Origin: an uncultured Victivallaceae bacterium
Lineage (GTDB): Bacteria; Verrucomicrobiota; Lentisphaeria; Victivallales; Victivallaceae
Reading direction: 5' to 3'
DNA: 44,643 nt
Assembly (NCBI GenBank): GCA_944389925.1
Contig: CALXOD010000038.1
Span: 1 to 44,643, forward strand
Shown: positions 1 to 44,643 of the stretch, in pieces
Layout: each line of letters starts with the position of its first letter
Position numbering within the stretch: the stretch's first letter is position 1
Notes under the pieces: generated by a model
The model's input: only the letters and a program-made list of their open reading frames with translations
The model's database searches: none
Told to the model about the DNA's origin: nothing
Translations under genes and position numbers: made by a program

Positions 1-30
1 CGGTGGTCGCCGTATCATTAAAAAAAAAAA
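1..30. other. Illumina P5 adapter remnant plus poly-A (assembly artefact)
   Basis: Bases 1-19 read CGGTGGTCGCCGTATCATT, which is the exact reverse complement of the first 19 bases of the Illumina P5 adapter. Eleven A residues follow (20-30), the usual signature of a read running off the end of the adapter. Genomic sequence begins at about base 31. The apparent reading frame through this stretch is meaningless. Confidence 0.93.
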
Positions 31-1734
31 GAAGCGCGGCGAAATCCACCCTTCCTCCTCTGCCACCGAAACGCCGGGCGCGGCCCATCCCTTCACCACC
101 AGATTCGGTCCCTGCGCAAACAGGGTGCGGGCCGTCAACCGGCTCCGGTCCAGCAGCCACGGGCCAGGCACGAACTGGAAATGCTGCCGGAGAGTCCCCC
201 CCGCGCTGCCGCTCAGCTCGTCCAGCACGAGCAGATATTGCCCCGCCACCAGATAGGCGCTCCGCCGGTGGGTGAATCCGGCATTGGCGGCGTTTTCCAG
301 AATGGTCACGTCGAGGTCGGGCAGCGACTGCTGCAGAATCTTCCTGCCGCGCGACGCGACCGGCAGGTCGTCCAGCGTCACCATCTGGTGGGCCTGCGGG
401 CGCCGGAACCAGCGCCGCCATTCCGGTTCGCCGCTGTAATTGTAGCAGCCGCTGTCGATCATGAACCGACGGCCGAACGCGGAAAGCTCGAAGGAGAGAT
501 TGTCGTTGTGATTGTGCCAGCGGGCTTCGGTCATACGGGTATTTTTGAGTACGACGAAGACGGCGTTCTCATCCCATCCGGAACGCATCATGTAATACCC
601 CGCGTCCGGCAGCTCGTGCACCCTTCCGGCGGGCTCGGTCCCCTCCTTTCCAGACGTGGCGAACCACCGCCAGTCCGGGCGGTCGAACATCCGGCAGTAC
701 GGTTTGATCCACGTCCGGTTGGTGCCGGGTTTTCCCAGCCAGGCGTCGCCGAACATCGGGGAAGTGCCGTCGGGATGGCTCCAGAGCATGACGGCATTGA
801 CGGACTTTTCCACCAGATCGAGATAGTCGGGCGGAAATTCCGCGGCCACGTGGAACTTGCGGCAGAATTCCTGCAGCCGGCCGAACTGGGCGGGATACGC
901 CATGTGGTAGCTGGGGACGAATTCATCGATCACGCCGTCGGGCAGCAGCACGCGCTTCTGGAAACGGCACAGCCGGTCGACCGCGCAACGGGCGAACTCC
1001 GCACTCTTCCGGAATTCCGGAAAACCGGCGGCGAAATACAGCAATGCTTCCAATTGGGTAATGTCCCAGTTGTTGAGCTGCTTCGGATCCTTGTCCGCGG
1101 GATAGAGGGAATGGATGTATTCCGCCTGCTGCAGCAGCGATTGCAGGAATGCGTTCAGCGTCTCCGCGTCAAGCGCCGGAGAGTTGACGAAATATTCGAA
1201 GGTCGTCGTCCAGTTCTTCATCCGGATGGCGGTATCCAGCGACCGCCACCCGGCATGGCGCCGGAACTGTTTATCCGCGTGCATGTGGCGGATCCAGCTG
1301 TTGATCTCCCCGGCCCACTCCCGGGCGTAACGCGGATCCCCGGTGATCCGGTATGCGCGCCCCAGCGACGGCAGCCAGTTGAAGCGGTGAAACTGCCAGA
1401 GCCATTCCCGGTCCGGCACCGGGGAGGAGTCCCAGTCGATCGGGGTCCCCCGTTCCCGCGGTCCGTAAGCCGACTGGCCGACGAAACGGTGTTGCAGGGC
1501 ATTGTCGGCGGTTTCCTGCTCTTTTTCGGACAATTTGGGCTTGTTCGTCTTGAAAAAGGCAGGAATCTCCCGCTTCCGGAAGTATTCCAGCAACGCCTGA
1601 TCCCGCGCCTCTACCGTGGCGGCGGCCTTCACCGCAACCAGTCCCGGCCGCTCCAGATCCAGTTCCAGAGCCAAAGGCTCCGCAAAAGCACCTATTCCCC
1701 AACTGCACACCAATATTGTAAAAAGATGTTTCAT
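1..1734 (-). CDS. Heparinase II/III family polysaccharide lyase, secreted, C-terminus cut by contig end
   Basis: Starting from the ATG at 1734 this frame stays open to the contig edge (about 568 genuine codons before the adapter). The N-terminus MKHLFTILVCSWGIGAFA is a signal peptide with a likely cleavage after AFA, so the enzyme should be exported. The first ~330 residues are rich in W/Y/F and resemble the alpha/alpha-toroid of alginate lyase/heparinase II/III enzymes. At about residue 400 comes a WHNHNDNLSFEL motif followed by MIDSGCYNY, the catalytic His/Asn-Asp and metal-site region of heparinase II/III C-terminal domains. The family cleaves acidic polysaccharides by beta-elimination; the actual substrate cannot be read here. 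It lies 131 bp downstream of a broken pseudopilin gene and a broken GntR/LacI regulator on the same strand, suggesting a small polysaccharide-use cluster. The last part of the beta-sandwich domain is missing because the contig ends. Confidence 0.85.
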   Translation of the reverse strand, partial: MKHLFTILVCSWGIGAFAEPLALELDLERPGLVAVKAAATVEARDQALLEYFRKREIPAFFKTNKPKLSEKEQETADNALQHRFVGQSAYGPRERGTPIDWDSSPVPDREWLWQFHRFNWLPSLGRAYRITGDPRYAREWAGEINSWIRHMHADKQFRRHAGWRSLDTAIRMKNWTTTFEYFVNSPALDAETLNAFLQSLLQQAEYIHSLYPADKDPKQLNNWDITQLEALLYFAAGFPEFRKSAEFARCAVDRLCRFQKRVLLPDGVIDEFVPSYHMAYPAQFGRLQEFCRKFHVAAEFPPDYLDLVEKSVNAVMLWSHPDGTSPMFGDAWLGKPGTNRTWIKPYCRMFDRPDWRWFATSGKEGTEPAGRVHELPDAGYYMMRSGWDENAVFVVLKNTRMTEARWHNHNDNLSFELSAFGRRFMIDSGCYNYSGEPEWRRWFRRPQAHQMVTLDDLPVASRGRKILQQSLPDLDVTILENAANAGFTHRRSAYLVAGQYLLVLDELSGSAGGTLRQHFQFVPGPWLLDRSRLTARTLFAQGPNLVVKGWAAPGVSVAEEEGWISPRFFFFLMIRRPP

Positions 1735-1865
1735 GAATAACTCCCCATCAGACACCTTCCCTCTTTTCTCCTCACTTCCCCATCATCTTTTTTAGAGAAA
1801 TAGCTAACAGACTACCTTTCACTTTAGCAGTTCCTAGCTTGGTTACAAATCCCCTCAATCCTTTT

Positions 1866-2662
1866 TCATTTAAATCTATAACGATATGACAGATATGATT
1901 CTATTTTCCGATACGTTGGCCCTTTAGATACTTGAAGCGAAGGATTTTCATAAACTTGTCGATCCACATGCCCATCAGCGTAGGAAGCATTTATGGCATA
2001 ATTGCTGTGACGTCCCCAGGCAATACAACTATTAGCTGTTCCAGGTTCCCAATATTTGGGACCTTGAGTCCAATTATGCAACTTGGCAGTGCTGATATAC
2101 CCGTCCATAAACATCATCTTACGCGAAGGGGTCATTACCGAACTAATACGGAATATTTTTGATTCTACCGATGTGTTTGCATAACCATTATAACTATTTA
2201 AGATGTATCCTCCCATTCGCATGGCTTTTCCGGATCAGTAGATTCTGGCTCATAAATCTGGCTAATAGCTACCACCATACCAGTTTCGCCTGTTGCACCA
2301 GGACAAAGCGGCACTGCACAGGCTGAGGAATTAGTATTTCTACGTCCAAAAAATCTTTTATCGTATGCTTGAAGTTTCCCTACCCAGAAACTACCGAAAG
2401 TTGGATGAGCAAACCAAAGTGCTGGAACCAAATAATCATCATAGTCCTGTGTATAAAGAGAGCTAAAGAGAGATAGTTGTTTTTCAATATTCACACAACT
2501 GACAGCTTGAGCTCGACTGCGAGCTTTGCCAAGAGCAGGCAGTAACATTGATGCCAGAATAGCGATGATCGCGATCACAACTAAGAGCTCTATCAGAGTA
2601 AAACATCCGCAACACCGACCGCGGTTGGAATGGCTCGGGGCATGGCACAGCCTCTTCATCAT
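1866..2662 (-). pseudogene. Pseudopilin-like secreted protein (prepilin N-terminus, H-Xn-DG C-terminus), frameshifted
   Basis: The likely start is the ATG at 2662, seven bases after an AAGGAG ribosome site. The first frame (to 2198) carries the prepilin-type hydrophobic N-terminus [20 protein letters not shown] followed by [17 protein letters not shown], and ends with a premature TAA at 2198-2200. The remainder of the protein lies in a different frame from about 2222 down to 1866. It contains the C-terminal H-x10-DG motif (H at HSNYAINASYADG) typical of the large Lentisphaerae/Planctomycetes family often annotated as DUF1559 or H-X9-DG proteins. The two halves together match one ordinary family member, so one indel near 2200-2230 broke it or is a sequencing error. 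The sequence is visibly more AT-rich than its neighbours. Such proteins often accompany carbohydrate genes; their role is unknown. Confidence 0.7.
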
Positions 2663-2714
2663 CTCGATACTCCTTAGTGAAAATTTTTTAAAACACAACC
2701 ACTGATATCAAATC

Positions 2715-2754
2715 GGTTTTTCCCTCCCGGCCGGCCGTCCGGAACTGAAAAACC
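2715..2754 (-). other. Inverted repeat at the end of the GntR/LacI gene
   Basis: GGTTTTTC (2715-2722) pairs perfectly with GAAAAACC (2747-2754), and the interior is a GC-rich CCGGCCGGCCG palindrome. It overlaps the stop codon of the regulator and precedes the pseudopilin gene. No U-run follows on the minus strand, so it may act as an attenuator, a processing site or an operator rather than a simple terminator. Confidence 0.4.
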
Positions 2755-3777
2755 TACAACAGCAACCCATCCGCACATGTAAACACAAAACTTGCCGGAA
2801 ACACCTGATGCACTGCCGGCTGTCCCGGACGATAATCCAGAATACAGGAAACCGCCACCGCCCCCATCCTGTGCAACGGCATCTGTACATACCCGAGAGG
2901 AATGGACTGACGTTCCCCATAGTTGCCGAGATCATCAAAGCACAAGACTTTCATCGAATCCGGAATCCGCCATCCTCCGGCAATGACGGCCATCAGCAAC
3001 GAATTGATGAACTCACCGCCGGTAACAAACGCCACCTCCGGTCGTATTTCCCGCAGGAAACGACAGACGGAAGAGACGTCATTTGCCGATGCCGTCCCCA
3101 GCATCCAATCCGTTTCCGGCTCCAACCCGGCCTCCCGATAGGCCTGAACCCATCCGTTCGTGCGTTCGCCGTAAACTCGGCGACTGATTTCGCCGCCGAT
3201 AACCGCAATCCGCCGGTATCCGGCATTCAGAGCATGACGTACCAGTCGTCGGGATTCCAGCTCATAATCCACCCGCAGCGTGAAAAGTTCGGGATATTCC
3301 TCCGCCCGCCGATTGATTAATACAACCGGTATTCCCGCCCGGGTCATGGCTGCCAGCATCGGATAATCCGCTTCATCGGCAACGGTGGAAATCACCCCGC
3401 ATACTTCCTCCCCGCTGATCTTGCCAATTAAGCAGCTGAAGTCTGAGGCCGCATTCCTCACAAACCCGGGACACTCCGGCAAAAATCAATTGGTAATAAT
3501 AAGCACAATTCACGGAACTTCCGACATCAAGTCCGATAATTTTCCGGCGTTTCTCCACTTCGGGCGGTGGCGCCACAAAAGATCCGACTCCCGGTCTCCG
3601 GATGATCAAACGTTCCTCCGCCAGCTTACCCAGCGCCCGCCGGATGGTCGGACGACTGACCTGAAACTCTCCACACAGCAAATGTTCCGACGGCAATGCC
3701 GTCTCCGGTTCAAACACGCCCCGGGTAATCCGGCTGCGCAATTCCATGTAAATATTCCGATATTCATTCACCGCCAT
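2754..3777 (-). pseudogene. GntR-type HTH + LacI-type sensor transcriptional regulator, frameshifted
   Basis: The ATG at 3777 opens a frame with a GntR winged helix (about residues 1-75; motifs LPSEHLLCGEFQVSRPTIRR and RRPGVGSFV) and the first strand of a LacI/periplasmic-binding-like sensor (KIIGLDVG, about residue 80). That frame ends at 3373. The rest of the sensor domain (GEEVCGVISTVADEAD, then IPVVLINRR and RRIAVIGGE) is in another frame, from about 3440 down to 2754. The junction (about 3400-3450) appears to lack around 20 residues that family members have between GLRLQLLN and the VCGVIS strand, so a small out-of-frame deletion is more likely than a one-base error. An intact protein would bind a sugar and control the neighbouring lyase and pseudopilin genes. 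It sits immediately upstream of them on the same strand. Confidence 0.7.
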
Positions 3778-3821
3778 GCTATCGGCCTTTCCTCACCTGT
3801 CAATCACATGTTTCTGCCGTT

Positions 3822-3850
3822 ATTATAGTAAAAATTCTCTCAGAATACAA
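3822..3850 (-). promoter_or_regulatory. Promoter for the GntR/LacI gene
   Basis: On the minus strand TTGTAT (3850-3845) and TATAAT (3827-3822) are separated by 17 bases. A perfect -10 lies 45 bp before the ATG at 3777. The rest of the 3778-4150 stretch holds no gene I can support, only AT-rich sequence and the hairpin at 4043-4064. Confidence 0.55.
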
Positions 3851-4042
3851 CACTCTGATTTTTCCGAATTTGCTTTTTCCGGACATTTTACCTTGACATG
3901 TAAAATCCTTTCCCATGGCCATCCTCCAGAGTCAGCCCCCTTTCATGCTCCCGGAGTCATCATCTTTTCAAGTGCCGAAAAAATATTTTTTGAGTGGAAA
4001 TTCCGATTTTCCGGAGATATATTATCCGTTTTATAACTACCG

Positions 4043-4064
4043 GAGACCGGTTCTTGCCGGTCTC
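4043..4064 (+). other. Perfect 8-bp hairpin upstream of the MATE gene
   Basis: GAGACCGG (4043-4050) and CCGGTCTC (4057-4064) enclose a 6-base loop. The hairpin would sit over the ribosome site of an ATG at 4070, which argues that translation of the MATE protein starts further in. It could otherwise be a regulatory leader hairpin. Confidence 0.45.
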
Positions 4065-4150
4065 ACCGGATGGCGGCCGGAACATCCAGCCCAATCCCCC
4101 AAAACGGACAACAAACAGGAGCAACGGTCATAAACCAGCCGTTTCATTTT

Positions 4151-5626
4151 ATGTGGAATACGATTGTACATAAGCTTTTGCGTACCTTTCTCGGGTACTT
4201 CAGCCGACGTCAGTTCTATGAACCGGGCGGCTATCGGGAAATATGGACCGTTGCCTGGCCCCTGATTATCCTGAACGCCAGCAATACCATCATGATGATC
4301 TCCAACCGGGCATTTCTGGCCTGGAACTCTCCGGAGGAAATTGCCGCCTCCATGCCGGCGGGGCAAATGTTCTTCACGCTGATGGCGTTTTTCCTTATTA
4401 CCACCGGTTTCACTGCCACGATCGTAGCGCAGTATCATGGAGCGAACGACCGGATCGGATGCGTCCGGGCAGCATGGAACGGCTTTTATTTCGGGACTGC
4501 CGTTGCTGCCCTGCTGGTCGTACTGCTGCCGCTTGGCGGCGCCTGGATCATCCTGCACAACGGCCACGATCCGACCATCGCCCGTTACGAACTGGAATAC
4601 TTCATCGGCATGCTGCCATGTGCCGGCCTTGCCTGTATGGAAACGGCATTGTTGTCTTTCTTCACCGGACGCGGCCACACCACACTGGTCGCGACCATCA
4701 AAATCATCGGCTGCTGTTTGTGTATCCCACTCAATTACATTCTGATTTTCGGTAAATTCGGACTGCCGCCGCTCGGGATCCTCGGAGCGGGTATGGCCAA
4801 TGCGCTGGCCAGCCTGGCAACTATGCTGATCTCCATGGGCTTTTTTCTGTTTCAGGATCAAAATCAGTACGCGACCCGGCGTTACCGTCAGTTTGAATGG
4901 AGTTGTGTACGCAAACTGATTTTTTTCGGAACTCCGGCTGGATTACAGACCTTCATCCGCAACGCGGCGTTTGCCATCGTCATCATGATGGTGGGACACC
5001 TCGGAAACGAAGCCCTGGCGGCAGCCAGCATTGCCTTATCTATCAATATGATCGGAAACATGCCGATGATCGGATTGCTGGATGCGACCAGCATCATCAC
5101 CGGACAATACATCGGGAGAGGACGGCTGATGGTCGCACAGCGGATCGCCGGACGTTCCCTGCGCATGCTATGGAGTTGGATGCTGCTGGCGGCGGTATTT
5201 TATCTGTTCTTCCCGGACATGCTGATCCGGATTTTCGGTTCGCGCGCCCGCGGAGAAGTCGGCATGGACATGGCCCTGGTTGAAACCCAGGTCCGAACGA
5301 TCCTTCAGCTCGCCGTCGTCTTCAATCTCTTCGACGCGCTGCGATTCATCACCATGGGGAGTCTGCGCGGTGCCGGCGACACCCGAGTCCCGCTGGTCAT
5401 CGGAATGGCCACCTCCTGGCTGATCCAGATCCCGGGGACGGTACTGCTGATCTATGTCTTCGAAGCGACTATCGGGCAGGTATGGGGGCTCATTACGTTC
5501 TACATCATCGTAGACGCCGCCCTGATGGTCTGGCGGCGGCGCACCGGAGCCTGGAAAAAAATCCGGGTTATCGAACATCCCGCTCCGCCGGTGGAGGAAC
5601 CGGTCGAATCTCCGGAGCTGCCCTGA
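4151..5626 (+). CDS. MATE family efflux transporter
   Basis: This is a multidrug and toxic compound extrusion-type transporter that exports organic cations or other solutes in exchange for Na+ or H+ across the inner membrane. From 4151 it is 491 residues, a normal length. About twelve hydrophobic segments can be traced in two halves, each opening with the family style EIWTVAWPLIILNASNTIMM and KLIFFGTPAGLQTFIRNAAF. The second half has SLRGAGDTRVPLVI, a well conserved MATE motif. The frame is also open from an ATG at 4070, but those 27 extra residues are not MATE-like and lie just behind a hairpin. Neither start has a clear Shine-Dalgarno, so the start is uncertain. The 3' end overlaps the convergent pseudouridine synthase gene by 59 bases. 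The substrate cannot be inferred. Confidence 0.88.
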   Translation: MWNTIVHKLLRTFLGYFSRRQFYEPGGYREIWTVAWPLIILNASNTIMMISNRAFLAWNSPEEIAASMPAGQMFFTLMAFFLITTGFTATIVAQYHGANDRIGCVRAAWNGFYFGTAVAALLVVLLPLGGAWIILHNGHDPTIARYELEYFIGMLPCAGLACMETALLSFFTGRGHTTLVATIKIIGCCLCIPLNYILIFGKFGLPPLGILGAGMANALASLATMLISMGFFLFQDQNQYATRRYRQFEWSCVRKLIFFGTPAGLQTFIRNAAFAIVIMMVGHLGNEALAAASIALSINMIGNMPMIGLLDATSIITGQYIGRGRLMVAQRIAGRSLRMLWSWMLLAAVFYLFFPDMLIRIFGSRARGEVGMDMALVETQVRTILQLAVVFNLFDALRFITMGSLRGAGDTRVPLVIGMATSWLIQIPGTVLLIYVFEATIGQVWGLITFYIIVDAALMVWRRRTGAWKKIRVIEHPAPPVEEPVESPELP

Positions 5627-6380
5627 ATTCCGGTTCCGGAGTCCGGGCCAGCTGCGCTTCTGCAGGCGTCAATTCCCGCCAGTGACCGGGAGGCAAATCC
5701 CCCAGTGTCAATGCCCCGATCCGGAGCCGGATCAACCGCCGGGTCGGAGCGCCTGCAGCAGCAGTCATCCGACGGATTTCCCGCTTGCGCCCCTCATTCA
5801 GAATAAAGCGGTAACAACATGGAGCCAGCTCTTCAACGTGGCGGGCCCGCAGTCGTTCCCCGCCCTCTTCAATGCCGCGGCATAACCGTTCCCGCTGTGC
5901 TGCCGGAATCGGCCGTGCGGTATGAACCCGGTATTCCTTGCAGATTTCATGCCGCGGATGAGTCAAGGCTGCCACAAAATCCCCGTCGTTGGAAAACAAA
6001 ATCAGTCCCTCACTCTCCTTGTCCAGCCGACCGGCGGAAAACAACCGCACCGGTGGGTCCAGCCGAATGAGATCCAACGCTTTTTTCTCCGCAAAGCGGT
6101 CGGCATTGGTACAAACATAGCCGCGCGGCTTGTGCAGCATAATATAGTGTTTCCGCTCCGGCTCCGGCAGCAGCACCCCATCCAGCTCAACCCGGTCTTC
6201 GGCGGTTACGCGTCGCCCCGGTTCCAGAACCCGCTCCCCATTGACCGTCACCCGCCCGGCCAGAACCAAATCTCCAGCGGCACGGCGCGACGCCACTCCG
6301 GCAGCGGCCAGACGCTTGACCAGCCGTTCACCGACACAATCGGCACTATTTACAGAATCATTCTTGTTTTTCGACATCAT
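5568..6380 (-). CDS. RsuA/RluB-family rRNA pseudouridine synthase
   Basis: The protein converts a specific uridine in rRNA to pseudouridine. From the ATG at 6380 (a second ATG follows at 6377) it has 270 residues. An S4 RNA-binding domain covers about residues 13-65 (RLVKRLAAAGVASRRAA, RVTVNGE). The catalytic domain includes HYIMLHKPRGYVCT, then the signature GRLDKESEGLILFSNDG with the catalytic Asp, and ends with NEGRKREIRRM, all diagnostic of the RsuA/RluB/E/F group. Which rRNA site it modifies cannot be settled from sequence alone. Its start faces rsmI, another rRNA modification gene, across only 36 bp, so the two probably share a bidirectional control region. Its tail overlaps the MATE gene by 59 bases on the other strand. 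Confidence 0.9.
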   Translation of the reverse strand: MMSKNKNDSVNSADCVGERLVKRLAAAGVASRRAAGDLVLAGRVTVNGERVLEPGRRVTAEDRVELDGVLLPEPERKHYIMLHKPRGYVCTNADRFAEKKALDLIRLDPPVRLFSAGRLDKESEGLILFSNDGDFVAALTHPRHEICKEYRVHTARPIPAAQRERLCRGIEEGGERLRARHVEELAPCCYRFILNEGRKREIRRMTAAAGAPTRRLIRLRIGALTLGDLPPGHWRELTPAEAQLARTPEPEFRAAPEIRPVPPPAERDVR

Positions 6381-6416
6381 ACGAGTTATCTTACACCCCA
6401 AAACGGAGAAATACAA

Positions 6417-7139
6417 ATGCCAGAAACCACCGGACAGCTTTATCTGGTCAGCACGCCGATCGGCAATCTGGACGACATCACGTTGCGGGCACTTGAAATC
6501 CTGCGCAACGTCGACCTGATCGCCGCTGAAGACACTCGCCATACGCGACAACTGCTGGCCCATTTCGACATTCACGTCAAACTGATCAGTTATCATGCCT
6601 TCAATGAGCACCGCCAGACCGGCAGACTGCTGGATGAAATCCGCGCCGGACTGCGGATCGCGGTCGTCTCCGATGCCGGCACTCCGGCCATTGCGGATCC
6701 GGGCTTTCTGCTGGTGCGGGAGGCGGTCCGGGCCGGAATTGAACCGGTGGTGATTCCGGGGGTATCGGCATTGACGTTTGCAGCAACGGCGGCGGGACTG
6801 CCGGTGGATCGCTTTGCCTTTTACGGTTTTCCGCCGGTAAAATCAGGCCGGAAGCGGCAGTTTTTTGAACGCATCGCAGCTGAAGACAAAACCGTGTTTC
6901 TCTACGAATCCCCCCACCGAATTGCCGCGACTCTGCGGGAAATTGCAAATGTCGTCGGTCCGGAAACGCCTGTGGCCCTGATCCGGGAAGCAACCAAGCT
7001 GCATGAGGAAATTCTCCGCGATACCGCACAAAACCTGGCGGACGAACTGGAACGAAATCCTCGCAAAGGTGAATTTGTCATCGCTGTCCGGCCCGGCCCG
7101 GCACCGTGCACCGCCACATCGGCAGTCTCCGACGAATAA
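6417..7139 (+). CDS. rsmI: 16S rRNA 2'-O-ribose C1402 methyltransferase RsmI
   Basis: RsmI uses S-adenosylmethionine to methylate the ribose of C1402 in the decoding centre of 16S rRNA. The ATG at 6417 follows GGAG (6405-6408) by 8 bases. The N-terminus LYLVSTPIGNLDDITLRALEIL, then EDTRHTRQLLAHF, SDAGTPAIADPG and PGVSALTFAATAAGLP are the canonical motifs of the family within the tetrapyrrole methylase fold, and the FLYESPHRIAATLREI and REATKLHEEI motifs complete the core. At 240 residues it is shorter than many homologues (about 270-290) and lacks the usual C-terminal extension. It is divergent from the pseudouridine synthase and ends 6 bases from the convergent HAD gene. Confidence 0.95.
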   Translation: MPETTGQLYLVSTPIGNLDDITLRALEILRNVDLIAAEDTRHTRQLLAHFDIHVKLISYHAFNEHRQTGRLLDEIRAGLRIAVVSDAGTPAIADPGFLLVREAVRAGIEPVVIPGVSALTFAATAAGLPVDRFAFYGFPPVKSGRKRQFFERIAAEDKTVFLYESPHRIAATLREIANVVGPETPVALIREATKLHEEILRDTAQNLADELERNPRKGEFVIAVRPGPAPCTATSAVSDE

Positions 7140-7145
7140 TTCCAG

Positions 7146-7733
7146 TCAGAGCAAGTCCCGCTCCTGCAACACACTCCGCAGCTGTTTGACGGACTCAAAC
7201 CGGCAAACCGGCCAGCCGAACGCCTTCGCCCCACTCAGACAGAGCTCCCGGTCGTCCACATACAGCGACGGCTTGCCGTAATCCGCCTCCAGCGCGGCAA
7301 ACATCGCAGGATCCGGTTTCCTGGCTCCGACAACGAAACTATATACGCCGTCCGGCAGCAGCCGGGCGATCTCGAAGCGGCGCCGAAACTCCGTCATGTG
7401 CAAGGGGGATGTATCTGAAAACAGCACGATGTCCGTTCCTGCGGCCTGCAGCTCCCGCACCAGCTCCGCCATGCCGGGCATCTCCGCCGCCAAAATCGCA
7501 TTCCAGGCTGAACGGATGAAGTCGTCCGGCAAATCTGAACCGGTTGCGTCACGAAAAAGCGCCAGAAATTCCGCCTCCCCAATCCGTCCCCGTTCATAAC
7601 GTTCCACTCCCGCCAGCAATGCCGGCGGAACTTCGCCGATGGATCGGTATCCGAGCAAACCGAAGCAACGTTCCGGACGGATCTCCAGACAGACACCGCC
7701 GATATCCAGCGCGATAAACGGATGTTCACTCAT
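7146..7733 (-). CDS. HAD-superfamily hydrolase
   Basis: This 195-residue protein has the haloacid dehalogenase fold. Motif I is ALDIGGVCLEI near residue 9, with the nucleophile Asp but with Gly where many phosphatases carry the second Asp, as in the DLGGV/DLGNV subgroup. Motif II is VLFSDTS around residue 105, motif III includes the Lys in GARKPDP, and motif IV is LYVDDRE near residue 162. A helical cap lies between motifs I and II. The likely activity is dephosphorylation of a small sugar phosphate or nucleotide; the substrate is unknown. It is convergent with rsmI. Confidence 0.8.
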   Translation of the reverse strand: MSEHPFIALDIGGVCLEIRPERCFGLLGYRSIGEVPPALLAGVERYERGRIGEAEFLALFRDATGSDLPDDFIRSAWNAILAAEMPGMAELVRELQAAGTDIVLFSDTSPLHMTEFRRRFEIARLLPDGVYSFVVGARKPDPAMFAALEADYGKPSLYVDDRELCLSGAKAFGWPVCRFESVKQLRSVLQERDLL

Positions 7734-7766
7734 AACGTCCGCCCTCTTTTCTTTCCTTTCTGTTTT

Positions 7767-9098
7767 TTACCGTTCGTCCGTACCGAAAGATTCCAGCATA
7801 CCGCCCCGTTTGGCCACAATGTAATTACAGACATTATCACCGGCTACATTGCAGGCGGTTTCAAACATATCCAGCAGCGGATTGATTCCGATAGCCAGCG
7901 CCACGATCATCGAAACCTCAAAATCGCTCAGCCCCAGATTGGCCAGCACCATGAACAGCAGAAAAACACTCCCCCCCGGAATCCCGCCGGCACCGACCGA
8001 GGCAAATACCACCGAAATCAGCAGCACCGCCAGCTGCGACACCCCGAGCTCCATCCCGAAGATATTCGCCGCCAGAATCGCAAACACCGGCAGATGAATG
8101 CACACGCCGTCCATATTCACCGTGGCCCCCAGCGGCAGCACGAAACTCGACAGCTGTTCCTTTACATGCAGCTGCTCATTGGCCACCCGGAACGATACCG
8201 GCAGCGTCGCCGCACTGGAACGGGTCAGAAATGCCGTAATGATGGCTTCTTTTATTTTATTCAGCACCCGATAGGGGTTTTCCCGACAGAACAGCAACAG
8301 AAAAAGCGGATAAATCAGAAAGATCATCAGCAACACGCCAATGATTACACATCCCGCAATCCGGATATATGGGAAAAAGAGATTCAGCCCGTAAATCGCA
8401 AAATTGACCGTCGTCAACGCGAATACCCCGATGGGAAAATACTCCATAACCCAGCCCGTAATCTTGAATGCAGCCTTTTGAGCAGCATCAAACACCTCCA
8501 GCATCAACTCCACCGAACGGCCGGTCCGGGAAGTCTCGCCGTGCTCCTCCACCACAATGCGGGCGGCCAATCCGAATAAAATAGCGAAAATGATGATCGG
8601 CAGAAACTGTCCTTCGCCAAGCGCCTGAAACGGATTCATGAACAGATTGTTGATAAACTGGGAAATGCCACCACCTGCCCCGTGCATTTTCATGGAACTG
8701 ACCTGCGGGATGAATTTTTCGGAAAATTTCTGCGCATTTTCCATAGCCGGATTCATAATGATTGCCAGGAAAATCCCGAAAACTCCCGCAAAAAGCGACG
8801 TCAGAAAATACCATCCCAGCACCGACAATCCCAGCTTGCCGAACTTCTTCACCGGCAGGCTCGCAGCACCGGCGACCAGCGAGAAAAAGATAATGGGAAT
8901 CACCACCATCTTCAGCATCGCGATCAGCACCGTCCCAAAAGGCGAGATCACTCCAGTAATCCGCGCCAGCACCTCCTCGCCATACATGACGCCCAGCCGG
9001 GAACAACCAATCCCGACAGCAATCCCGAATACAAAAGCAAAGGCAACACGGCAGACCAACGGAATCGCAAAATATCCCCTGACCCACTTTTTCAACAT
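7767..9098 (-). CDS. Dicarboxylate/amino acid:cation symporter (DAACS family)
   Basis: This 443-residue inner-membrane transporter takes up dicarboxylates or acidic/neutral amino acids with Na+ or H+. Family marks are the serine-rich reentrant loop TRSSAATLPVSF (HP1), the helix motif PLGATVNMDGVCIHLPV (TM7 NMDG) and GAGGIPGGSVFLL (HP2). The length and about eight transmembrane helices are normal. The ATG at 9098 is preceded by a weak purine-rich stretch. It precedes the HAD gene on the same strand with a 33-base gap, so they may be cotranscribed. The exact substrate cannot be stated. Confidence 0.9.
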   Translation of the reverse strand: MLKKWVRGYFAIPLVCRVAFAFVFGIAVGIGCSRLGVMYGEEVLARITGVISPFGTVLIAMLKMVVIPIIFFSLVAGAASLPVKKFGKLGLSVLGWYFLTSLFAGVFGIFLAIIMNPAMENAQKFSEKFIPQVSSMKMHGAGGGISQFINNLFMNPFQALGEGQFLPIIIFAILFGLAARIVVEEHGETSRTGRSVELMLEVFDAAQKAAFKITGWVMEYFPIGVFALTTVNFAIYGLNLFFPYIRIAGCVIIGVLLMIFLIYPLFLLLFCRENPYRVLNKIKEAIITAFLTRSSAATLPVSFRVANEQLHVKEQLSSFVLPLGATVNMDGVCIHLPVFAILAANIFGMELGVSQLAVLLISVVFASVGAGGIPGGSVFLLFMVLANLGLSDFEVSMIVALAIGINPLLDMFETACNVAGDNVCNYIVAKRGGMLESFGTDER

Positions 9099-9410
9099 AA
9101 ACAGCTCTCTTTTCTTCTTGTGTGATGTTGGAAATCAGCCATATACCACCGCATAAAAAAAATACCCCGCCTCTTCCGACCAAGCGGACTGCCCTCTCCC
9201 GTAACAGAAAAATTCCTCACGGTTCTTTGGCCCATGGCGGATTCGTCAGGTAGGAATACATCCCAAAGTCCGTTTCGTCAAGCAGAAAAGTCCTTTCACA
9301 CCCGGGATTTTCCAGAAATAGTTCCCATACAATCGCCTCTTCTCCCGTTCTGGATAACCGGTACATCTGACATCCGAAAAATTTTTCATATGGAAAAAAT
9401 GGAAGCGGGG
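9099..9410. other. Gene-free intergenic stretch
   Basis: Apart from the promoter described at 9411-9438, I see no convincing gene, RNA or strong hairpin here. Short open frames on both strands lack ribosome sites and protein-like composition. Confidence 0.5.
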
Positions 9411-9438
9411 TTGACTTCCCGCAGTTTCCCTGTACAGT
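9411..9438 (+). promoter_or_regulatory. Promoter of the M32 carboxypeptidase gene
   Basis: TTGACT (9411-9416), a 16-base spacer, then TACAGT (9433-9438). It lies 30 bases before the ATG, with AAGGAG at 9455-9460 as ribosome site. Confidence 0.65.
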
Positions 9439-9468
9439 TTTCCCAAAAGTTCTGAAGGAGCATACTGG

Positions 9469-10962
9469 ATGAAACCCGATCTCACCACGTTGAAACAACA
9501 GTTAGCAGAAATCGCCGACCTAAAAGCCGCCATCGCCGTTCTGGAATGGGATCAGCAGACCTTCCTCCCTTCCGGATCGGAAAAAGGGCGCGCCCGGCAA
9601 ATTGCGGCCCTGAGCCGCCATCTCCACCGCGCCGCTACCGCATCGGAACTGGGCAAAACCATCGAATCCCTGGAAAAATATCCGCCGGAACCCGATACGA
9701 TCGGATTCGCCCTGCTCCGTTCCGCCCGCCGTCAATATGACCGCTGGGTCCGGGTGCCGGAGACGCTGGCAGCAGAGTTGAGTGCAACCACTGCCGAAGC
9801 CTATACTGATTGGCTCCGGGCCCGGGAACAGCGGAATTTCCAGATTCTCGTTCCCCGGCTGGAGAAAATTGTAGATCTCAAACGGCAGTACGCCGCACTT
9901 TTCGCTCCGGAGGAACGTCTCTACGATGCGCTCCTGGACGATTATGAACCGGGACAGTCCGCAGCAGAGCTGGATATGGTTTTCGGAGAGCTGCGCTCCC
10001 GGCTGCCGGCACTGATTGACGCCATTATCGCCGCTCAGAAATCCGGTTCGGACTTTTCCGACCGTACCTTCCCGGCGACAGCGCAAATGCAGTTTTCCCG
10101 AGATCTGGTTACAGCCATGGGGTTCGATTTTCAACACGGTCGTCTGGACCTTACCGAACACCCGTTCACCACGGATTTCGGTCTGGACGACGTGCGAATT
10201 ACCACCCACATCGATGAACATGACTTTCTGAGCTGTGTGCTCAGTTGCGTACACGAGTGCGGCCATGCGCTCTATTCGCTCGGCATGGATCCGGAACTGA
10301 ACCGGACACCCTTGGCGGACGGTGCATCTCTGGGGTTTCACGAATCGCAGTCGCGTCTGTGGGAAAATCAGGTGGCGCGCTCCGGGGCGTTCTGGCGGGC
10401 TTTTCTGCCGCATCTGCATCGGTATTTCCCGGGACAGCTGGCAGATGTGAGCGCAAGGGATTTCCTCGCGGCAATCAACCGGGTCCAACGCTCGGAAATC
10501 CGCATCGAATCAGATGAAGTCACTTACAATTGCCACATTCTTCTACGTTATGATATCGAAAGAGACCTGATTCACGGCCGTATCCACTGCTCCGATCTGC
10601 CGGAATTATGGAATGAAAAAATGCGGGAATATCTTCATATCACCCCCGCCAACGATACCCGCGGCGTCCTTCAGGACGTGCACTGGCCGACCGGTGCATT
10701 CGGCTACTTCCCCACGTACACCATCGGCAACCTCCTGGCCGCCCAACTCTGGGAACTGGCGCATCGGGAACTTCCCGGGCTGGATGATTTCATTGCCGCC
10801 GGAACATTGTCTCCCCTCCGGGAATGGCTTCGGGATCGTGTCCATCGCCACGGTGCCCGTTACCTTCCCGGCGAACTGCGGCAACGTCTCTTCGGTGATG
10901 CCCGGCTGCAAACGGAACCTTTCCTCCGTTATCTGAGCGAACGTTATCTGCCGGAGGCCTGA
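9469..10962 (+). CDS. M32 family metallocarboxypeptidase
   Basis: The enzyme removes C-terminal residues from peptides in the cytoplasm using a zinc or cobalt ion. At 497 residues it has the standard length. The HECGH metal motif is at residues 262-266, with the third ligand in HESQSR (291-296). Further M32 signatures follow: SDEVTYNCHILLRYDIE, and GAFGYFPTYTIGNLLAAQLW near the C-terminus. It has its own promoter (9411-9438) and a strong ribosome site 8 bases before the ATG. The next gene starts 3 bases after its stop, so the two form an operon. The N-terminal helical arm (residues 1-100) is typical of family dimers. Confidence 0.93.
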   Translation: MKPDLTTLKQQLAEIADLKAAIAVLEWDQQTFLPSGSEKGRARQIAALSRHLHRAATASELGKTIESLEKYPPEPDTIGFALLRSARRQYDRWVRVPETLAAELSATTAEAYTDWLRAREQRNFQILVPRLEKIVDLKRQYAALFAPEERLYDALLDDYEPGQSAAELDMVFGELRSRLPALIDAIIAAQKSGSDFSDRTFPATAQMQFSRDLVTAMGFDFQHGRLDLTEHPFTTDFGLDDVRITTHIDEHDFLSCVLSCVHECGHALYSLGMDPELNRTPLADGASLGFHESQSRLWENQVARSGAFWRAFLPHLHRYFPGQLADVSARDFLAAINRVQRSEIRIESDEVTYNCHILLRYDIERDLIHGRIHCSDLPELWNEKMREYLHITPANDTRGVLQDVHWPTGAFGYFPTYTIGNLLAAQLWELAHRELPGLDDFIAAGTLSPLREWLRDRVHRHGARYLPGELRQRLFGDARLQTEPFLRYLSERYLPEA

Positions 10963-10965
10963 TCC

Positions 10966-11991
10966 ATGGAACAGCAGCGTATCGAATTGATCGGAAGGAT
11001 CATCGTCGGTTCTGGAGCGGTCGAAAGTGCCTTGCGACGACGCGGTGCCACGGGAACCGGCATTCATGAACTGACCGATTCTCTGGGAAATGTGCTGCCG
11101 TCGGAAGCTGTCCGTCTGCTGCACTACATTGCCGCCGTCCGCAACAAAGCTGCTCACGAAGGGGCCGACGCTGAACTGGCGGACTTCGATCCGGAGTTTT
11201 TTGAAGAAGCCTGTTCCGCTGTTCTCCGTGAACTGGAAGGTAAACCGGCCTCCCCTGCTCCGCCTCCGCCATCGGCGGTTACCGAGACAGCGGCGACCGC
11301 CTCTCTATCCTCCCCGCCGTCCTCTGCAACCCCTCCGCCGGAAAGCACAAACCATGCGCCGGAACCGGAAACAAACGAGACTCTGCCCCCATTTTCTGCG
11401 CCCCAACCGGACGGGAATCACCTGACAGCTGCGCCAGCCAGTCAATTCCATCTCCCGGATCTGAGCCGCAACCTTCGACGGACTGCCTGGATTCCATTCC
11501 TGCATCTGGTATATCCGATCTGGCTGCTGCTCCGGTCACTGCGGCCGGCCATCGCCCCCGGTATCGGCATGGGAGCTTATGGCCTGGCCATTCTTCTCAC
11601 CGTCATCGCCACCCGTACCGGCAATGCCGCCTGGCTGTATCCGGCGGGAATTCTGCTGGGGGGAGCCTGGTTGTACGGAGCCGTAGACGGATGGCGTCGG
11701 CGAAACCTGGACCCCTTGCCGCAGCTGTTTTATCTGGCACCGGGAATCAATCTGTTTTACCTGCTCTACCGGATTGCAGGACGTACGGACAAATTGCAGT
11801 TTTTCGGTTCTCTGACGTTGCTGGGAGCAGCAGCAGTAGGATTTTATCTGCCGTTCTGCCACCGGGAATACACGGCCGGCGCGGTGGTGTTCGGAGCAGG
11901 CTATCTGGTCGGTGCGGTCATGGCGCTGCTGGAAGATTTCCAAGCCCGGGCAGCAGCTGAAGAAGCGGCCAAGACGGCTAAGACGGAATAA
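10966..11991 (+). CDS. Membrane protein with N-terminal HEPN/DUF4145-like domain
   Basis: This 341-residue protein has three parts. Residues 1-95 are helical and contain RNKAAH at 59-64, the R-x4-H motif of HEPN RNases and of DUF4145-type domains. Residues 96-160 form a Pro/Ala/Ser/Thr-rich linker. Residues 165-330 carry about five to six hydrophobic segments (for example LPQLFYLAPGINLFYLLYRI), so the HEPN-like domain is probably tethered to the inner membrane. I do not recognise a characterised homologue. The ATG lies 3 bases after the stop of the M32 peptidase gene, implying translational coupling. The HEPN assignment rests on one motif and the helical character, so function (RNA cleavage, ligand sensing or structure) is open. 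Confidence 0.65.
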   Translation: MEQQRIELIGRIIVGSGAVESALRRRGATGTGIHELTDSLGNVLPSEAVRLLHYIAAVRNKAAHEGADAELADFDPEFFEEACSAVLRELEGKPASPAPPPPSAVTETAATASLSSPPSSATPPPESTNHAPEPETNETLPPFSAPQPDGNHLTAAPASQFHLPDLSRNLRRTAWIPFLHLVYPIWLLLRSLRPAIAPGIGMGAYGLAILLTVIATRTGNAAWLYPAGILLGGAWLYGAVDGWRRRNLDPLPQLFYLAPGINLFYLLYRIAGRTDKLQFFGSLTLLGAAAVGFYLPFCHREYTAGAVVFGAGYLVGAVMALLEDFQARAAAEEAAKTAKTE

Positions 11992-12044
11992 TCACCCGCT
12001 CCGCCGCAGTCTGCCGCCATTAATCCATCCCGTTGGAGGCAAGC

Positions 12045-12090
12045 AAAAAAACAATCGCCGAAGCAGAATATCCCCTTCCGCTCCGGCGAT
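12045..12090 (-). terminator. Rho-independent terminator of serA
   Basis: ATCGCCGAAGC (12054-12064) pairs with GCTCCGGCGAT (12080-12090) with a single mismatch around a 15-base loop. On the minus strand the hairpin is followed by a run of seven T (12051-12045). It lies between the convergent HEPN-like gene and serA. Confidence 0.7.
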
Positions 12091-12135
12091 CTCTCCATTG
12101 AAATCAGTGGAAACGCTCTCCGGCGCTTCTCAAAC

Positions 12136-13710
12136 TCAGCCGTTGTAGCTGAACTGAAACGCCCGGGCAGCCTTCACCGCTTCCCGGATCTTTTCCACCA
12201 GCATATCCGGAACCGCGACATTGGTTTTCACCACGCACAGCGAGCAACCTTTTTCCAAATCCTGCGGCGCCCGGATGTCGATAATATTGATGTTCTTCTC
12301 ACCGAGAATCCCGGCAATGCGTCCGATAACACCGGGCTCATCGGCGTACTCGACGAACAAATGGTTGCCGCTGGGCTCCAGATAAAGTTCATCAAAACGA
12401 TTGACCCGGGAAATCATCAGCCGATTTTCGACGATGGTACCGCGCACACTGACTTTCCGTACCAGATCATCCCCGACGGCCAGATCAATGGTCATCGAAT
12501 TTCCGTACTGCTTATCGTTGTCCACTTCCCGGTTGACCAATTCAATCCCGCTGTCACTCAGGCACTTTTCCGCATCGGCAGCACCACTGTCCGCAGCAAA
12601 TTCGGCTGCGATTCCGGCTGCGATCGGAGCGGTCATCCACTTGGCGAAACGAGTCAGGTCACCGTAGAAACTGGTTTCGATCCGGGTCGGATTCTTATCC
12701 CGTCCGAGATAGGAATAAGCCAGACTGGTCAATACGTAAGCCAGCTGCTGATATCGGATATCCAACCCGTCCGGCACCGCTTTGTTGACGACACAGTTGG
12801 TGATACCCTGTTCAAAATAGGCAATGGTCTGTTCTGCCGCCCGGCGTGCCGCCATGAAATTGGCCTCATGCGTATTGGCGCCGAGATGCGGCAGCATCAA
12901 GTCGGCCACGTCGGCAATCGATTTGGGGCCGGCGGCATCCTTGGGATAAACATCGTTGCAGAAAATCAGCTTTTTCTCTGCCTTGACCGCGCGCAAATCC
13001 GCTTCGTTGATGATACCGGCACGGGCACAGTTGACCAGCACGGCGCCGGGCTTGAGCAGCTCCAGCAATCGCCGGTTGATCATGCCGCGCGTATCATTGT
13101 TTTCCGGAATATGCAACGATACCAGATCCGATTCCGAAAAAATTTCCTCTACCGAAACCAGCTTAACGTTCAGTTTTTCGGCGGTGGCGGGCGAAAGCAT
13201 CGGGTCAAACCCCAGGACCTTCACCTCAAAACCGGCCAGACGCTTGACCAGCAGTTGACCAATATGGCCGAGTCCGAGAATACCGACGGTTTTTCCGGTC
13301 AGTTCCCGGCCCATGAACTTGCTCTTTTCCCAGTTCCCGGCGCGCGTGGAAATGTCGGCCGGCACCACATGCCGGTAAACCGCCAGCATCATGGCAATCA
13401 CCTCTTCGGCCACGGCATTGGAATTCGCCCCGGGCGTATTCATCACATCGATGTTGCGCTTACGGGCGTATTTGATGTCAATGGTATTGAATCCGGCTCC
13501 GGCACGGACGATCAATTTCAAGTTCGGCAGCTGGTCAATGATCTCCGGCGTAACCGCCTCGCTTCGGACAATCAGCACCTCCGCATCGGCATGGCGGGCG
13601 GCCTGCTCCGCAAGCGGAGCGGAAGCATCCAGAACAACCTGATAACCCCGCTCCGAGAGCAGGTCTGCGGCAAACTTATCCAGCTTTGTGGGAATCAAAA
13701 CTTTACGCAT
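12136..13710 (-). CDS. serA: D-3-phosphoglycerate dehydrogenase
   Basis: SerA oxidises 3-phosphoglycerate to 3-phosphohydroxypyruvate with NAD+, the first step of serine synthesis. Starting at the ATG at 13710 (GGAGA ribosome site upstream) the protein has 524 residues, the long form of the enzyme. The substrate domain opens with VLIPTKLDKFAADLL. The Rossmann motif GLGHIG is at residues 146-151, and LVNCARAGIINEADL and LPHLGANTHEAN carry the catalytic Arg/His region. The ASB intervening domain comes next, and the C-terminal ACT domain (VEYADEPGVIGRIAGILGEK) probably binds a regulatory ligand such as serine. The frame stays open upstream to 13854, but that stretch contains the promoter and does not look coding. 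Confidence 0.95.
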   Translation of the reverse strand: MRKVLIPTKLDKFAADLLSERGYQVVLDASAPLAEQAARHADAEVLIVRSEAVTPEIIDQLPNLKLIVRAGAGFNTIDIKYARKRNIDVMNTPGANSNAVAEEVIAMMLAVYRHVVPADISTRAGNWEKSKFMGRELTGKTVGILGLGHIGQLLVKRLAGFEVKVLGFDPMLSPATAEKLNVKLVSVEEIFSESDLVSLHIPENNDTRGMINRRLLELLKPGAVLVNCARAGIINEADLRAVKAEKKLIFCNDVYPKDAAGPKSIADVADLMLPHLGANTHEANFMAARRAAEQTIAYFEQGITNCVVNKAVPDGLDIRYQQLAYVLTSLAYSYLGRDKNPTRIETSFYGDLTRFAKWMTAPIAAGIAAEFAADSGAADAEKCLSDSGIELVNREVDNDKQYGNSMTIDLAVGDDLVRKVSVRGTIVENRLMISRVNRFDELYLEPSGNHLFVEYADEPGVIGRIAGILGEKNINIIDIRAPQDLEKGCSLCVVKTNVAVPDMLVEKIREAVKAARAFQFSYNG

Positions 13711-13812
13711 TTTCACATCTTCTCCGATATGGGTTACGGGCGTCTCAATCCTTCCTGGTTCCGACAGCGGACTTCCTGAATCACGGGACTCCGTTCTAAA
13801 AATATCTATTTT

Positions 13813-13841
13813 AATATACCACCGAAATAGGGGGATTACAA
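13813..13841 (-). promoter_or_regulatory. serA promoter
   Basis: On the minus strand TTGTAA (13841-13836), 17 bases, TATATT (13818-13813). This gives a leader of about 95 bases before the serA ATG at 13710. Confidence 0.6.
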
Positions 13842-13908
13842 ATCCATTCCGCAACCGGTACTGGAAAGAGAAAACGGAGAAAAAATCATGTTTTTCCAGG
13901 AAAAGAAC

Positions 13909-13937
13909 TTGACGAAACCGGCAGCCGGATTTATTAT
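13909..13937 (+). promoter_or_regulatory. Orphan plus-strand promoter
   Basis: TTGACG (13909-13914), 17 bases, TATTAT (13932-13937). No plus-strand gene follows. Downstream lie a weak stem TCAGA/TCTGA and a GGCC-GCAA-GGCC hairpin (13982-13993) followed by a T-rich stretch, then the 3' end of the opposing AraC gene. It might drive a short RNA of about 55 bases or antisense transcription. Confidence 0.4.
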
Positions 13938-13998
13938 ATTGTCAGAAAGCAGGTCAATCTCTGAACAGTTTATGCATCGGGGCCGCAAGGCCTTATTG

Positions 13999-14877
13999 TT
14001 ATTGTGTCTCAAGAGTGATACCACCTGCTTTCTTTTTTTTTCCGGTTCGGAAAGCCGACGGCGATATCTTTTGCAAATGCCGGAACACCCGGCAGAAATA
14101 CGCCGGATCTTCAAATCCGCATGAGGCGGCAATCTCCTTGACTGTTTTCGAGGTGGTTTGCAGTAAACGGACAGCCAGCCGCATTTTCAACTCCAGCACA
14201 TAATCCCGAGGTGACTGTCCAAAACGTTCTCGAAACAGCCGGGCAAAATGCCAGCGGCTGTATCCTGCGCGCCGGGCCAGCTCCTCTACCCGGATCGGAC
14301 GATCCAGCCGGGCCAGACAATAATCGTTGATCTTCCGCACAAATATTGCATGTTCCCCCTGCCGGTCATCCGCACCGGATGCCGCCAGAAGTCGGGTCAT
14401 GAAGTCATAAGTCAACGCCGATGCCAGACACGCCTCCTTCAACATTCCGGCCCGGCAGCGAAGAAAAATATCCTGTGCAGCCACCGGCACCGGATCATCC
14501 GGAGCAAACATCATAACCGGTCCGCAGCGACGGCGACACTCCCGCGCCAATCGTACCACTTCGCCCCCGTACATGGTTAAAAACCGTACCCGCCAGAAGG
14601 ACGAATCCGCGGGCAGATAATAACAGTGCGGTTCCGGTACGATCAACAGCATGGCACTGCCGGGAGTCTGGCGGATCGTCACCCCGTCCAGATCCAACGC
14701 CCCCTCCCCGTCTTCCGTATACTGCCAGATCACGAACTCTCGATGACCGCGACGCATACCATCCCAACGGTACGAGGGAGAAACCGCCAGTTCCCGACCG
14801 GCATTAATCAGCATGGCATGCAGGGGAAACGACCGGTCGGCAAACAACAGATTGTAGCATTCCTGTTCCGGCGTCAT
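13999..14877 (-). CDS. AraC family transcriptional regulator
   Basis: The protein has an N-terminal cupin-like sensing region (about residues 1-150; RWDGMRRGHREFVIWQ, LLIVPEPHCYYLP) and a C-terminal pair of AraC helix-turn-helix motifs (IRVEELARRAGYSRWHFARLF and VKEIAASCGFEDPAYFCRVF). The frame is open from an ATG at 14961, but a promoter -10 box lies only 3 bases before that codon. The ATG at 14877 has an AGGAG site 9 bases upstream and is the better start (292 residues). It is probably a sugar-responsive activator, as is common in this phylum. Its target is unknown; neighbours are housekeeping genes. Confidence 0.85.
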   Translation of the reverse strand: MTPEQECYNLLFADRSFPLHAMLINAGRELAVSPSYRWDGMRRGHREFVIWQYTEDGEGALDLDGVTIRQTPGSAMLLIVPEPHCYYLPADSSFWRVRFLTMYGGEVVRLARECRRRCGPVMMFAPDDPVPVAAQDIFLRCRAGMLKEACLASALTYDFMTRLLAASGADDRQGEHAIFVRKINDYCLARLDRPIRVEELARRAGYSRWHFARLFRERFGQSPRDYVLELKMRLAVRLLQTTSKTVKEIAASCGFEDPAYFCRVFRHLQKISPSAFRTGKKKKAGGITLETQ

Positions 14878-14963
14878 CACAAGCATCTCCTGTTTCTCAT
14901 CGTTTTTCCATAAGGGAAAATACGCTCCGCCAGGGAAGTTAAGTCCATGGGCGTAGCTCATCT

Positions 14964-14992
14964 ACTATATTCAACGTGAAAGAAAAAAGCAA
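14964..14992 (-). promoter_or_regulatory. Promoter of the AraC-family gene
   Basis: On the minus strand TTGCTT (14992-14987), 17 bases, TATAGT (14969-14964). Transcription would begin near 14957, downstream of the ATG at 14961, supporting translation from 14877. The rest of 14993-15170 shows no feature I can support. Confidence 0.55.
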
Positions 14993-15170
14993 ATAGGCCT
15001 TTCCTCTCCTTTTCTGTCTCCTCAACCCGCAACTCAGCTGTTACGACAGCTGCAACCGGACAACATTCTCACTGCCAACTCCATCCCCAGACTTCTTCTC
15101 TCAAACTATTCCCCTGTCCCGACACAAGAAATGCACCCCTGTAAAAAACTCCGATGTCACCCGCTGGACC

Positions 15171-15199
15171 TTGCATTTCCACTCAATACGTGTTACTGT
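15171..15199 (+). promoter_or_regulatory. Rubrerythrin promoter
   Basis: TTGCAT (15171-15176), 17 bases, TACTGT (15194-15199), about 47 bases before the ATG at 15246. Confidence 0.5.
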
Positions 15200-15245
15200 A
15201 AGCTATACGACATTTTCAGCAACCCCTAGCACAGGAGTCTTTCCC

Positions 15246-15788
15246 ATGCCGAACTATCAGGATTCACAGACCGCCCGGAATTTGTACAAGGCGTTCGCCG
15301 GAGAATCAATGGCAAGAAACAAATACAGTTTTTTCGCCGCTGTGGCGCGGCGGGAAGGATATACTGAGATCGCGGAAGCCTTTGAGCTCGCCGCAGCCAA
15401 TGAACGCGAACATGCCCGCATCTGGTACAATGAAATCAACGGAATTGGGCGAACAGTCGCCAACTTGAAAAACGCTATCGCCGGTGAACACGAAGAGTCT
15501 CATGTCATGTACGTGGAATTCGCAGAACAGGCACGCCGCGACGGGTTCCCGACCACGGCCGCGCTGTTTGAACGGATCGCCGAGATTGAAAAACGCCATG
15601 AAGAACGCTTCACTGCTCTGCTGGCGAAGCTGGAAGCTGCAACTAAACCCGCTTCTGCGGCGCCGGCCGGCGAACGCCCTGCGCCGATCGTTTCAAAACG
15701 TTTCATGGAATGCCGTTTCTGCGGTCATATCGAAAGCACGATTCCGGGCGCAACCTGTCCGGTTTGCCAACGCGAAAACGCTTTCTGA
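15246..15788 (+). CDS. Rubrerythrin
   Basis: Rubrerythrin reduces hydrogen peroxide in anaerobes and aerotolerant bacteria. The ATG at 15246 follows AGGAG (15233-15237) by 8 bases and gives 180 residues. The four-helix ferritin-like domain contains the diiron ligands (AGESMARNKY with Glu20, ANEREHARIW with Glu53 and His56, GEHEESHVMYVEF, IEKRHEERF). The C-terminal rubredoxin-like domain has CRFCG and CPVC, the four Cys that hold a single iron. The electron donor is not encoded nearby. It has its own promoter and a strong terminator, so it is a single-gene unit. Its presence fits an obligate anaerobe. Confidence 0.94.
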   Translation: MPNYQDSQTARNLYKAFAGESMARNKYSFFAAVARREGYTEIAEAFELAAANEREHARIWYNEINGIGRTVANLKNAIAGEHEESHVMYVEFAEQARRDGFPTTAALFERIAEIEKRHEERFTALLAKLEAATKPASAAPAGERPAPIVSKRFMECRFCGHIESTIPGATCPVCQRENAF

Positions 15789-15824
15789 AAAAACTCTTTT
15801 CCCATTCTTTTCGCTAAAATTGCG

Positions 15825-15861
15825 GAGCCCGGTCGGCCCCTGCCGCCGAGGCTCTTTTTTT
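15825..15861 (+). terminator. Rho-independent terminator after rubrerythrin
   Basis: GAGCC (15825-15829) pairs with GGCTC (15850-15854) around an inner GC-rich stem, followed by seven T (15855-15861). The T-run overlaps the region just before the ribosome site of the next gene. Confidence 0.75.
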
Positions 15862-15871
15862 GGAGACTTTT

Positions 15872-16777
15872 ATGATTACGGGGATTCTGGCCGGTTTCGC
15901 CGCGGCACTGCTGCAGGCTGCGTCTTATCTTTGTTCCCGGGGCTTCATGCACCGTCATTCTTCAGCCCTGCTGCTGTTAATTTACTCACAACTGGTCATG
16001 GGAGTCATCGGACTTGTCAATCTGCCGTTTCTCTCTGTCGGCCGTCTGCTTGAGGAGCCGTCCGCCTTCTGCTGGCTGCTGGTGGGATGGTTGCTGGCAA
16101 TCAGCGCCGGACAGATCACCTTTTTTCAGGCATTGCGGGAAATTGAAGCCTCCCGGCTTTCATCGTTACTGGGGTTGAAAATCGTGGTTCTTGCCGCTAT
16201 TCTGGTGCTATTCCTGGACGGCAGCCTTAACGGTGGTCAAGTACTGGCCATCATCCTCAGTACCGTCGCCGCCATGGCAATGAACTGGAGCGGTTCGGCT
16301 CGTTTTCCTCTGCGCGGTGTTCTCTGGCTCACCGCAGCGCTGATCACCTATTCTCTGGCGGATATTGCCGAAACCCATCTGGTCCAGCTGGTACGAGGGA
16401 AAAATATGGTCATGGACGGGCTGGCTATCTGTGCCGTCTGTTACGGAGCACTCGGATTACTGACTCTGCCGGCCCTGAAATTCTGTCGTCGCAGCAGCCG
16501 GATGCTGCTGGATTCCATTCCTTTTGCACTGACCTGGTATTATGCCATGGCGGCCCTCTTTGTCTGCTTCGGAGAACTCGGCACGGTATTTGGAAACGTC
16601 ATTCAAGCGTCGCGCGGCATTTTCTCGGTGCTGCTGGGGGGCGTACTTGCTGCCGCCGGCTTTTCCGCACTGGAACAGGCCGCTCCATGCAAAGACTGGA
16701 TCCGCCGGCTGACCGCTGCGCTCCTGATGGCGGCAGCCATCGTGCTGTATTCGCTCTGTTCCGTTCAGAATGCATAA
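15872..16777 (+). CDS. EamA/DMT-type inner membrane transporter
   Basis: This protein of about 301 residues has some nine to ten hydrophobic segments in two repeats, as in drug/metabolite transporters (EamA family). The first repeat has FQALREIEASRLSSLLGLKIVV and the second GELGTVFGNVIQASRGIFSVLLGGV; both resemble EamA repeat ends. I chose the ATG at 15872 because GGAG (15862-15865) lies 6 bases upstream; a TTG at 15860 would overlap it. The substrate is unknown. It sits behind the rubrerythrin terminator, so any expression needs readthrough or a promoter I did not find. Confidence 0.75.
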   Translation: MITGILAGFAAALLQAASYLCSRGFMHRHSSALLLLIYSQLVMGVIGLVNLPFLSVGRLLEEPSAFCWLLVGWLLAISAGQITFFQALREIEASRLSSLLGLKIVVLAAILVLFLDGSLNGGQVLAIILSTVAAMAMNWSGSARFPLRGVLWLTAALITYSLADIAETHLVQLVRGKNMVMDGLAICAVCYGALGLLTLPALKFCRRSSRMLLDSIPFALTWYYAMAALFVCFGELGTVFGNVIQASRGIFSVLLGGVLAAAGFSALEQAAPCKDWIRRLTAALLMAAAIVLYSLCSVQNA

Positions 16778-16811
16778 AAAAAGCCGCGATGCGCAGAAAA
16801 CGCACCGCGGC
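16776..16811 (-). terminator. dapA terminator
   Basis: GCCGCG-A-TGCG (16783-16793) pairs with CGCA-C-CGCGGC (16801-16811) around a short A-rich loop. On the minus strand seven T follow (16782-16776). It overlaps the stop codon of the convergent transporter gene. Confidence 0.8.
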
Positions 16812-16825
16812 TACCGGCATTCAAA

Positions 16826-17695
16826 TCAGAGCACACCGCATTGCTTCATCGTTGCCGCCAGCTTTTCGCGATTGGCGGCGGCCATTTCACAAAGCGGCAA
16901 CCGATATTCCTCCCGGATCATTCCGGCCATAGCCATTGCCGCCTTAATCGGAATGGGATTGGTTTCCACAAACAGATCGCGGAACAGTCCGTAATACTTC
17001 CGGTGCAACTGCAGAGCTTCTCCGGCATTGCCCTGCAGAAACTCACTTACCATACGCACCATTTCTTCCGGAATCAAGTTGGACGCCACGCTGATCACTC
17101 CCGCAGCGCCCACCGCCATCATCGGCAAAGTCAGGGCATCGTCTCCGGAAAGGATCTGAATATCACACAAATTCCGGATTGCCGACACCCGGTCCACGCT
17201 GCCTCCGGCCTCCTTGACCGCCACAATCATCGGATTGCGGCTCAACCGCGCCACTGTGGTTTCTGCGATCGGCACACCGCTGCGTCCGGGAATGTTATAG
17301 AGCACCACCGGCAATCCCCCCTGATCCGCCACTGCGGAAAAGTGACGGAACAGTCCTTCCTGTGTAGGCTTATTGTAATAAGGAGTCACCTGCAAAGTCG
17401 CATCTGCGCCCGCCGCCTTCGCATGCTGCGTCAATTCAATCGCCTCCGCCGTGGAATTGGCACCAGTTCCGGCAATGATCTGGCAACGTCCGGCGGCCTG
17501 TTCGATCACCGTGCGGATCACCCGGGAATGTTCTTCATAAGAAAGGGTCGGAGATTCTCCGGTAGTCCCTACCGGAACAATGCCGGCGACGCCGGCTTTG
17601 ACCTGTTTTTCGACGATTTCCCGAAGTGTTTCATAATCAACGGCTCCGTCGGCAAACGGCGTAATCAAAGCGGTGTAAACGCCCCTGAGTTCCAT
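16826..17695 (-). CDS. dapA: 4-hydroxy-tetrahydrodipicolinate synthase
   Basis: DapA condenses pyruvate with aspartate semialdehyde in the lysine and diaminopimelate pathway. The 289 residues match the family length. The pyruvate loop GTTGESPTL is at 43-51, the catalytic Tyr at 133 in VVLYNIPGRSG, and the Schiff-base Lys at 161 in VAVKEAGG, the same positions as in E. coli DapA. The start is ATG 17695 with GGAGA upstream. It is a single-gene unit with its own promoter and terminator. Confidence 0.95.
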   Translation of the reverse strand: MELRGVYTALITPFADGAVDYETLREIVEKQVKAGVAGIVPVGTTGESPTLSYEEHSRVIRTVIEQAAGRCQIIAGTGANSTAEAIELTQHAKAAGADATLQVTPYYNKPTQEGLFRHFSAVADQGGLPVVLYNIPGRSGVPIAETTVARLSRNPMIVAVKEAGGSVDRVSAIRNLCDIQILSGDDALTLPMMAVGAAGVISVASNLIPEEMVRMVSEFLQGNAGEALQLHRKYYGLFRDLFVETNPIPIKAAMAMAGMIREEYRLPLCEMAAANREKLAATMKQCGVL

Positions 17696-17756
17696 AACAG
17701 CATCGTCTCCAGCAAAAAAACTAAACGGTTGAAAGTTTCAACAGAATCTGGAAAGT

Positions 17757-17785
17757 AAAATACTCCCGCTTCTGTTTTTTTTCAA
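17757..17785 (-). promoter_or_regulatory. dapA promoter
   Basis: On the minus strand TTGAAA (17785-17780), 17 bases, TATTTT (17762-17757), about 60 bases before the ATG. Confidence 0.5.
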
Positions 17786-17857
17786 CTTTTGCAGGAAAAA
17801 ACCAGGCGGATTTTTCCCGGTATTTCCATTTTCGCTATAGTCCCTCCTCTCTGTGAC

Positions 17858-17886
17858 TTGAAAAAAAACCTCCAGAATGGTACTGT
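17858..17886 (+). promoter_or_regulatory. Promoter of the lipoprotein gene
   Basis: TTGAAA (17858-17863), 17 bases, TACTGT (17881-17886). It gives a leader of about 60 bases. Confidence 0.55.
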
Positions 17887-17953
17887 AAAACAAGTTGAAA
17901 ACATTGATTGTGTAATAAATATCATGAATTTTTTTGGAGAAAGAACATTATCC

Positions 17954-18487
17954 ATGAAATACCTCCTCGCCACCGTTTTCGCTGCTTTATTTCTGGCATT
18001 TTTTTCGGCTGGGTGCGTCCACTTTTCCTATGAAGGAGAAGCATTCACTCCGACGGAAAACGTTGACATCTATCATGATGCCGAAAAAATCCCTCAAAAA
18101 TACACCGTAATGGGAAAAGCGGTCGCCTACGGCAATTATCAGGATGTTTCCCGGGACCGTCTGGAAGAGAAACTTGTTGCGGAAGCGGAGGCCAGGGGTG
18201 CGGATGCCGTCCTGGTCACCGCCTTGCAGGTCGTGCCGAAAGGAGACGCGGTCGGCCCTGCTCCGGTTCTGCGCACCATGGAAGCCACTGGAGCAGAACA
18301 TACCTATACCTTTAATCAGCTTCAGAAAGATTTCGACGGCGGGTACGGTCAGACCGATAGGAATTTGTTCAATACCGCCCCCAATCCGCCGACACCGGCA
18401 GTGCGCGAATACCGACGGATCATCCGTGCCGAATTCCTCCGGTTCATGCCGTCTGAGGAGAAGAAAGACACTTCTGGAGAAGAATAA
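17954..18487 (+). CDS. Lipoprotein of unknown function
   Basis: The ATG at 17954 starts a 177-residue protein whose N-terminus ends in FFSAGC, a lipobox with the modified Cys at residue 21. GGAGAAAG lies about 12 bases upstream; an in-frame ATG at 17924 is possible but would put extra residues before the signal. The mature part contains DAEKIPQKYTVMGKAVAYG and LVAEAEARGADAVLV, a short alpha/beta pattern reminiscent of small YbjQ- or DUF4156-like envelope domains, though I cannot assign it firmly. The C-terminus is charged (EEKKDTSGEE). It is convergent with the GntR/LacI gene, 4 bases apart. Confidence 0.7.
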   Translation: MKYLLATVFAALFLAFFSAGCVHFSYEGEAFTPTENVDIYHDAEKIPQKYTVMGKAVAYGNYQDVSRDRLEEKLVAEAEARGADAVLVTALQVVPKGDAVGPAPVLRTMEATGAEHTYTFNQLQKDFDGGYGQTDRNLFNTAPNPPTPAVREYRRIIRAEFLRFMPSEEKKDTSGEE

Positions 18488-18491
18488 AGAT

Positions 18492-19529
18492 TCAACTCTC
18501 CACCAGCTGCCCGGGAAAGTGAATGGCACGACAGGGCCGCCCGGGACGGGTAATCAATGCCAGACACTCCTCAAGTGCGGCATAGCCGATCTCACGCCAA
18601 TCCACGGCAATAGTGGGGAAAATGCCGTAATGTTCGACAATCAGACGCTTGCCGTCCATACTGACCAGGGGGAAATCCTGGTAAAGTGACCGCCCGGGAT
18701 GTTTGGCGGTATAGCTTTCCGCATATAGATAAGTAACGGTATCAGATGTAAAAAAAAGGCCGGTCCCCGGGGTAAACTCAGGCTCAGGCAGAATGCGGCG
18801 ATCCGGACGCAACACGATTTTCGCCATGGTTCCGGTGCGCCGGTACCACTCAATCCGGAACGCGTCCGCACGCGTGAGATAAGTTTGTCGAGCATCTGTG
18901 TAAATACCAACAGTCCGAATCCCCCGGTTTTCAAAATAATCTGCAGCCTGCCTCGCGGCAAAATGCGCATCGATGTCCAGCAGAGAAACATCGCGGTAAT
19001 TCCCACTCATCAGGACTCCCACCGTGGGCATCGGGCCGATCACATCACGATTCAGATGCTCAAATTCATTGAAAACGATCATTCCGTCCATCCGTTCCCG
19101 TAATTCCGTCATGGTGGAGATAGACTCATCCTCCCGATCCACATGCAGCAGAGACAACCAGCAGTTTCGCTGCAAAGCCGCCTCCTGAATACCAAGCAGC
19201 GCCATACTGAACAACCCCGGCCCCATCCATTGGGACCAAGGCCACACGCCCAATTCCGGTTCCGGCAATACCACGGCGATCCGAGTTCTTCCGCGTGGCA
19301 TCATGCGATTATTGGCCACTACGATTCGACGCCCGGAACGGATCAGCAGCCCTTCTTTCTGCAGGCTTTCCACGCCCCGTTGCACCGCACCGTAAGAAAA
19401 GTCATACTGTTGGCAAAGTTCCATAATGGAGGGAATCCGGCTCCCCGGAGGGTAAGCGCCGGAGAAAATCATGGATTTCAAATATTCGGCAAGCCGCTGC
19501 GATTTTCCCATATCACTTTTTGAATACAT
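18492..19529 (-). CDS. GntR-type HTH + LacI-type sensor transcriptional regulator
   Basis: An intact 345-residue regulator. Residues 5-75 form a GntR winged helix (RLAEYLKSMIFSGAYPPGSR, then LCQQYDFSYGAVQRGVESLQ). Residues 85-345 resemble a LacI/periplasmic-binding sensor (RIAVVLPEP, DGMIVFNEFEH, VGVLMSGNYRDVSLLDID, RTVGIYTDA). This architecture is used for sugar-responsive repressors. The AGGAG 8 bases before the ATG sets the start. A perfect GTTCAT-G-ATGAAC palindrome lies just upstream (19544-19556) and could be its own operator. It is divergent from the pseudopilin gene at 19833 and may control it. Confidence 0.85.
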   Translation of the reverse strand: MYSKSDMGKSQRLAEYLKSMIFSGAYPPGSRIPSIMELCQQYDFSYGAVQRGVESLQKEGLLIRSGRRIVVANNRMMPRGRTRIAVVLPEPELGVWPWSQWMGPGLFSMALLGIQEAALQRNCWLSLLHVDREDESISTMTELRERMDGMIVFNEFEHLNRDVIGPMPTVGVLMSGNYRDVSLLDIDAHFAARQAADYFENRGIRTVGIYTDARQTYLTRADAFRIEWYRRTGTMAKIVLRPDRRILPEPEFTPGTGLFFTSDTVTYLYAESYTAKHPGRSLYQDFPLVSMDGKRLIVEHYGIFPTIAVDWREIGYAALEECLALITRPGRPCRAIHFPGQLVES

Positions 19530-19543
19530 GCTCCTGCGCTCCT

Positions 19544-19556
19544 GTTCATGATGAAC
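19544..19556. promoter_or_regulatory. Palindrome, possible operator of the GntR/LacI gene
   Basis: GTTCAT-G-ATGAAC is a perfect 6-bp inverted repeat 15 bases upstream of the regulator ATG and directly beside a TATAAC-like -10 box on the minus strand. That is the expected place for autorepression. Confidence 0.4.
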
Positions 19557-19769
19557 GTTATAAATTATTCATTGATTTTTTATAAATTCAAATCTTTTTT
19601 AGTTTTTTTTGAAAAAACAGCTCTTCTGACCTTTTCCTCCGCATTGGGGAAACAGCTTGCAACCGCCCTCTGTTGGCCTCACCCCTTCGGCCGTGTTTTC
19701 AAAAATGCAAAAATATCCTGATGTATCCAACTGTTTTATCAAAATTTTCCCTCTGAGTTGCGGAAACAC

Positions 19770-19798
19770 TTGACATAGGAGATTTTTTTTGTTATCAT
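19770..19798 (+). promoter_or_regulatory. Promoter of the pseudopilin gene
   Basis: TTGACA (19770-19775), 17 bases including a T8 run, TATCAT (19793-19798). The predicted start site is near 19805, and GGAAAGGG (19818-19825) is the ribosome site. Confidence 0.7.
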
Positions 19799-19832
19799 TA
19801 AATATAGTATCTCCATCGGAAAGGGAATGTTT

Positions 19833-20657
<825 letters not shown>

Positions 20658-20667
20658 CTCCCCTTGT

Positions 20668-20712
20668 AAAAAAAGAACGGGCAATCCGGAATTTTCCGGA
20701 TTGCCCGTTTTC
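20668..20712. terminator. Bidirectional rho-independent terminator
   Basis: A perfect 16-bp stem (20676-20691 with 20694-20709) is followed on the plus strand by a T-run and preceded by seven A (20668-20674), which become a T-run on the minus strand. It can stop both the pseudopilin transcript and the long minus-strand phage-like operon. It marks the left limit of that operon. Confidence 0.85.
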
Positions 20713-20752
20713 TTAAACACCCTGCATTCTTTCTGCGGTACTGTTACAGAAA

Positions 20753-21166
20753 TTACTGCGTAACATCTTCTCCGTTTGGGCCCGTAGCCTCTATCCCCTG
20801 ACGGGTTACGCTTAAATTCTCACGCGTAGCCGTAATCACTTCCGCTACCGCCGTCAAATCGGTATCCGGCAACAAAGAAATGTACCCCTTCGCAACTTTT
20901 CCGGCGAAAATTTTCCCAGTCGGGGTCGGGGCTTCCGGAGTCGCCGCAGACAGAGAAATATATCCCGCCCAGCCGTTCTCCCAGATAATCACCGACTTGT
21001 GCTGAAGAGATCCGGTTACAGCTTTTACCACACTTTCATGTGTTTCGGTAACTCTTACCACTCTGCCCGTCTCCGGCTCCAATTCCGTAATCACTGTCGA
21101 AGTGCCGCAGCCGGTCAGAATCAACACCATTCCAACTACAGCCAAACCACCCAGGATCCATTTCAT
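20753..21166 (-). CDS. Small lipoprotein at the end of the phage-like operon
   Basis: 137 residues. The N-terminus MKWILGGLAVVGMVLILTGC is a lipoprotein signal with the lipid-bearing Cys at 20. Beyond it no known domain is apparent; the segment ESVVKAVTGSLQHKSVIIWENGW and repeated Thr/Val-rich strands suggest a small beta domain. The start overlaps the stop of the preceding gene as ATGA and has AGAGGAG upstream, so it is translationally coupled to the phage-like operon. In phages a lipoprotein here could serve in lysis (Rz1-like), though it is longer than Rz1, or as a surface protein made by the lysogen. Neither is shown by the sequence. Confidence 0.6.
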   Translation of the reverse strand: MKWILGGLAVVGMVLILTGCGTSTVITELEPETGRVVRVTETHESVVKAVTGSLQHKSVIIWENGWAGYISLSAATPEAPTPTGKIFAGKVAKGYISLLPDTDLTAVAEVITATRENLSVTRQGIEATGPNGEDVTQ

Positions 21167-21612
21167 AGGTTTGTTACTCCTCTTTTATGGCTTGAAAACA
21201 AATCTTTTTCTTCCGCGCATTCGCGATACTGCGACCAGCCGAAGGCCTGACAGTAGCGGGCCAGCCGGGCGGCACGGCGAATGGCAAGATACCGGCGCGG
21301 ATCGTACCAGCGGTACCGTGCTTTCGCCACGATTTCACCATTGGCGGCAAAGCGGTCGTTGGTCGCGGTGAAGTGTTCGCGCGTCCCGTCCGCTTCGTAC
21401 CACTCGACATCGTGGATGAAGGCCGGAAGTTCCGCTTCCGGGCGGAGGTCCGTTACCAGTTCCCGCGCCCATTCCGGGAAGAAGTCCGGGCCGATGCCGT
21501 TGCAGAGTTTCCGCAATTCGGCGTCGCGGTACTTGTCCAGTACGTCGCGCCCGGCAAGTCCAAGGCGGTTGACTTCACGCCGCATGGCGCGCACCTGATC
21601 CAATGTGTACAT
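21163..21612 (-). CDS. Phage-like operon protein, unknown
   Basis: 149 residues, basic, mostly helical, rich in Arg, Tyr and Trp. The segment ELPAFIHDVEWYEADG followed by FTATNDRFAANGEIVAKARYRWYDPRRY is seen in small proteins near the 3' end of tailed-phage structural operons, but I cannot name a function. The true start is the ATG at 21612, since AAGGGA lies 8 bases upstream. Downstream coupling is through an ATGA overlap with the lipoprotein. Confidence 0.6.
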   Translation of the reverse strand: MYTLDQVRAMRREVNRLGLAGRDVLDKYRDAELRKLCNGIGPDFFPEWARELVTDLRPEAELPAFIHDVEWYEADGTREHFTATNDRFAANGEIVAKARYRWYDPRRYLAIRRAARLARYCQAFGWSQYRECAEEKDLFSSHKRGVTNL

Positions 21613-21626
21613 CAAAACATTCCCTT

Positions 21627-23108
21627 TTAACTGATTGGCGTAATGTTTAGAATAGCTTTACATCGTTCAAATTCTGCAAGAACTTGTTCTGCTGTTAGCG
21701 CTACATTGAAAAGCTTCATTTCACGGCGACATCCACCAAGCTCATCACCACCTCCATTACCACCAAAGTATAACCATTTATAACCACCATAATTAGGATC
21801 TCCAGAGAACGTTCCTCTTGCTACACCATCAATATACAATGTAGCTAACTTTTTCTTTCCTGAATATGTGAGCGCTGCATGATGCCAACTATTCACGATT
21901 GATGAGTTCTCAAACTTGTAACAATAGTCAGTTGACAGTGCTTTCCCGATTACCCCGAGAACCGTTATCGGATTATACCAATTAATTGCAATACAAATTC
22001 CGTTACCGGAATACCTGCCAAAACCAAGAACGGCAGTAAATTTGTTGGAAATTCCCTCATCTCCACCCCAAAATGCTGCAGAAAGTGTAAGATCTGTGAA
22101 ATCTCCATAATATGTGTGTGGATATTCTGCAAGATCTTGTTCTCCAATACCTGAAGATCCAGTTAATTCTGTAACGTCAATCCCGGCTTTCTGAACCAGC
22201 GCAAACGAGGTATCACCGGAAGCCACCATCGTCTCCCCCCAGTCGGGGGTCAGGACAACATAGCCGGAAGCATCTGTTTCCGGCAGTGTTTTCCCCTCGA
22301 TATACGCGCGGCAGGCGTTGCCGTATTCGGAGCCGACGGGATCGCCGATCAGCCGGGAGGCGCTCATGGCGTAAACGCCGTGCGGCTTCGGCGTGAACTG
22401 ACTGCCGGATGCAATAGTATCCGCACCGTCGAACGTGTAGGCGTCCTGCGCCGCGTCATAGCCGGTCGCCTTATGAACGGTGATTTCCTCCGCGCTGCCG
22501 CCGGTTATTTCCACCGTCACTTCATCAGAAAACCCGTATGAAATATTATTCCATGTCTCTGTTCCGTTTGTAAGCTCTTTACCAGGTTTTATCAAAAAGG
22601 CGAGAGACAGATCAGGCGTCTGAGTCACCCTGAACAGAAACCAGACGACGTTTTCATCGTCAGGTTTTGCCGGTGAGTTCCCCGTCATTTCATCGGCAGT
22701 ACCGAGATAAAACTCCTCCGTTTCATGTTTATAAACGGGGTAGGCACCTCCTTCAAATCCAGCCTCCATATATAACTGATACTTTCCATTCGCTCCGACA
22801 AGAGCGACACCGGGCTCTGTTTCCATCTCATGATTGGTGATACCGCTCAGCGTCAGCTCCGTCACCTTTTGGAAGGGAGGATTATAAGAAGACACCTTCA
22901 CCAAATCGAAAGCTCCTCCTCCGCCGGAGCCACCGCCGGAAAGCGGCGTCCAGCTTTTTCCGTCGGAACTGTAGGAGAGCGTTTCACCCTCTTTTTTGAT
23001 CAGGCCGATTGTTCCGCCCACCTTGCTGCCGACCGTGCCGCTGTCCAACACAGTGGCGATACCGGTTTCTCCGCCGATTTTTGTCATGGTAATGCCGTTT
23101 TCGCTCAT
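21627..23108 (-). CDS. Fibre-like protein with C-terminal LamG/concanavalin-type domain
   Basis: At 493 residues this is the second-largest product of the phage-like operon after the large terminase. The N-terminus (1-55) contains repeated Gly-rich short strands and SYSSDGKSWTPLSGGG, followed by a flexible GGGSGGGG linker near residue 60. The middle (about 65-310) is beta-rich. The C-terminal ~180 residues look like a LamG/laminin-type jelly roll (SSIVNSWHHAALTYSG, LATLYIDGVARGTF, KLFNVALTAEQVLAEFERC). The family binds glycans or proteins, so this is probably a receptor-binding fibre. Bases 21640-22190, which encode the LamG part, are clearly more AT-rich than the rest of the gene, suggesting acquisition by recombination. 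The start overlaps the preceding gene's stop. Confidence 0.65.
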   Translation of the reverse strand: MSENGITMTKIGGETGIATVLDSGTVGSKVGGTIGLIKKEGETLSYSSDGKSWTPLSGGGSGGGGAFDLVKVSSYNPPFQKVTELTLSGITNHEMETEPGVALVGANGKYQLYMEAGFEGGAYPVYKHETEEFYLGTADEMTGNSPAKPDDENVVWFLFRVTQTPDLSLAFLIKPGKELTNGTETWNNISYGFSDEVTVEITGGSAEEITVHKATGYDAAQDAYTFDGADTIASGSQFTPKPHGVYAMSASRLIGDPVGSEYGNACRAYIEGKTLPETDASGYVVLTPDWGETMVASGDTSFALVQKAGIDVTELTGSSGIGEQDLAEYPHTYYGDFTDLTLSAAFWGGDEGISNKFTAVLGFGRYSGNGICIAINWYNPITVLGVIGKALSTDYCYKFENSSIVNSWHHAALTYSGKKKLATLYIDGVARGTFSGDPNYGGYKWLYFGGNGGGDELGGCRREMKLFNVALTAEQVLAEFERCKAILNITPIS

Positions 23109-23521
23109 GCTTCACCTCCCGTCATCTGTTCCCGGACCTGATCCAGCGTTAAATTGACCAGCGCCAGCCATTCGGAAACCCGTTCGTCCAGAAGATCGAT
23201 CATGCCGCCCGGCGCGGCGTCGCTGGAAAGGAGCGCCAGCCCGGCGAGCGCCGGTTTCAGGGCTGCCTCATTCTGCATCACCGCCGCCACCTGTTCCGCC
23301 GGAATCAGGGCGTACAGCGCCCCGATGAAAGCGGAAATCGGCACCCATTCGGAAGTCGCCCCCGGCTCGGGAAGTTCAATCACCGCGCCGTCCACAATGT
23401 CCAGGCGGGAGGTGGGCAGCGTGCCGGTATAAAGAATCCACCCGGCTTCCAGCATGGCGGTTCGGCCGAGGCTCGGGCCGTTCCAGGCGATGACGCTTTC
23501 ATTTTCTTTTTTCACATACAT
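23105..23521 (-). CDS. Small acidic phage-like operon protein
   Basis: 138 residues, acidic, starting MYVKKENESVIAW. It sits between two LamG-domain fibre genes, the position where tailed phages often encode tail-fibre assembly proteins, but I see no diagnostic motif. The end overlaps the next gene by 4 bases (ATGA), and the gap to the previous gene is 4 bases. Confidence 0.5.
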   Translation of the reverse strand: MYVKKENESVIAWNGPSLGRTAMLEAGWILYTGTLPTSRLDIVDGAVIELPEPGATSEWVPISAFIGALYALIPAEQVAAVMQNEAALKPALAGLALLSSDAAPGGMIDLLDERVSEWLALVNLTLDQVREQMTGGEA

Positions 23522-23525
23522 ATTT

Positions 23526-24290
23526 TCACCCCATCGTGTTTGAAATTGCGGCGATTTCCGGTTGAGTCAAGGCGCGGTCGAAGATCAGCGCGGCGGAAAT
23601 ACGGGTCAGGCTACCGGCATAGTAAGAGTCATTCGGATCGCGCCGGATTCCAACGGTGGTTTCCTGCGTGGTCGTGGCTGTTGGAGTCCCCCACGCAAAT
23701 GCCTGAGCGGAACTGCTCCCCACCTGCACACCGTCTACAAATGAACGCAAAACGGTACTTTCCGGAAGATGCTCTATTGAAAACGCAAACACATGCCAAC
23801 TGTCAAGCAGTTCTGAAGCATCCGCGTAAGCTGAATAAAAAACCCTGCCGTTGCTTACTACCGGATAAACCTGAATCAATCCGGATTGCCGGTCTTCGCG
23901 AACACTAAAATGAAAAGTAAAAGCAGTTGCCCCGGAACCGGCATTCCCCTGACTGATGAGGGGATGCAGGAAGAATCTTCCGGCGTCAGGATCATGCGCG
24001 GGGCAGAATGCCCGGACGATGAAGGTCTTGGACGTAGTATTCCCGCGAAAATCAAGCGGCGTGGCGATTCCGGCGACTTTTGCATCGTTCTCTGCGCGGA
24101 AGACGCCACCGGCGGTTGTGATGTTGTTGAAGGTCAGCAGCCGGGTACGCTCTTCCCAGGTGCCTTCCCCGGATGGTACGGCAGGTTGTACACCTTCCGG
24201 CTTCAGAATAGACAGCCAGCGCCCGCCCTGCAGGGCGTCCGCCGCCAGCAGACAGGACGGGTCTTTCGCAATCTGTGAAAGTGCACTCAT
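23526..24290 (-). CDS. LamG-like (concanavalin A-type) fibre protein
   Basis: 254 residues from the ATG at 24290 (AAGGAAG upstream). An N-terminal helical stretch (MSALSQIAKDPSCLLAADAL) is followed by a jelly-roll region with LLDSWHVFAFSIEH, STVLRSFVDGVQVGSS, TVGIRRDPNDSYYAGSLTRI and ALIFDRALTQPEIAAI, the hallmarks of LamG-type glycan-binding domains. The frame is open upstream to 24443, but that stretch is a strongly structured intercistronic region. It is one of two LamG proteins in the operon and probably contributes to host or surface binding. Confidence 0.65.
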   Translation of the reverse strand: MSALSQIAKDPSCLLAADALQGGRWLSILKPEGVQPAVPSGEGTWEERTRLLTFNNITTAGGVFRAENDAKVAGIATPLDFRGNTTSKTFIVRAFCPAHDPDAGRFFLHPLISQGNAGSGATAFTFHFSVREDRQSGLIQVYPVVSNGRVFYSAYADASELLDSWHVFAFSIEHLPESTVLRSFVDGVQVGSSSAQAFAWGTPTATTTQETTVGIRRDPNDSYYAGSLTRISAALIFDRALTQPEIAAISNTMG

Positions 24291-24426
24291 TTTAACAATC
24301 TTCCTTTCTCCAAGGCTGGAGTACGGCGGAGCCGCACGGACTGCCGCCGGAGGGGGCCACCCAAAGTAGTGGTCCCGAAGGGATGAATCAGCATCCGTGA
24401 TGCTGATGAAAACAACTTTGGGGGGA
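24291..24426 (-). other. Structured intercistronic RNA region (three-way-junction-like)
   Basis: The 136 bases between two fibre genes are almost all self-complementary. CCCAAAGT (24360-24367) pairs with ACTTTGGG (24415-24422) and encloses two hairpins: TCCC-GAA-GGGA (24373-24383) and TCAGCAT-CCGTG-ATGCTGA (24388-24406). Nearer the downstream gene lie GTACGGCGGAGCCGCAC-type and CTCCA/TGGAG hairpins. The structure starts 5 bases after the upstream stop codon. No U-run follows, so it is not a simple terminator. Possible roles are transcript processing, attenuation or translational control. Confidence 0.5.
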
Positions 24427-25431
24427 TCATTTTGAAACCTCAATCTGTAAATCTGTTCCGATAACGGCGGTCACGGGATCGGTGTCTTTGAGCGTGTCGC
24501 GTTCGTCGCCGGTGTCGCGGGTGATGGTGATCATGCCGGTTGCCGGGGGATCGAAGGTGATCATCTGCATCTCGTCGGTTGCGGTAACGGGAATCACCAC
24601 CGCGTCGCGCGGCACGCCGTTGACGGACGGGATCAAAACCACGTTGCCGGTTACGGAGGAAGAAGCGGACCGGATGTAAAACTTCAGCGTGGAAACGTTG
24701 CGGACAAAGTCGGCAAGGCGCATTTCATTATACGTCCCGTCGAGATAATGGCACGGCACGCCGTCCAGTTCCACCAGCGGCACGGCATAGGCGTAAACCC
24801 CGCCGGGATTCCCCTGCGGACCTGCCGGCCCCTGTTTGCCATCCGCGCCGGGCTCCCCCTGTTTCCCTTCCTGCCCCTGCGGGCCGTAGGGAATGGCGAA
24901 CGGATCCGACGGCATTCCGGAAACACCCCAGCGGACGCGCTCCAGCGTGTCGCCCGGCTGTAATTCGCCGTGCCATGCGGAGCCATCGGCACTGAACTCG
25001 AAAAACAGCGCCGGCGTGACCGATTCCGGCGGATTCTGCGGATCATAGAGCCGCGGCACCGCCAGCGCCGTGTCGAACAGCAACACGTCGCCGCCGTCGC
25101 CATCCCGGTGAATCTGTACCCGGATTTTCATATTTTCAGACTGAACGTAGCGCACATATTCTTCGGTGTAGGTATCCACGTTGAAAACCAGCGTTTCCGC
25201 CCCCGGTTCCGGCGTGCAGGTCGCGGCAAAAAGCGTTTGATTCCCGTAATACCCCAGCGCCCCGGAAAAGGTGTAAAGTTTTCCCGCTTCCGGAGGAACG
25301 GCCCGGCCTTCGGAATCGAGCATCTGAAATTCCAGAAGCGACTGGTGTTCGCAGTCGATCCGCAGCGGCGCCAGCGGTGCCGTCCCGTCCGCCGTACACA
25401 GCCGGCGCGTATCAAGATGAAGGTAATTCAT
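24427..25431 (-). CDS. Fibre-like protein with short collagen-like stalk
   Basis: 334 residues. Residues 1-175 are beta-rich and contain SLLEFQMLDSEG and EFSADGSAWHGE, similar to N-terminal attachment domains of phage baseplate or fibre proteins. Residues 183-211 are Gly-x-y repeats (GPQGQEGKQGEPGADG and onward), a collagen-like trimerisation stalk found in phage tail fibres. The C-terminal part (212-334) is a small beta domain. It precedes the structured region and the LamG gene. The function is inferred from architecture only. Confidence 0.6.
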   Translation of the reverse strand: MNYLHLDTRRLCTADGTAPLAPLRIDCEHQSLLEFQMLDSEGRAVPPEAGKLYTFSGALGYYGNQTLFAATCTPEPGAETLVFNVDTYTEEYVRYVQSENMKIRVQIHRDGDGGDVLLFDTALAVPRLYDPQNPPESVTPALFFEFSADGSAWHGELQPGDTLERVRWGVSGMPSDPFAIPYGPQGQEGKQGEPGADGKQGPAGPQGNPGGVYAYAVPLVELDGVPCHYLDGTYNEMRLADFVRNVSTLKFYIRSASSSVTGNVVLIPSVNGVPRDAVVIPVTATDEMQMITFDPPATGMITITRDTGDERDTLKDTDPVTAVIGTDLQIEVSK

Positions 25432-25467
25432 GTTTTTCCCTTTCCCTTTTTTTCATCGGGGCATTTT

Positions 25468-26502
25468 TCATCTTCCAAGAAATGCCGTGTCATACTTCGT
25501 GGCGACGTTTACCCATATACTCCCTGATCTGTAATAGGAGCATTCTTCAGGGCCTTGATAATTGGAAAACTTCTCATAATCGATATCGAAATATTGGATC
25601 AGATCTACGCCTTCCGCACCGGGATGCCATTGCTCGGTCCAGCTTTGCAGAATTGGCTCATGGATGTATTCGTCATTTTCCCTAAGATGGTAACTCAATT
25701 CACTTCTTACCAGCCATACGGAATCGAGAATATCATAATACGCAGTATCTACATAAATATTATACCGTTCCGGAATGGTACGATCATCTGTCCATGACCC
25801 CTTTCCACTATTGTTATCAGCCATTCCTCCGGCACGTCTATAAACACCTCCACCATTGCCAGGATATGTGTATTCCACTTCCATGTTATCTTTTGACTTT
25901 GCCCAGAAAAACGGAATTCCGGATTCCGGTTCCATGTTTGAAAGTTCTTCAAATAGAGAGCCGTTTCCATCGGTATAGAGATATCTCCATGAATCACCAT
26001 ATGAAAGATTGCTGACATGACGATCCAGCGTGGTCATTCTGGTTCTGATCGGAGTGAGAACATACTCGAAATAGCGCATGATCCGGCGCGTCTGCAGCAG
26101 CCATTCGGCCATGTAAATCGGGTCAAAACGTTTCAGCTGGATCCGTTCCTCCCCCAGGTCCTCCAGAATCTTATCCAGAGTCCAGGTGGGAAGCTCCGGC
26201 TCGTCCGGATGTGTATCATGATACTCTCTTACCGGGTAAATCTGCTTGAACTTCTCAATGTCGACAAACTTCTTTGACCATGCGCTTAAATATCGGTCGA
26301 CACTGCTTAAATAATCTATGACATTCAGTTTTTTGGAAAATCTTGTCTCTGGCCTAGGCAAGCCAATTACATTAGTCCCGGCGCCCTTTCCAGTCACCAT
26401 TCCCATTTCATACATTGCCTGCATCAATGGGGTTAGTACTTCAGCAGGATTCCGGAACCGTATTTCCGGGAAACCGGCTTCTTCCCATCCGTTCGGCTTC
26501 AT
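25468..26502 (-). CDS. Phage-like structural protein, unknown
   Basis: 344 residues, rich in Tyr, Trp, Glu and Asp, starting MKPNGWEEAGFPEIRF. No domain is recognised. The segment WLLQTRRIMRYFEYVLTPIRTRM is probably helical; the C-terminal half is likely beta-rich (YNIYVDTAYYDILDSVWLV). Roughly 25540-26050 is more AT-rich than its flanks, the same pattern as in the LamG gene. The start codon overlaps the previous stop as TGATG, so it is translationally coupled. It could be part of the tip or a host-range module. Confidence 0.5.
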   Translation of the reverse strand: MKPNGWEEAGFPEIRFRNPAEVLTPLMQAMYEMGMVTGKGAGTNVIGLPRPETRFSKKLNVIDYLSSVDRYLSAWSKKFVDIEKFKQIYPVREYHDTHPDEPELPTWTLDKILEDLGEERIQLKRFDPIYMAEWLLQTRRIMRYFEYVLTPIRTRMTTLDRHVSNLSYGDSWRYLYTDGNGSLFEELSNMEPESGIPFFWAKSKDNMEVEYTYPGNGGGVYRRAGGMADNNSGKGSWTDDRTIPERYNIYVDTAYYDILDSVWLVRSELSYHLRENDEYIHEPILQSWTEQWHPGAEGVDLIQYFDIDYEKFSNYQGPEECSYYRSGSIWVNVATKYDTAFLGR

Positions 26503-27041
26503 CAGACGAAAAACCTTTCAGAAAACATGATCCTGCCACCATCAGTGTATACCTGATAGACTTTTCCATTCTCAATTCTCGCCAGCTCGAAATACCCCCA
26601 CTCACTGCCTGACGTCGGCAAACTGGTGGTGATCTCCAACTCGTATGCCTCCCCCGTCCATCTGGCGACCAAGTAGACGGAAGCACTTCCGGAAGGAAAC
26701 GGAAGAAACGTCGCCGGCACGGAGTCAGTACTCAAATCGGTGAAACCAGCAATACCGGAATCCGGTCTCGTACTATCGATAATTTTTAACTGTCTGGCCC
26801 CCTCTTCGGTACCGTCCACCGGTACCACTGCAAAGTACCCGAAGTACTGAGTTGGAGAAATCATAGTAGACGCGGGTAATGGCACTCGGAACGTATCCGT
26901 CCCATCGGAGAAAATCGTCCGTCCATCCGGCTGCGGATGTGTCATGGCATACTCTACACAGTCCAGCAGACGACACAACCACTCCGCGCTGATCAAATCC
27001 GGATCGGCCATCGGACGAGTCGGCAAATCAGGCTTCGACAT
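26502..27041 (-). CDS. Phage-like structural protein, unknown
   Basis: 179 residues starting MSKPDLPTRPMADPDLIS; the start at 27041 is 6 bases after GGAG. The C-terminal portion is beta-rich with short ordered repeats (SVYLVARWTGEAYELEITTS, WGYFELARIENGKVYQVYTDGG), a pattern common in phage fibre-associated proteins. It overlaps the end of the previous gene and is coupled to the next. Confidence 0.5.
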   Translation of the reverse strand: MSKPDLPTRPMADPDLISAEWLCRLLDCVEYAMTHPQPDGRTIFSDGTDTFRVPLPASTMISPTQYFGYFAVVPVDGTEEGARQLKIIDSTRPDSGIAGFTDLSTDSVPATFLPFPSGSASVYLVARWTGEAYELEITTSLPTSGSEWGYFELARIENGKVYQVYTDGGRIMFSERFFV

Positions 27042-27825
27042 AAATATCTCCATCAAGCTTGCTGGTGTTGGTATAGGTAACGCGCTGAACCCAGTATCGT
27101 CCCTCCTTGCGCATGGAAGAACCGCCACGCAACCAGAACCCGGTTGCTCCGAACGTTTCCGGAGGAGTGGCTATGTGAAAATCATCGGCAATCTTCCGAA
27201 TCAACTTGGTTCTGGAGGCCGAACGGCAGGTGTGTGTCACCACCGCCACCCCGGTCAGATAAGATGTGATTCCCGGTTTTTCCTCCGGCAGCAACACCCG
27301 CCACTGATCGGGCACCGACTCGTCTGGCCGAGCCCAGCGCCATTGCCGGGCCTCCTCCTCTTTCATCCGGTCGTCTACCGCTGTAGACCACCAGGACGGA
27401 GAAGACACTACGCCTTCCGCCGCCAGTAGTTTGTGATCCCAGTTGTACCGATAGTCCGGATGCTGATTGAGTGGTGCGGAAAATTCACGGGTTGAGTATT
27501 CCACCGACTCATACACCTCCGTATCGCCGAGCGGCGCCATCCCCGGGGGATAAGCATACACCAGAACTACCTCATAGGTTTTCCCGCCGGTCATCGCCCG
27601 AACCGTCCGGGACCGCAGCCGCAATCCCGAAAACATATTGAAAAACTCATGTTCCGTGTTGGAATAGGCTGTCCCCGGCAGCGGAATCGCCGCAATTTCC
27701 GATGCGGCAACGATATAACGTTCCGTAATGTTTTCATCGCCCTCTTCACCGGATAATTCCGGATATCCGGGCTGCATGACCCAGCCGATCCGTCCAATTA
27801 ATTTTGCCGGATTTTCGCTCATCAT
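27028..27825 (-). CDS. Phage-like structural protein, unknown
   Basis: 265 residues. The start ATG at 27825 (or 27822) follows AAGGAG. It begins MMSENPAKLIGRIGWVMQPGYPE, and the rest is a mixed alpha/beta protein with many Trp and Tyr (YRYNWDHKLL, WWSTAVDDRMKEEEARQWRW). It lies between the presumed neck genes and the fibre genes, so it may belong to a short tail or adaptor. I find no family motif. Confidence 0.5.
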   Translation of the reverse strand: MMSENPAKLIGRIGWVMQPGYPELSGEEGDENITERYIVAASEIAAIPLPGTAYSNTEHEFFNMFSGLRLRSRTVRAMTGGKTYEVVLVYAYPPGMAPLGDTEVYESVEYSTREFSAPLNQHPDYRYNWDHKLLAAEGVVSSPSWWSTAVDDRMKEEEARQWRWARPDESVPDQWRVLLPEEKPGITSYLTGVAVVTHTCRSASRTKLIRKIADDFHIATPPETFGATGFWLRGGSSMRKEGRYWVQRVTYTNTSKLDGDIYVEA

Positions 27826-28184
27826 ACCAACTCCTTCTTCGTGGTGCGATTCTGAAGCAGCACCGATTCAATCCGTTCCAGCAATCGATTCCGTTCCACA
27901 TCCAGTTCGGAGGAACCCACGGTAGAAATTCCACGTCCCGGAAACATCTCTCCAGACGTTATCCCCCCGTGAGTCCAGCCCCATGCAGAGCTTCCCATAT
28001 TCCCCCGGCCTCCTCCAACGGCAAAAGAGGTGCCGCCCTGACGACTGATTTCCCGCAAAACCCCTGTTTCACGAGCGGTTAAAGTCCCGTTTTCACGGTG
28101 TAATTCAATCATCAGCTGCAGTTTTTCTACTTCGCCTGATGCGCTTCCCGTAACATCCGATTCCCGGTTTTTCGTTTTGCTCAT
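27822..28184 (-). CDS. Small Gly-rich phage-like protein overlapping the preceding gene
   Basis: 120 residues starting MSKTKNRESD, with a Gly-rich centre (SFAVGGGRGNMGSSAWGW) between two helical segments. Its first 80 bases overlap the 3' end of the preceding gene in another frame. It has its own ATG with GGAG 10 bases upstream, so separate translation is plausible, but a frameshift product of the two frames is also possible. Function unknown. Confidence 0.45.
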   Translation of the reverse strand: MSKTKNRESDVTGSASGEVEKLQLMIELHRENGTLTARETGVLREISRQGGTSFAVGGGRGNMGSSAWGWTHGGITSGEMFPGRGISTVGSSELDVERNRLLERIESVLLQNRTTKKELV

Positions 28185-28809
28185 GCTGATTCATCTCCAT
28201 GCGTTTCCGATATAATTCTTGCAGCTCCCGCTCCTCCGGCAACAACTTTCTGTTCGGAATGCCCCTCCCCTCTCTCCGGGCAAGAATTTCCCGGGAATAG
28301 GCCGCCAGTCGCACCAATGGAATGGAAAAAATTTCCCTTTCGCTCCAATGGTATTGTTCAGCGATCAAATCGACCACCGTCCCCCACCAGCCGGCTTCCA
28401 GTGGTGCCGTTTCTCCCGTATACAGGTCCTCCAGCAACACTGCGGCCACCGCCAGACCGCCGGAATCTCCGTTAAAACGTCGGAACGCCGCTTCCCGGAC
28501 CATGCCGGGATCCAATGCCAGTGCACGGAACAACCGGTTACGCACCTCCTCCGCCGAATGCAACAATACATACGCCCCCAGAATCAGCCGCCCCCGCGCC
28601 TCCCGCAGCAACCCCAGCCGTTCCATTTCCAGCAGAATCCATAAATGCGGCAAAGCCGGGCGATGAAAACAACCGGCACCGAACACCACGTGATCATGCG
28701 CCAGATCCGCCTCCACCGCCGCCGCTTCCCTCGCCGCAGCCACTAGGCACAGCTGCCGTTGAATCCGTCGATCCAGCCGGGCAGAAACATCCGTCCGGCA
28801 ACGGCTCAT
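28105..28809 (-). CDS. Phage-like structural operon protein, unknown
   Basis: 234 residues, strongly helical, Arg/Glu/Leu-rich, with a highly basic C-terminus (GKRIRRSRKTAADD). The internal region LILGAYVLLHSAEEVRNRLFRALALDPG may be an amphipathic helix bundle. It starts as an ATGA overlap with the upstream gene. Its position after the presumed tail-tube-like gene is where tail-assembly chaperones sit in tailed phages, but no sequence signature confirms it. Confidence 0.5.
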   Translation of the reverse strand: MSRCRTDVSARLDRRIQRQLCLVAAAREAAAVEADLAHDHVVFGAGCFHRPALPHLWILLEMERLGLLREARGRLILGAYVLLHSAEEVRNRLFRALALDPGMVREAAFRRFNGDSGGLAVAAVLLEDLYTGETAPLEAGWWGTVVDLIAEQYHWSEREIFSIPLVRLAAYSREILARREGRGIPNRKLLPEERELQELYRKRMEMNQHEQNEKPGIGCYGKRIRRSRKTAADD

Positions 28810-29186
28810 GACTGCACATTCTCCACACCGGGATAACGGTACCCTTCCACCGCAAATTCGGGAAGTCCCCCTTTTCGACTCCGCAGGACGGCACTGTCAA
28901 TACGTATGACGATTTTCGTACCTCCGGGCCGGGTAAACTCCAGAGCCTCTCCCACCAGCTCAGACGCTTCCACCGGAGAGTCGGAAGCCCCTGCCAGCGG
29001 AATAAAGCTTGCCGAAAATTTCCGTCTCCCCACATCCGTGTAAATCAATCCCACGGTCTCTCCCTGACCGTCGGAAATCACCTGTTTGTCTGCTTCCTGG
29101 GTCAGTTCCTGCGATTCACAAATCCCCCACACTTCATCCGGAGTCCCCGGATTCAGAACAGCTTTTCCGATCTGCTTGATTGCCAT
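28806..29186 (-). CDS. Phage-like structural protein, possibly tube-type
   Basis: 126 residues starting MAIKQIGKAVLNPGTPDE, almost wholly beta-strand (KFSASFIPL, TKIVIRIDSAVLRSR). Size, position after the gp36- and gp37-like genes and strand pattern resemble small tail-tube proteins. This is an inference from order; no motif proves it. AGGGAAAGAA precedes the ATG. Confidence 0.45.
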   Translation of the reverse strand: MAIKQIGKAVLNPGTPDEVWGICESQELTQEADKQVISDGQGETVGLIYTDVGRRKFSASFIPLAGASDSPVEASELVGEALEFTRPGGTKIVIRIDSAVLRSRKGGLPEFAVEGYRYPGVENVQS

Positions 29187-29222
29187 AATTTGTGTTCTTT
29201 CCCTATTACCGGTTCCGTCATT

Positions 29223-29645
29223 TTAACGGGAAAATTCGATCCCTTCCAATATGATGCTGCAGCATTCAAAATTTCCGCCCCCGTATTCCGGGAATTCGAC
29301 CGAAACCGGTAGAAACTCAATCCCCGCTACCGGTTCCGCTCCCGCCTGGAAAAGCTCCTGCACCCTCGTCGCCACCGTCCAGACTCCGTCCGCCCGGCGC
29401 TCGACGGAACGTTGGAATTCACCCGAAACCAGCACCTGTACCCGCAAGGTCCGTTTCAGTGCGGAAGGGACATATTCCACCGTCCGGAAAACCACCACAG
29501 CAACCGGCGCGCCCCCCCGGCTCTCCAGCAGCCGCCACAGCTGCCGTATCTCGGAAGTTCCCGCTGTCAGCACCTGCCGGAATCCGCATGCCTCCAGGCG
29601 TGTCCGCAATGCATGACCGATGTCGAAAAGCGGTTGAAACGCCAT
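29223..29645 (-). CDS. Mu gp37-like neck protein (candidate)
   Basis: 140 residues from the ATG at 29645 (AAGGAGGAGAG upstream). It starts MAFQPLFDIGHALRTRLEACG and has an alpha/beta pattern with APVAVVVFRTVEYVPSALKRTLRVQVLV. This is the usual layout of the gp37/DUF1834-type protein that follows gp36 in Mu-like phages. The assignment relies on order and general fold. Confidence 0.5.
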   Translation of the reverse strand: MAFQPLFDIGHALRTRLEACGFRQVLTAGTSEIRQLWRLLESRGGAPVAVVVFRTVEYVPSALKRTLRVQVLVSGEFQRSVERRADGVWTVATRVQELFQAGAEPVAGIEFLPVSVEFPEYGGGNFECCSIILEGIEFSR

Positions 29646-29682
29646 CTCTCCTCCTTTCCCGCCTATTTTCAACCGACGAGTT

Positions 29683-30111
29683 TCAGAATCGCTCCATTTT
29701 ATGGCGCCGGAAGATCGGTTCATCCCCTTCCACCAGCAATGCCGCAGCATCCGCTTCCGGTGCCGCAACAGCTCCGGGCAACACCATGGTGCCTTCTGCC
29801 GCCAGATTGAGCATCCGGCGTACCTCGGCGGCCCGAGCTCGGACATTTTCCGGCGTCTCCCCCTGCCCGGAACGGCTCCACGCCAACTCTTCGGCCAGAG
29901 TCAACGCCCAGTGCTTCAACAATTCCCCGGCTGCAGGCGCGGAAACCGGAATTTGATAACGTTTTCCGATACGTCCGTCGATTTCCGCCGAAGCGGCGGC
30001 GATATCCGCCGCCGCTTCGCATACCTGCAACCGGCCATCCGAATCAGCGTACAGATCACGGTAAAAACCGCCGAGACGCTGAATCAAATCTTCTGCCGTT
30101 GCATATGCCAT
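29683..30111 (-). CDS. Mu gp36-like protein (DUF1320 family)
   Basis: 142 residues from the ATG at 30111. The N-terminus MAYATAEDLIQRLG, then the helix AADIAAASAEIDGRIGKRYQIPV and LLKHWALTLAEELAW, match the DUF1320 pattern of Mu gp36, a small all-helical head-completion protein. It begins directly after the major head gene, as in Mu. Confidence 0.75.
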   Translation of the reverse strand: MAYATAEDLIQRLGGFYRDLYADSDGRLQVCEAAADIAAASAEIDGRIGKRYQIPVSAPAAGELLKHWALTLAEELAWSRSGQGETPENVRARAAEVRRMLNLAAEGTMVLPGAVAAPEADAAALLVEGDEPIFRRHKMERF

Positions 30112-30112
30112 A

Positions 30113-31030
30113 TCATGCCGCCTTCGTACCGCCGCGATACAGCAGATGCGGGAACGCCGCCGCCGCATTGCCGTAGGCCGTAGCCCCGAAAAGGGCATTG
30201 CCGGACATAAACACCATCTCGTCGGTCGGCTGGTTGAACATGACCAGTTCCGCAGTCTTGCTCTTCTGCATCAACACCGGTTTGATGACGCCGCCACAGG
30301 CTCCGAGGAACCAGTAGCCGGCATTAGCTCCGACCAGATCCAGCGAACAGATCAACCGGACTTTCCCGCGATGAGGATTGTTAACCTCAGTATTTTCGGC
30401 CGTACGAATCTTTTCGCTTTCCAGGATTTCCTTCGCGACGTCCAGCTGCGAAGGCCCGACCAGCAGATGCGTGGGCTTCACCCGCAGTGGAATGCCCGCA
30501 CTGCCGGTATAGCTGCACATGGTCTGATAAGCCGTTCCGAAAGTCTCGGCACTGAGGGCGGCTTCCGTGGTATTACAGATCGTACCGCCCTTCCGGTCGC
30601 CGTATTTACGGTCGGCGGAGAAAAACGCCTTGCCGTCGATCCAGTTCCCGGGATTGGTGATCGCTTCGATAAACAGTGTATCCCAGAGCTGTTCTCCGCC
30701 GGCACCGAGCGCGGCAATCACCGCCCCTTTCTGTTTCCATGCACCGGTTTCAAGATCGCGCTGTCCGATGGCGACGGTATCTTCCCAGGGTTTTTCGGTA
30801 ATGCGCAGGACCTTTTCCGACAGGTTCTTCACCTTACGGTCGCCGATCCATTCGCGCATGAAGGCAAACTGCTCCAGAAACGGAATTTCAACAATCGAAA
30901 AATCGGCATCGCCGACATCCATGCAAAATTCCGGATGTACCGCTTCTGCATGAGCCGCAGTCATTGCTTCGGTAAATTTAAGATTGAACGATGTTTTGAG
31001 CGCCCGCAGCGCGTCAGTCGTGAGTTTCAT
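30113..31030 (-). CDS. Mu-type major head subunit (gpT-like)
   Basis: 305 residues from the ATG at 31030 (AAGGAG, 7-base gap). The N-terminal arm LTTDALRALKTSFNLKFTEAMTAA is the same kind as the start of Mu gpT, and the motif LRITEKPWEDTVAIGQRDLE with LVGPSQLDVAKEIL follows the gpT family. The product forms the capsid shell. The gene lies downstream of the decoration protein and the protease/scaffold gene, the Mu order. A slightly upstream ATG at 31051 lacks a good ribosome site. Confidence 0.85.
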   Translation of the reverse strand: MKLTTDALRALKTSFNLKFTEAMTAAHAEAVHPEFCMDVGDADFSIVEIPFLEQFAFMREWIGDRKVKNLSEKVLRITEKPWEDTVAIGQRDLETGAWKQKGAVIAALGAGGEQLWDTLFIEAITNPGNWIDGKAFFSADRKYGDRKGGTICNTTEAALSAETFGTAYQTMCSYTGSAGIPLRVKPTHLLVGPSQLDVAKEILESEKIRTAENTEVNNPHRGKVRLICSLDLVGANAGYWFLGACGGVIKPVLMQKSKTAELVMFNQPTDEMVFMSGNALFGATAYGNAAAAFPHLLYRGGTKAA

Positions 31031-31054
31031 AGCTTTGCTCCTTATGCCCAAGTG

Positions 31055-31426
31055 TTAACCGCAGATAATCCAGATCCCGTCTTCGTCCACGTCGAAGACG
31101 CGTCCCGCGACAATGCTGTTGCTCCCTCCGGTCTTGGAGACCGTCTGGTCATCGGCAACATAAACGCTTGCGCCCAGATCGGCCCGGGTAATACCGGTTC
31201 CGTCATAGGCGAAACATCCACGCCGGACCAGAATCGCTTCATCCGTAACGGCGCTGTGTTCCGCCCGTCCGACCACCGTCAGACCAGCGGTATCGGAAGC
31301 AGGAACCGCTTTCCCTTCGGCATTAACGGCGACCAGTGCGCCGCAGTAAATGACGGCTCCGGCAACAAACCGGCGGGCGGCGGGGACACGTTCGATTGTG
31401 TCACGGGATTGTGTGAGTGCAGACAT
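31055..31426 (-). CDS. Phage capsid decoration protein (DUF2190-like)
   Basis: 123 residues, nearly all beta. The N-terminus ALTQSRDTIERVPA is followed by GAVIYCGALVAVNAEGKAVPASDTAGL and GRVFDVDEDGIWIICG. This pattern is typical of small capsid cement proteins encoded between the protease/scaffold and the major head gene. The gap to the preceding gene is 3 bases. It probably stabilises the head. Confidence 0.65.
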   Translation of the reverse strand: MSALTQSRDTIERVPAARRFVAGAVIYCGALVAVNAEGKAVPASDTAGLTVVGRAEHSAVTDEAILVRRGCFAYDGTGITRADLGASVYVADDQTVSKTGGSNSIVAGRVFDVDEDGIWIICG

Positions 31427-31429
31427 GGG

Positions 31430-31972
31430 TCATTTTCCTTTCCTGGCTGTTTTATAGGCTTCTTCTGTGAATCCGAAAAAGCGAATTGCTTTCCGGTCAT
31501 CTGACGAGAGAGGTGCGGCATCATTCTGGGCGGCGATACGGCTCTCTTCTCCAGTGACAATACGCTGGAGCGGCACTGCTACCGGCGCATATTCCAGATA
31601 TGCGGCCAGGGCAGCGGAATCCTGTTTACGCGCCCAGTTTTCCGCGCTGTCACAGGTCAGTTTCCCTTCGGCAAGCCCCTGATCGATCAAGGCATCACGT
31701 CGAGTAACTTCCTGTTCGGTACGAATGGCGTCCAGTTCGGCCTTCAATGCATCGTAGCCCCCGGCTTTCGCCAGAGCGCTGTGCAAAGCAGCGGCGATCT
31801 CCGCGTCGGAAACCTCCGGCGACAAACCGAGCGCATTGCGGATTTCCGCGATCAGGCGGCTCTTTTCGCCGATCCGTTCGGCCAATTTTCCGGCATCGAC
31901 GCCGTCCGCCCCCAGGGCGAGTTCATCCGCCCTCAGCAGTTCGGCCAATGCCCCGACAATGGCAGGATCCAT
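31430..31972 (-). CDS. Nested scaffold protein (internal start within the protease gene)
   Basis: Inside the protease reading frame an ATG at 31972 (residue 193 of the full protein) is preceded by AAGGAGG (31977-31983) 4 bases upstream, a perfect anti-16S match. It would produce a 180-residue protein starting MDPAIVGALAELL, with charged helices, ending at the same stop. In phage Mu the scaffold protein Z is made from exactly such an internal start in gene I. The nested product is inferred, not shown. Confidence 0.6.
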   Translation of the reverse strand: MDPAIVGALAELLRADELALGADGVDAGKLAERIGEKSRLIAEIRNALGLSPEVSDAEIAAALHSALAKAGGYDALKAELDAIRTEQEVTRRDALIDQGLAEGKLTCDSAENWARKQDSAALAAYLEYAPVAVPLQRIVTGEESRIAAQNDAAPLSSDDRKAIRFFGFTEEAYKTARKGK

Positions 31973-32548
31973 GAATCCTCCTTTCTGTTGCTCCCGACTT
32001 TCCGCCGCGGCGGCGAGACTGTCGAGATGGTTGATGCCCGGCTCGTTCTCCAGCGCGACACTGGTCAAGCGCAGAGGCGGTTTTGTCAATCCCCGCAGTA
32101 CTGGAGAATAGTATTTAAAAATTCCTTCCTTCAGCAACTCATAAGCGGTCGGATTCCATTTTTCGACCCGGACCCACAAGTCCGAACCACGCCGCTCCAA
32201 CCTGGCAAAACCCATCGCCGCAATCTGTTCCGGCAACAGCCTGACGATCTCCGCCTCATCCAGATGACGGGCCATGGCCAGCCGATGCAGATAGTGCCGG
32301 GAATCGATCGGGATCAATTCCCCTTTGGTCTGAAAATAGGCCATGATCGCGGCAAGATCCTCCTCCTCCAGCAGCAGTTCTCCGGCAATGCCGTTCCGCA
32401 CCAGTGGATTTCCTCCCTGTGACAAGATTTTCCATGCCACCGGGACACCGCATGCATCGCGTTCCACCGTCACCGGCTCCTGCACTGTCCAATCTACTCC
32501 ATCGGACCGCCATAGACTCGAATCGGGTTTTGTTCCATTCCACAACAT
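31430..32548 (-). CDS. Mu gpI-like head maturation protease with scaffold domain
   Basis: 372 residues. Residues 1-180 are the protease part: GELIPIDSRHYLHRL (about 77-91) resembles the PID-x-H catalytic motif of Mu-like I proteins, and EGIFKYYSPVLRGL resembles the conserved ISPV motif. Residues 193-372 are a helical scaffold (ELLRADELALGADGVDAGKLAERIG and onward). The enzyme cuts the scaffold during capsid maturation. GAGGAGG lies 9 bases before the ATG. It follows the portal gene and precedes the decoration and major head genes. Confidence 0.75.
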   Translation of the reverse strand: MLWNGTKPDSSLWRSDGVDWTVQEPVTVERDACGVPVAWKILSQGGNPLVRNGIAGELLLEEEDLAAIMAYFQTKGELIPIDSRHYLHRLAMARHLDEAEIVRLLPEQIAAMGFARLERRGSDLWVRVEKWNPTAYELLKEGIFKYYSPVLRGLTKPPLRLTSVALENEPGINHLDSLAAAAESREQQKGGFMDPAIVGALAELLRADELALGADGVDAGKLAERIGEKSRLIAEIRNALGLSPEVSDAEIAAALHSALAKAGGYDALKAELDAIRTEQEVTRRDALIDQGLAEGKLTCDSAENWARKQDSAALAAYLEYAPVAVPLQRIVTGEESRIAAQNDAAPLSSDDRKAIRFFGFTEEAYKTARKGK

Positions 32549-32572
32549 CGGATATATCCTCCTCTTCTGTGA

Positions 32573-33793
32573 TTATTTCTGATCCCGGCGGTGCAATTTC
32601 AAACCACATCGTGCACCGACCTCCTCCGGATCCGCGGCAAGCCCGGCACGGTAAAGCGTTTCAACCATTTCCGCATAAGCCCGTGCATCCTCCGCCGGTT
32701 TCGTCCGGATGACCAATCGAGGGGCAAAACGAAGGCTGCCGGCATGCCACAAGGTCCATGGCCGGATCAGCTGGGTATTGATGGTATCCTCCAGCGCCCG
32801 GGCGTCCGCTTCGAGAATGTCCTGCCGGACCCGGCTTTGCGCATCGCCTCCGGAAAGTCCGCCGGACTCGGCACTGGACGCCAACTGCCCCAGCAAAACT
32901 TTGACAATTGCGTTCCCGGTATATTCCAGCAGCCGGAAATAGACTTCGCCGGTATTATTCGATGCCTGCAGCAGTTCGATTTCCACACCTTTGGAAAAAA
33001 CACCGCCGCCCGCCGAACCGAAATTCCGAATCAGTCGCCGAATCAATTCCCGGTCCCGCTCCCAGGCGGACTCCCCGAGTTTTCCGATTACAAACGGCAT
33101 ACCGTAACGCTCGATGAAGCTCAGCAAATCCTTAATTGGATAATTCTGAAACACATGCAGCCAGGCTAAAGTCCGAATTTTTCCGTCTGCCAGCGGATCA
33201 ACGGTATTACCGAGACGGTGAACCAGGAACTTATGTTCCGCCAGTGCCACCCCCTCCGGGTGATCCGAGGTCACCAACCGCAGTCCCGTCCCTTGTCGTG
33301 CTGTGAAATGTCGCCCGTCCAACGGCACGAATCCCGCCAGACGCCCTCCCGCCCCCCAGATGATCTCCGCCACGGCAAATGGCGCAATAACCGCACCGGT
33401 CAATGCCCGCACGGTTCTGGCAAAGGACTCCCCTTCTCCCGTTCCCCCTGCGTCGGCCAGTTCCCGCCGGAAACGATCAGCCAGCATTGCTGCAACGGCC
33501 CCTCCGTCTCCTGCCGGAAGAATATCCCAGGAACACCCGCAAAGTGCATTGCGCCGCACATCCATGGCATGCTGAATATCCCAGTTTTCCGCCTCAATTT
33601 CCGGCGCGGCCCGCATCAGCTCCTCGATGTCGCCGATGTCGGCCGCGTCGATAATGTCTCCCAGCCGTTCCGGTGTCATAGCGCCAATCCGTCCGCCACG
33701 ATAACGGTCAGCTGGTTCCGGGTGCGCCGCACGCCCCGGCAGCGGCGGCCGGAATTTACCGCCAACGGCGGGCAGGATGTTCTTCCAAAGCAT
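32573..33793 (-). CDS. Mu gp29-like portal protein (DUF935 family)
   Basis: 406 residues from the ATG at 33793, which has AAGGAGG 7 bases upstream; the frame is open further up to 33943, but that stretch overlaps the terminase gene. Motifs include MTPERLGDIIDAADIGD, DVRRNALCGCSWDI, IERYGMPFVIGKLG and DILEADARALEDTINTQLIRPW, all typical of the DUF935 Mu portal family. The portal is the DNA-entry ring of the capsid. Its 5' end overlaps the large terminase gene by 38 bases. Confidence 0.85.
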   Translation of the reverse strand: MLWKNILPAVGGKFRPPLPGRAAHPEPADRYRGGRIGAMTPERLGDIIDAADIGDIEELMRAAPEIEAENWDIQHAMDVRRNALCGCSWDILPAGDGGAVAAMLADRFRRELADAGGTGEGESFARTVRALTGAVIAPFAVAEIIWGAGGRLAGFVPLDGRHFTARQGTGLRLVTSDHPEGVALAEHKFLVHRLGNTVDPLADGKIRTLAWLHVFQNYPIKDLLSFIERYGMPFVIGKLGESAWERDRELIRRLIRNFGSAGGGVFSKGVEIELLQASNNTGEVYFRLLEYTGNAIVKVLLGQLASSAESGGLSGGDAQSRVRQDILEADARALEDTINTQLIRPWTLWHAGSLRFAPRLVIRTKPAEDARAYAEMVETLYRAGLAADPEEVGARCGLKLHRRDQK

Positions 33794-35297
33794 CGTCATA
33801 CCTCCTTGATTCGTTGAATCCGCGTCCTCTCTCCGCCGCCGGAACTGCCCGTGCAGTTCCGGCCGCCTCCCATATTTCACCGGCATGCAGTGCCAGTGCA
33901 CAACTCCAGGCCATGTCACAGTGCGAATCGGGAAACAGCTCATTGCCGTTTTCCGTAAAGATCAACCGGCCACTGCCGGAAGCAATCTTCCGCACCCCCG
34001 CTAAATCTGCCAGAATTTCGGGATACGTTTCCGGCAGCAGCTGTCGGCGTTGTTCGAAGACTGCCTGCAGCGTGGTTCCCAGCAATATCTTGGATGCCGC
34101 GAAGTTGACGCCTTTGAAACGTCCCGGATAACGGCTTTCCAACGCTTCGCATACCGCCATGCCCAGTCCGGTCCTGTCACCACATCCGACCAACCGGTCC
34201 CAGGCGTCAAACATGGCCCGGACCAACTGTTGTTGAGCGTCAAAGCGACAGTTTTTCAATGTCACCAGTACCGCCAGACGCCAGCAACGTGTCTCCGCAT
34301 CCTCCGCATTGACCCAGATTCCGGAAAGGTCGCCGCTGCGTGCAATGTCAAATCCCAGTGTCAATGTCCGGTCAGCCGCCAGAATAGACCGCCAGAACTC
34401 CTGGTCCAGCCATTCCGGATGCGCATCCAATTCCGTCTGGCAGGAACAGTGAATCCGTACCGACTCACATGCAGCCGTAACAGCGGCCTTCAGATCTTCA
34501 GATGCAATCAGCTGCGCTCCTGAAGCCTGATTCGGCACACACCCGTACTGACTGTCGAAAGCTCCCCGGGAACGGCATCCCGCTCGCAGAGACGCCAGAA
34601 ATTCCTCCCGGGTCTGCGGCGGCATGCCACGGGCAACCCGGGACTCATTGATTGTCTCCACCAGACCATCTTCGATCGCATCGTAGATGGTGGTACGGTG
34701 AAAACTGACGTTTGGACGCAATCCATTCCGACAATCCCGGCACATCCGGGCAAATTCAGTCAATTCCGAACCATCCGGATCAAAGGCGGAGACCAGTTCC
34801 AGCTGCCCGCCCCAGGTAATACAGGGATAGGCCATGTCGTAGATGGCAGCCTGATCAGGATGCAAATCCCATTCGTCAATCAGTACATCCCCCCCTTTTC
34901 CGGCGAACGCCAGAGGATTGCTGGACAAACTGTATATGCGTGCCCCGTTCCGGAAAATCACCACCCGGGCCGTAATGCCATGCTTCTCATCCACTACCGC
35001 CAGCTTCTCCCCGTCTAGACCAAGTGCATCCTCCCAGCCCGTACTCATCCCCCGGGCAATCCGGTTGGCCATCCGGGCCCAGTGTGCTACATAATCGGTG
35101 ATGAATTCCCGGGCGGTAATCTCGTCTCGACTGGATACCCATTGTACAAAATGAGAGTCACGTCGGGCGCTGCGCAAACATTTCCGGCAGGCGCGGTAAC
35201 TGGTAGCATAAGTAATACCGGTTCGCCGGCTTTTCTGATACAGCTTAAGCGGTGACTCATCCTGAATCCACCGCCATTGATAAGGAAGAAATCTCAC
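33756..35297 (-). CDS. Phage terminase large subunit (Mu gp28-like)
   Basis: 513 residues. The ATPase part has the Walker A-like QKSRRTGIT (21-29) and Walker B VLIDEWD (138-144). The nuclease (RNase H-like) part begins with TLGFDIARSGD (about 314-323), with the first catalytic Asp at 317, and ends near SHCDMAWSCALALHAGEIW. This engine packages DNA into the head. The start overlaps the small terminase stop as ATGA, and the end overlaps the portal gene. Length and gene order match Mu-like phages. Confidence 0.9.
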   Translation of the reverse strand: MRFLPYQWRWIQDESPLKLYQKSRRTGITYATSYRACRKCLRSARRDSHFVQWVSSRDEITAREFITDYVAHWARMANRIARGMSTGWEDALGLDGEKLAVVDEKHGITARVVIFRNGARIYSLSSNPLAFAGKGGDVLIDEWDLHPDQAAIYDMAYPCITWGGQLELVSAFDPDGSELTEFARMCRDCRNGLRPNVSFHRTTIYDAIEDGLVETINESRVARGMPPQTREEFLASLRAGCRSRGAFDSQYGCVPNQASGAQLIASEDLKAAVTAACESVRIHCSCQTELDAHPEWLDQEFWRSILAADRTLTLGFDIARSGDLSGIWVNAEDAETRCWRLAVLVTLKNCRFDAQQQLVRAMFDAWDRLVGCGDRTGLGMAVCEALESRYPGRFKGVNFAASKILLGTTLQAVFEQRRQLLPETYPEILADLAGVRKIASGSGRLIFTENGNELFPDSHCDMAWSCALALHAGEIWEAAGTARAVPAAERGRGFNESRRYDDALEEHPARRWR

Positions 35298-35896
35298 AAC
35301 CCCACCTCCCGGTCCATCGCCTCGGCTACGGCAATACCGTCCACGTTGCCGGCCATAGCCCGCAGCTGTTCATTGTGACGACGCAAAGTCTCAAGTTGAC
35401 GGTTTAATTCGGTAATCCGGGCCTGCAATGTTTTTTCACGTAACGCCGCAGATTGCCGTAATTCGGTCCGGGCAGCAGTCAAGCGATTCCTTTCGTAAGC
35501 TGCCAGGGCACTGGAAATGGCTGACAACTCCCGGATATCGAGTTCCTCGGACGCTTCCAGTTTTCCCAATACCGCACGCAGCAGTTCGTAACCGGCAATC
35601 CGGGCAAGATCGTCACTGCCTCCGGATTGTGATACAAAAAAAGCGGCCATCCGCCGCCGCCGCAACTCTTCCGCGTACTTCAAACGGGATCGCCGCGCCT
35701 CATCGAATTCCTCGCTTTCCCGGAAAGCCGCAAAACTGCCATCATGCAGTCTCACTCCCCGTTCCCGGCAGGCATCGGCCACCGTCCCATCCTCTCGTAT
35801 CTCTTCATACGTCGCACCGTCCAGCAGCAATTCCGCAATGCGGTCACGGACTACCAGCGGCAGTCTGGCAATATTGTGACGCGGGCGTCCGGTCAT
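35294..35896 (-). CDS. Phage terminase small subunit-like protein (DUF3486, Mu gp27-like)
   Basis: 200 residues from the ATG at 35896, which overlaps the previous stop (ATGA). It begins MTGRPRHNIARLPLVVRDRIAELLLDGATYEEI, a HTH-type DNA-recognition start, and ends with a long coiled-coil (ARTELRQSAALREKTLQARITELNRQ). This fits DUF3486 proteins, which act with the large terminase in DNA recognition. A longer frame up to 35980 has no ribosome site. Confidence 0.75.
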   Translation of the reverse strand: MTGRPRHNIARLPLVVRDRIAELLLDGATYEEIREDGTVADACRERGVRLHDGSFAAFRESEEFDEARRSRLKYAEELRRRRMAAFFVSQSGGSDDLARIAGYELLRAVLGKLEASEELDIRELSAISSALAAYERNRLTAARTELRQSAALREKTLQARITELNRQLETLRRHNEQLRAMAGNVDGIAVAEAMDREVGL

Positions 35897-36180
35897 CGTG
35901 CCGCTCCCGGTCCGTGTATGAAAGGATCCTGCGGAAAATCCGGTAACAGCTGCTGCCGTCCTTTCGGAGTCAGTCGGCAATAATGGCCGCCGAAACCGGG
36001 AACGGCTTCAATGTAGCCGAGCGCGCAAAGCTCCCTCCATTCTCGCTCCACCTGCGCAAAGTCGTTGTAATGCAAGGCCGGCTCTTCAGAAATTTCCGTC
36101 AACTCCCGGCAGGTGATCGGCGCTCCGGTCAGACAGCGCAGATCCCGCAGAATGGCCAGACGGATGGCATGTTCACGCAT
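35893..36180 (-). CDS. Small winged-helix-like phage protein
   Basis: 95 residues from the ATG at 36180 (GGAG 9 bases upstream). It starts MREHAIRLAILRDLRCLTGAPITCRELTEI, a winged-helix pattern, and ends with HYCRLTPKGRQQLLPDFP, typical of a wing. It probably binds DNA or acts as a small regulator in the early part of the late operon. It overlaps the preceding gene by 8 bases and the next by 4. Confidence 0.6.
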   Translation of the reverse strand: MREHAIRLAILRDLRCLTGAPITCRELTEISEEPALHYNDFAQVEREWRELCALGYIEAVPGFGGHYCRLTPKGRQQLLPDFPQDPFIHGPGAAR

Positions 36181-36526
36181 GGTAGTGGTCTCCATTTTTA
36201 TATCGTTCCAGCGAACGGTCCAGATTTTCAACGTAAGCACGGTTGGCTTCGATTTGCGCCGCCTGACGGGCGGTCTCTTCCGCCATTCGATCCAGCTTGG
36301 CATCCATTTTGGAAATATCTCCGGAAAGCCGTTCCAGCACCGCACAGATGTGCTGGGAGCGATCCGCTGCCAGATGATGTTCCAACTGTCGTGCAATGCC
36401 GTTGACTTTTTCCGTTTCCAGCAACCGCAGATCCCGTTTCAGCTGGGCGATGAATCCCCAGAGAAAGGAAAGCACGGTGGCGGCCGACGCCAATCCGGAG
36501 AGCAGACCCGTCAATAAATCTCCCAT
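36173..36526 (-). CDS. Small membrane-anchored coiled-coil phage protein (DUF2730-like)
   Basis: 117 residues. An N-terminal hydrophobic stretch (LLTGLLSGLASAATVLSFLWGFI) probably spans the membrane, followed by a long coiled-coil region (RLLETEKVNGIARQLEHHL, ISKMDAKLDRMAEETARQAAQ). Mu-like phages carry a similar small protein between the regulators and the terminase genes. The role is unknown; a holin-like or structural function is possible. Confidence 0.55.
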   Translation of the reverse strand: MGDLLTGLLSGLASAATVLSFLWGFIAQLKRDLRLLETEKVNGIARQLEHHLAADRSQHICAVLERLSGDISKMDAKLDRMAEETARQAAQIEANRAYVENLDRSLERYKNGDHYHA

Positions 36527-36611
36527 GACACCTCATTCCATCCTGTTTCAGAAGCACCGGAAGAAGCGCTTCCATTTCTCATCCGCCCACAGGAACATGC
36601 GTCTTTCACAT

Positions 36612-36779
36612 TCAGTCTGTCTGTAAAAATTTTCTACCGCAGTATTCCTCAACCGTATCCCGACAGCCGGAGAATCCGGCGTGACCTCCCTCCATAATAT
36701 GAGAAAAAACAGCCTTTTTTGCACAACAGCCCCAAACAAAACATATAAGATATTTCCGCTCAATATGTTCCACATGCAT
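36612..36779 (-). CDS. Possible small Cys-rich protein
   Basis: A 55-residue frame starting MHVEHIERKYLICFVWGCC, with an AGGA site about 5 bases before the ATG. It has six Cys (GCC, GC, YC and others). I do not recognise a family. The composition is not clearly coding, and plus-strand signals in the same stretch compete with it. I list it only because the gap is unusually large. Confidence 0.25.
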   Translation of the reverse strand: MHVEHIERKYLICFVWGCCAKKAVFSHIMEGGHAGFSGCRDTVEEYCGRKFLQTD

Positions 36780-36903
36780 CCCCTTCCTGCGCTTTTCCAG
36801 ACGAATGGAGAATTTTTGCACAAAAGTGATGTATGAAGGCCTTGAGGTTCTATTTTCGACCGAACCGGACCGGCCGGGATTCCTCCCGGGCGTGCGTCAG
36901 CGC

Positions 36904-36941
36904 AGCAGGTCCGGAAAAATACTCTCCGGATCTGCTTTTTT
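36904..36941 (+). terminator. Plus-strand rho-independent terminator within the phage-like region
   Basis: AGCAGGTCCGGA (36904-36915) pairs with TCCGGATCTGCT (36925-36936), 12 bp with one G-T, followed by six T (36936-36941) on the plus strand. A second hairpin, CCGGGA-TTCC-TCCCGG, precedes it near 36877-36892. No plus-strand protein gene explains it. Confidence 0.6.
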
Positions 36942-36963
36942 GAGACCATGTGAATGGCAGAAT

Positions 36964-37260
36964 TTATTGTTGCTGGTTTGCGGCACGTCCGCCGCAGCGT
37001 TTGCAGTCCCGTCCCTGGGGCTGGTTGGTATAATATCCCCGGGTTTTACCGTAGTAAATGCAGGTACGATTGTGGATGACGCCGGTACTGCGCGTTACAT
37101 AAAACTCAAAATGAGTCGGTTGCCAATAATAAAGAACTGCCAAGGTCGCACAAACCAGCAGCGCGGCGACAAGAATGGCCACTGCCAGAAGTTTGAAGTG
37201 AATGTGCTGGACGATGACGCCGTGCTGGTCGCCATTGATTTTGATTGTGTTGAAATCCAT
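36964..37260 (-). CDS. Small membrane protein with C-terminal Cys/His zinc-ribbon-like motif
   Basis: 98 residues; GGAGG lies 8 bases before the ATG. One transmembrane helix (HFKLLAVAILVAALLVCATLAVLYYW, approx. 22-47) is followed by a short domain with FYVTRSTGVIHNRTC, GYYTNQPQGRD and CKRCGG. The H-x3-C and C-x2-C pairs could hold one zinc, a pattern seen in small proteins of PVC-group bacteria and their phages. It follows the repressor gene on the same strand. Confidence 0.6.
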   Translation of the reverse strand: MDFNTIKINGDQHGVIVQHIHFKLLAVAILVAALLVCATLAVLYYWQPTHFEFYVTRSTGVIHNRTCIYYGKTRGYYTNQPQGRDCKRCGGRAANQQQ

Positions 37261-37310
37261 TTCTGTTTCCTCCGGTGTTGAGTGCCGAATAAAAACAGAA
37301 AAGGGGAAAG

Positions 37311-37727
37311 CTACAATTCTTCGTCCAGAAAATCAAGAATCTTCAGTCGTTCCTCCGGAGAAAAGCGATCACTTCGGCGCACTTTACGCGCCAGTGTACG
37401 CAAATCGACAGAATCCCCGCCGGGGACGGGATGCAGATTTCTGATTTTTCCGTTCTGCACTACGATCCCGGAGAGGTTTCCGCCAACCTCAACAGCCCCG
37501 TTCCTGGGGGCCGGTTCCGGGTAATCTTCCCGGAAAAAAAAGATCTTCAATTCCGGAAACAAACGGAAAAAAGTAGACAGATCCAACTTGGCAAAACTGG
37601 TTTTTCCACTACGCAGACGATTGACGATCGAATAAGAAACCCCGACTCGTTCCGCATAACGGCTCAGGTTCTCTTCCCGATTGATCGCTCGTAAAAATGC
37701 TGTTCTGGTACTCTCCAGCCAATCCAT
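37311..37727 (-). CDS. Phage-type HTH repressor (candidate)
   Basis: 138 residues. An N-terminal helix-turn-helix covers about residues 18-45 (LSRYAERVGVSYSIVNRLRSGKTS). It is followed by a mixed region and an acidic C-terminal helix (SPEERLKILDFLDEEL). The layout is that of a lambda-cI/Cro-like DNA-binding protein, without an obvious LexA-type protease domain. It is divergent from the HTH gene at 37911 across a 183-bp AT-rich region containing operator-like palindromes, and is first in the phage-like minus-strand operon. Role as repressor of the element is inferred. Confidence 0.65.
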   Translation of the reverse strand: MDWLESTRTAFLRAINREENLSRYAERVGVSYSIVNRLRSGKTSFAKLDLSTFFRLFPELKIFFFREDYPEPAPRNGAVEVGGNLSGIVVQNGKIRNLHPVPGGDSVDLRTLARKVRRSDRFSPEERLKILDFLDEEL

Positions 37728-37756
37728 GATACCACGCCTGTCAGATGTTTTTTAAA

Positions 37757-37784
37757 AAAATACGCTCCGGCATAAAAAAATCAA
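37757..37784 (-). promoter_or_regulatory. Promoter of the repressor gene
   Basis: On the minus strand TTGATT (37784-37779), 16 bases, TATTTT (37762-37757), giving a leader of about 25 bases before the repressor ATG. Confidence 0.45.
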
Positions 37785-37803
37785 TTTTTTTTGAAAAAAC
37801 CCC

Positions 37804-37831
37804 TTGCTTTTTATGCTACAAAGCATATAAT
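37804..37831 (+). promoter_or_regulatory. Plus-strand promoter with embedded operator
   Basis: TTGCTT (37804-37809), 16 bases, TATAAT (37826-37831), driving the HTH gene at 37911. The spacer contains the inverted repeat TATGCT-ACAA-AGCATA (37812-37827), so a bound repressor would block this promoter. Confidence 0.6.
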
Positions 37832-37888
37832 TTATAAAAAAACACCTTTAAGATATTTTTTTTAGCATACATTATGCTTTATAGCACA
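37812..37888. promoter_or_regulatory. Operator set: three TATGCT/AGCATA inverted repeats
   Basis: TATGCT-ACAA-AGCATA (37812-37827) and TATGCT-TTAT-AGCACA (37873-37888) share the same 6-4-6 layout; the second has one mismatch. An additional AGCATA half-site at 37864-37869 forms AGCATA-CAT-TATGCT with the second. Copies lie in the promoter spacer and 40-60 bases downstream of it, a typical phage switch arrangement. Confidence 0.65.
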
Positions 37889-37910
37889 AAAAAAAGGAGA
37901 CTCATCATTC

Positions 37911-38267
37911 ATGTCGAATCAATCACAATCGTCGTCTGACTGTCCCCGGCCCCGGAGTATCCGCCGTCGCCTGTCGCCCCCGATGAGCGGCCTCAATCAA
38001 TTCGAGTTACTGGATGAGCTTAATCGTGAGACCTCCAACTGGCGGAATATTCGGAATTTTCCAGACACGATCACCTGTCGCCGCATGCTGCGCCTTGCCA
38101 ATTTCGCCGCCGCCAATCCACGTCGCTGGACCGTCACCTATTACTGGCACATTCTGGATCTGGACGCGGAAACGATCGCCGCCCGGCTCAATGTCAGTCT
38201 GCGAACCGTCTACAATGATCTACGCCCCATCCGGTTGGACTCAGAAGACCTCCCGCCGGAATGTTGA
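37911..38267 (+). CDS. HTH DNA-binding protein, divergent from the repressor
   Basis: 118 residues; AAAAAAGGAGA lies 10 bases before the ATG. The C-terminus carries a helix-turn-helix (LDAETIAARLNVSLRTVYNDLRPIR, approx. 83-107) of the DeoR/sigma-4-like kind. The N-terminus is Ser/Pro/Arg-rich. It is the only plus-strand gene of the phage-like region and is controlled by the operator-bearing promoter, so it may be the antagonist or activator in the switch. It ends 3 bases from the convergent DUF1638 gene, so the right border of the element is unclear. Confidence 0.6.
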   Translation: MSNQSQSSSDCPRPRSIRRRLSPPMSGLNQFELLDELNRETSNWRNIRNFPDTITCRRMLRLANFAAANPRRWTVTYYWHILDLDAETIAARLNVSLRTVYNDLRPIRLDSEDLPPEC

Positions 38268-38270
38268 ACG

Positions 38271-38993
38271 TTATTCTGCCCGGATGATCTCCCGCCAATC
38301 TCCCACCTGCCGCACCTTTGCTCCAGGCGGCACCACCAGGAATTCATCCGCCGGCCAATCCCCGTTCACCAGCAGGCGCAACAGCCGTAGACTGCCGGTC
38401 AGCTGCCGTACCGGCCGCCCTTCCCGTTCTGCACGCTCCCGGCATTGGCGCAAAGCATCTTCCGCAGGAATTTCCGGGATCTCAATGAAAACTACCCCCG
38501 GCAACTCACCGTCCAGACGCGGATGCATGGCTTCATAAATATATCGGGCATTATCTTCGCCATATTGCTCCACCAAAGCCTCGTAGCCATCTCCGAACAG
38601 CATCTCTCCATCGGAAAAGTAGTAACTTCCATGCTCCACAAATCCCACCGAGCTGAACGGTGTACTGGGCATTTCCGAAAACTCCTCCTCAAAACGCAAC
38701 CGGCTCCCGAGCAGAATTCCGCAACAATCATGGCTACGCGGCACCACCAGCGGCACTTTCCATGCCGTCAGCCCGTCCGTCGCCCGTCCACACAAACCGT
38801 ACCCCAGTAAAACCGCATCAAAACCCGCTTCTCCAGCGGCCTGAATACCGGTCTGCAGCTTCTCTCGCAACCGTCCCGGTGCGGCGTGTTCCCCCAGCTC
38901 CAGAAATTCCGCCTCCAGCTGATGGGGGGATTCGCCCATCACCTGCTGGAGCTCCCGGAGAAACACGTTACAGGAAAAAATCTTGTACCTCAT
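38271..38993 (-). CDS. DUF1638 family protein
   Basis: 240 residues. Opening MRYKIFSCNVFLRELQQVMGESPHQLEAEFLELGEHA, then GFDAVLLGYGLCGRATDGL, VPRSHDCCGILLGSR and ELPGVVFIEIPEIP follow the DUF1638 pattern, a family encoded next to corrinoid methyltransferase genes in archaea and bacteria. The conserved Cys and His (SHDCCG) could bind a metal. Its start overlaps the stop of the ASKHA gene by 4 bases (ATGA), so it is the last gene of the methyl-transfer operon. Confidence 0.75.
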   Translation of the reverse strand: MRYKIFSCNVFLRELQQVMGESPHQLEAEFLELGEHAAPGRLREKLQTGIQAAGEAGFDAVLLGYGLCGRATDGLTAWKVPLVVPRSHDCCGILLGSRLRFEEEFSEMPSTPFSSVGFVEHGSYYFSDGEMLFGDGYEALVEQYGEDNARYIYEAMHPRLDGELPGVVFIEIPEIPAEDALRQCRERAEREGRPVRQLTGSLRLLRLLVNGDWPADEFLVVPPGAKVRQVGDWREIIRAE

Positions 38994-40423
38994 GGCAGTA
39001 ACAATGCATCAATGAAATTGTCCTCAAAACTATCCAGCGTATTTAACGGCAAGTCAACAGGTTTATCGCTCAAAAGCTCCAGCTCCGACAATCTCTCCGG
39101 TTCTACCGCCAGTCGCAGAGCACCGGCCAGACTGGTATTGCCGACCACATGAAACTCACAATCAGGCAGCATACCGATCGCCACCGCATTCTCCAGCGCC
39201 AGATACCGGGCAAATCCTCCCGCCAGATGAATCCGCGAAACCTTCATGCCGCAATGACTGGAAAGCGTCTGGATTCCAGCAAACACCGCCGCTTTGGCTT
39301 TCAGGAGCTGCTCCACATCGCCTTCCGTCAGCCACACACCAGGTGCCGGTTCAACTTTCCCTGCAGCCGGCTGAAAGCGACCAAATTCACTCAGGTGGTC
39401 ATTACGGCGCTCCACGGCCAGAAAATCCACCATGGCGGATCCGCAAAGTCCCTTCGCCTCTCCTCCCCCCAGCACAGAATAACGTCCGGTTCCGAAATAC
39501 CGGTCCATTGCGCCCGGAACCGCCCGACTGCCACAGGCAATCCCCGCCCCTTCAAAGGCCGGTCCAGCAGCAGCAGCAGTACAATACAACGCCTCATCGG
39601 TCCGGAAAATCATTTCGCAATTCGTTCCGATGTCCACCAGCATTTCACCCGGCTGCAAAACCACTTCCGCCAATCCGGCCGTAAGGTCCCCCCCTACAAA
39701 TCCAGAAATCGCCGGCACAGTCCACACCTGTACATCGGCTCTCAGCGGCAATCCCGCCGCAGCAGCAGACACCACTGGAAACTTCCGAACCAGCGGTTCG
39801 AACGGCATCACCCCAATCGGCGTCGGATCAATACCATGGAAAAGAGAACTCATCACGGTATTGCCGGCTATGGCAATCCGCTCCACCTCATCAACTCCCA
39901 GCGAAGTCAGCACCTCTTCGACTGATTCCAATACCGCCCGACGCAACTCTTCCAGATTGGCGGCAGAGCCGGAAGCATGGTTAATTCTGGCAATTACGTT
40001 ATCACCGAAACGACTCTGCCGATTAAAGGTAGAAGCCCGGCTGATTACCTCGCCATTCCGAATTTTGGCACCGGCAATCGTAGTGGTACCGATATCCACC
40101 GCCACCACTGTCTCCGGTCGCCTGGCATAGGCTTCCGCTTCCCAATCGGCCAGTACCCGTCCTCGATGAACAGCCCGGGCAGCCTCCGGAACCGCAACCC
40201 TGCCCTGTTCACTCAATAAACGGGTTTCACAGGCGCGGGCCCAGACCGGCGTATTCTGCACCTCAATCTTCTCTGCGCCAGACTGAAAAACGCCGGACAG
40301 CAGCTGCACCCGACAACGGTTGCAGCTGCCGTGTCCACCACAACGCAAATCCAGCGGCTGCCCCGCCTCCTCCAGCAATACTGCCAGAGTCCGGCCGTCG
40401 CCGCCGCTTAACAGGATGTCCAT
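38990..40423 (-). CDS. Reductive activator of corrinoid proteins (2Fe-2S + ASKHA/DUF4445)
   Basis: 477 residues. The N-terminal ferredoxin domain has Cys at 28, 34, 37 and 65 (CGGHGSCNRC and RACETRLL), ligands for a [2Fe-2S] cluster. From about residue 105 comes the actin-like ATPase/ASKHA part (VAVDIGTTTIAGAKI, GNTVMSSLFHGIDP, VPAISGFVGGDLTAG, MLVDIGTNCEMIF, GPAFEGAGIACGSRAVPGA). This is the RACE/RamA-like family that reduces inactive Co(II) corrinoid to Co(I) at ATP cost. It follows the corrinoid protein by 14 bases and is translationally coupled to DUF1638. Confidence 0.9.
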   Translation of the reverse strand: MDILLSGGDGRTLAVLLEEAGQPLDLRCGGHGSCNRCRVQLLSGVFQSGAEKIEVQNTPVWARACETRLLSEQGRVAVPEAARAVHRGRVLADWEAEAYARRPETVVAVDIGTTTIAGAKIRNGEVISRASTFNRQSRFGDNVIARINHASGSAANLEELRRAVLESVEEVLTSLGVDEVERIAIAGNTVMSSLFHGIDPTPIGVMPFEPLVRKFPVVSAAAAGLPLRADVQVWTVPAISGFVGGDLTAGLAEVVLQPGEMLVDIGTNCEMIFRTDEALYCTAAAAGPAFEGAGIACGSRAVPGAMDRYFGTGRYSVLGGGEAKGLCGSAMVDFLAVERRNDHLSEFGRFQPAAGKVEPAPGVWLTEGDVEQLLKAKAAVFAGIQTLSSHCGMKVSRIHLAGGFARYLALENAVAIGMLPDCEFHVVGNTSLAGALRLAVEPERLSELELLSDKPVDLPLNTLDSFEDNFIDALLLP

Positions 40424-40437
40424 AAGCTGACCGGAAC

Positions 40438-41064
40438 TCAGCAGGCGCGCTTCAGCAACGAATCCACCAGCTTGACCGCGCCGTTGGCATCCTCGCTGTA
40501 GCCGTCAGCACCGATCTCGTCCGCATAAGCCTGTGTCACCGGAGCGCCGCCGATAATGACCTTTGCGCCCTTGTCCTTGAAATACGCAACCACTTCCTTC
40601 ATATAAGGCATGGTCGTCGTCAGCAGAGAACTGCAGGCGACAATCTGCGCGCCATCCCGGACAGCCTGTTCGTATTTGGTCACATCGCAATTCACGCCAA
40701 GGTCGATGACTTCATAACCGGCCCCCTTCAGCATGATGGTGACCAGATTCTTGCCGATGTCATGCAAGTCACCCTTGACCGTGCCGATGGCAATCTTTCC
40801 AAACGGTTCCCGACCGGACGAAGCAATCAACGGCTCGATCAGCGCCAGACCGGCCTGCATGGCCCGTGCAGCAATCAGCAACTCCGGCACATACGCTTCA
40901 TTCCGGGAAAAACGATCCCCGATTTCCCGCATGGCGGGAATCATTCCCTGGTCCAGCAAGGTGTTGACATCTTCGCCGGCATCGATCGCAGCCTGCACGA
41001 TCGCCGTTACGTCATTGCGCTTCCCCTTGATGACCGCGGTACGCAAAGCTTCAAAATCAGTCAT
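40438..41064 (-). CDS. Corrinoid (B12-binding) methyl-carrier protein
   Basis: 208 residues from the ATG at 41064 (GGAG 10 bases upstream). Residues 1-85 form the helical cap (LRTAVIKGKRNDVTAIVQAAI, RNEAYVPELLIAARAMQAGL). Residues 90-208 form the Rossmann B12-binding domain with the signature GDLHDIGKNL, in which His101 is the lower cobalt ligand. The SxL and GG motifs (CSSLLTTTMPYM, IIGGAPVT) complete the family. It carries the methyl group between two methyltransferases and belongs to the MtaC/MtbC/MttC-type proteins. It sits between the UroD-type methyltransferase and the activator. Confidence 0.95.
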   Translation of the reverse strand: MTDFEALRTAVIKGKRNDVTAIVQAAIDAGEDVNTLLDQGMIPAMREIGDRFSRNEAYVPELLIAARAMQAGLALIEPLIASSGREPFGKIAIGTVKGDLHDIGKNLVTIMLKGAGYEVIDLGVNCDVTKYEQAVRDGAQIVACSSLLTTTMPYMKEVVAYFKDKGAKVIIGGAPVTQAYADEIGADGYSEDANGAVKLVDSLLKRAC

Positions 41065-41157
41065 GGTATTTCTACTCCTGTTTTTCGGCAAACCTGCCTT
41101 TTTTGTGTTATTTTTTCCGTACCTGTTTCCGGGCTTTCACCCACGCCGGTCCGCGTT

Positions 41158-42168
41158 TCACACACTCTGATTATAGTCTTCCAGCGCCCGGAAGAAGGCC
41201 TGGATATTCGCCCGACTCACTCCCGGCGGTACATCACATCCGGTAGAAAGCACATAATTCGGATAGTCCGCCATCTCCCGTAACAGTTCCGACGTCCGAG
41301 TATACACCATTTCCGGAGAACCTTCTTTCAGCACACCCACCGGATCGACATTCCCCATCAACAGCACATCCCGGGGAATGAGTGCCCCCGCCTTCACCAG
41401 ATCCGTGGCATTCCCCAGGTGCAGCGCCGCTGCCCCGACTGAAAGCAGTTCGGGGATCTGAGCACCGGCAGCATTGCCGCAGTTGTGCAGAACCACCATG
41501 AATTCGTCATCCTGCACCGCCGCAACAATCCGTTGCAGGTAAACCGCGGAAAACTGTGCACACATTTCCGGTGACAACAATCCCGCGGCCGGTTCGGCAA
41601 TGAAAATACCATTGACGCCCGCTTCCCGCAATGCCACTGCATATTTCCCCAGAAATTCGGAAGATTTTTCCAGCAGTGCCATAGCCGTTTCCGGTTCCGC
41701 CGCGGCCAGAATCATCATCTCCGTCATATCAGCCAGCCGTCCGGCCAGAGAAAACGGCCCGATCATACCGCCCAACACCGGGCGATCCAGCCGCTGGCTG
41801 CACAATTCCGCACAACGCAACACCTCTCCGGTCCGTCCCGCACCGATTTCGGGAACCGGCAGCGCCGCAATTTCTTCCGCACTGGAAACGATTTTCCCGG
41901 AAATTGTCGGATTTTCATGGTCCGAATAACAGACCGGGGCGCCGAACGCCTCAGCCTCCACGGACAGATCCATAAACGTTACCAGAATGTCGGAAGGCGT
42001 CTCCGCCGCCAGAGCTTCAATGCATTGAAATTGCAAAGCTCCGTTCTGAAACACCTCCCGCGGTTTTGCACCGATCCATTCTATCCCCGGACTGGTCAGT
42101 ACCGGCACCGCCCGACGGCGGGGCGAACCGATGATGTCCCGCACCATTTGTTTCATATTGCGCCGCAT
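41158..42168 (-). CDS. Uroporphyrinogen decarboxylase-family methyltransferase (MtaA/MtbA-like)
   Basis: 336 residues from the ATG at 42168, which has GGAG 7 bases upstream; a longer frame to 42204 lacks a site. The TIM-barrel features include SVEAEAFGAPV, GPFSLAGRLADMTEMM, HNCGN (228-232, zinc ligands His228 and Cys230) and STGCDVPPG with Cys311, the third zinc ligand. These are the MtaA/MtbA-type methylcobamide methyltransferases, not heme enzymes, which lack these ligands. It could transfer methyl from the corrinoid protein to an acceptor or remove it from a substrate; no separate substrate-specific partner is encoded here. First gene of a four-gene operon. Confidence 0.85.
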   Translation of the reverse strand: MRRNMKQMVRDIIGSPRRRAVPVLTSPGIEWIGAKPREVFQNGALQFQCIEALAAETPSDILVTFMDLSVEAEAFGAPVCYSDHENPTISGKIVSSAEEIAALPVPEIGAGRTGEVLRCAELCSQRLDRPVLGGMIGPFSLAGRLADMTEMMILAAAEPETAMALLEKSSEFLGKYAVALREAGVNGIFIAEPAAGLLSPEMCAQFSAVYLQRIVAAVQDDEFMVVLHNCGNAAGAQIPELLSVGAAALHLGNATDLVKAGALIPRDVLLMGNVDPVGVLKEGSPEMVYTRTSELLREMADYPNYVLSTGCDVPPGVSRANIQAFFRALEDYNQSV

Positions 42169-42226
42169 GTATACACTCCATTTTGATTGTCGTTCCATAT
42201 CCATGCAATATATTTTACTTGGTTTT

Positions 42227-42255
42227 TCTATAAACTTCTTCTTTTATTTTGCCAA
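42227..42255 (-). promoter_or_regulatory. Promoter of the corrinoid operon
   Basis: On the minus strand TTGGCA (42255-42250), 17 bases, TATAGA (42232-42227). ACTTGG near 42217 and CCAAGT near 42252 form an inverted repeat around it and may be AraC-type operator halves. Leader length is about 50 bases. Confidence 0.55.
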
Positions 42256-42277
42256 GTTTTGCTGTATATTAACCTAT

Positions 42278-43207
42278 ATGGATACAATCACACTGGAACT
42301 GGATAATTTCATCAGTCCCGCCATTGGCGCGGCGGTCTCTTTCCATTCCATCAACTGGAATGCCGGAGAAAAACAATCTTCCATCCCGTCCGGCGGCAAT
42401 CTGCATTACCACTCCCTGCCCTCCGGCGGTACGCTGGAACACACACATGAGTTTGGAGAACTCATCCTGCTACTGACCGGCGCCATCATTCACCGCGTCA
42501 ACGGAGAAAAACAGCTGCTGAACGCAAATGACATCGCTTTTGTCCGTCCCAGTGACCGCCACGGTTTTCTGCCCGCACCGGGTTGCCGAAACTGTGAATT
42601 GCTGCTACTCTCCTTTCACCTTGAGTTTTTCGTCACCATCAGCCAATACCTGGAAAACGACGAGTTTCTCCACCGCTATACCGAAGGTGTGTTGCCTGCC
42701 GTTTTTCACTTATCCGAACAGCAGATGAACGAACTCTCGCTGGCATTGCTCGAATTAAATGAACGCCGTTTCACACCGGTACAATTGAAAATACGCTTCA
42801 AGGTGCTGCTGGTGAACCTGTTCACCCGCTGTTTTCTCCAGGCATCAGCTGAGACTCCCGCGGAAGCCCTGCCGGATTGGCTGCGCCAGTTGTGTGACCT
42901 GATGCGCAAACCTGAAAATTTCATTCCCGGGCTGAAGCGTATGCAACAGCTCTCCGGCTACACCCCCGAACATTTATGCAAAATGTTCCGCAGGCATCTG
43001 GGAAAATCCCCCACGGAATATATCAATGAATTGCGCATCAACCACGCGGCCCGACTGCTGGCCGACAGCAATCAGGCTATCGCAGAAATTGCGTATGAGC
43101 TTAACATCCAGAGTCTCAGCCGCTTTTACCATCTCTTCCGGGCCCAGTACGCCTGTACGCCGGTGGAATACCGGCGGCGGGCACAGGCGGCCCGCCGCCT
43201 CCTCTAA
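42278..43207 (+). CDS. AraC family transcriptional regulator with cupin sensor
   Basis: 309 residues from the ATG at 42278; no clear ribosome site, and the frame is open further up. The N-terminal cupin part has HEFGELILLLTGAIIHRVNGEKQLLNANDIAFVRPSDRHGF, with His pairs typical of an AraC sensor fold. The C-terminal helix-turn-helix pair includes LKRMQQLSGYTPEHLCKMFRRHLGKSPTEYIN and NQAIAEIAYELNIQSLSRFYHLF. It is divergent from the corrinoid operon, whose promoter lies between them, so it is probably its regulator and senses a methylated substrate or product. Convergent with the Fe-ADH gene. Confidence 0.85.
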   Translation: MDTITLELDNFISPAIGAAVSFHSINWNAGEKQSSIPSGGNLHYHSLPSGGTLEHTHEFGELILLLTGAIIHRVNGEKQLLNANDIAFVRPSDRHGFLPAPGCRNCELLLLSFHLEFFVTISQYLENDEFLHRYTEGVLPAVFHLSEQQMNELSLALLELNERRFTPVQLKIRFKVLLVNLFTRCFLQASAETPAEALPDWLRQLCDLMRKPENFIPGLKRMQQLSGYTPEHLCKMFRRHLGKSPTEYINELRINHAARLLADSNQAIAEIAYELNIQSLSRFYHLFRAQYACTPVEYRRRAQAARRLL

Positions 43208-43240
43208 ACCGGAATGCGGCTTACCGGAAACGCAGCAACG

Positions 43241-44455
43241 TCAGCAACTCAACGGCCGAAGCGAATTCCGGTAGATTTCCGCCACAGCAGCCCGATCGGC
43301 ATGTGTCGGCGCGATTGCCAGCAAACCGCCAAGCGACGGAGTTTCAAACGCCAGATCGGTCAGCCGATCCACATCGCTTTCGGAAAATCCTTCATCGGTC
43401 AGTTTTTCAGATACGCCACAGGCGAACAACCATTTTTCCACACCGACAGCGGCCTGCAAAGCCTCTTCCGGGCGCCCGGTCAGCCCCGGTGCCATCGGCG
43501 CCAGCAGTTCGGCCAGAACTTCCGGTACTTTCGGATAGATGTTTTTGACCACGGCGGGCAGCAGCATGGCCAGCCCAAGGCCATGGGCCAGATCCGGCTT
43601 AACAGCACTCAACGGATGCTCCAGCGCATGCGTATAATGCAGCAGCCCGTTATCGAAGGAAACCCCTGCGATCATGGAGGCGTACAGCAGAAAATACCGG
43701 GCAGTCAGATCTTGCGGGTCTTTCAGCGCCACCGGCAAGTAACGCGCCACCAGCGCAATAGTTTCCTTGGCCAGCATAATGGAATAAGGATTGGCCGCCA
43801 GCGAAGTCGATGCCTCAATCACATGATTGACTGCGTCAATACTGACGAAACGGGTCTGCTTATCGCTCAAACCGGTCATCAGACCGGGATCATCGATCGA
43901 CCAGGTCGGATAAATACAGTCATAGGCAATGGCCGGCTTATACTCCTTATCCGGGATTGTCGCCACGGCAAACCGGTCGGCTTCCGTTCCGGTCCCATGG
44001 GTCAGGTTGATGGCAACCAGCGGCGCCGCTTTGTCCGGCGTGAATCGGAATTCATAAAGGTCTGCGGCAGTGAACTGCGGATATTCCAACAGAATCGCGA
44101 CACTTTTCCCGGCGTCGATGGCGCTGCCCCCCCCGATGGCAATCACAGCCCGGGCGCCGGCGGCACGACCTTCCGCGGCAGCCTGATCCACCTGCACGGT
44201 CGTGGGATTGGGGGTGACGCGATCGAATAACGTATAGGCAATTTTCGCCGCATCCAAGGCTGCAACAACATGGTCCCACGCTCCGGTTTTCTTATAGGCA
44301 CCGCGTCCGGTCACCACCAGCACCTGATGAATGCCGCGGGTCGCCAATTCACCGGCAATCTCCTTGATACGGGCAATCGCCCCAACCCCGAAATAGATAT
44401 TGCAACGGGTACGGATCTCTTTTACTTCATGGATATTAACGCTTTTTTCCCACAT
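43241..44455 (-). CDS. Iron-containing alcohol dehydrogenase
   Basis: 404 residues from the ATG at 44455 (GGAGG 6 bases upstream). The dinucleotide site GGGSAIDAGKSVAI and the metal site (DAVNHVIEA with Asp and His, DLAHGLGLAM, HYTHALEHPLSAV) mark the Fe-ADH family (type III). Such enzymes reduce aldehydes or oxidise small alcohols with NAD(P). The substrate cannot be read. It is convergent with the AraC gene and separated from it by 33 bases, so it is not part of the corrinoid operon. Confidence 0.9.
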   Translation of the reverse strand: MWEKSVNIHEVKEIRTRCNIYFGVGAIARIKEIAGELATRGIHQVLVVTGRGAYKKTGAWDHVVAALDAAKIAYTLFDRVTPNPTTVQVDQAAAEGRAAGARAVIAIGGGSAIDAGKSVAILLEYPQFTAADLYEFRFTPDKAAPLVAINLTHGTGTEADRFAVATIPDKEYKPAIAYDCIYPTWSIDDPGLMTGLSDKQTRFVSIDAVNHVIEASTSLAANPYSIMLAKETIALVARYLPVALKDPQDLTARYFLLYASMIAGVSFDNGLLHYTHALEHPLSAVKPDLAHGLGLAMLLPAVVKNIYPKVPEVLAELLAPMAPGLTGRPEEALQAAVGVEKWLFACGVSEKLTDEGFSESDVDRLTDLAFETPSLGGLLAIAPTHADRAAVAEIYRNSLRPLSC

Positions 44456-44534
44456 TGTGCACCTCCTGACTGCAACTGGTTCTGATCTCAACATAACATC
44501 GGAAAGAAAAATTACAAAAGGCTATGTCACAACA

Positions 44535-44592
44535 AACAGTTGATAAATAGCCATTTTTATAGGGGAGTATCAGAACTCCCCTACAAACTGTT
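44535..44592. other. Nested inverted repeats near the right contig end
   Basis: TAGGGGAGT (44560-44568) and ACTCCCCTA (44575-44583) form a perfect 9-bp hairpin with a 6-base loop. Around it, AACAGTT (44535-44541) and AACTGTT (44586-44592) are also complementary. The region is AT-rich and lies upstream of the Fe-ADH gene. It might be a leader structure, a terminator of an unseen gene to the right, or the end of a mobile element. Confidence 0.4.
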
Positions 44593-44643
44593 ATTTGCAG
44601 TTATCTATACTCATTTGGAATTTCGATATGAAGTGTCTCACAC

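Follow-up and report, generated by a model that had tools for sequence, protein, structure and literature searches.

Characterised gene transfer agents (GTAs) are few and mostly alphaproteobacterial. The GTA of Rhodobacter capsulatus (RcGTA, alphaproteobacterial type I) descends from another type of siphophage than the one considered here, capsid-forming PICI satellites carry their own capsid and packaging genes with a limited tail, and PBSX of Bacillus subtilis keeps a full contractile tail. The RcGTA tape measure is shortened to about 216 aa (PMC7296036), and some RcGTA genes are located at other loci (PMC9662315). Published GTA criteria include multi-locus, vertically inherited, caudoviricete-derived genomes, heads too small to hold the complete genome of the agent, a cargo of mostly random host DNA, and delivery of that DNA into other cells (PMC9662315). 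FpGTA of the gut anaerobe Faecalibacterium, described as podovirus-like, comprises a 10.5-kb TerS-TerL-portal-MCP operon and, at a distance of about 125 kb, a second operon for fibres and lysis; its particles showed no tails, and the names Lentisphaerota, Victivallis and Verrucomicrobia do not occur in the paper (PMC12946183).

Here we describe a 17.5-kb element (positions 20753-38267) from the genome of a gut bacterium of the Victivallis group, order Victivallales. It resembles RcGTA in the size of its head-tail cluster, in vertical inheritance and in lacking mobility genes, and its short tape-measure slot can be likened to the shortened RcGTA gene. It differs in ancestor and phylum and keeps a phage-type repressor/HTH switch. 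FpGTA particles have been shown; for the present element, whose Mu-type head genes and siphophage tail genes share one locus in the window genome, particles are predicted. Like PBSX, which packages host DNA (PMC12946183), it is a defective phage-like element that appears to be vertically kept. The closest named head proteins are those of Mu-like transposable siphophages (D3112/JBD30-type Pseudomonas phages and Faecalibacterium phage FP_Mushu; MCP identity, 31%). We interpret the element, with a probability of roughly 0.66, as a domesticated, immobile remnant of a Mu-headed transposable siphophage kept for the production of phage-like particles, most likely a GTA. The GTAs would thereby gain a phylum (Lentisphaerota) and a new phage ancestor, and the particles, if active, would let genes pass between gut Victivallales.

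Gene content of the element

The window, a whole contig of 44,643 bp, contained an intact Mu-type head and packaging cluster with short tail genes (Table 1). Host genes were found on both sides: to the left lie genes for pilin-like and GntR proteins, to the right the DUF1638/RACo/corrinoid/UroD genes. On the minus strand, the ORFs of the structural operon were intact and overlapped one another, the longest comprising 513 aa, as the original prediction had stated. The predicted Mu-head operon was confirmed by PHROGs profiles for TerL, portal, protease/scaffold, decoration protein, major head protein and gp36-type adaptor; these matches and a tail-tube fold identify the particle proteins as derived from Caudoviricetes. 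For the predicted DUF3486-like gene, the position in the TerS slot and the syntenic homology stood, while a PHROG or Pfam match of its own was not obtained; this 228-aa ORF was named TerS because it is homologous to genes in the TerS slot of relatives. In an alignment across relatives, the KSRR.GIT, DVLIDE and nuclease Asp columns of TerL were invariant or nearly so.

The element had been described as lacking tape measure, sheath, baseplate and lysis genes; our results indicate that this overstated the loss of tail and lysis functions. Foldseek matched the AF2 model of g126 to tail tube, terminator and hub folds, with lambda gpV and the neck of RcGTA among them, suggesting that a tail-tube-superfamily fold has been retained. 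In full relatives, members of the g265 and g208 families directly follow the tape measure. The best Foldseek match of the g265 model (pLDDT 73) was the JBD30 baseplate (E 0.056, probability 0.14; not significant), and a sequence match in the PDB was not found. The role of g265 therefore rests on synteny. At the 3′ end, a candidate lysis pair belongs to families that end the late operons of full relatives. Parts of the fibre module were 86-97% identical to a resident prophage fragment (G000:C66), and dS of the fibre gene g23105 was 0.14; parts of the module are thus exchanged and not vertically inherited.

At the regulatory end, the palindrome TATGCTNNNNAGCATA, with up to 2 mismatches allowed, occurred just three times in the 44.6-kb window, each time between the divergent regulators, and this region was conserved in the sister species. 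The regulator g118 ends 4 bp short of the stop codon of the host DUF1638 gene, a junction common to the three species, and its homologue precedes c27-c28-MuA-MuB in full relatives (G022 and G014). It appears to have been the opening gene of an early operon, which in full relatives runs on to MuA. Since a phage-type repressor has been kept, some prophage-like behaviour is possible. The small protein g117 was among the most constrained of the element.

Table 1. Features of the element, with window positions, strand and supporting evidence
Feature	Position	Strand	Evidence
Candidate lysis pair (both genes)	20753..21615	-	Families ending late operon of full relatives; motif alignment
Lipoprotein of candidate lysis pair	20753-21166	-	Family at 3′ end of relatives' late operons
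CNGxG...HD-motif protein of candidate lysis pair	21163-21615	-	Family at 3′ end of relatives' late operons
Fibre/adhesin module: collagen-like, LamG, 138-aa and LamG proteins	21627..25431	-	phrog tail-fibre matches (collagen-like protein)
g344, variable protein	25468..26502	-	Same-slot gene of G004 without detectable similarity
g208, tail protein family	26502..27128	-	Homologues downstream of g265 in relatives
g265, candidate distal-tail protein family	27028..27825	-	After tape measure in full relatives; dN/dS 0.10
g120, 120 aa, proposed vestigial tape measure	27822..28184	-	In tape-measure slot; dN/dS 0.32
g234, probable tail assembly chaperone	28105..28809	-	Position; syntenic, tape measure downstream in G006, G055, G012
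g126, predicted tail-tube-fold protein	28806..29186	-	AF2 pLDDT 74; dN/dS 0.02-0.03
gp37-like, probable tail terminator/completion protein	29223..29846	-	Position; homologues shared by almost all full relatives
gp36-like head-tail adaptor	29683..30198	-	phrog_195 4e-14
Major capsid protein MCP (gpT-like)	30113..31051	-	phrog_371 4e-42; dN/dS 0.036
Decoration/head structural protein	31055..31426	-	phrog_1731 5e-27
Head maturation protease/scaffold	31430..32548	-	phrog_328 4e-27; dN/dS 0.13-0.14
Site of missing MuF gene	32549..32572		Portal and protease nearly abut
Mu-type portal (DUF935)	32573..33943	-	phrog_113 2e-59; dN/dS 0.04-0.06
Large terminase TerL, 513 aa	33756..35297	-	phrog_2 2.5e-19; dN/dS 0.081
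Small terminase TerS (DUF3486-like), 228 aa	35294..35980	-	TerS slot and homology to syntenic genes of relatives; dN/dS 0.13
g167	35893..36396	-	Directly upstream of TerS, conserved in phage relatives; dN/dS 0.34-0.42 vs sisters
g117, 117 aa	36173..36526	-	98% identity, dN/dS 0.02-0.03; occurs in full phages
98-aa membrane protein	36964..37260	-	dN/dS 0.13-0.17
Repressor-like protein, 138 aa	37311..37727	-	phrog_18104 transcriptional regulator 1.5e-5; dN/dS 0.07-0.10
Three operator-like palindromes TATGCTNNNNAGCATA	37812..37888		Between divergent regulators
g118, HTH regulator	37911..38267	+	HTH_11 E 2e-4

Functions missing relative to full phages

The full relatives, found in other genera, are transposable siphophages encoding MuA, MuB, MuF and a tape measure of 550-930 aa, all of which the element lacks; the single relative in IMG/VR was also a full-type phage. 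In agreement with the original prediction, PHROG and Pfam scans of the element gave no match for a recombinase, tape measure, sheath or baseplate. Integrase/excision and replication modules were not matched either. No MuA or MuB gene was found in the element, and a MuA protein query had no match in the three genomes of the genus (g1), while the same query matched 19 other genomes of the order. The PF02914 (DDE_2) profile had no match anywhere; its controls were also silent, and this result is therefore no evidence on MuA. Profile searches for MuF and the tape measure were empty across g1, and both slots were physically closed: the portal-protease gap was about 0 in the window, and likewise closed in the two sister species, versus 1.4-2.2 kb in full relatives. 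On both counts the element differs from Mu-like transposable phages.

The C-terminal LDVERNRLLERI of g120 was the best match (E 0.0024) for a tape-measure C-terminus profile among 847 ORFs, and 0 of 5000 shuffles equalled it. At 13.5 bits this is a weak match, and g120 has changed more rapidly than the head genes; we propose that it may be a tape-measure remnant.

Inheritance, selection and competing explanations

Genus g1 was sampled by three species-level genomes, all of them fragmented drafts (G000, the window genome, G004 and G005). The element was present in 3/3 species with an identical right-hand junction, so that the conserved-position check proposed earlier was borne out and the element can be regarded as fully endogenised at a fixed chromosomal site. 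The left border was closed in the window genome only; in G004 and G005 the contigs end in its vicinity. Same-element integrase and tail genes in the flanks, which had been named as evidence against the prediction, were not found there. For the element, dS was mostly 0.3-1.0, overlapping the 0.51-0.87 of the flanking host genes, and dN/dS was 0.02-0.15 for the main head and packaging genes (MCP, 0.036; portal, 0.059; TerL, 0.081; TerS, 0.127), far from the value near 1 that would have spoken against the prediction. The tail genes g126 and g265 showed ratios of 0.024 and 0.099. Because dS is host-like and dN/dS low, the element is probably mostly vertically inherited and under selection instead of decaying; the dS values of the three congeners and the supported MCP clades also point to co-diversification. 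With its occurrence at the same spot in three species and strong selection, it looks like a phage tamed for gene-transfer-like particles.

A domesticated particle could serve another role: it might be free of DNA, act in killing, form a compartment or, as a decoy, protect against related Mu-like phages. The missing MuF and nearly absent tape measure could mean that no DNA is injected, and other genera keep only portal-protease-capsid-adaptor operons. However, TerS, TerL and the portal are strongly constrained, the catalytic columns of TerL are intact, and fibres and the candidate lysis pair have been kept, which makes such a role unlikely for this element.

Of the three options originally offered, the domesticated, GTA-like one is favoured, while the other two are contradicted by our data. 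Ordinary deletion of tail, MuF and transposition genes from a prophage whose remainder has not yet decayed would account for large deletions that hit exactly the mobile and tail-length functions, and for the variability of the g133 and g344 regions among congeners (tblastn gave no match for g344 in G004). Yet the head genes were intact in three species at dS of about 0.5-0.9, a divergence far too long for unselected frames to be still open. As had been argued from the intact frames, simple decay does not fit; with the operator region conserved and parallel elements retained in other genera, we consider it very improbable.

We give similarly little credence to a helper-dependent satellite, akin to capsid-forming PICIs, whose capsid would be its own and whose tail would come from a resident prophage. 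The head and packaging genes are present without a full tape measure, and G000:C66, with its related fibre module, encodes a tape measure of 986 aa. Neither G004 nor G005 yielded that gene; it was therefore rejected as a second locus of the same system, and C66 was read as a resident prophage fragment. In contrast to such satellites, the element has no detectable integrase, transposase or replication gene, is immobile at a site shared by three species with host-like dS, and has retained tail-tube, distal-tail and candidate lysis genes of its own. Mis-joined or mis-binned pieces of a full phage scarcely merit consideration: the assemblies are drafts and the contigs of the sisters end close to the fibre and pilin genes, but the same gene order and the same missing genes recurred in three separate assemblies, with about 70-98% identity for most proteins.

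For a domesticated GTA-like element, the data support a course in which a Mu-like siphophage would have entered the ancestor of g1 and lost its early end (MuA, MuB) just after g118, joining g118 to the host DUF1638 gene. MuF would also have disappeared, the tape measure gene would either have been deleted or have shrunk to about 120 aa, and purifying selection would have maintained the remainder as it passed down with the chromosome in three species. The g118/repressor switch might then activate the operon in some cells. As the element-specific transposition ends are gone, TerS/TerL would package host DNA; a capsid with a stubby tail may assemble, the candidate lysis pair could lyse the cell, and the fibres, whose genes seem to recombine with prophages, would bind recipients.

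Reduced elements in other genera of Victivallales

In genus g47, a reduced element was present in 12/13 genomes, with TerS and portal at a second conserved locus, an arrangement resembled by FpGTA. The idea that the g47 element lacks a portal was rejected when a genome-wide search located the gene beside TerS at this locus. The reduced element of genus g42 was likewise split over two loci, and several genera kept a minimal portal-protease-decoration-capsid-adaptor operon alone, without a detectable terminase of the same family. These groups had been set by gene content before the MCP tree was built. The tree, in which the genus-level clades g1 and g47 were strongly supported, rejected one domesticated ancestor for all reduced elements (AU p=0.0005) as well as a single origin of those of g1 and g47 (AU p 0.010).

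The best reading is that Mu-like siphophages were repeatedly domesticated into what would be GTA-like particles in Lentisphaerota. An evenly balanced proposal is that at least four to five independent domestications of one Mu-headed transposable siphophage family occurred in Victivallales (g1, g47, g42, g10 and the minimal clade of several genera), each stripping mobility, MuF and tail length, two of them split over two loci; the order Victivallales would then present a stage series of GTA birth that ends in capsid-only operons, maybe a new kind of compartment. Such parallel domestications at different stages, beside still-mobile relatives, would allow direct study of the sequence in which domestication removes phage functions. 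Purifying selection was also detected on the reduced elements of g47 and g42.

Ancestral phage type and genes lost or retained

The original prediction of the head-gene order was borne out by PHROGs profiles, which identified a terminase, a Mu-type portal, a protease, a decoration protein, the major head protein (MCP), and a gp36-type adaptor in the window, an entire contig (G000:C38, 44,643 bp) of a genome that is 97% complete. The capsid protein was searched against 78 genomes of the family, and the contigs of the 17 with a match were compared for gene content. In the full members from other genera, MuA and MuB adjoin the HTH regulator gene g118, MuF sits between portal and protease, and the tape measure has roughly 550-930 aa (PHROGs on full relatives: transposase, 2e-75; MuB-type, 7e-31; minor head protein, 5e-33; tape measure, 1e-42). 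Since the full relatives carry these four genes, the ancestor type is, as judged from gene content, a Mu-headed transposable siphophage.

In the window, g118 ends 4 bp ahead of the stop of the host DUF1638 gene; the early end with MuA and MuB is therefore gone. MuA was found in none of the three genomes of the genus (g1), and the same query detected it in 19 others. The portal-protease gap is ~0 in the window versus 1.4-2.2 kb in phages with MuF, and the space from the adaptor to the tail-region gene g265 is 1.8 kb rather than 3.3-4.0 kb. MuF and tape-measure profiles, run without an internal positive control, gave no match in the genus; local profiles find both families in relatives. In place of the tape measure, flanked by g234 and g265, stands g120, an ORF of 120 aa. 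When a profile covering the C-terminal 50 residues of three tape measures from relatives was scanned against 847 ORFs, the two best were g120 of the window (E 0.0024) and g120 of the sister species G004 (E 0.0099), and 0/5000 shuffled controls scored as high. As this match is short and weak, g120 (dN/dS 0.32 versus G004) is likely but not proven to be a vestigial tape measure. By the usual tape-measure length rule, a protein of this size would yield a stub tail only. With MuF and the larger part of the tape measure missing, the particle may instead have been domesticated for a role other than gene transfer, an improbable alternative.

Other functions were kept. The catalytic columns of TerL are conserved. 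The loss of tail genes had been overstated. The g126 protein (window 28806-29186) is predicted to adopt a tail-tube-superfamily fold; its Foldseek matches are tail-tube, terminator, and hub proteins, among them lambda gpV and the RcGTA neck. The genes g265 and g208 belong to families placed after the tape measure in phages; the predicted g265 structure had no significant Foldseek match. Of the two 3'-end genes, one encodes a lipoprotein and the other a protein whose CNGxG...HD motif may recall phospholipase A2; as both end the late operon in full relatives, a candidate lysis role is plausible.

Borders, descent, and selection

Both sister species have the same g118-DUF1638 junction. The repressor and g118 genes diverge, and the stretch separating them contains the only three palindromic operator-like sites of the window; this region is conserved in the sister species. 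Mobility genes were not found and the site is fixed, which makes a mobile satellite very unlikely. At the left, contigs of the sister genomes end inside the pilin-like gene, the start of which (window 19827-20000) has dozens of matching places elsewhere in every genome of the genus.

Substitution rates were calculated by the Nei-Gojobori method for the window versus G004. Element dS was mostly 0.3-1.0 (exceptions: g126, 1.98, near saturation; fibre-module gene g23105, 0.14) and overlapped that of the host flanks (0.51-0.87), which fits vertical descent. The dN/dS check suggested earlier for the head genes gave values far below 1 (MCP, 0.036; portal, 0.059; TerL, 0.081; TerS, 0.127; protease, 0.132), as did g126 (0.024), g265 (0.099), and the repressor (0.099); the host genes lay at 0.03-0.11. 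This selection on element genes contradicts simple decay of a prophage. A 117-aa protein (window 36173-36526) showed 98% identity across species and a dN/dS of 0.02-0.03, a constraint equal to that of the capsid protein.

Judged by a published set of criteria for gene transfer agents (GTAs) (PMC9662315), the window element encodes proteins of phage origin, is fixed in its host's genome, and is inherited vertically, and the multi-locus arrangement occurs in the related elements of genera g47 and g42. The remaining criteria concern particles (their size, a cargo of random host DNA, and its delivery), and we therefore term the element GTA-like rather than a GTA. The open-access titles and abstracts searched contained no such element among GTAs with a Mu-like or Lentisphaerota link or Victivallis prophages. 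Among published cases from the gut, FpGTA comes closest; it is from Firmicutes and is described as podovirus-like (PMC12946183), whereas the window element is from Victivallaceae and has Mu-like siphophage ancestry.

Reduced elements in the order and probable adhesin exchange

Host flanks of the window element and loci of related reduced elements
Feature	Location	Gene content
Left host flank	same contig	pilin-like and GntR genes (named from translations)
Right host flank	same contig	DUF1638, RACo-type activator, corrinoid protein, UroD-like genes (named from translations)
g47 main locus	L098 6726-18491	TerL, protease, decoration, capsid, adaptor, 110-aa protein in tube slot, distal-tail family, fibres, candidate lysis genes
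g47 second locus	L142 8962-10853	TerS and portal, conserved place among housekeeping genes
g42 first locus (2/2 genomes)	L060 5497-11786	portal-protease-capsid-adaptor
g42 second locus (2/2 genomes)	L153 5872-9238	TerS-TerL between host genes
Family f8 clade, several genera	L108, L109, L110, L111, L112, L113, L117	portal-protease-decoration-capsid-adaptor only, without tail genes

An order-wide search revealed relatives in 49 of 137 genomes. In 12/13 g47 genomes, the capsid gene lies within an 11.8-kb element that occupies one conserved locus and has no portal there; a Mu-type portal was found in all 13 at a second conserved place, adjoined by a TerS-like gene in the loci examined. The dN/dS for capsid, TerL, TerS, and portal was 0.07-0.13. 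Among the f8-clade genomes, a terminase of the window element's protein family was detected in G118 alone, and G118 additionally carries a full-type phage of its own; the minimal f8 operon may form DNA-free capsids. The genome G017 (genus g10) is also without MuA, MuF, and tape measure. Reduced groups were interspersed among full phages in the capsid tree, with class labels resting on draft-genome contigs, so that a missing gene may sit elsewhere, as with the g47 portal. On this tree, a single origin of all reduced elements (p 0.0005) and a common origin of the g1 and g47 elements (p 0.010) were rejected.

The window genome contains a second prophage fragment, G000:C66, whose genes match the collagen C-terminus, g23105, and the gene at 21163-21615 (g21163) at 93-97% identity. 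Given this identity and the low dS of g23105, the adhesin module seems to recombine with prophages, the remainder of the element being fixed. The fragment (G000:C66:1-12104; L053) belongs to a fuller prophage with a tape measure of 986 aa; parts of its fibre/adhesin and 3' genes share 86-97% identity with their counterparts in the window element, which suggests that they were exchanged recently.
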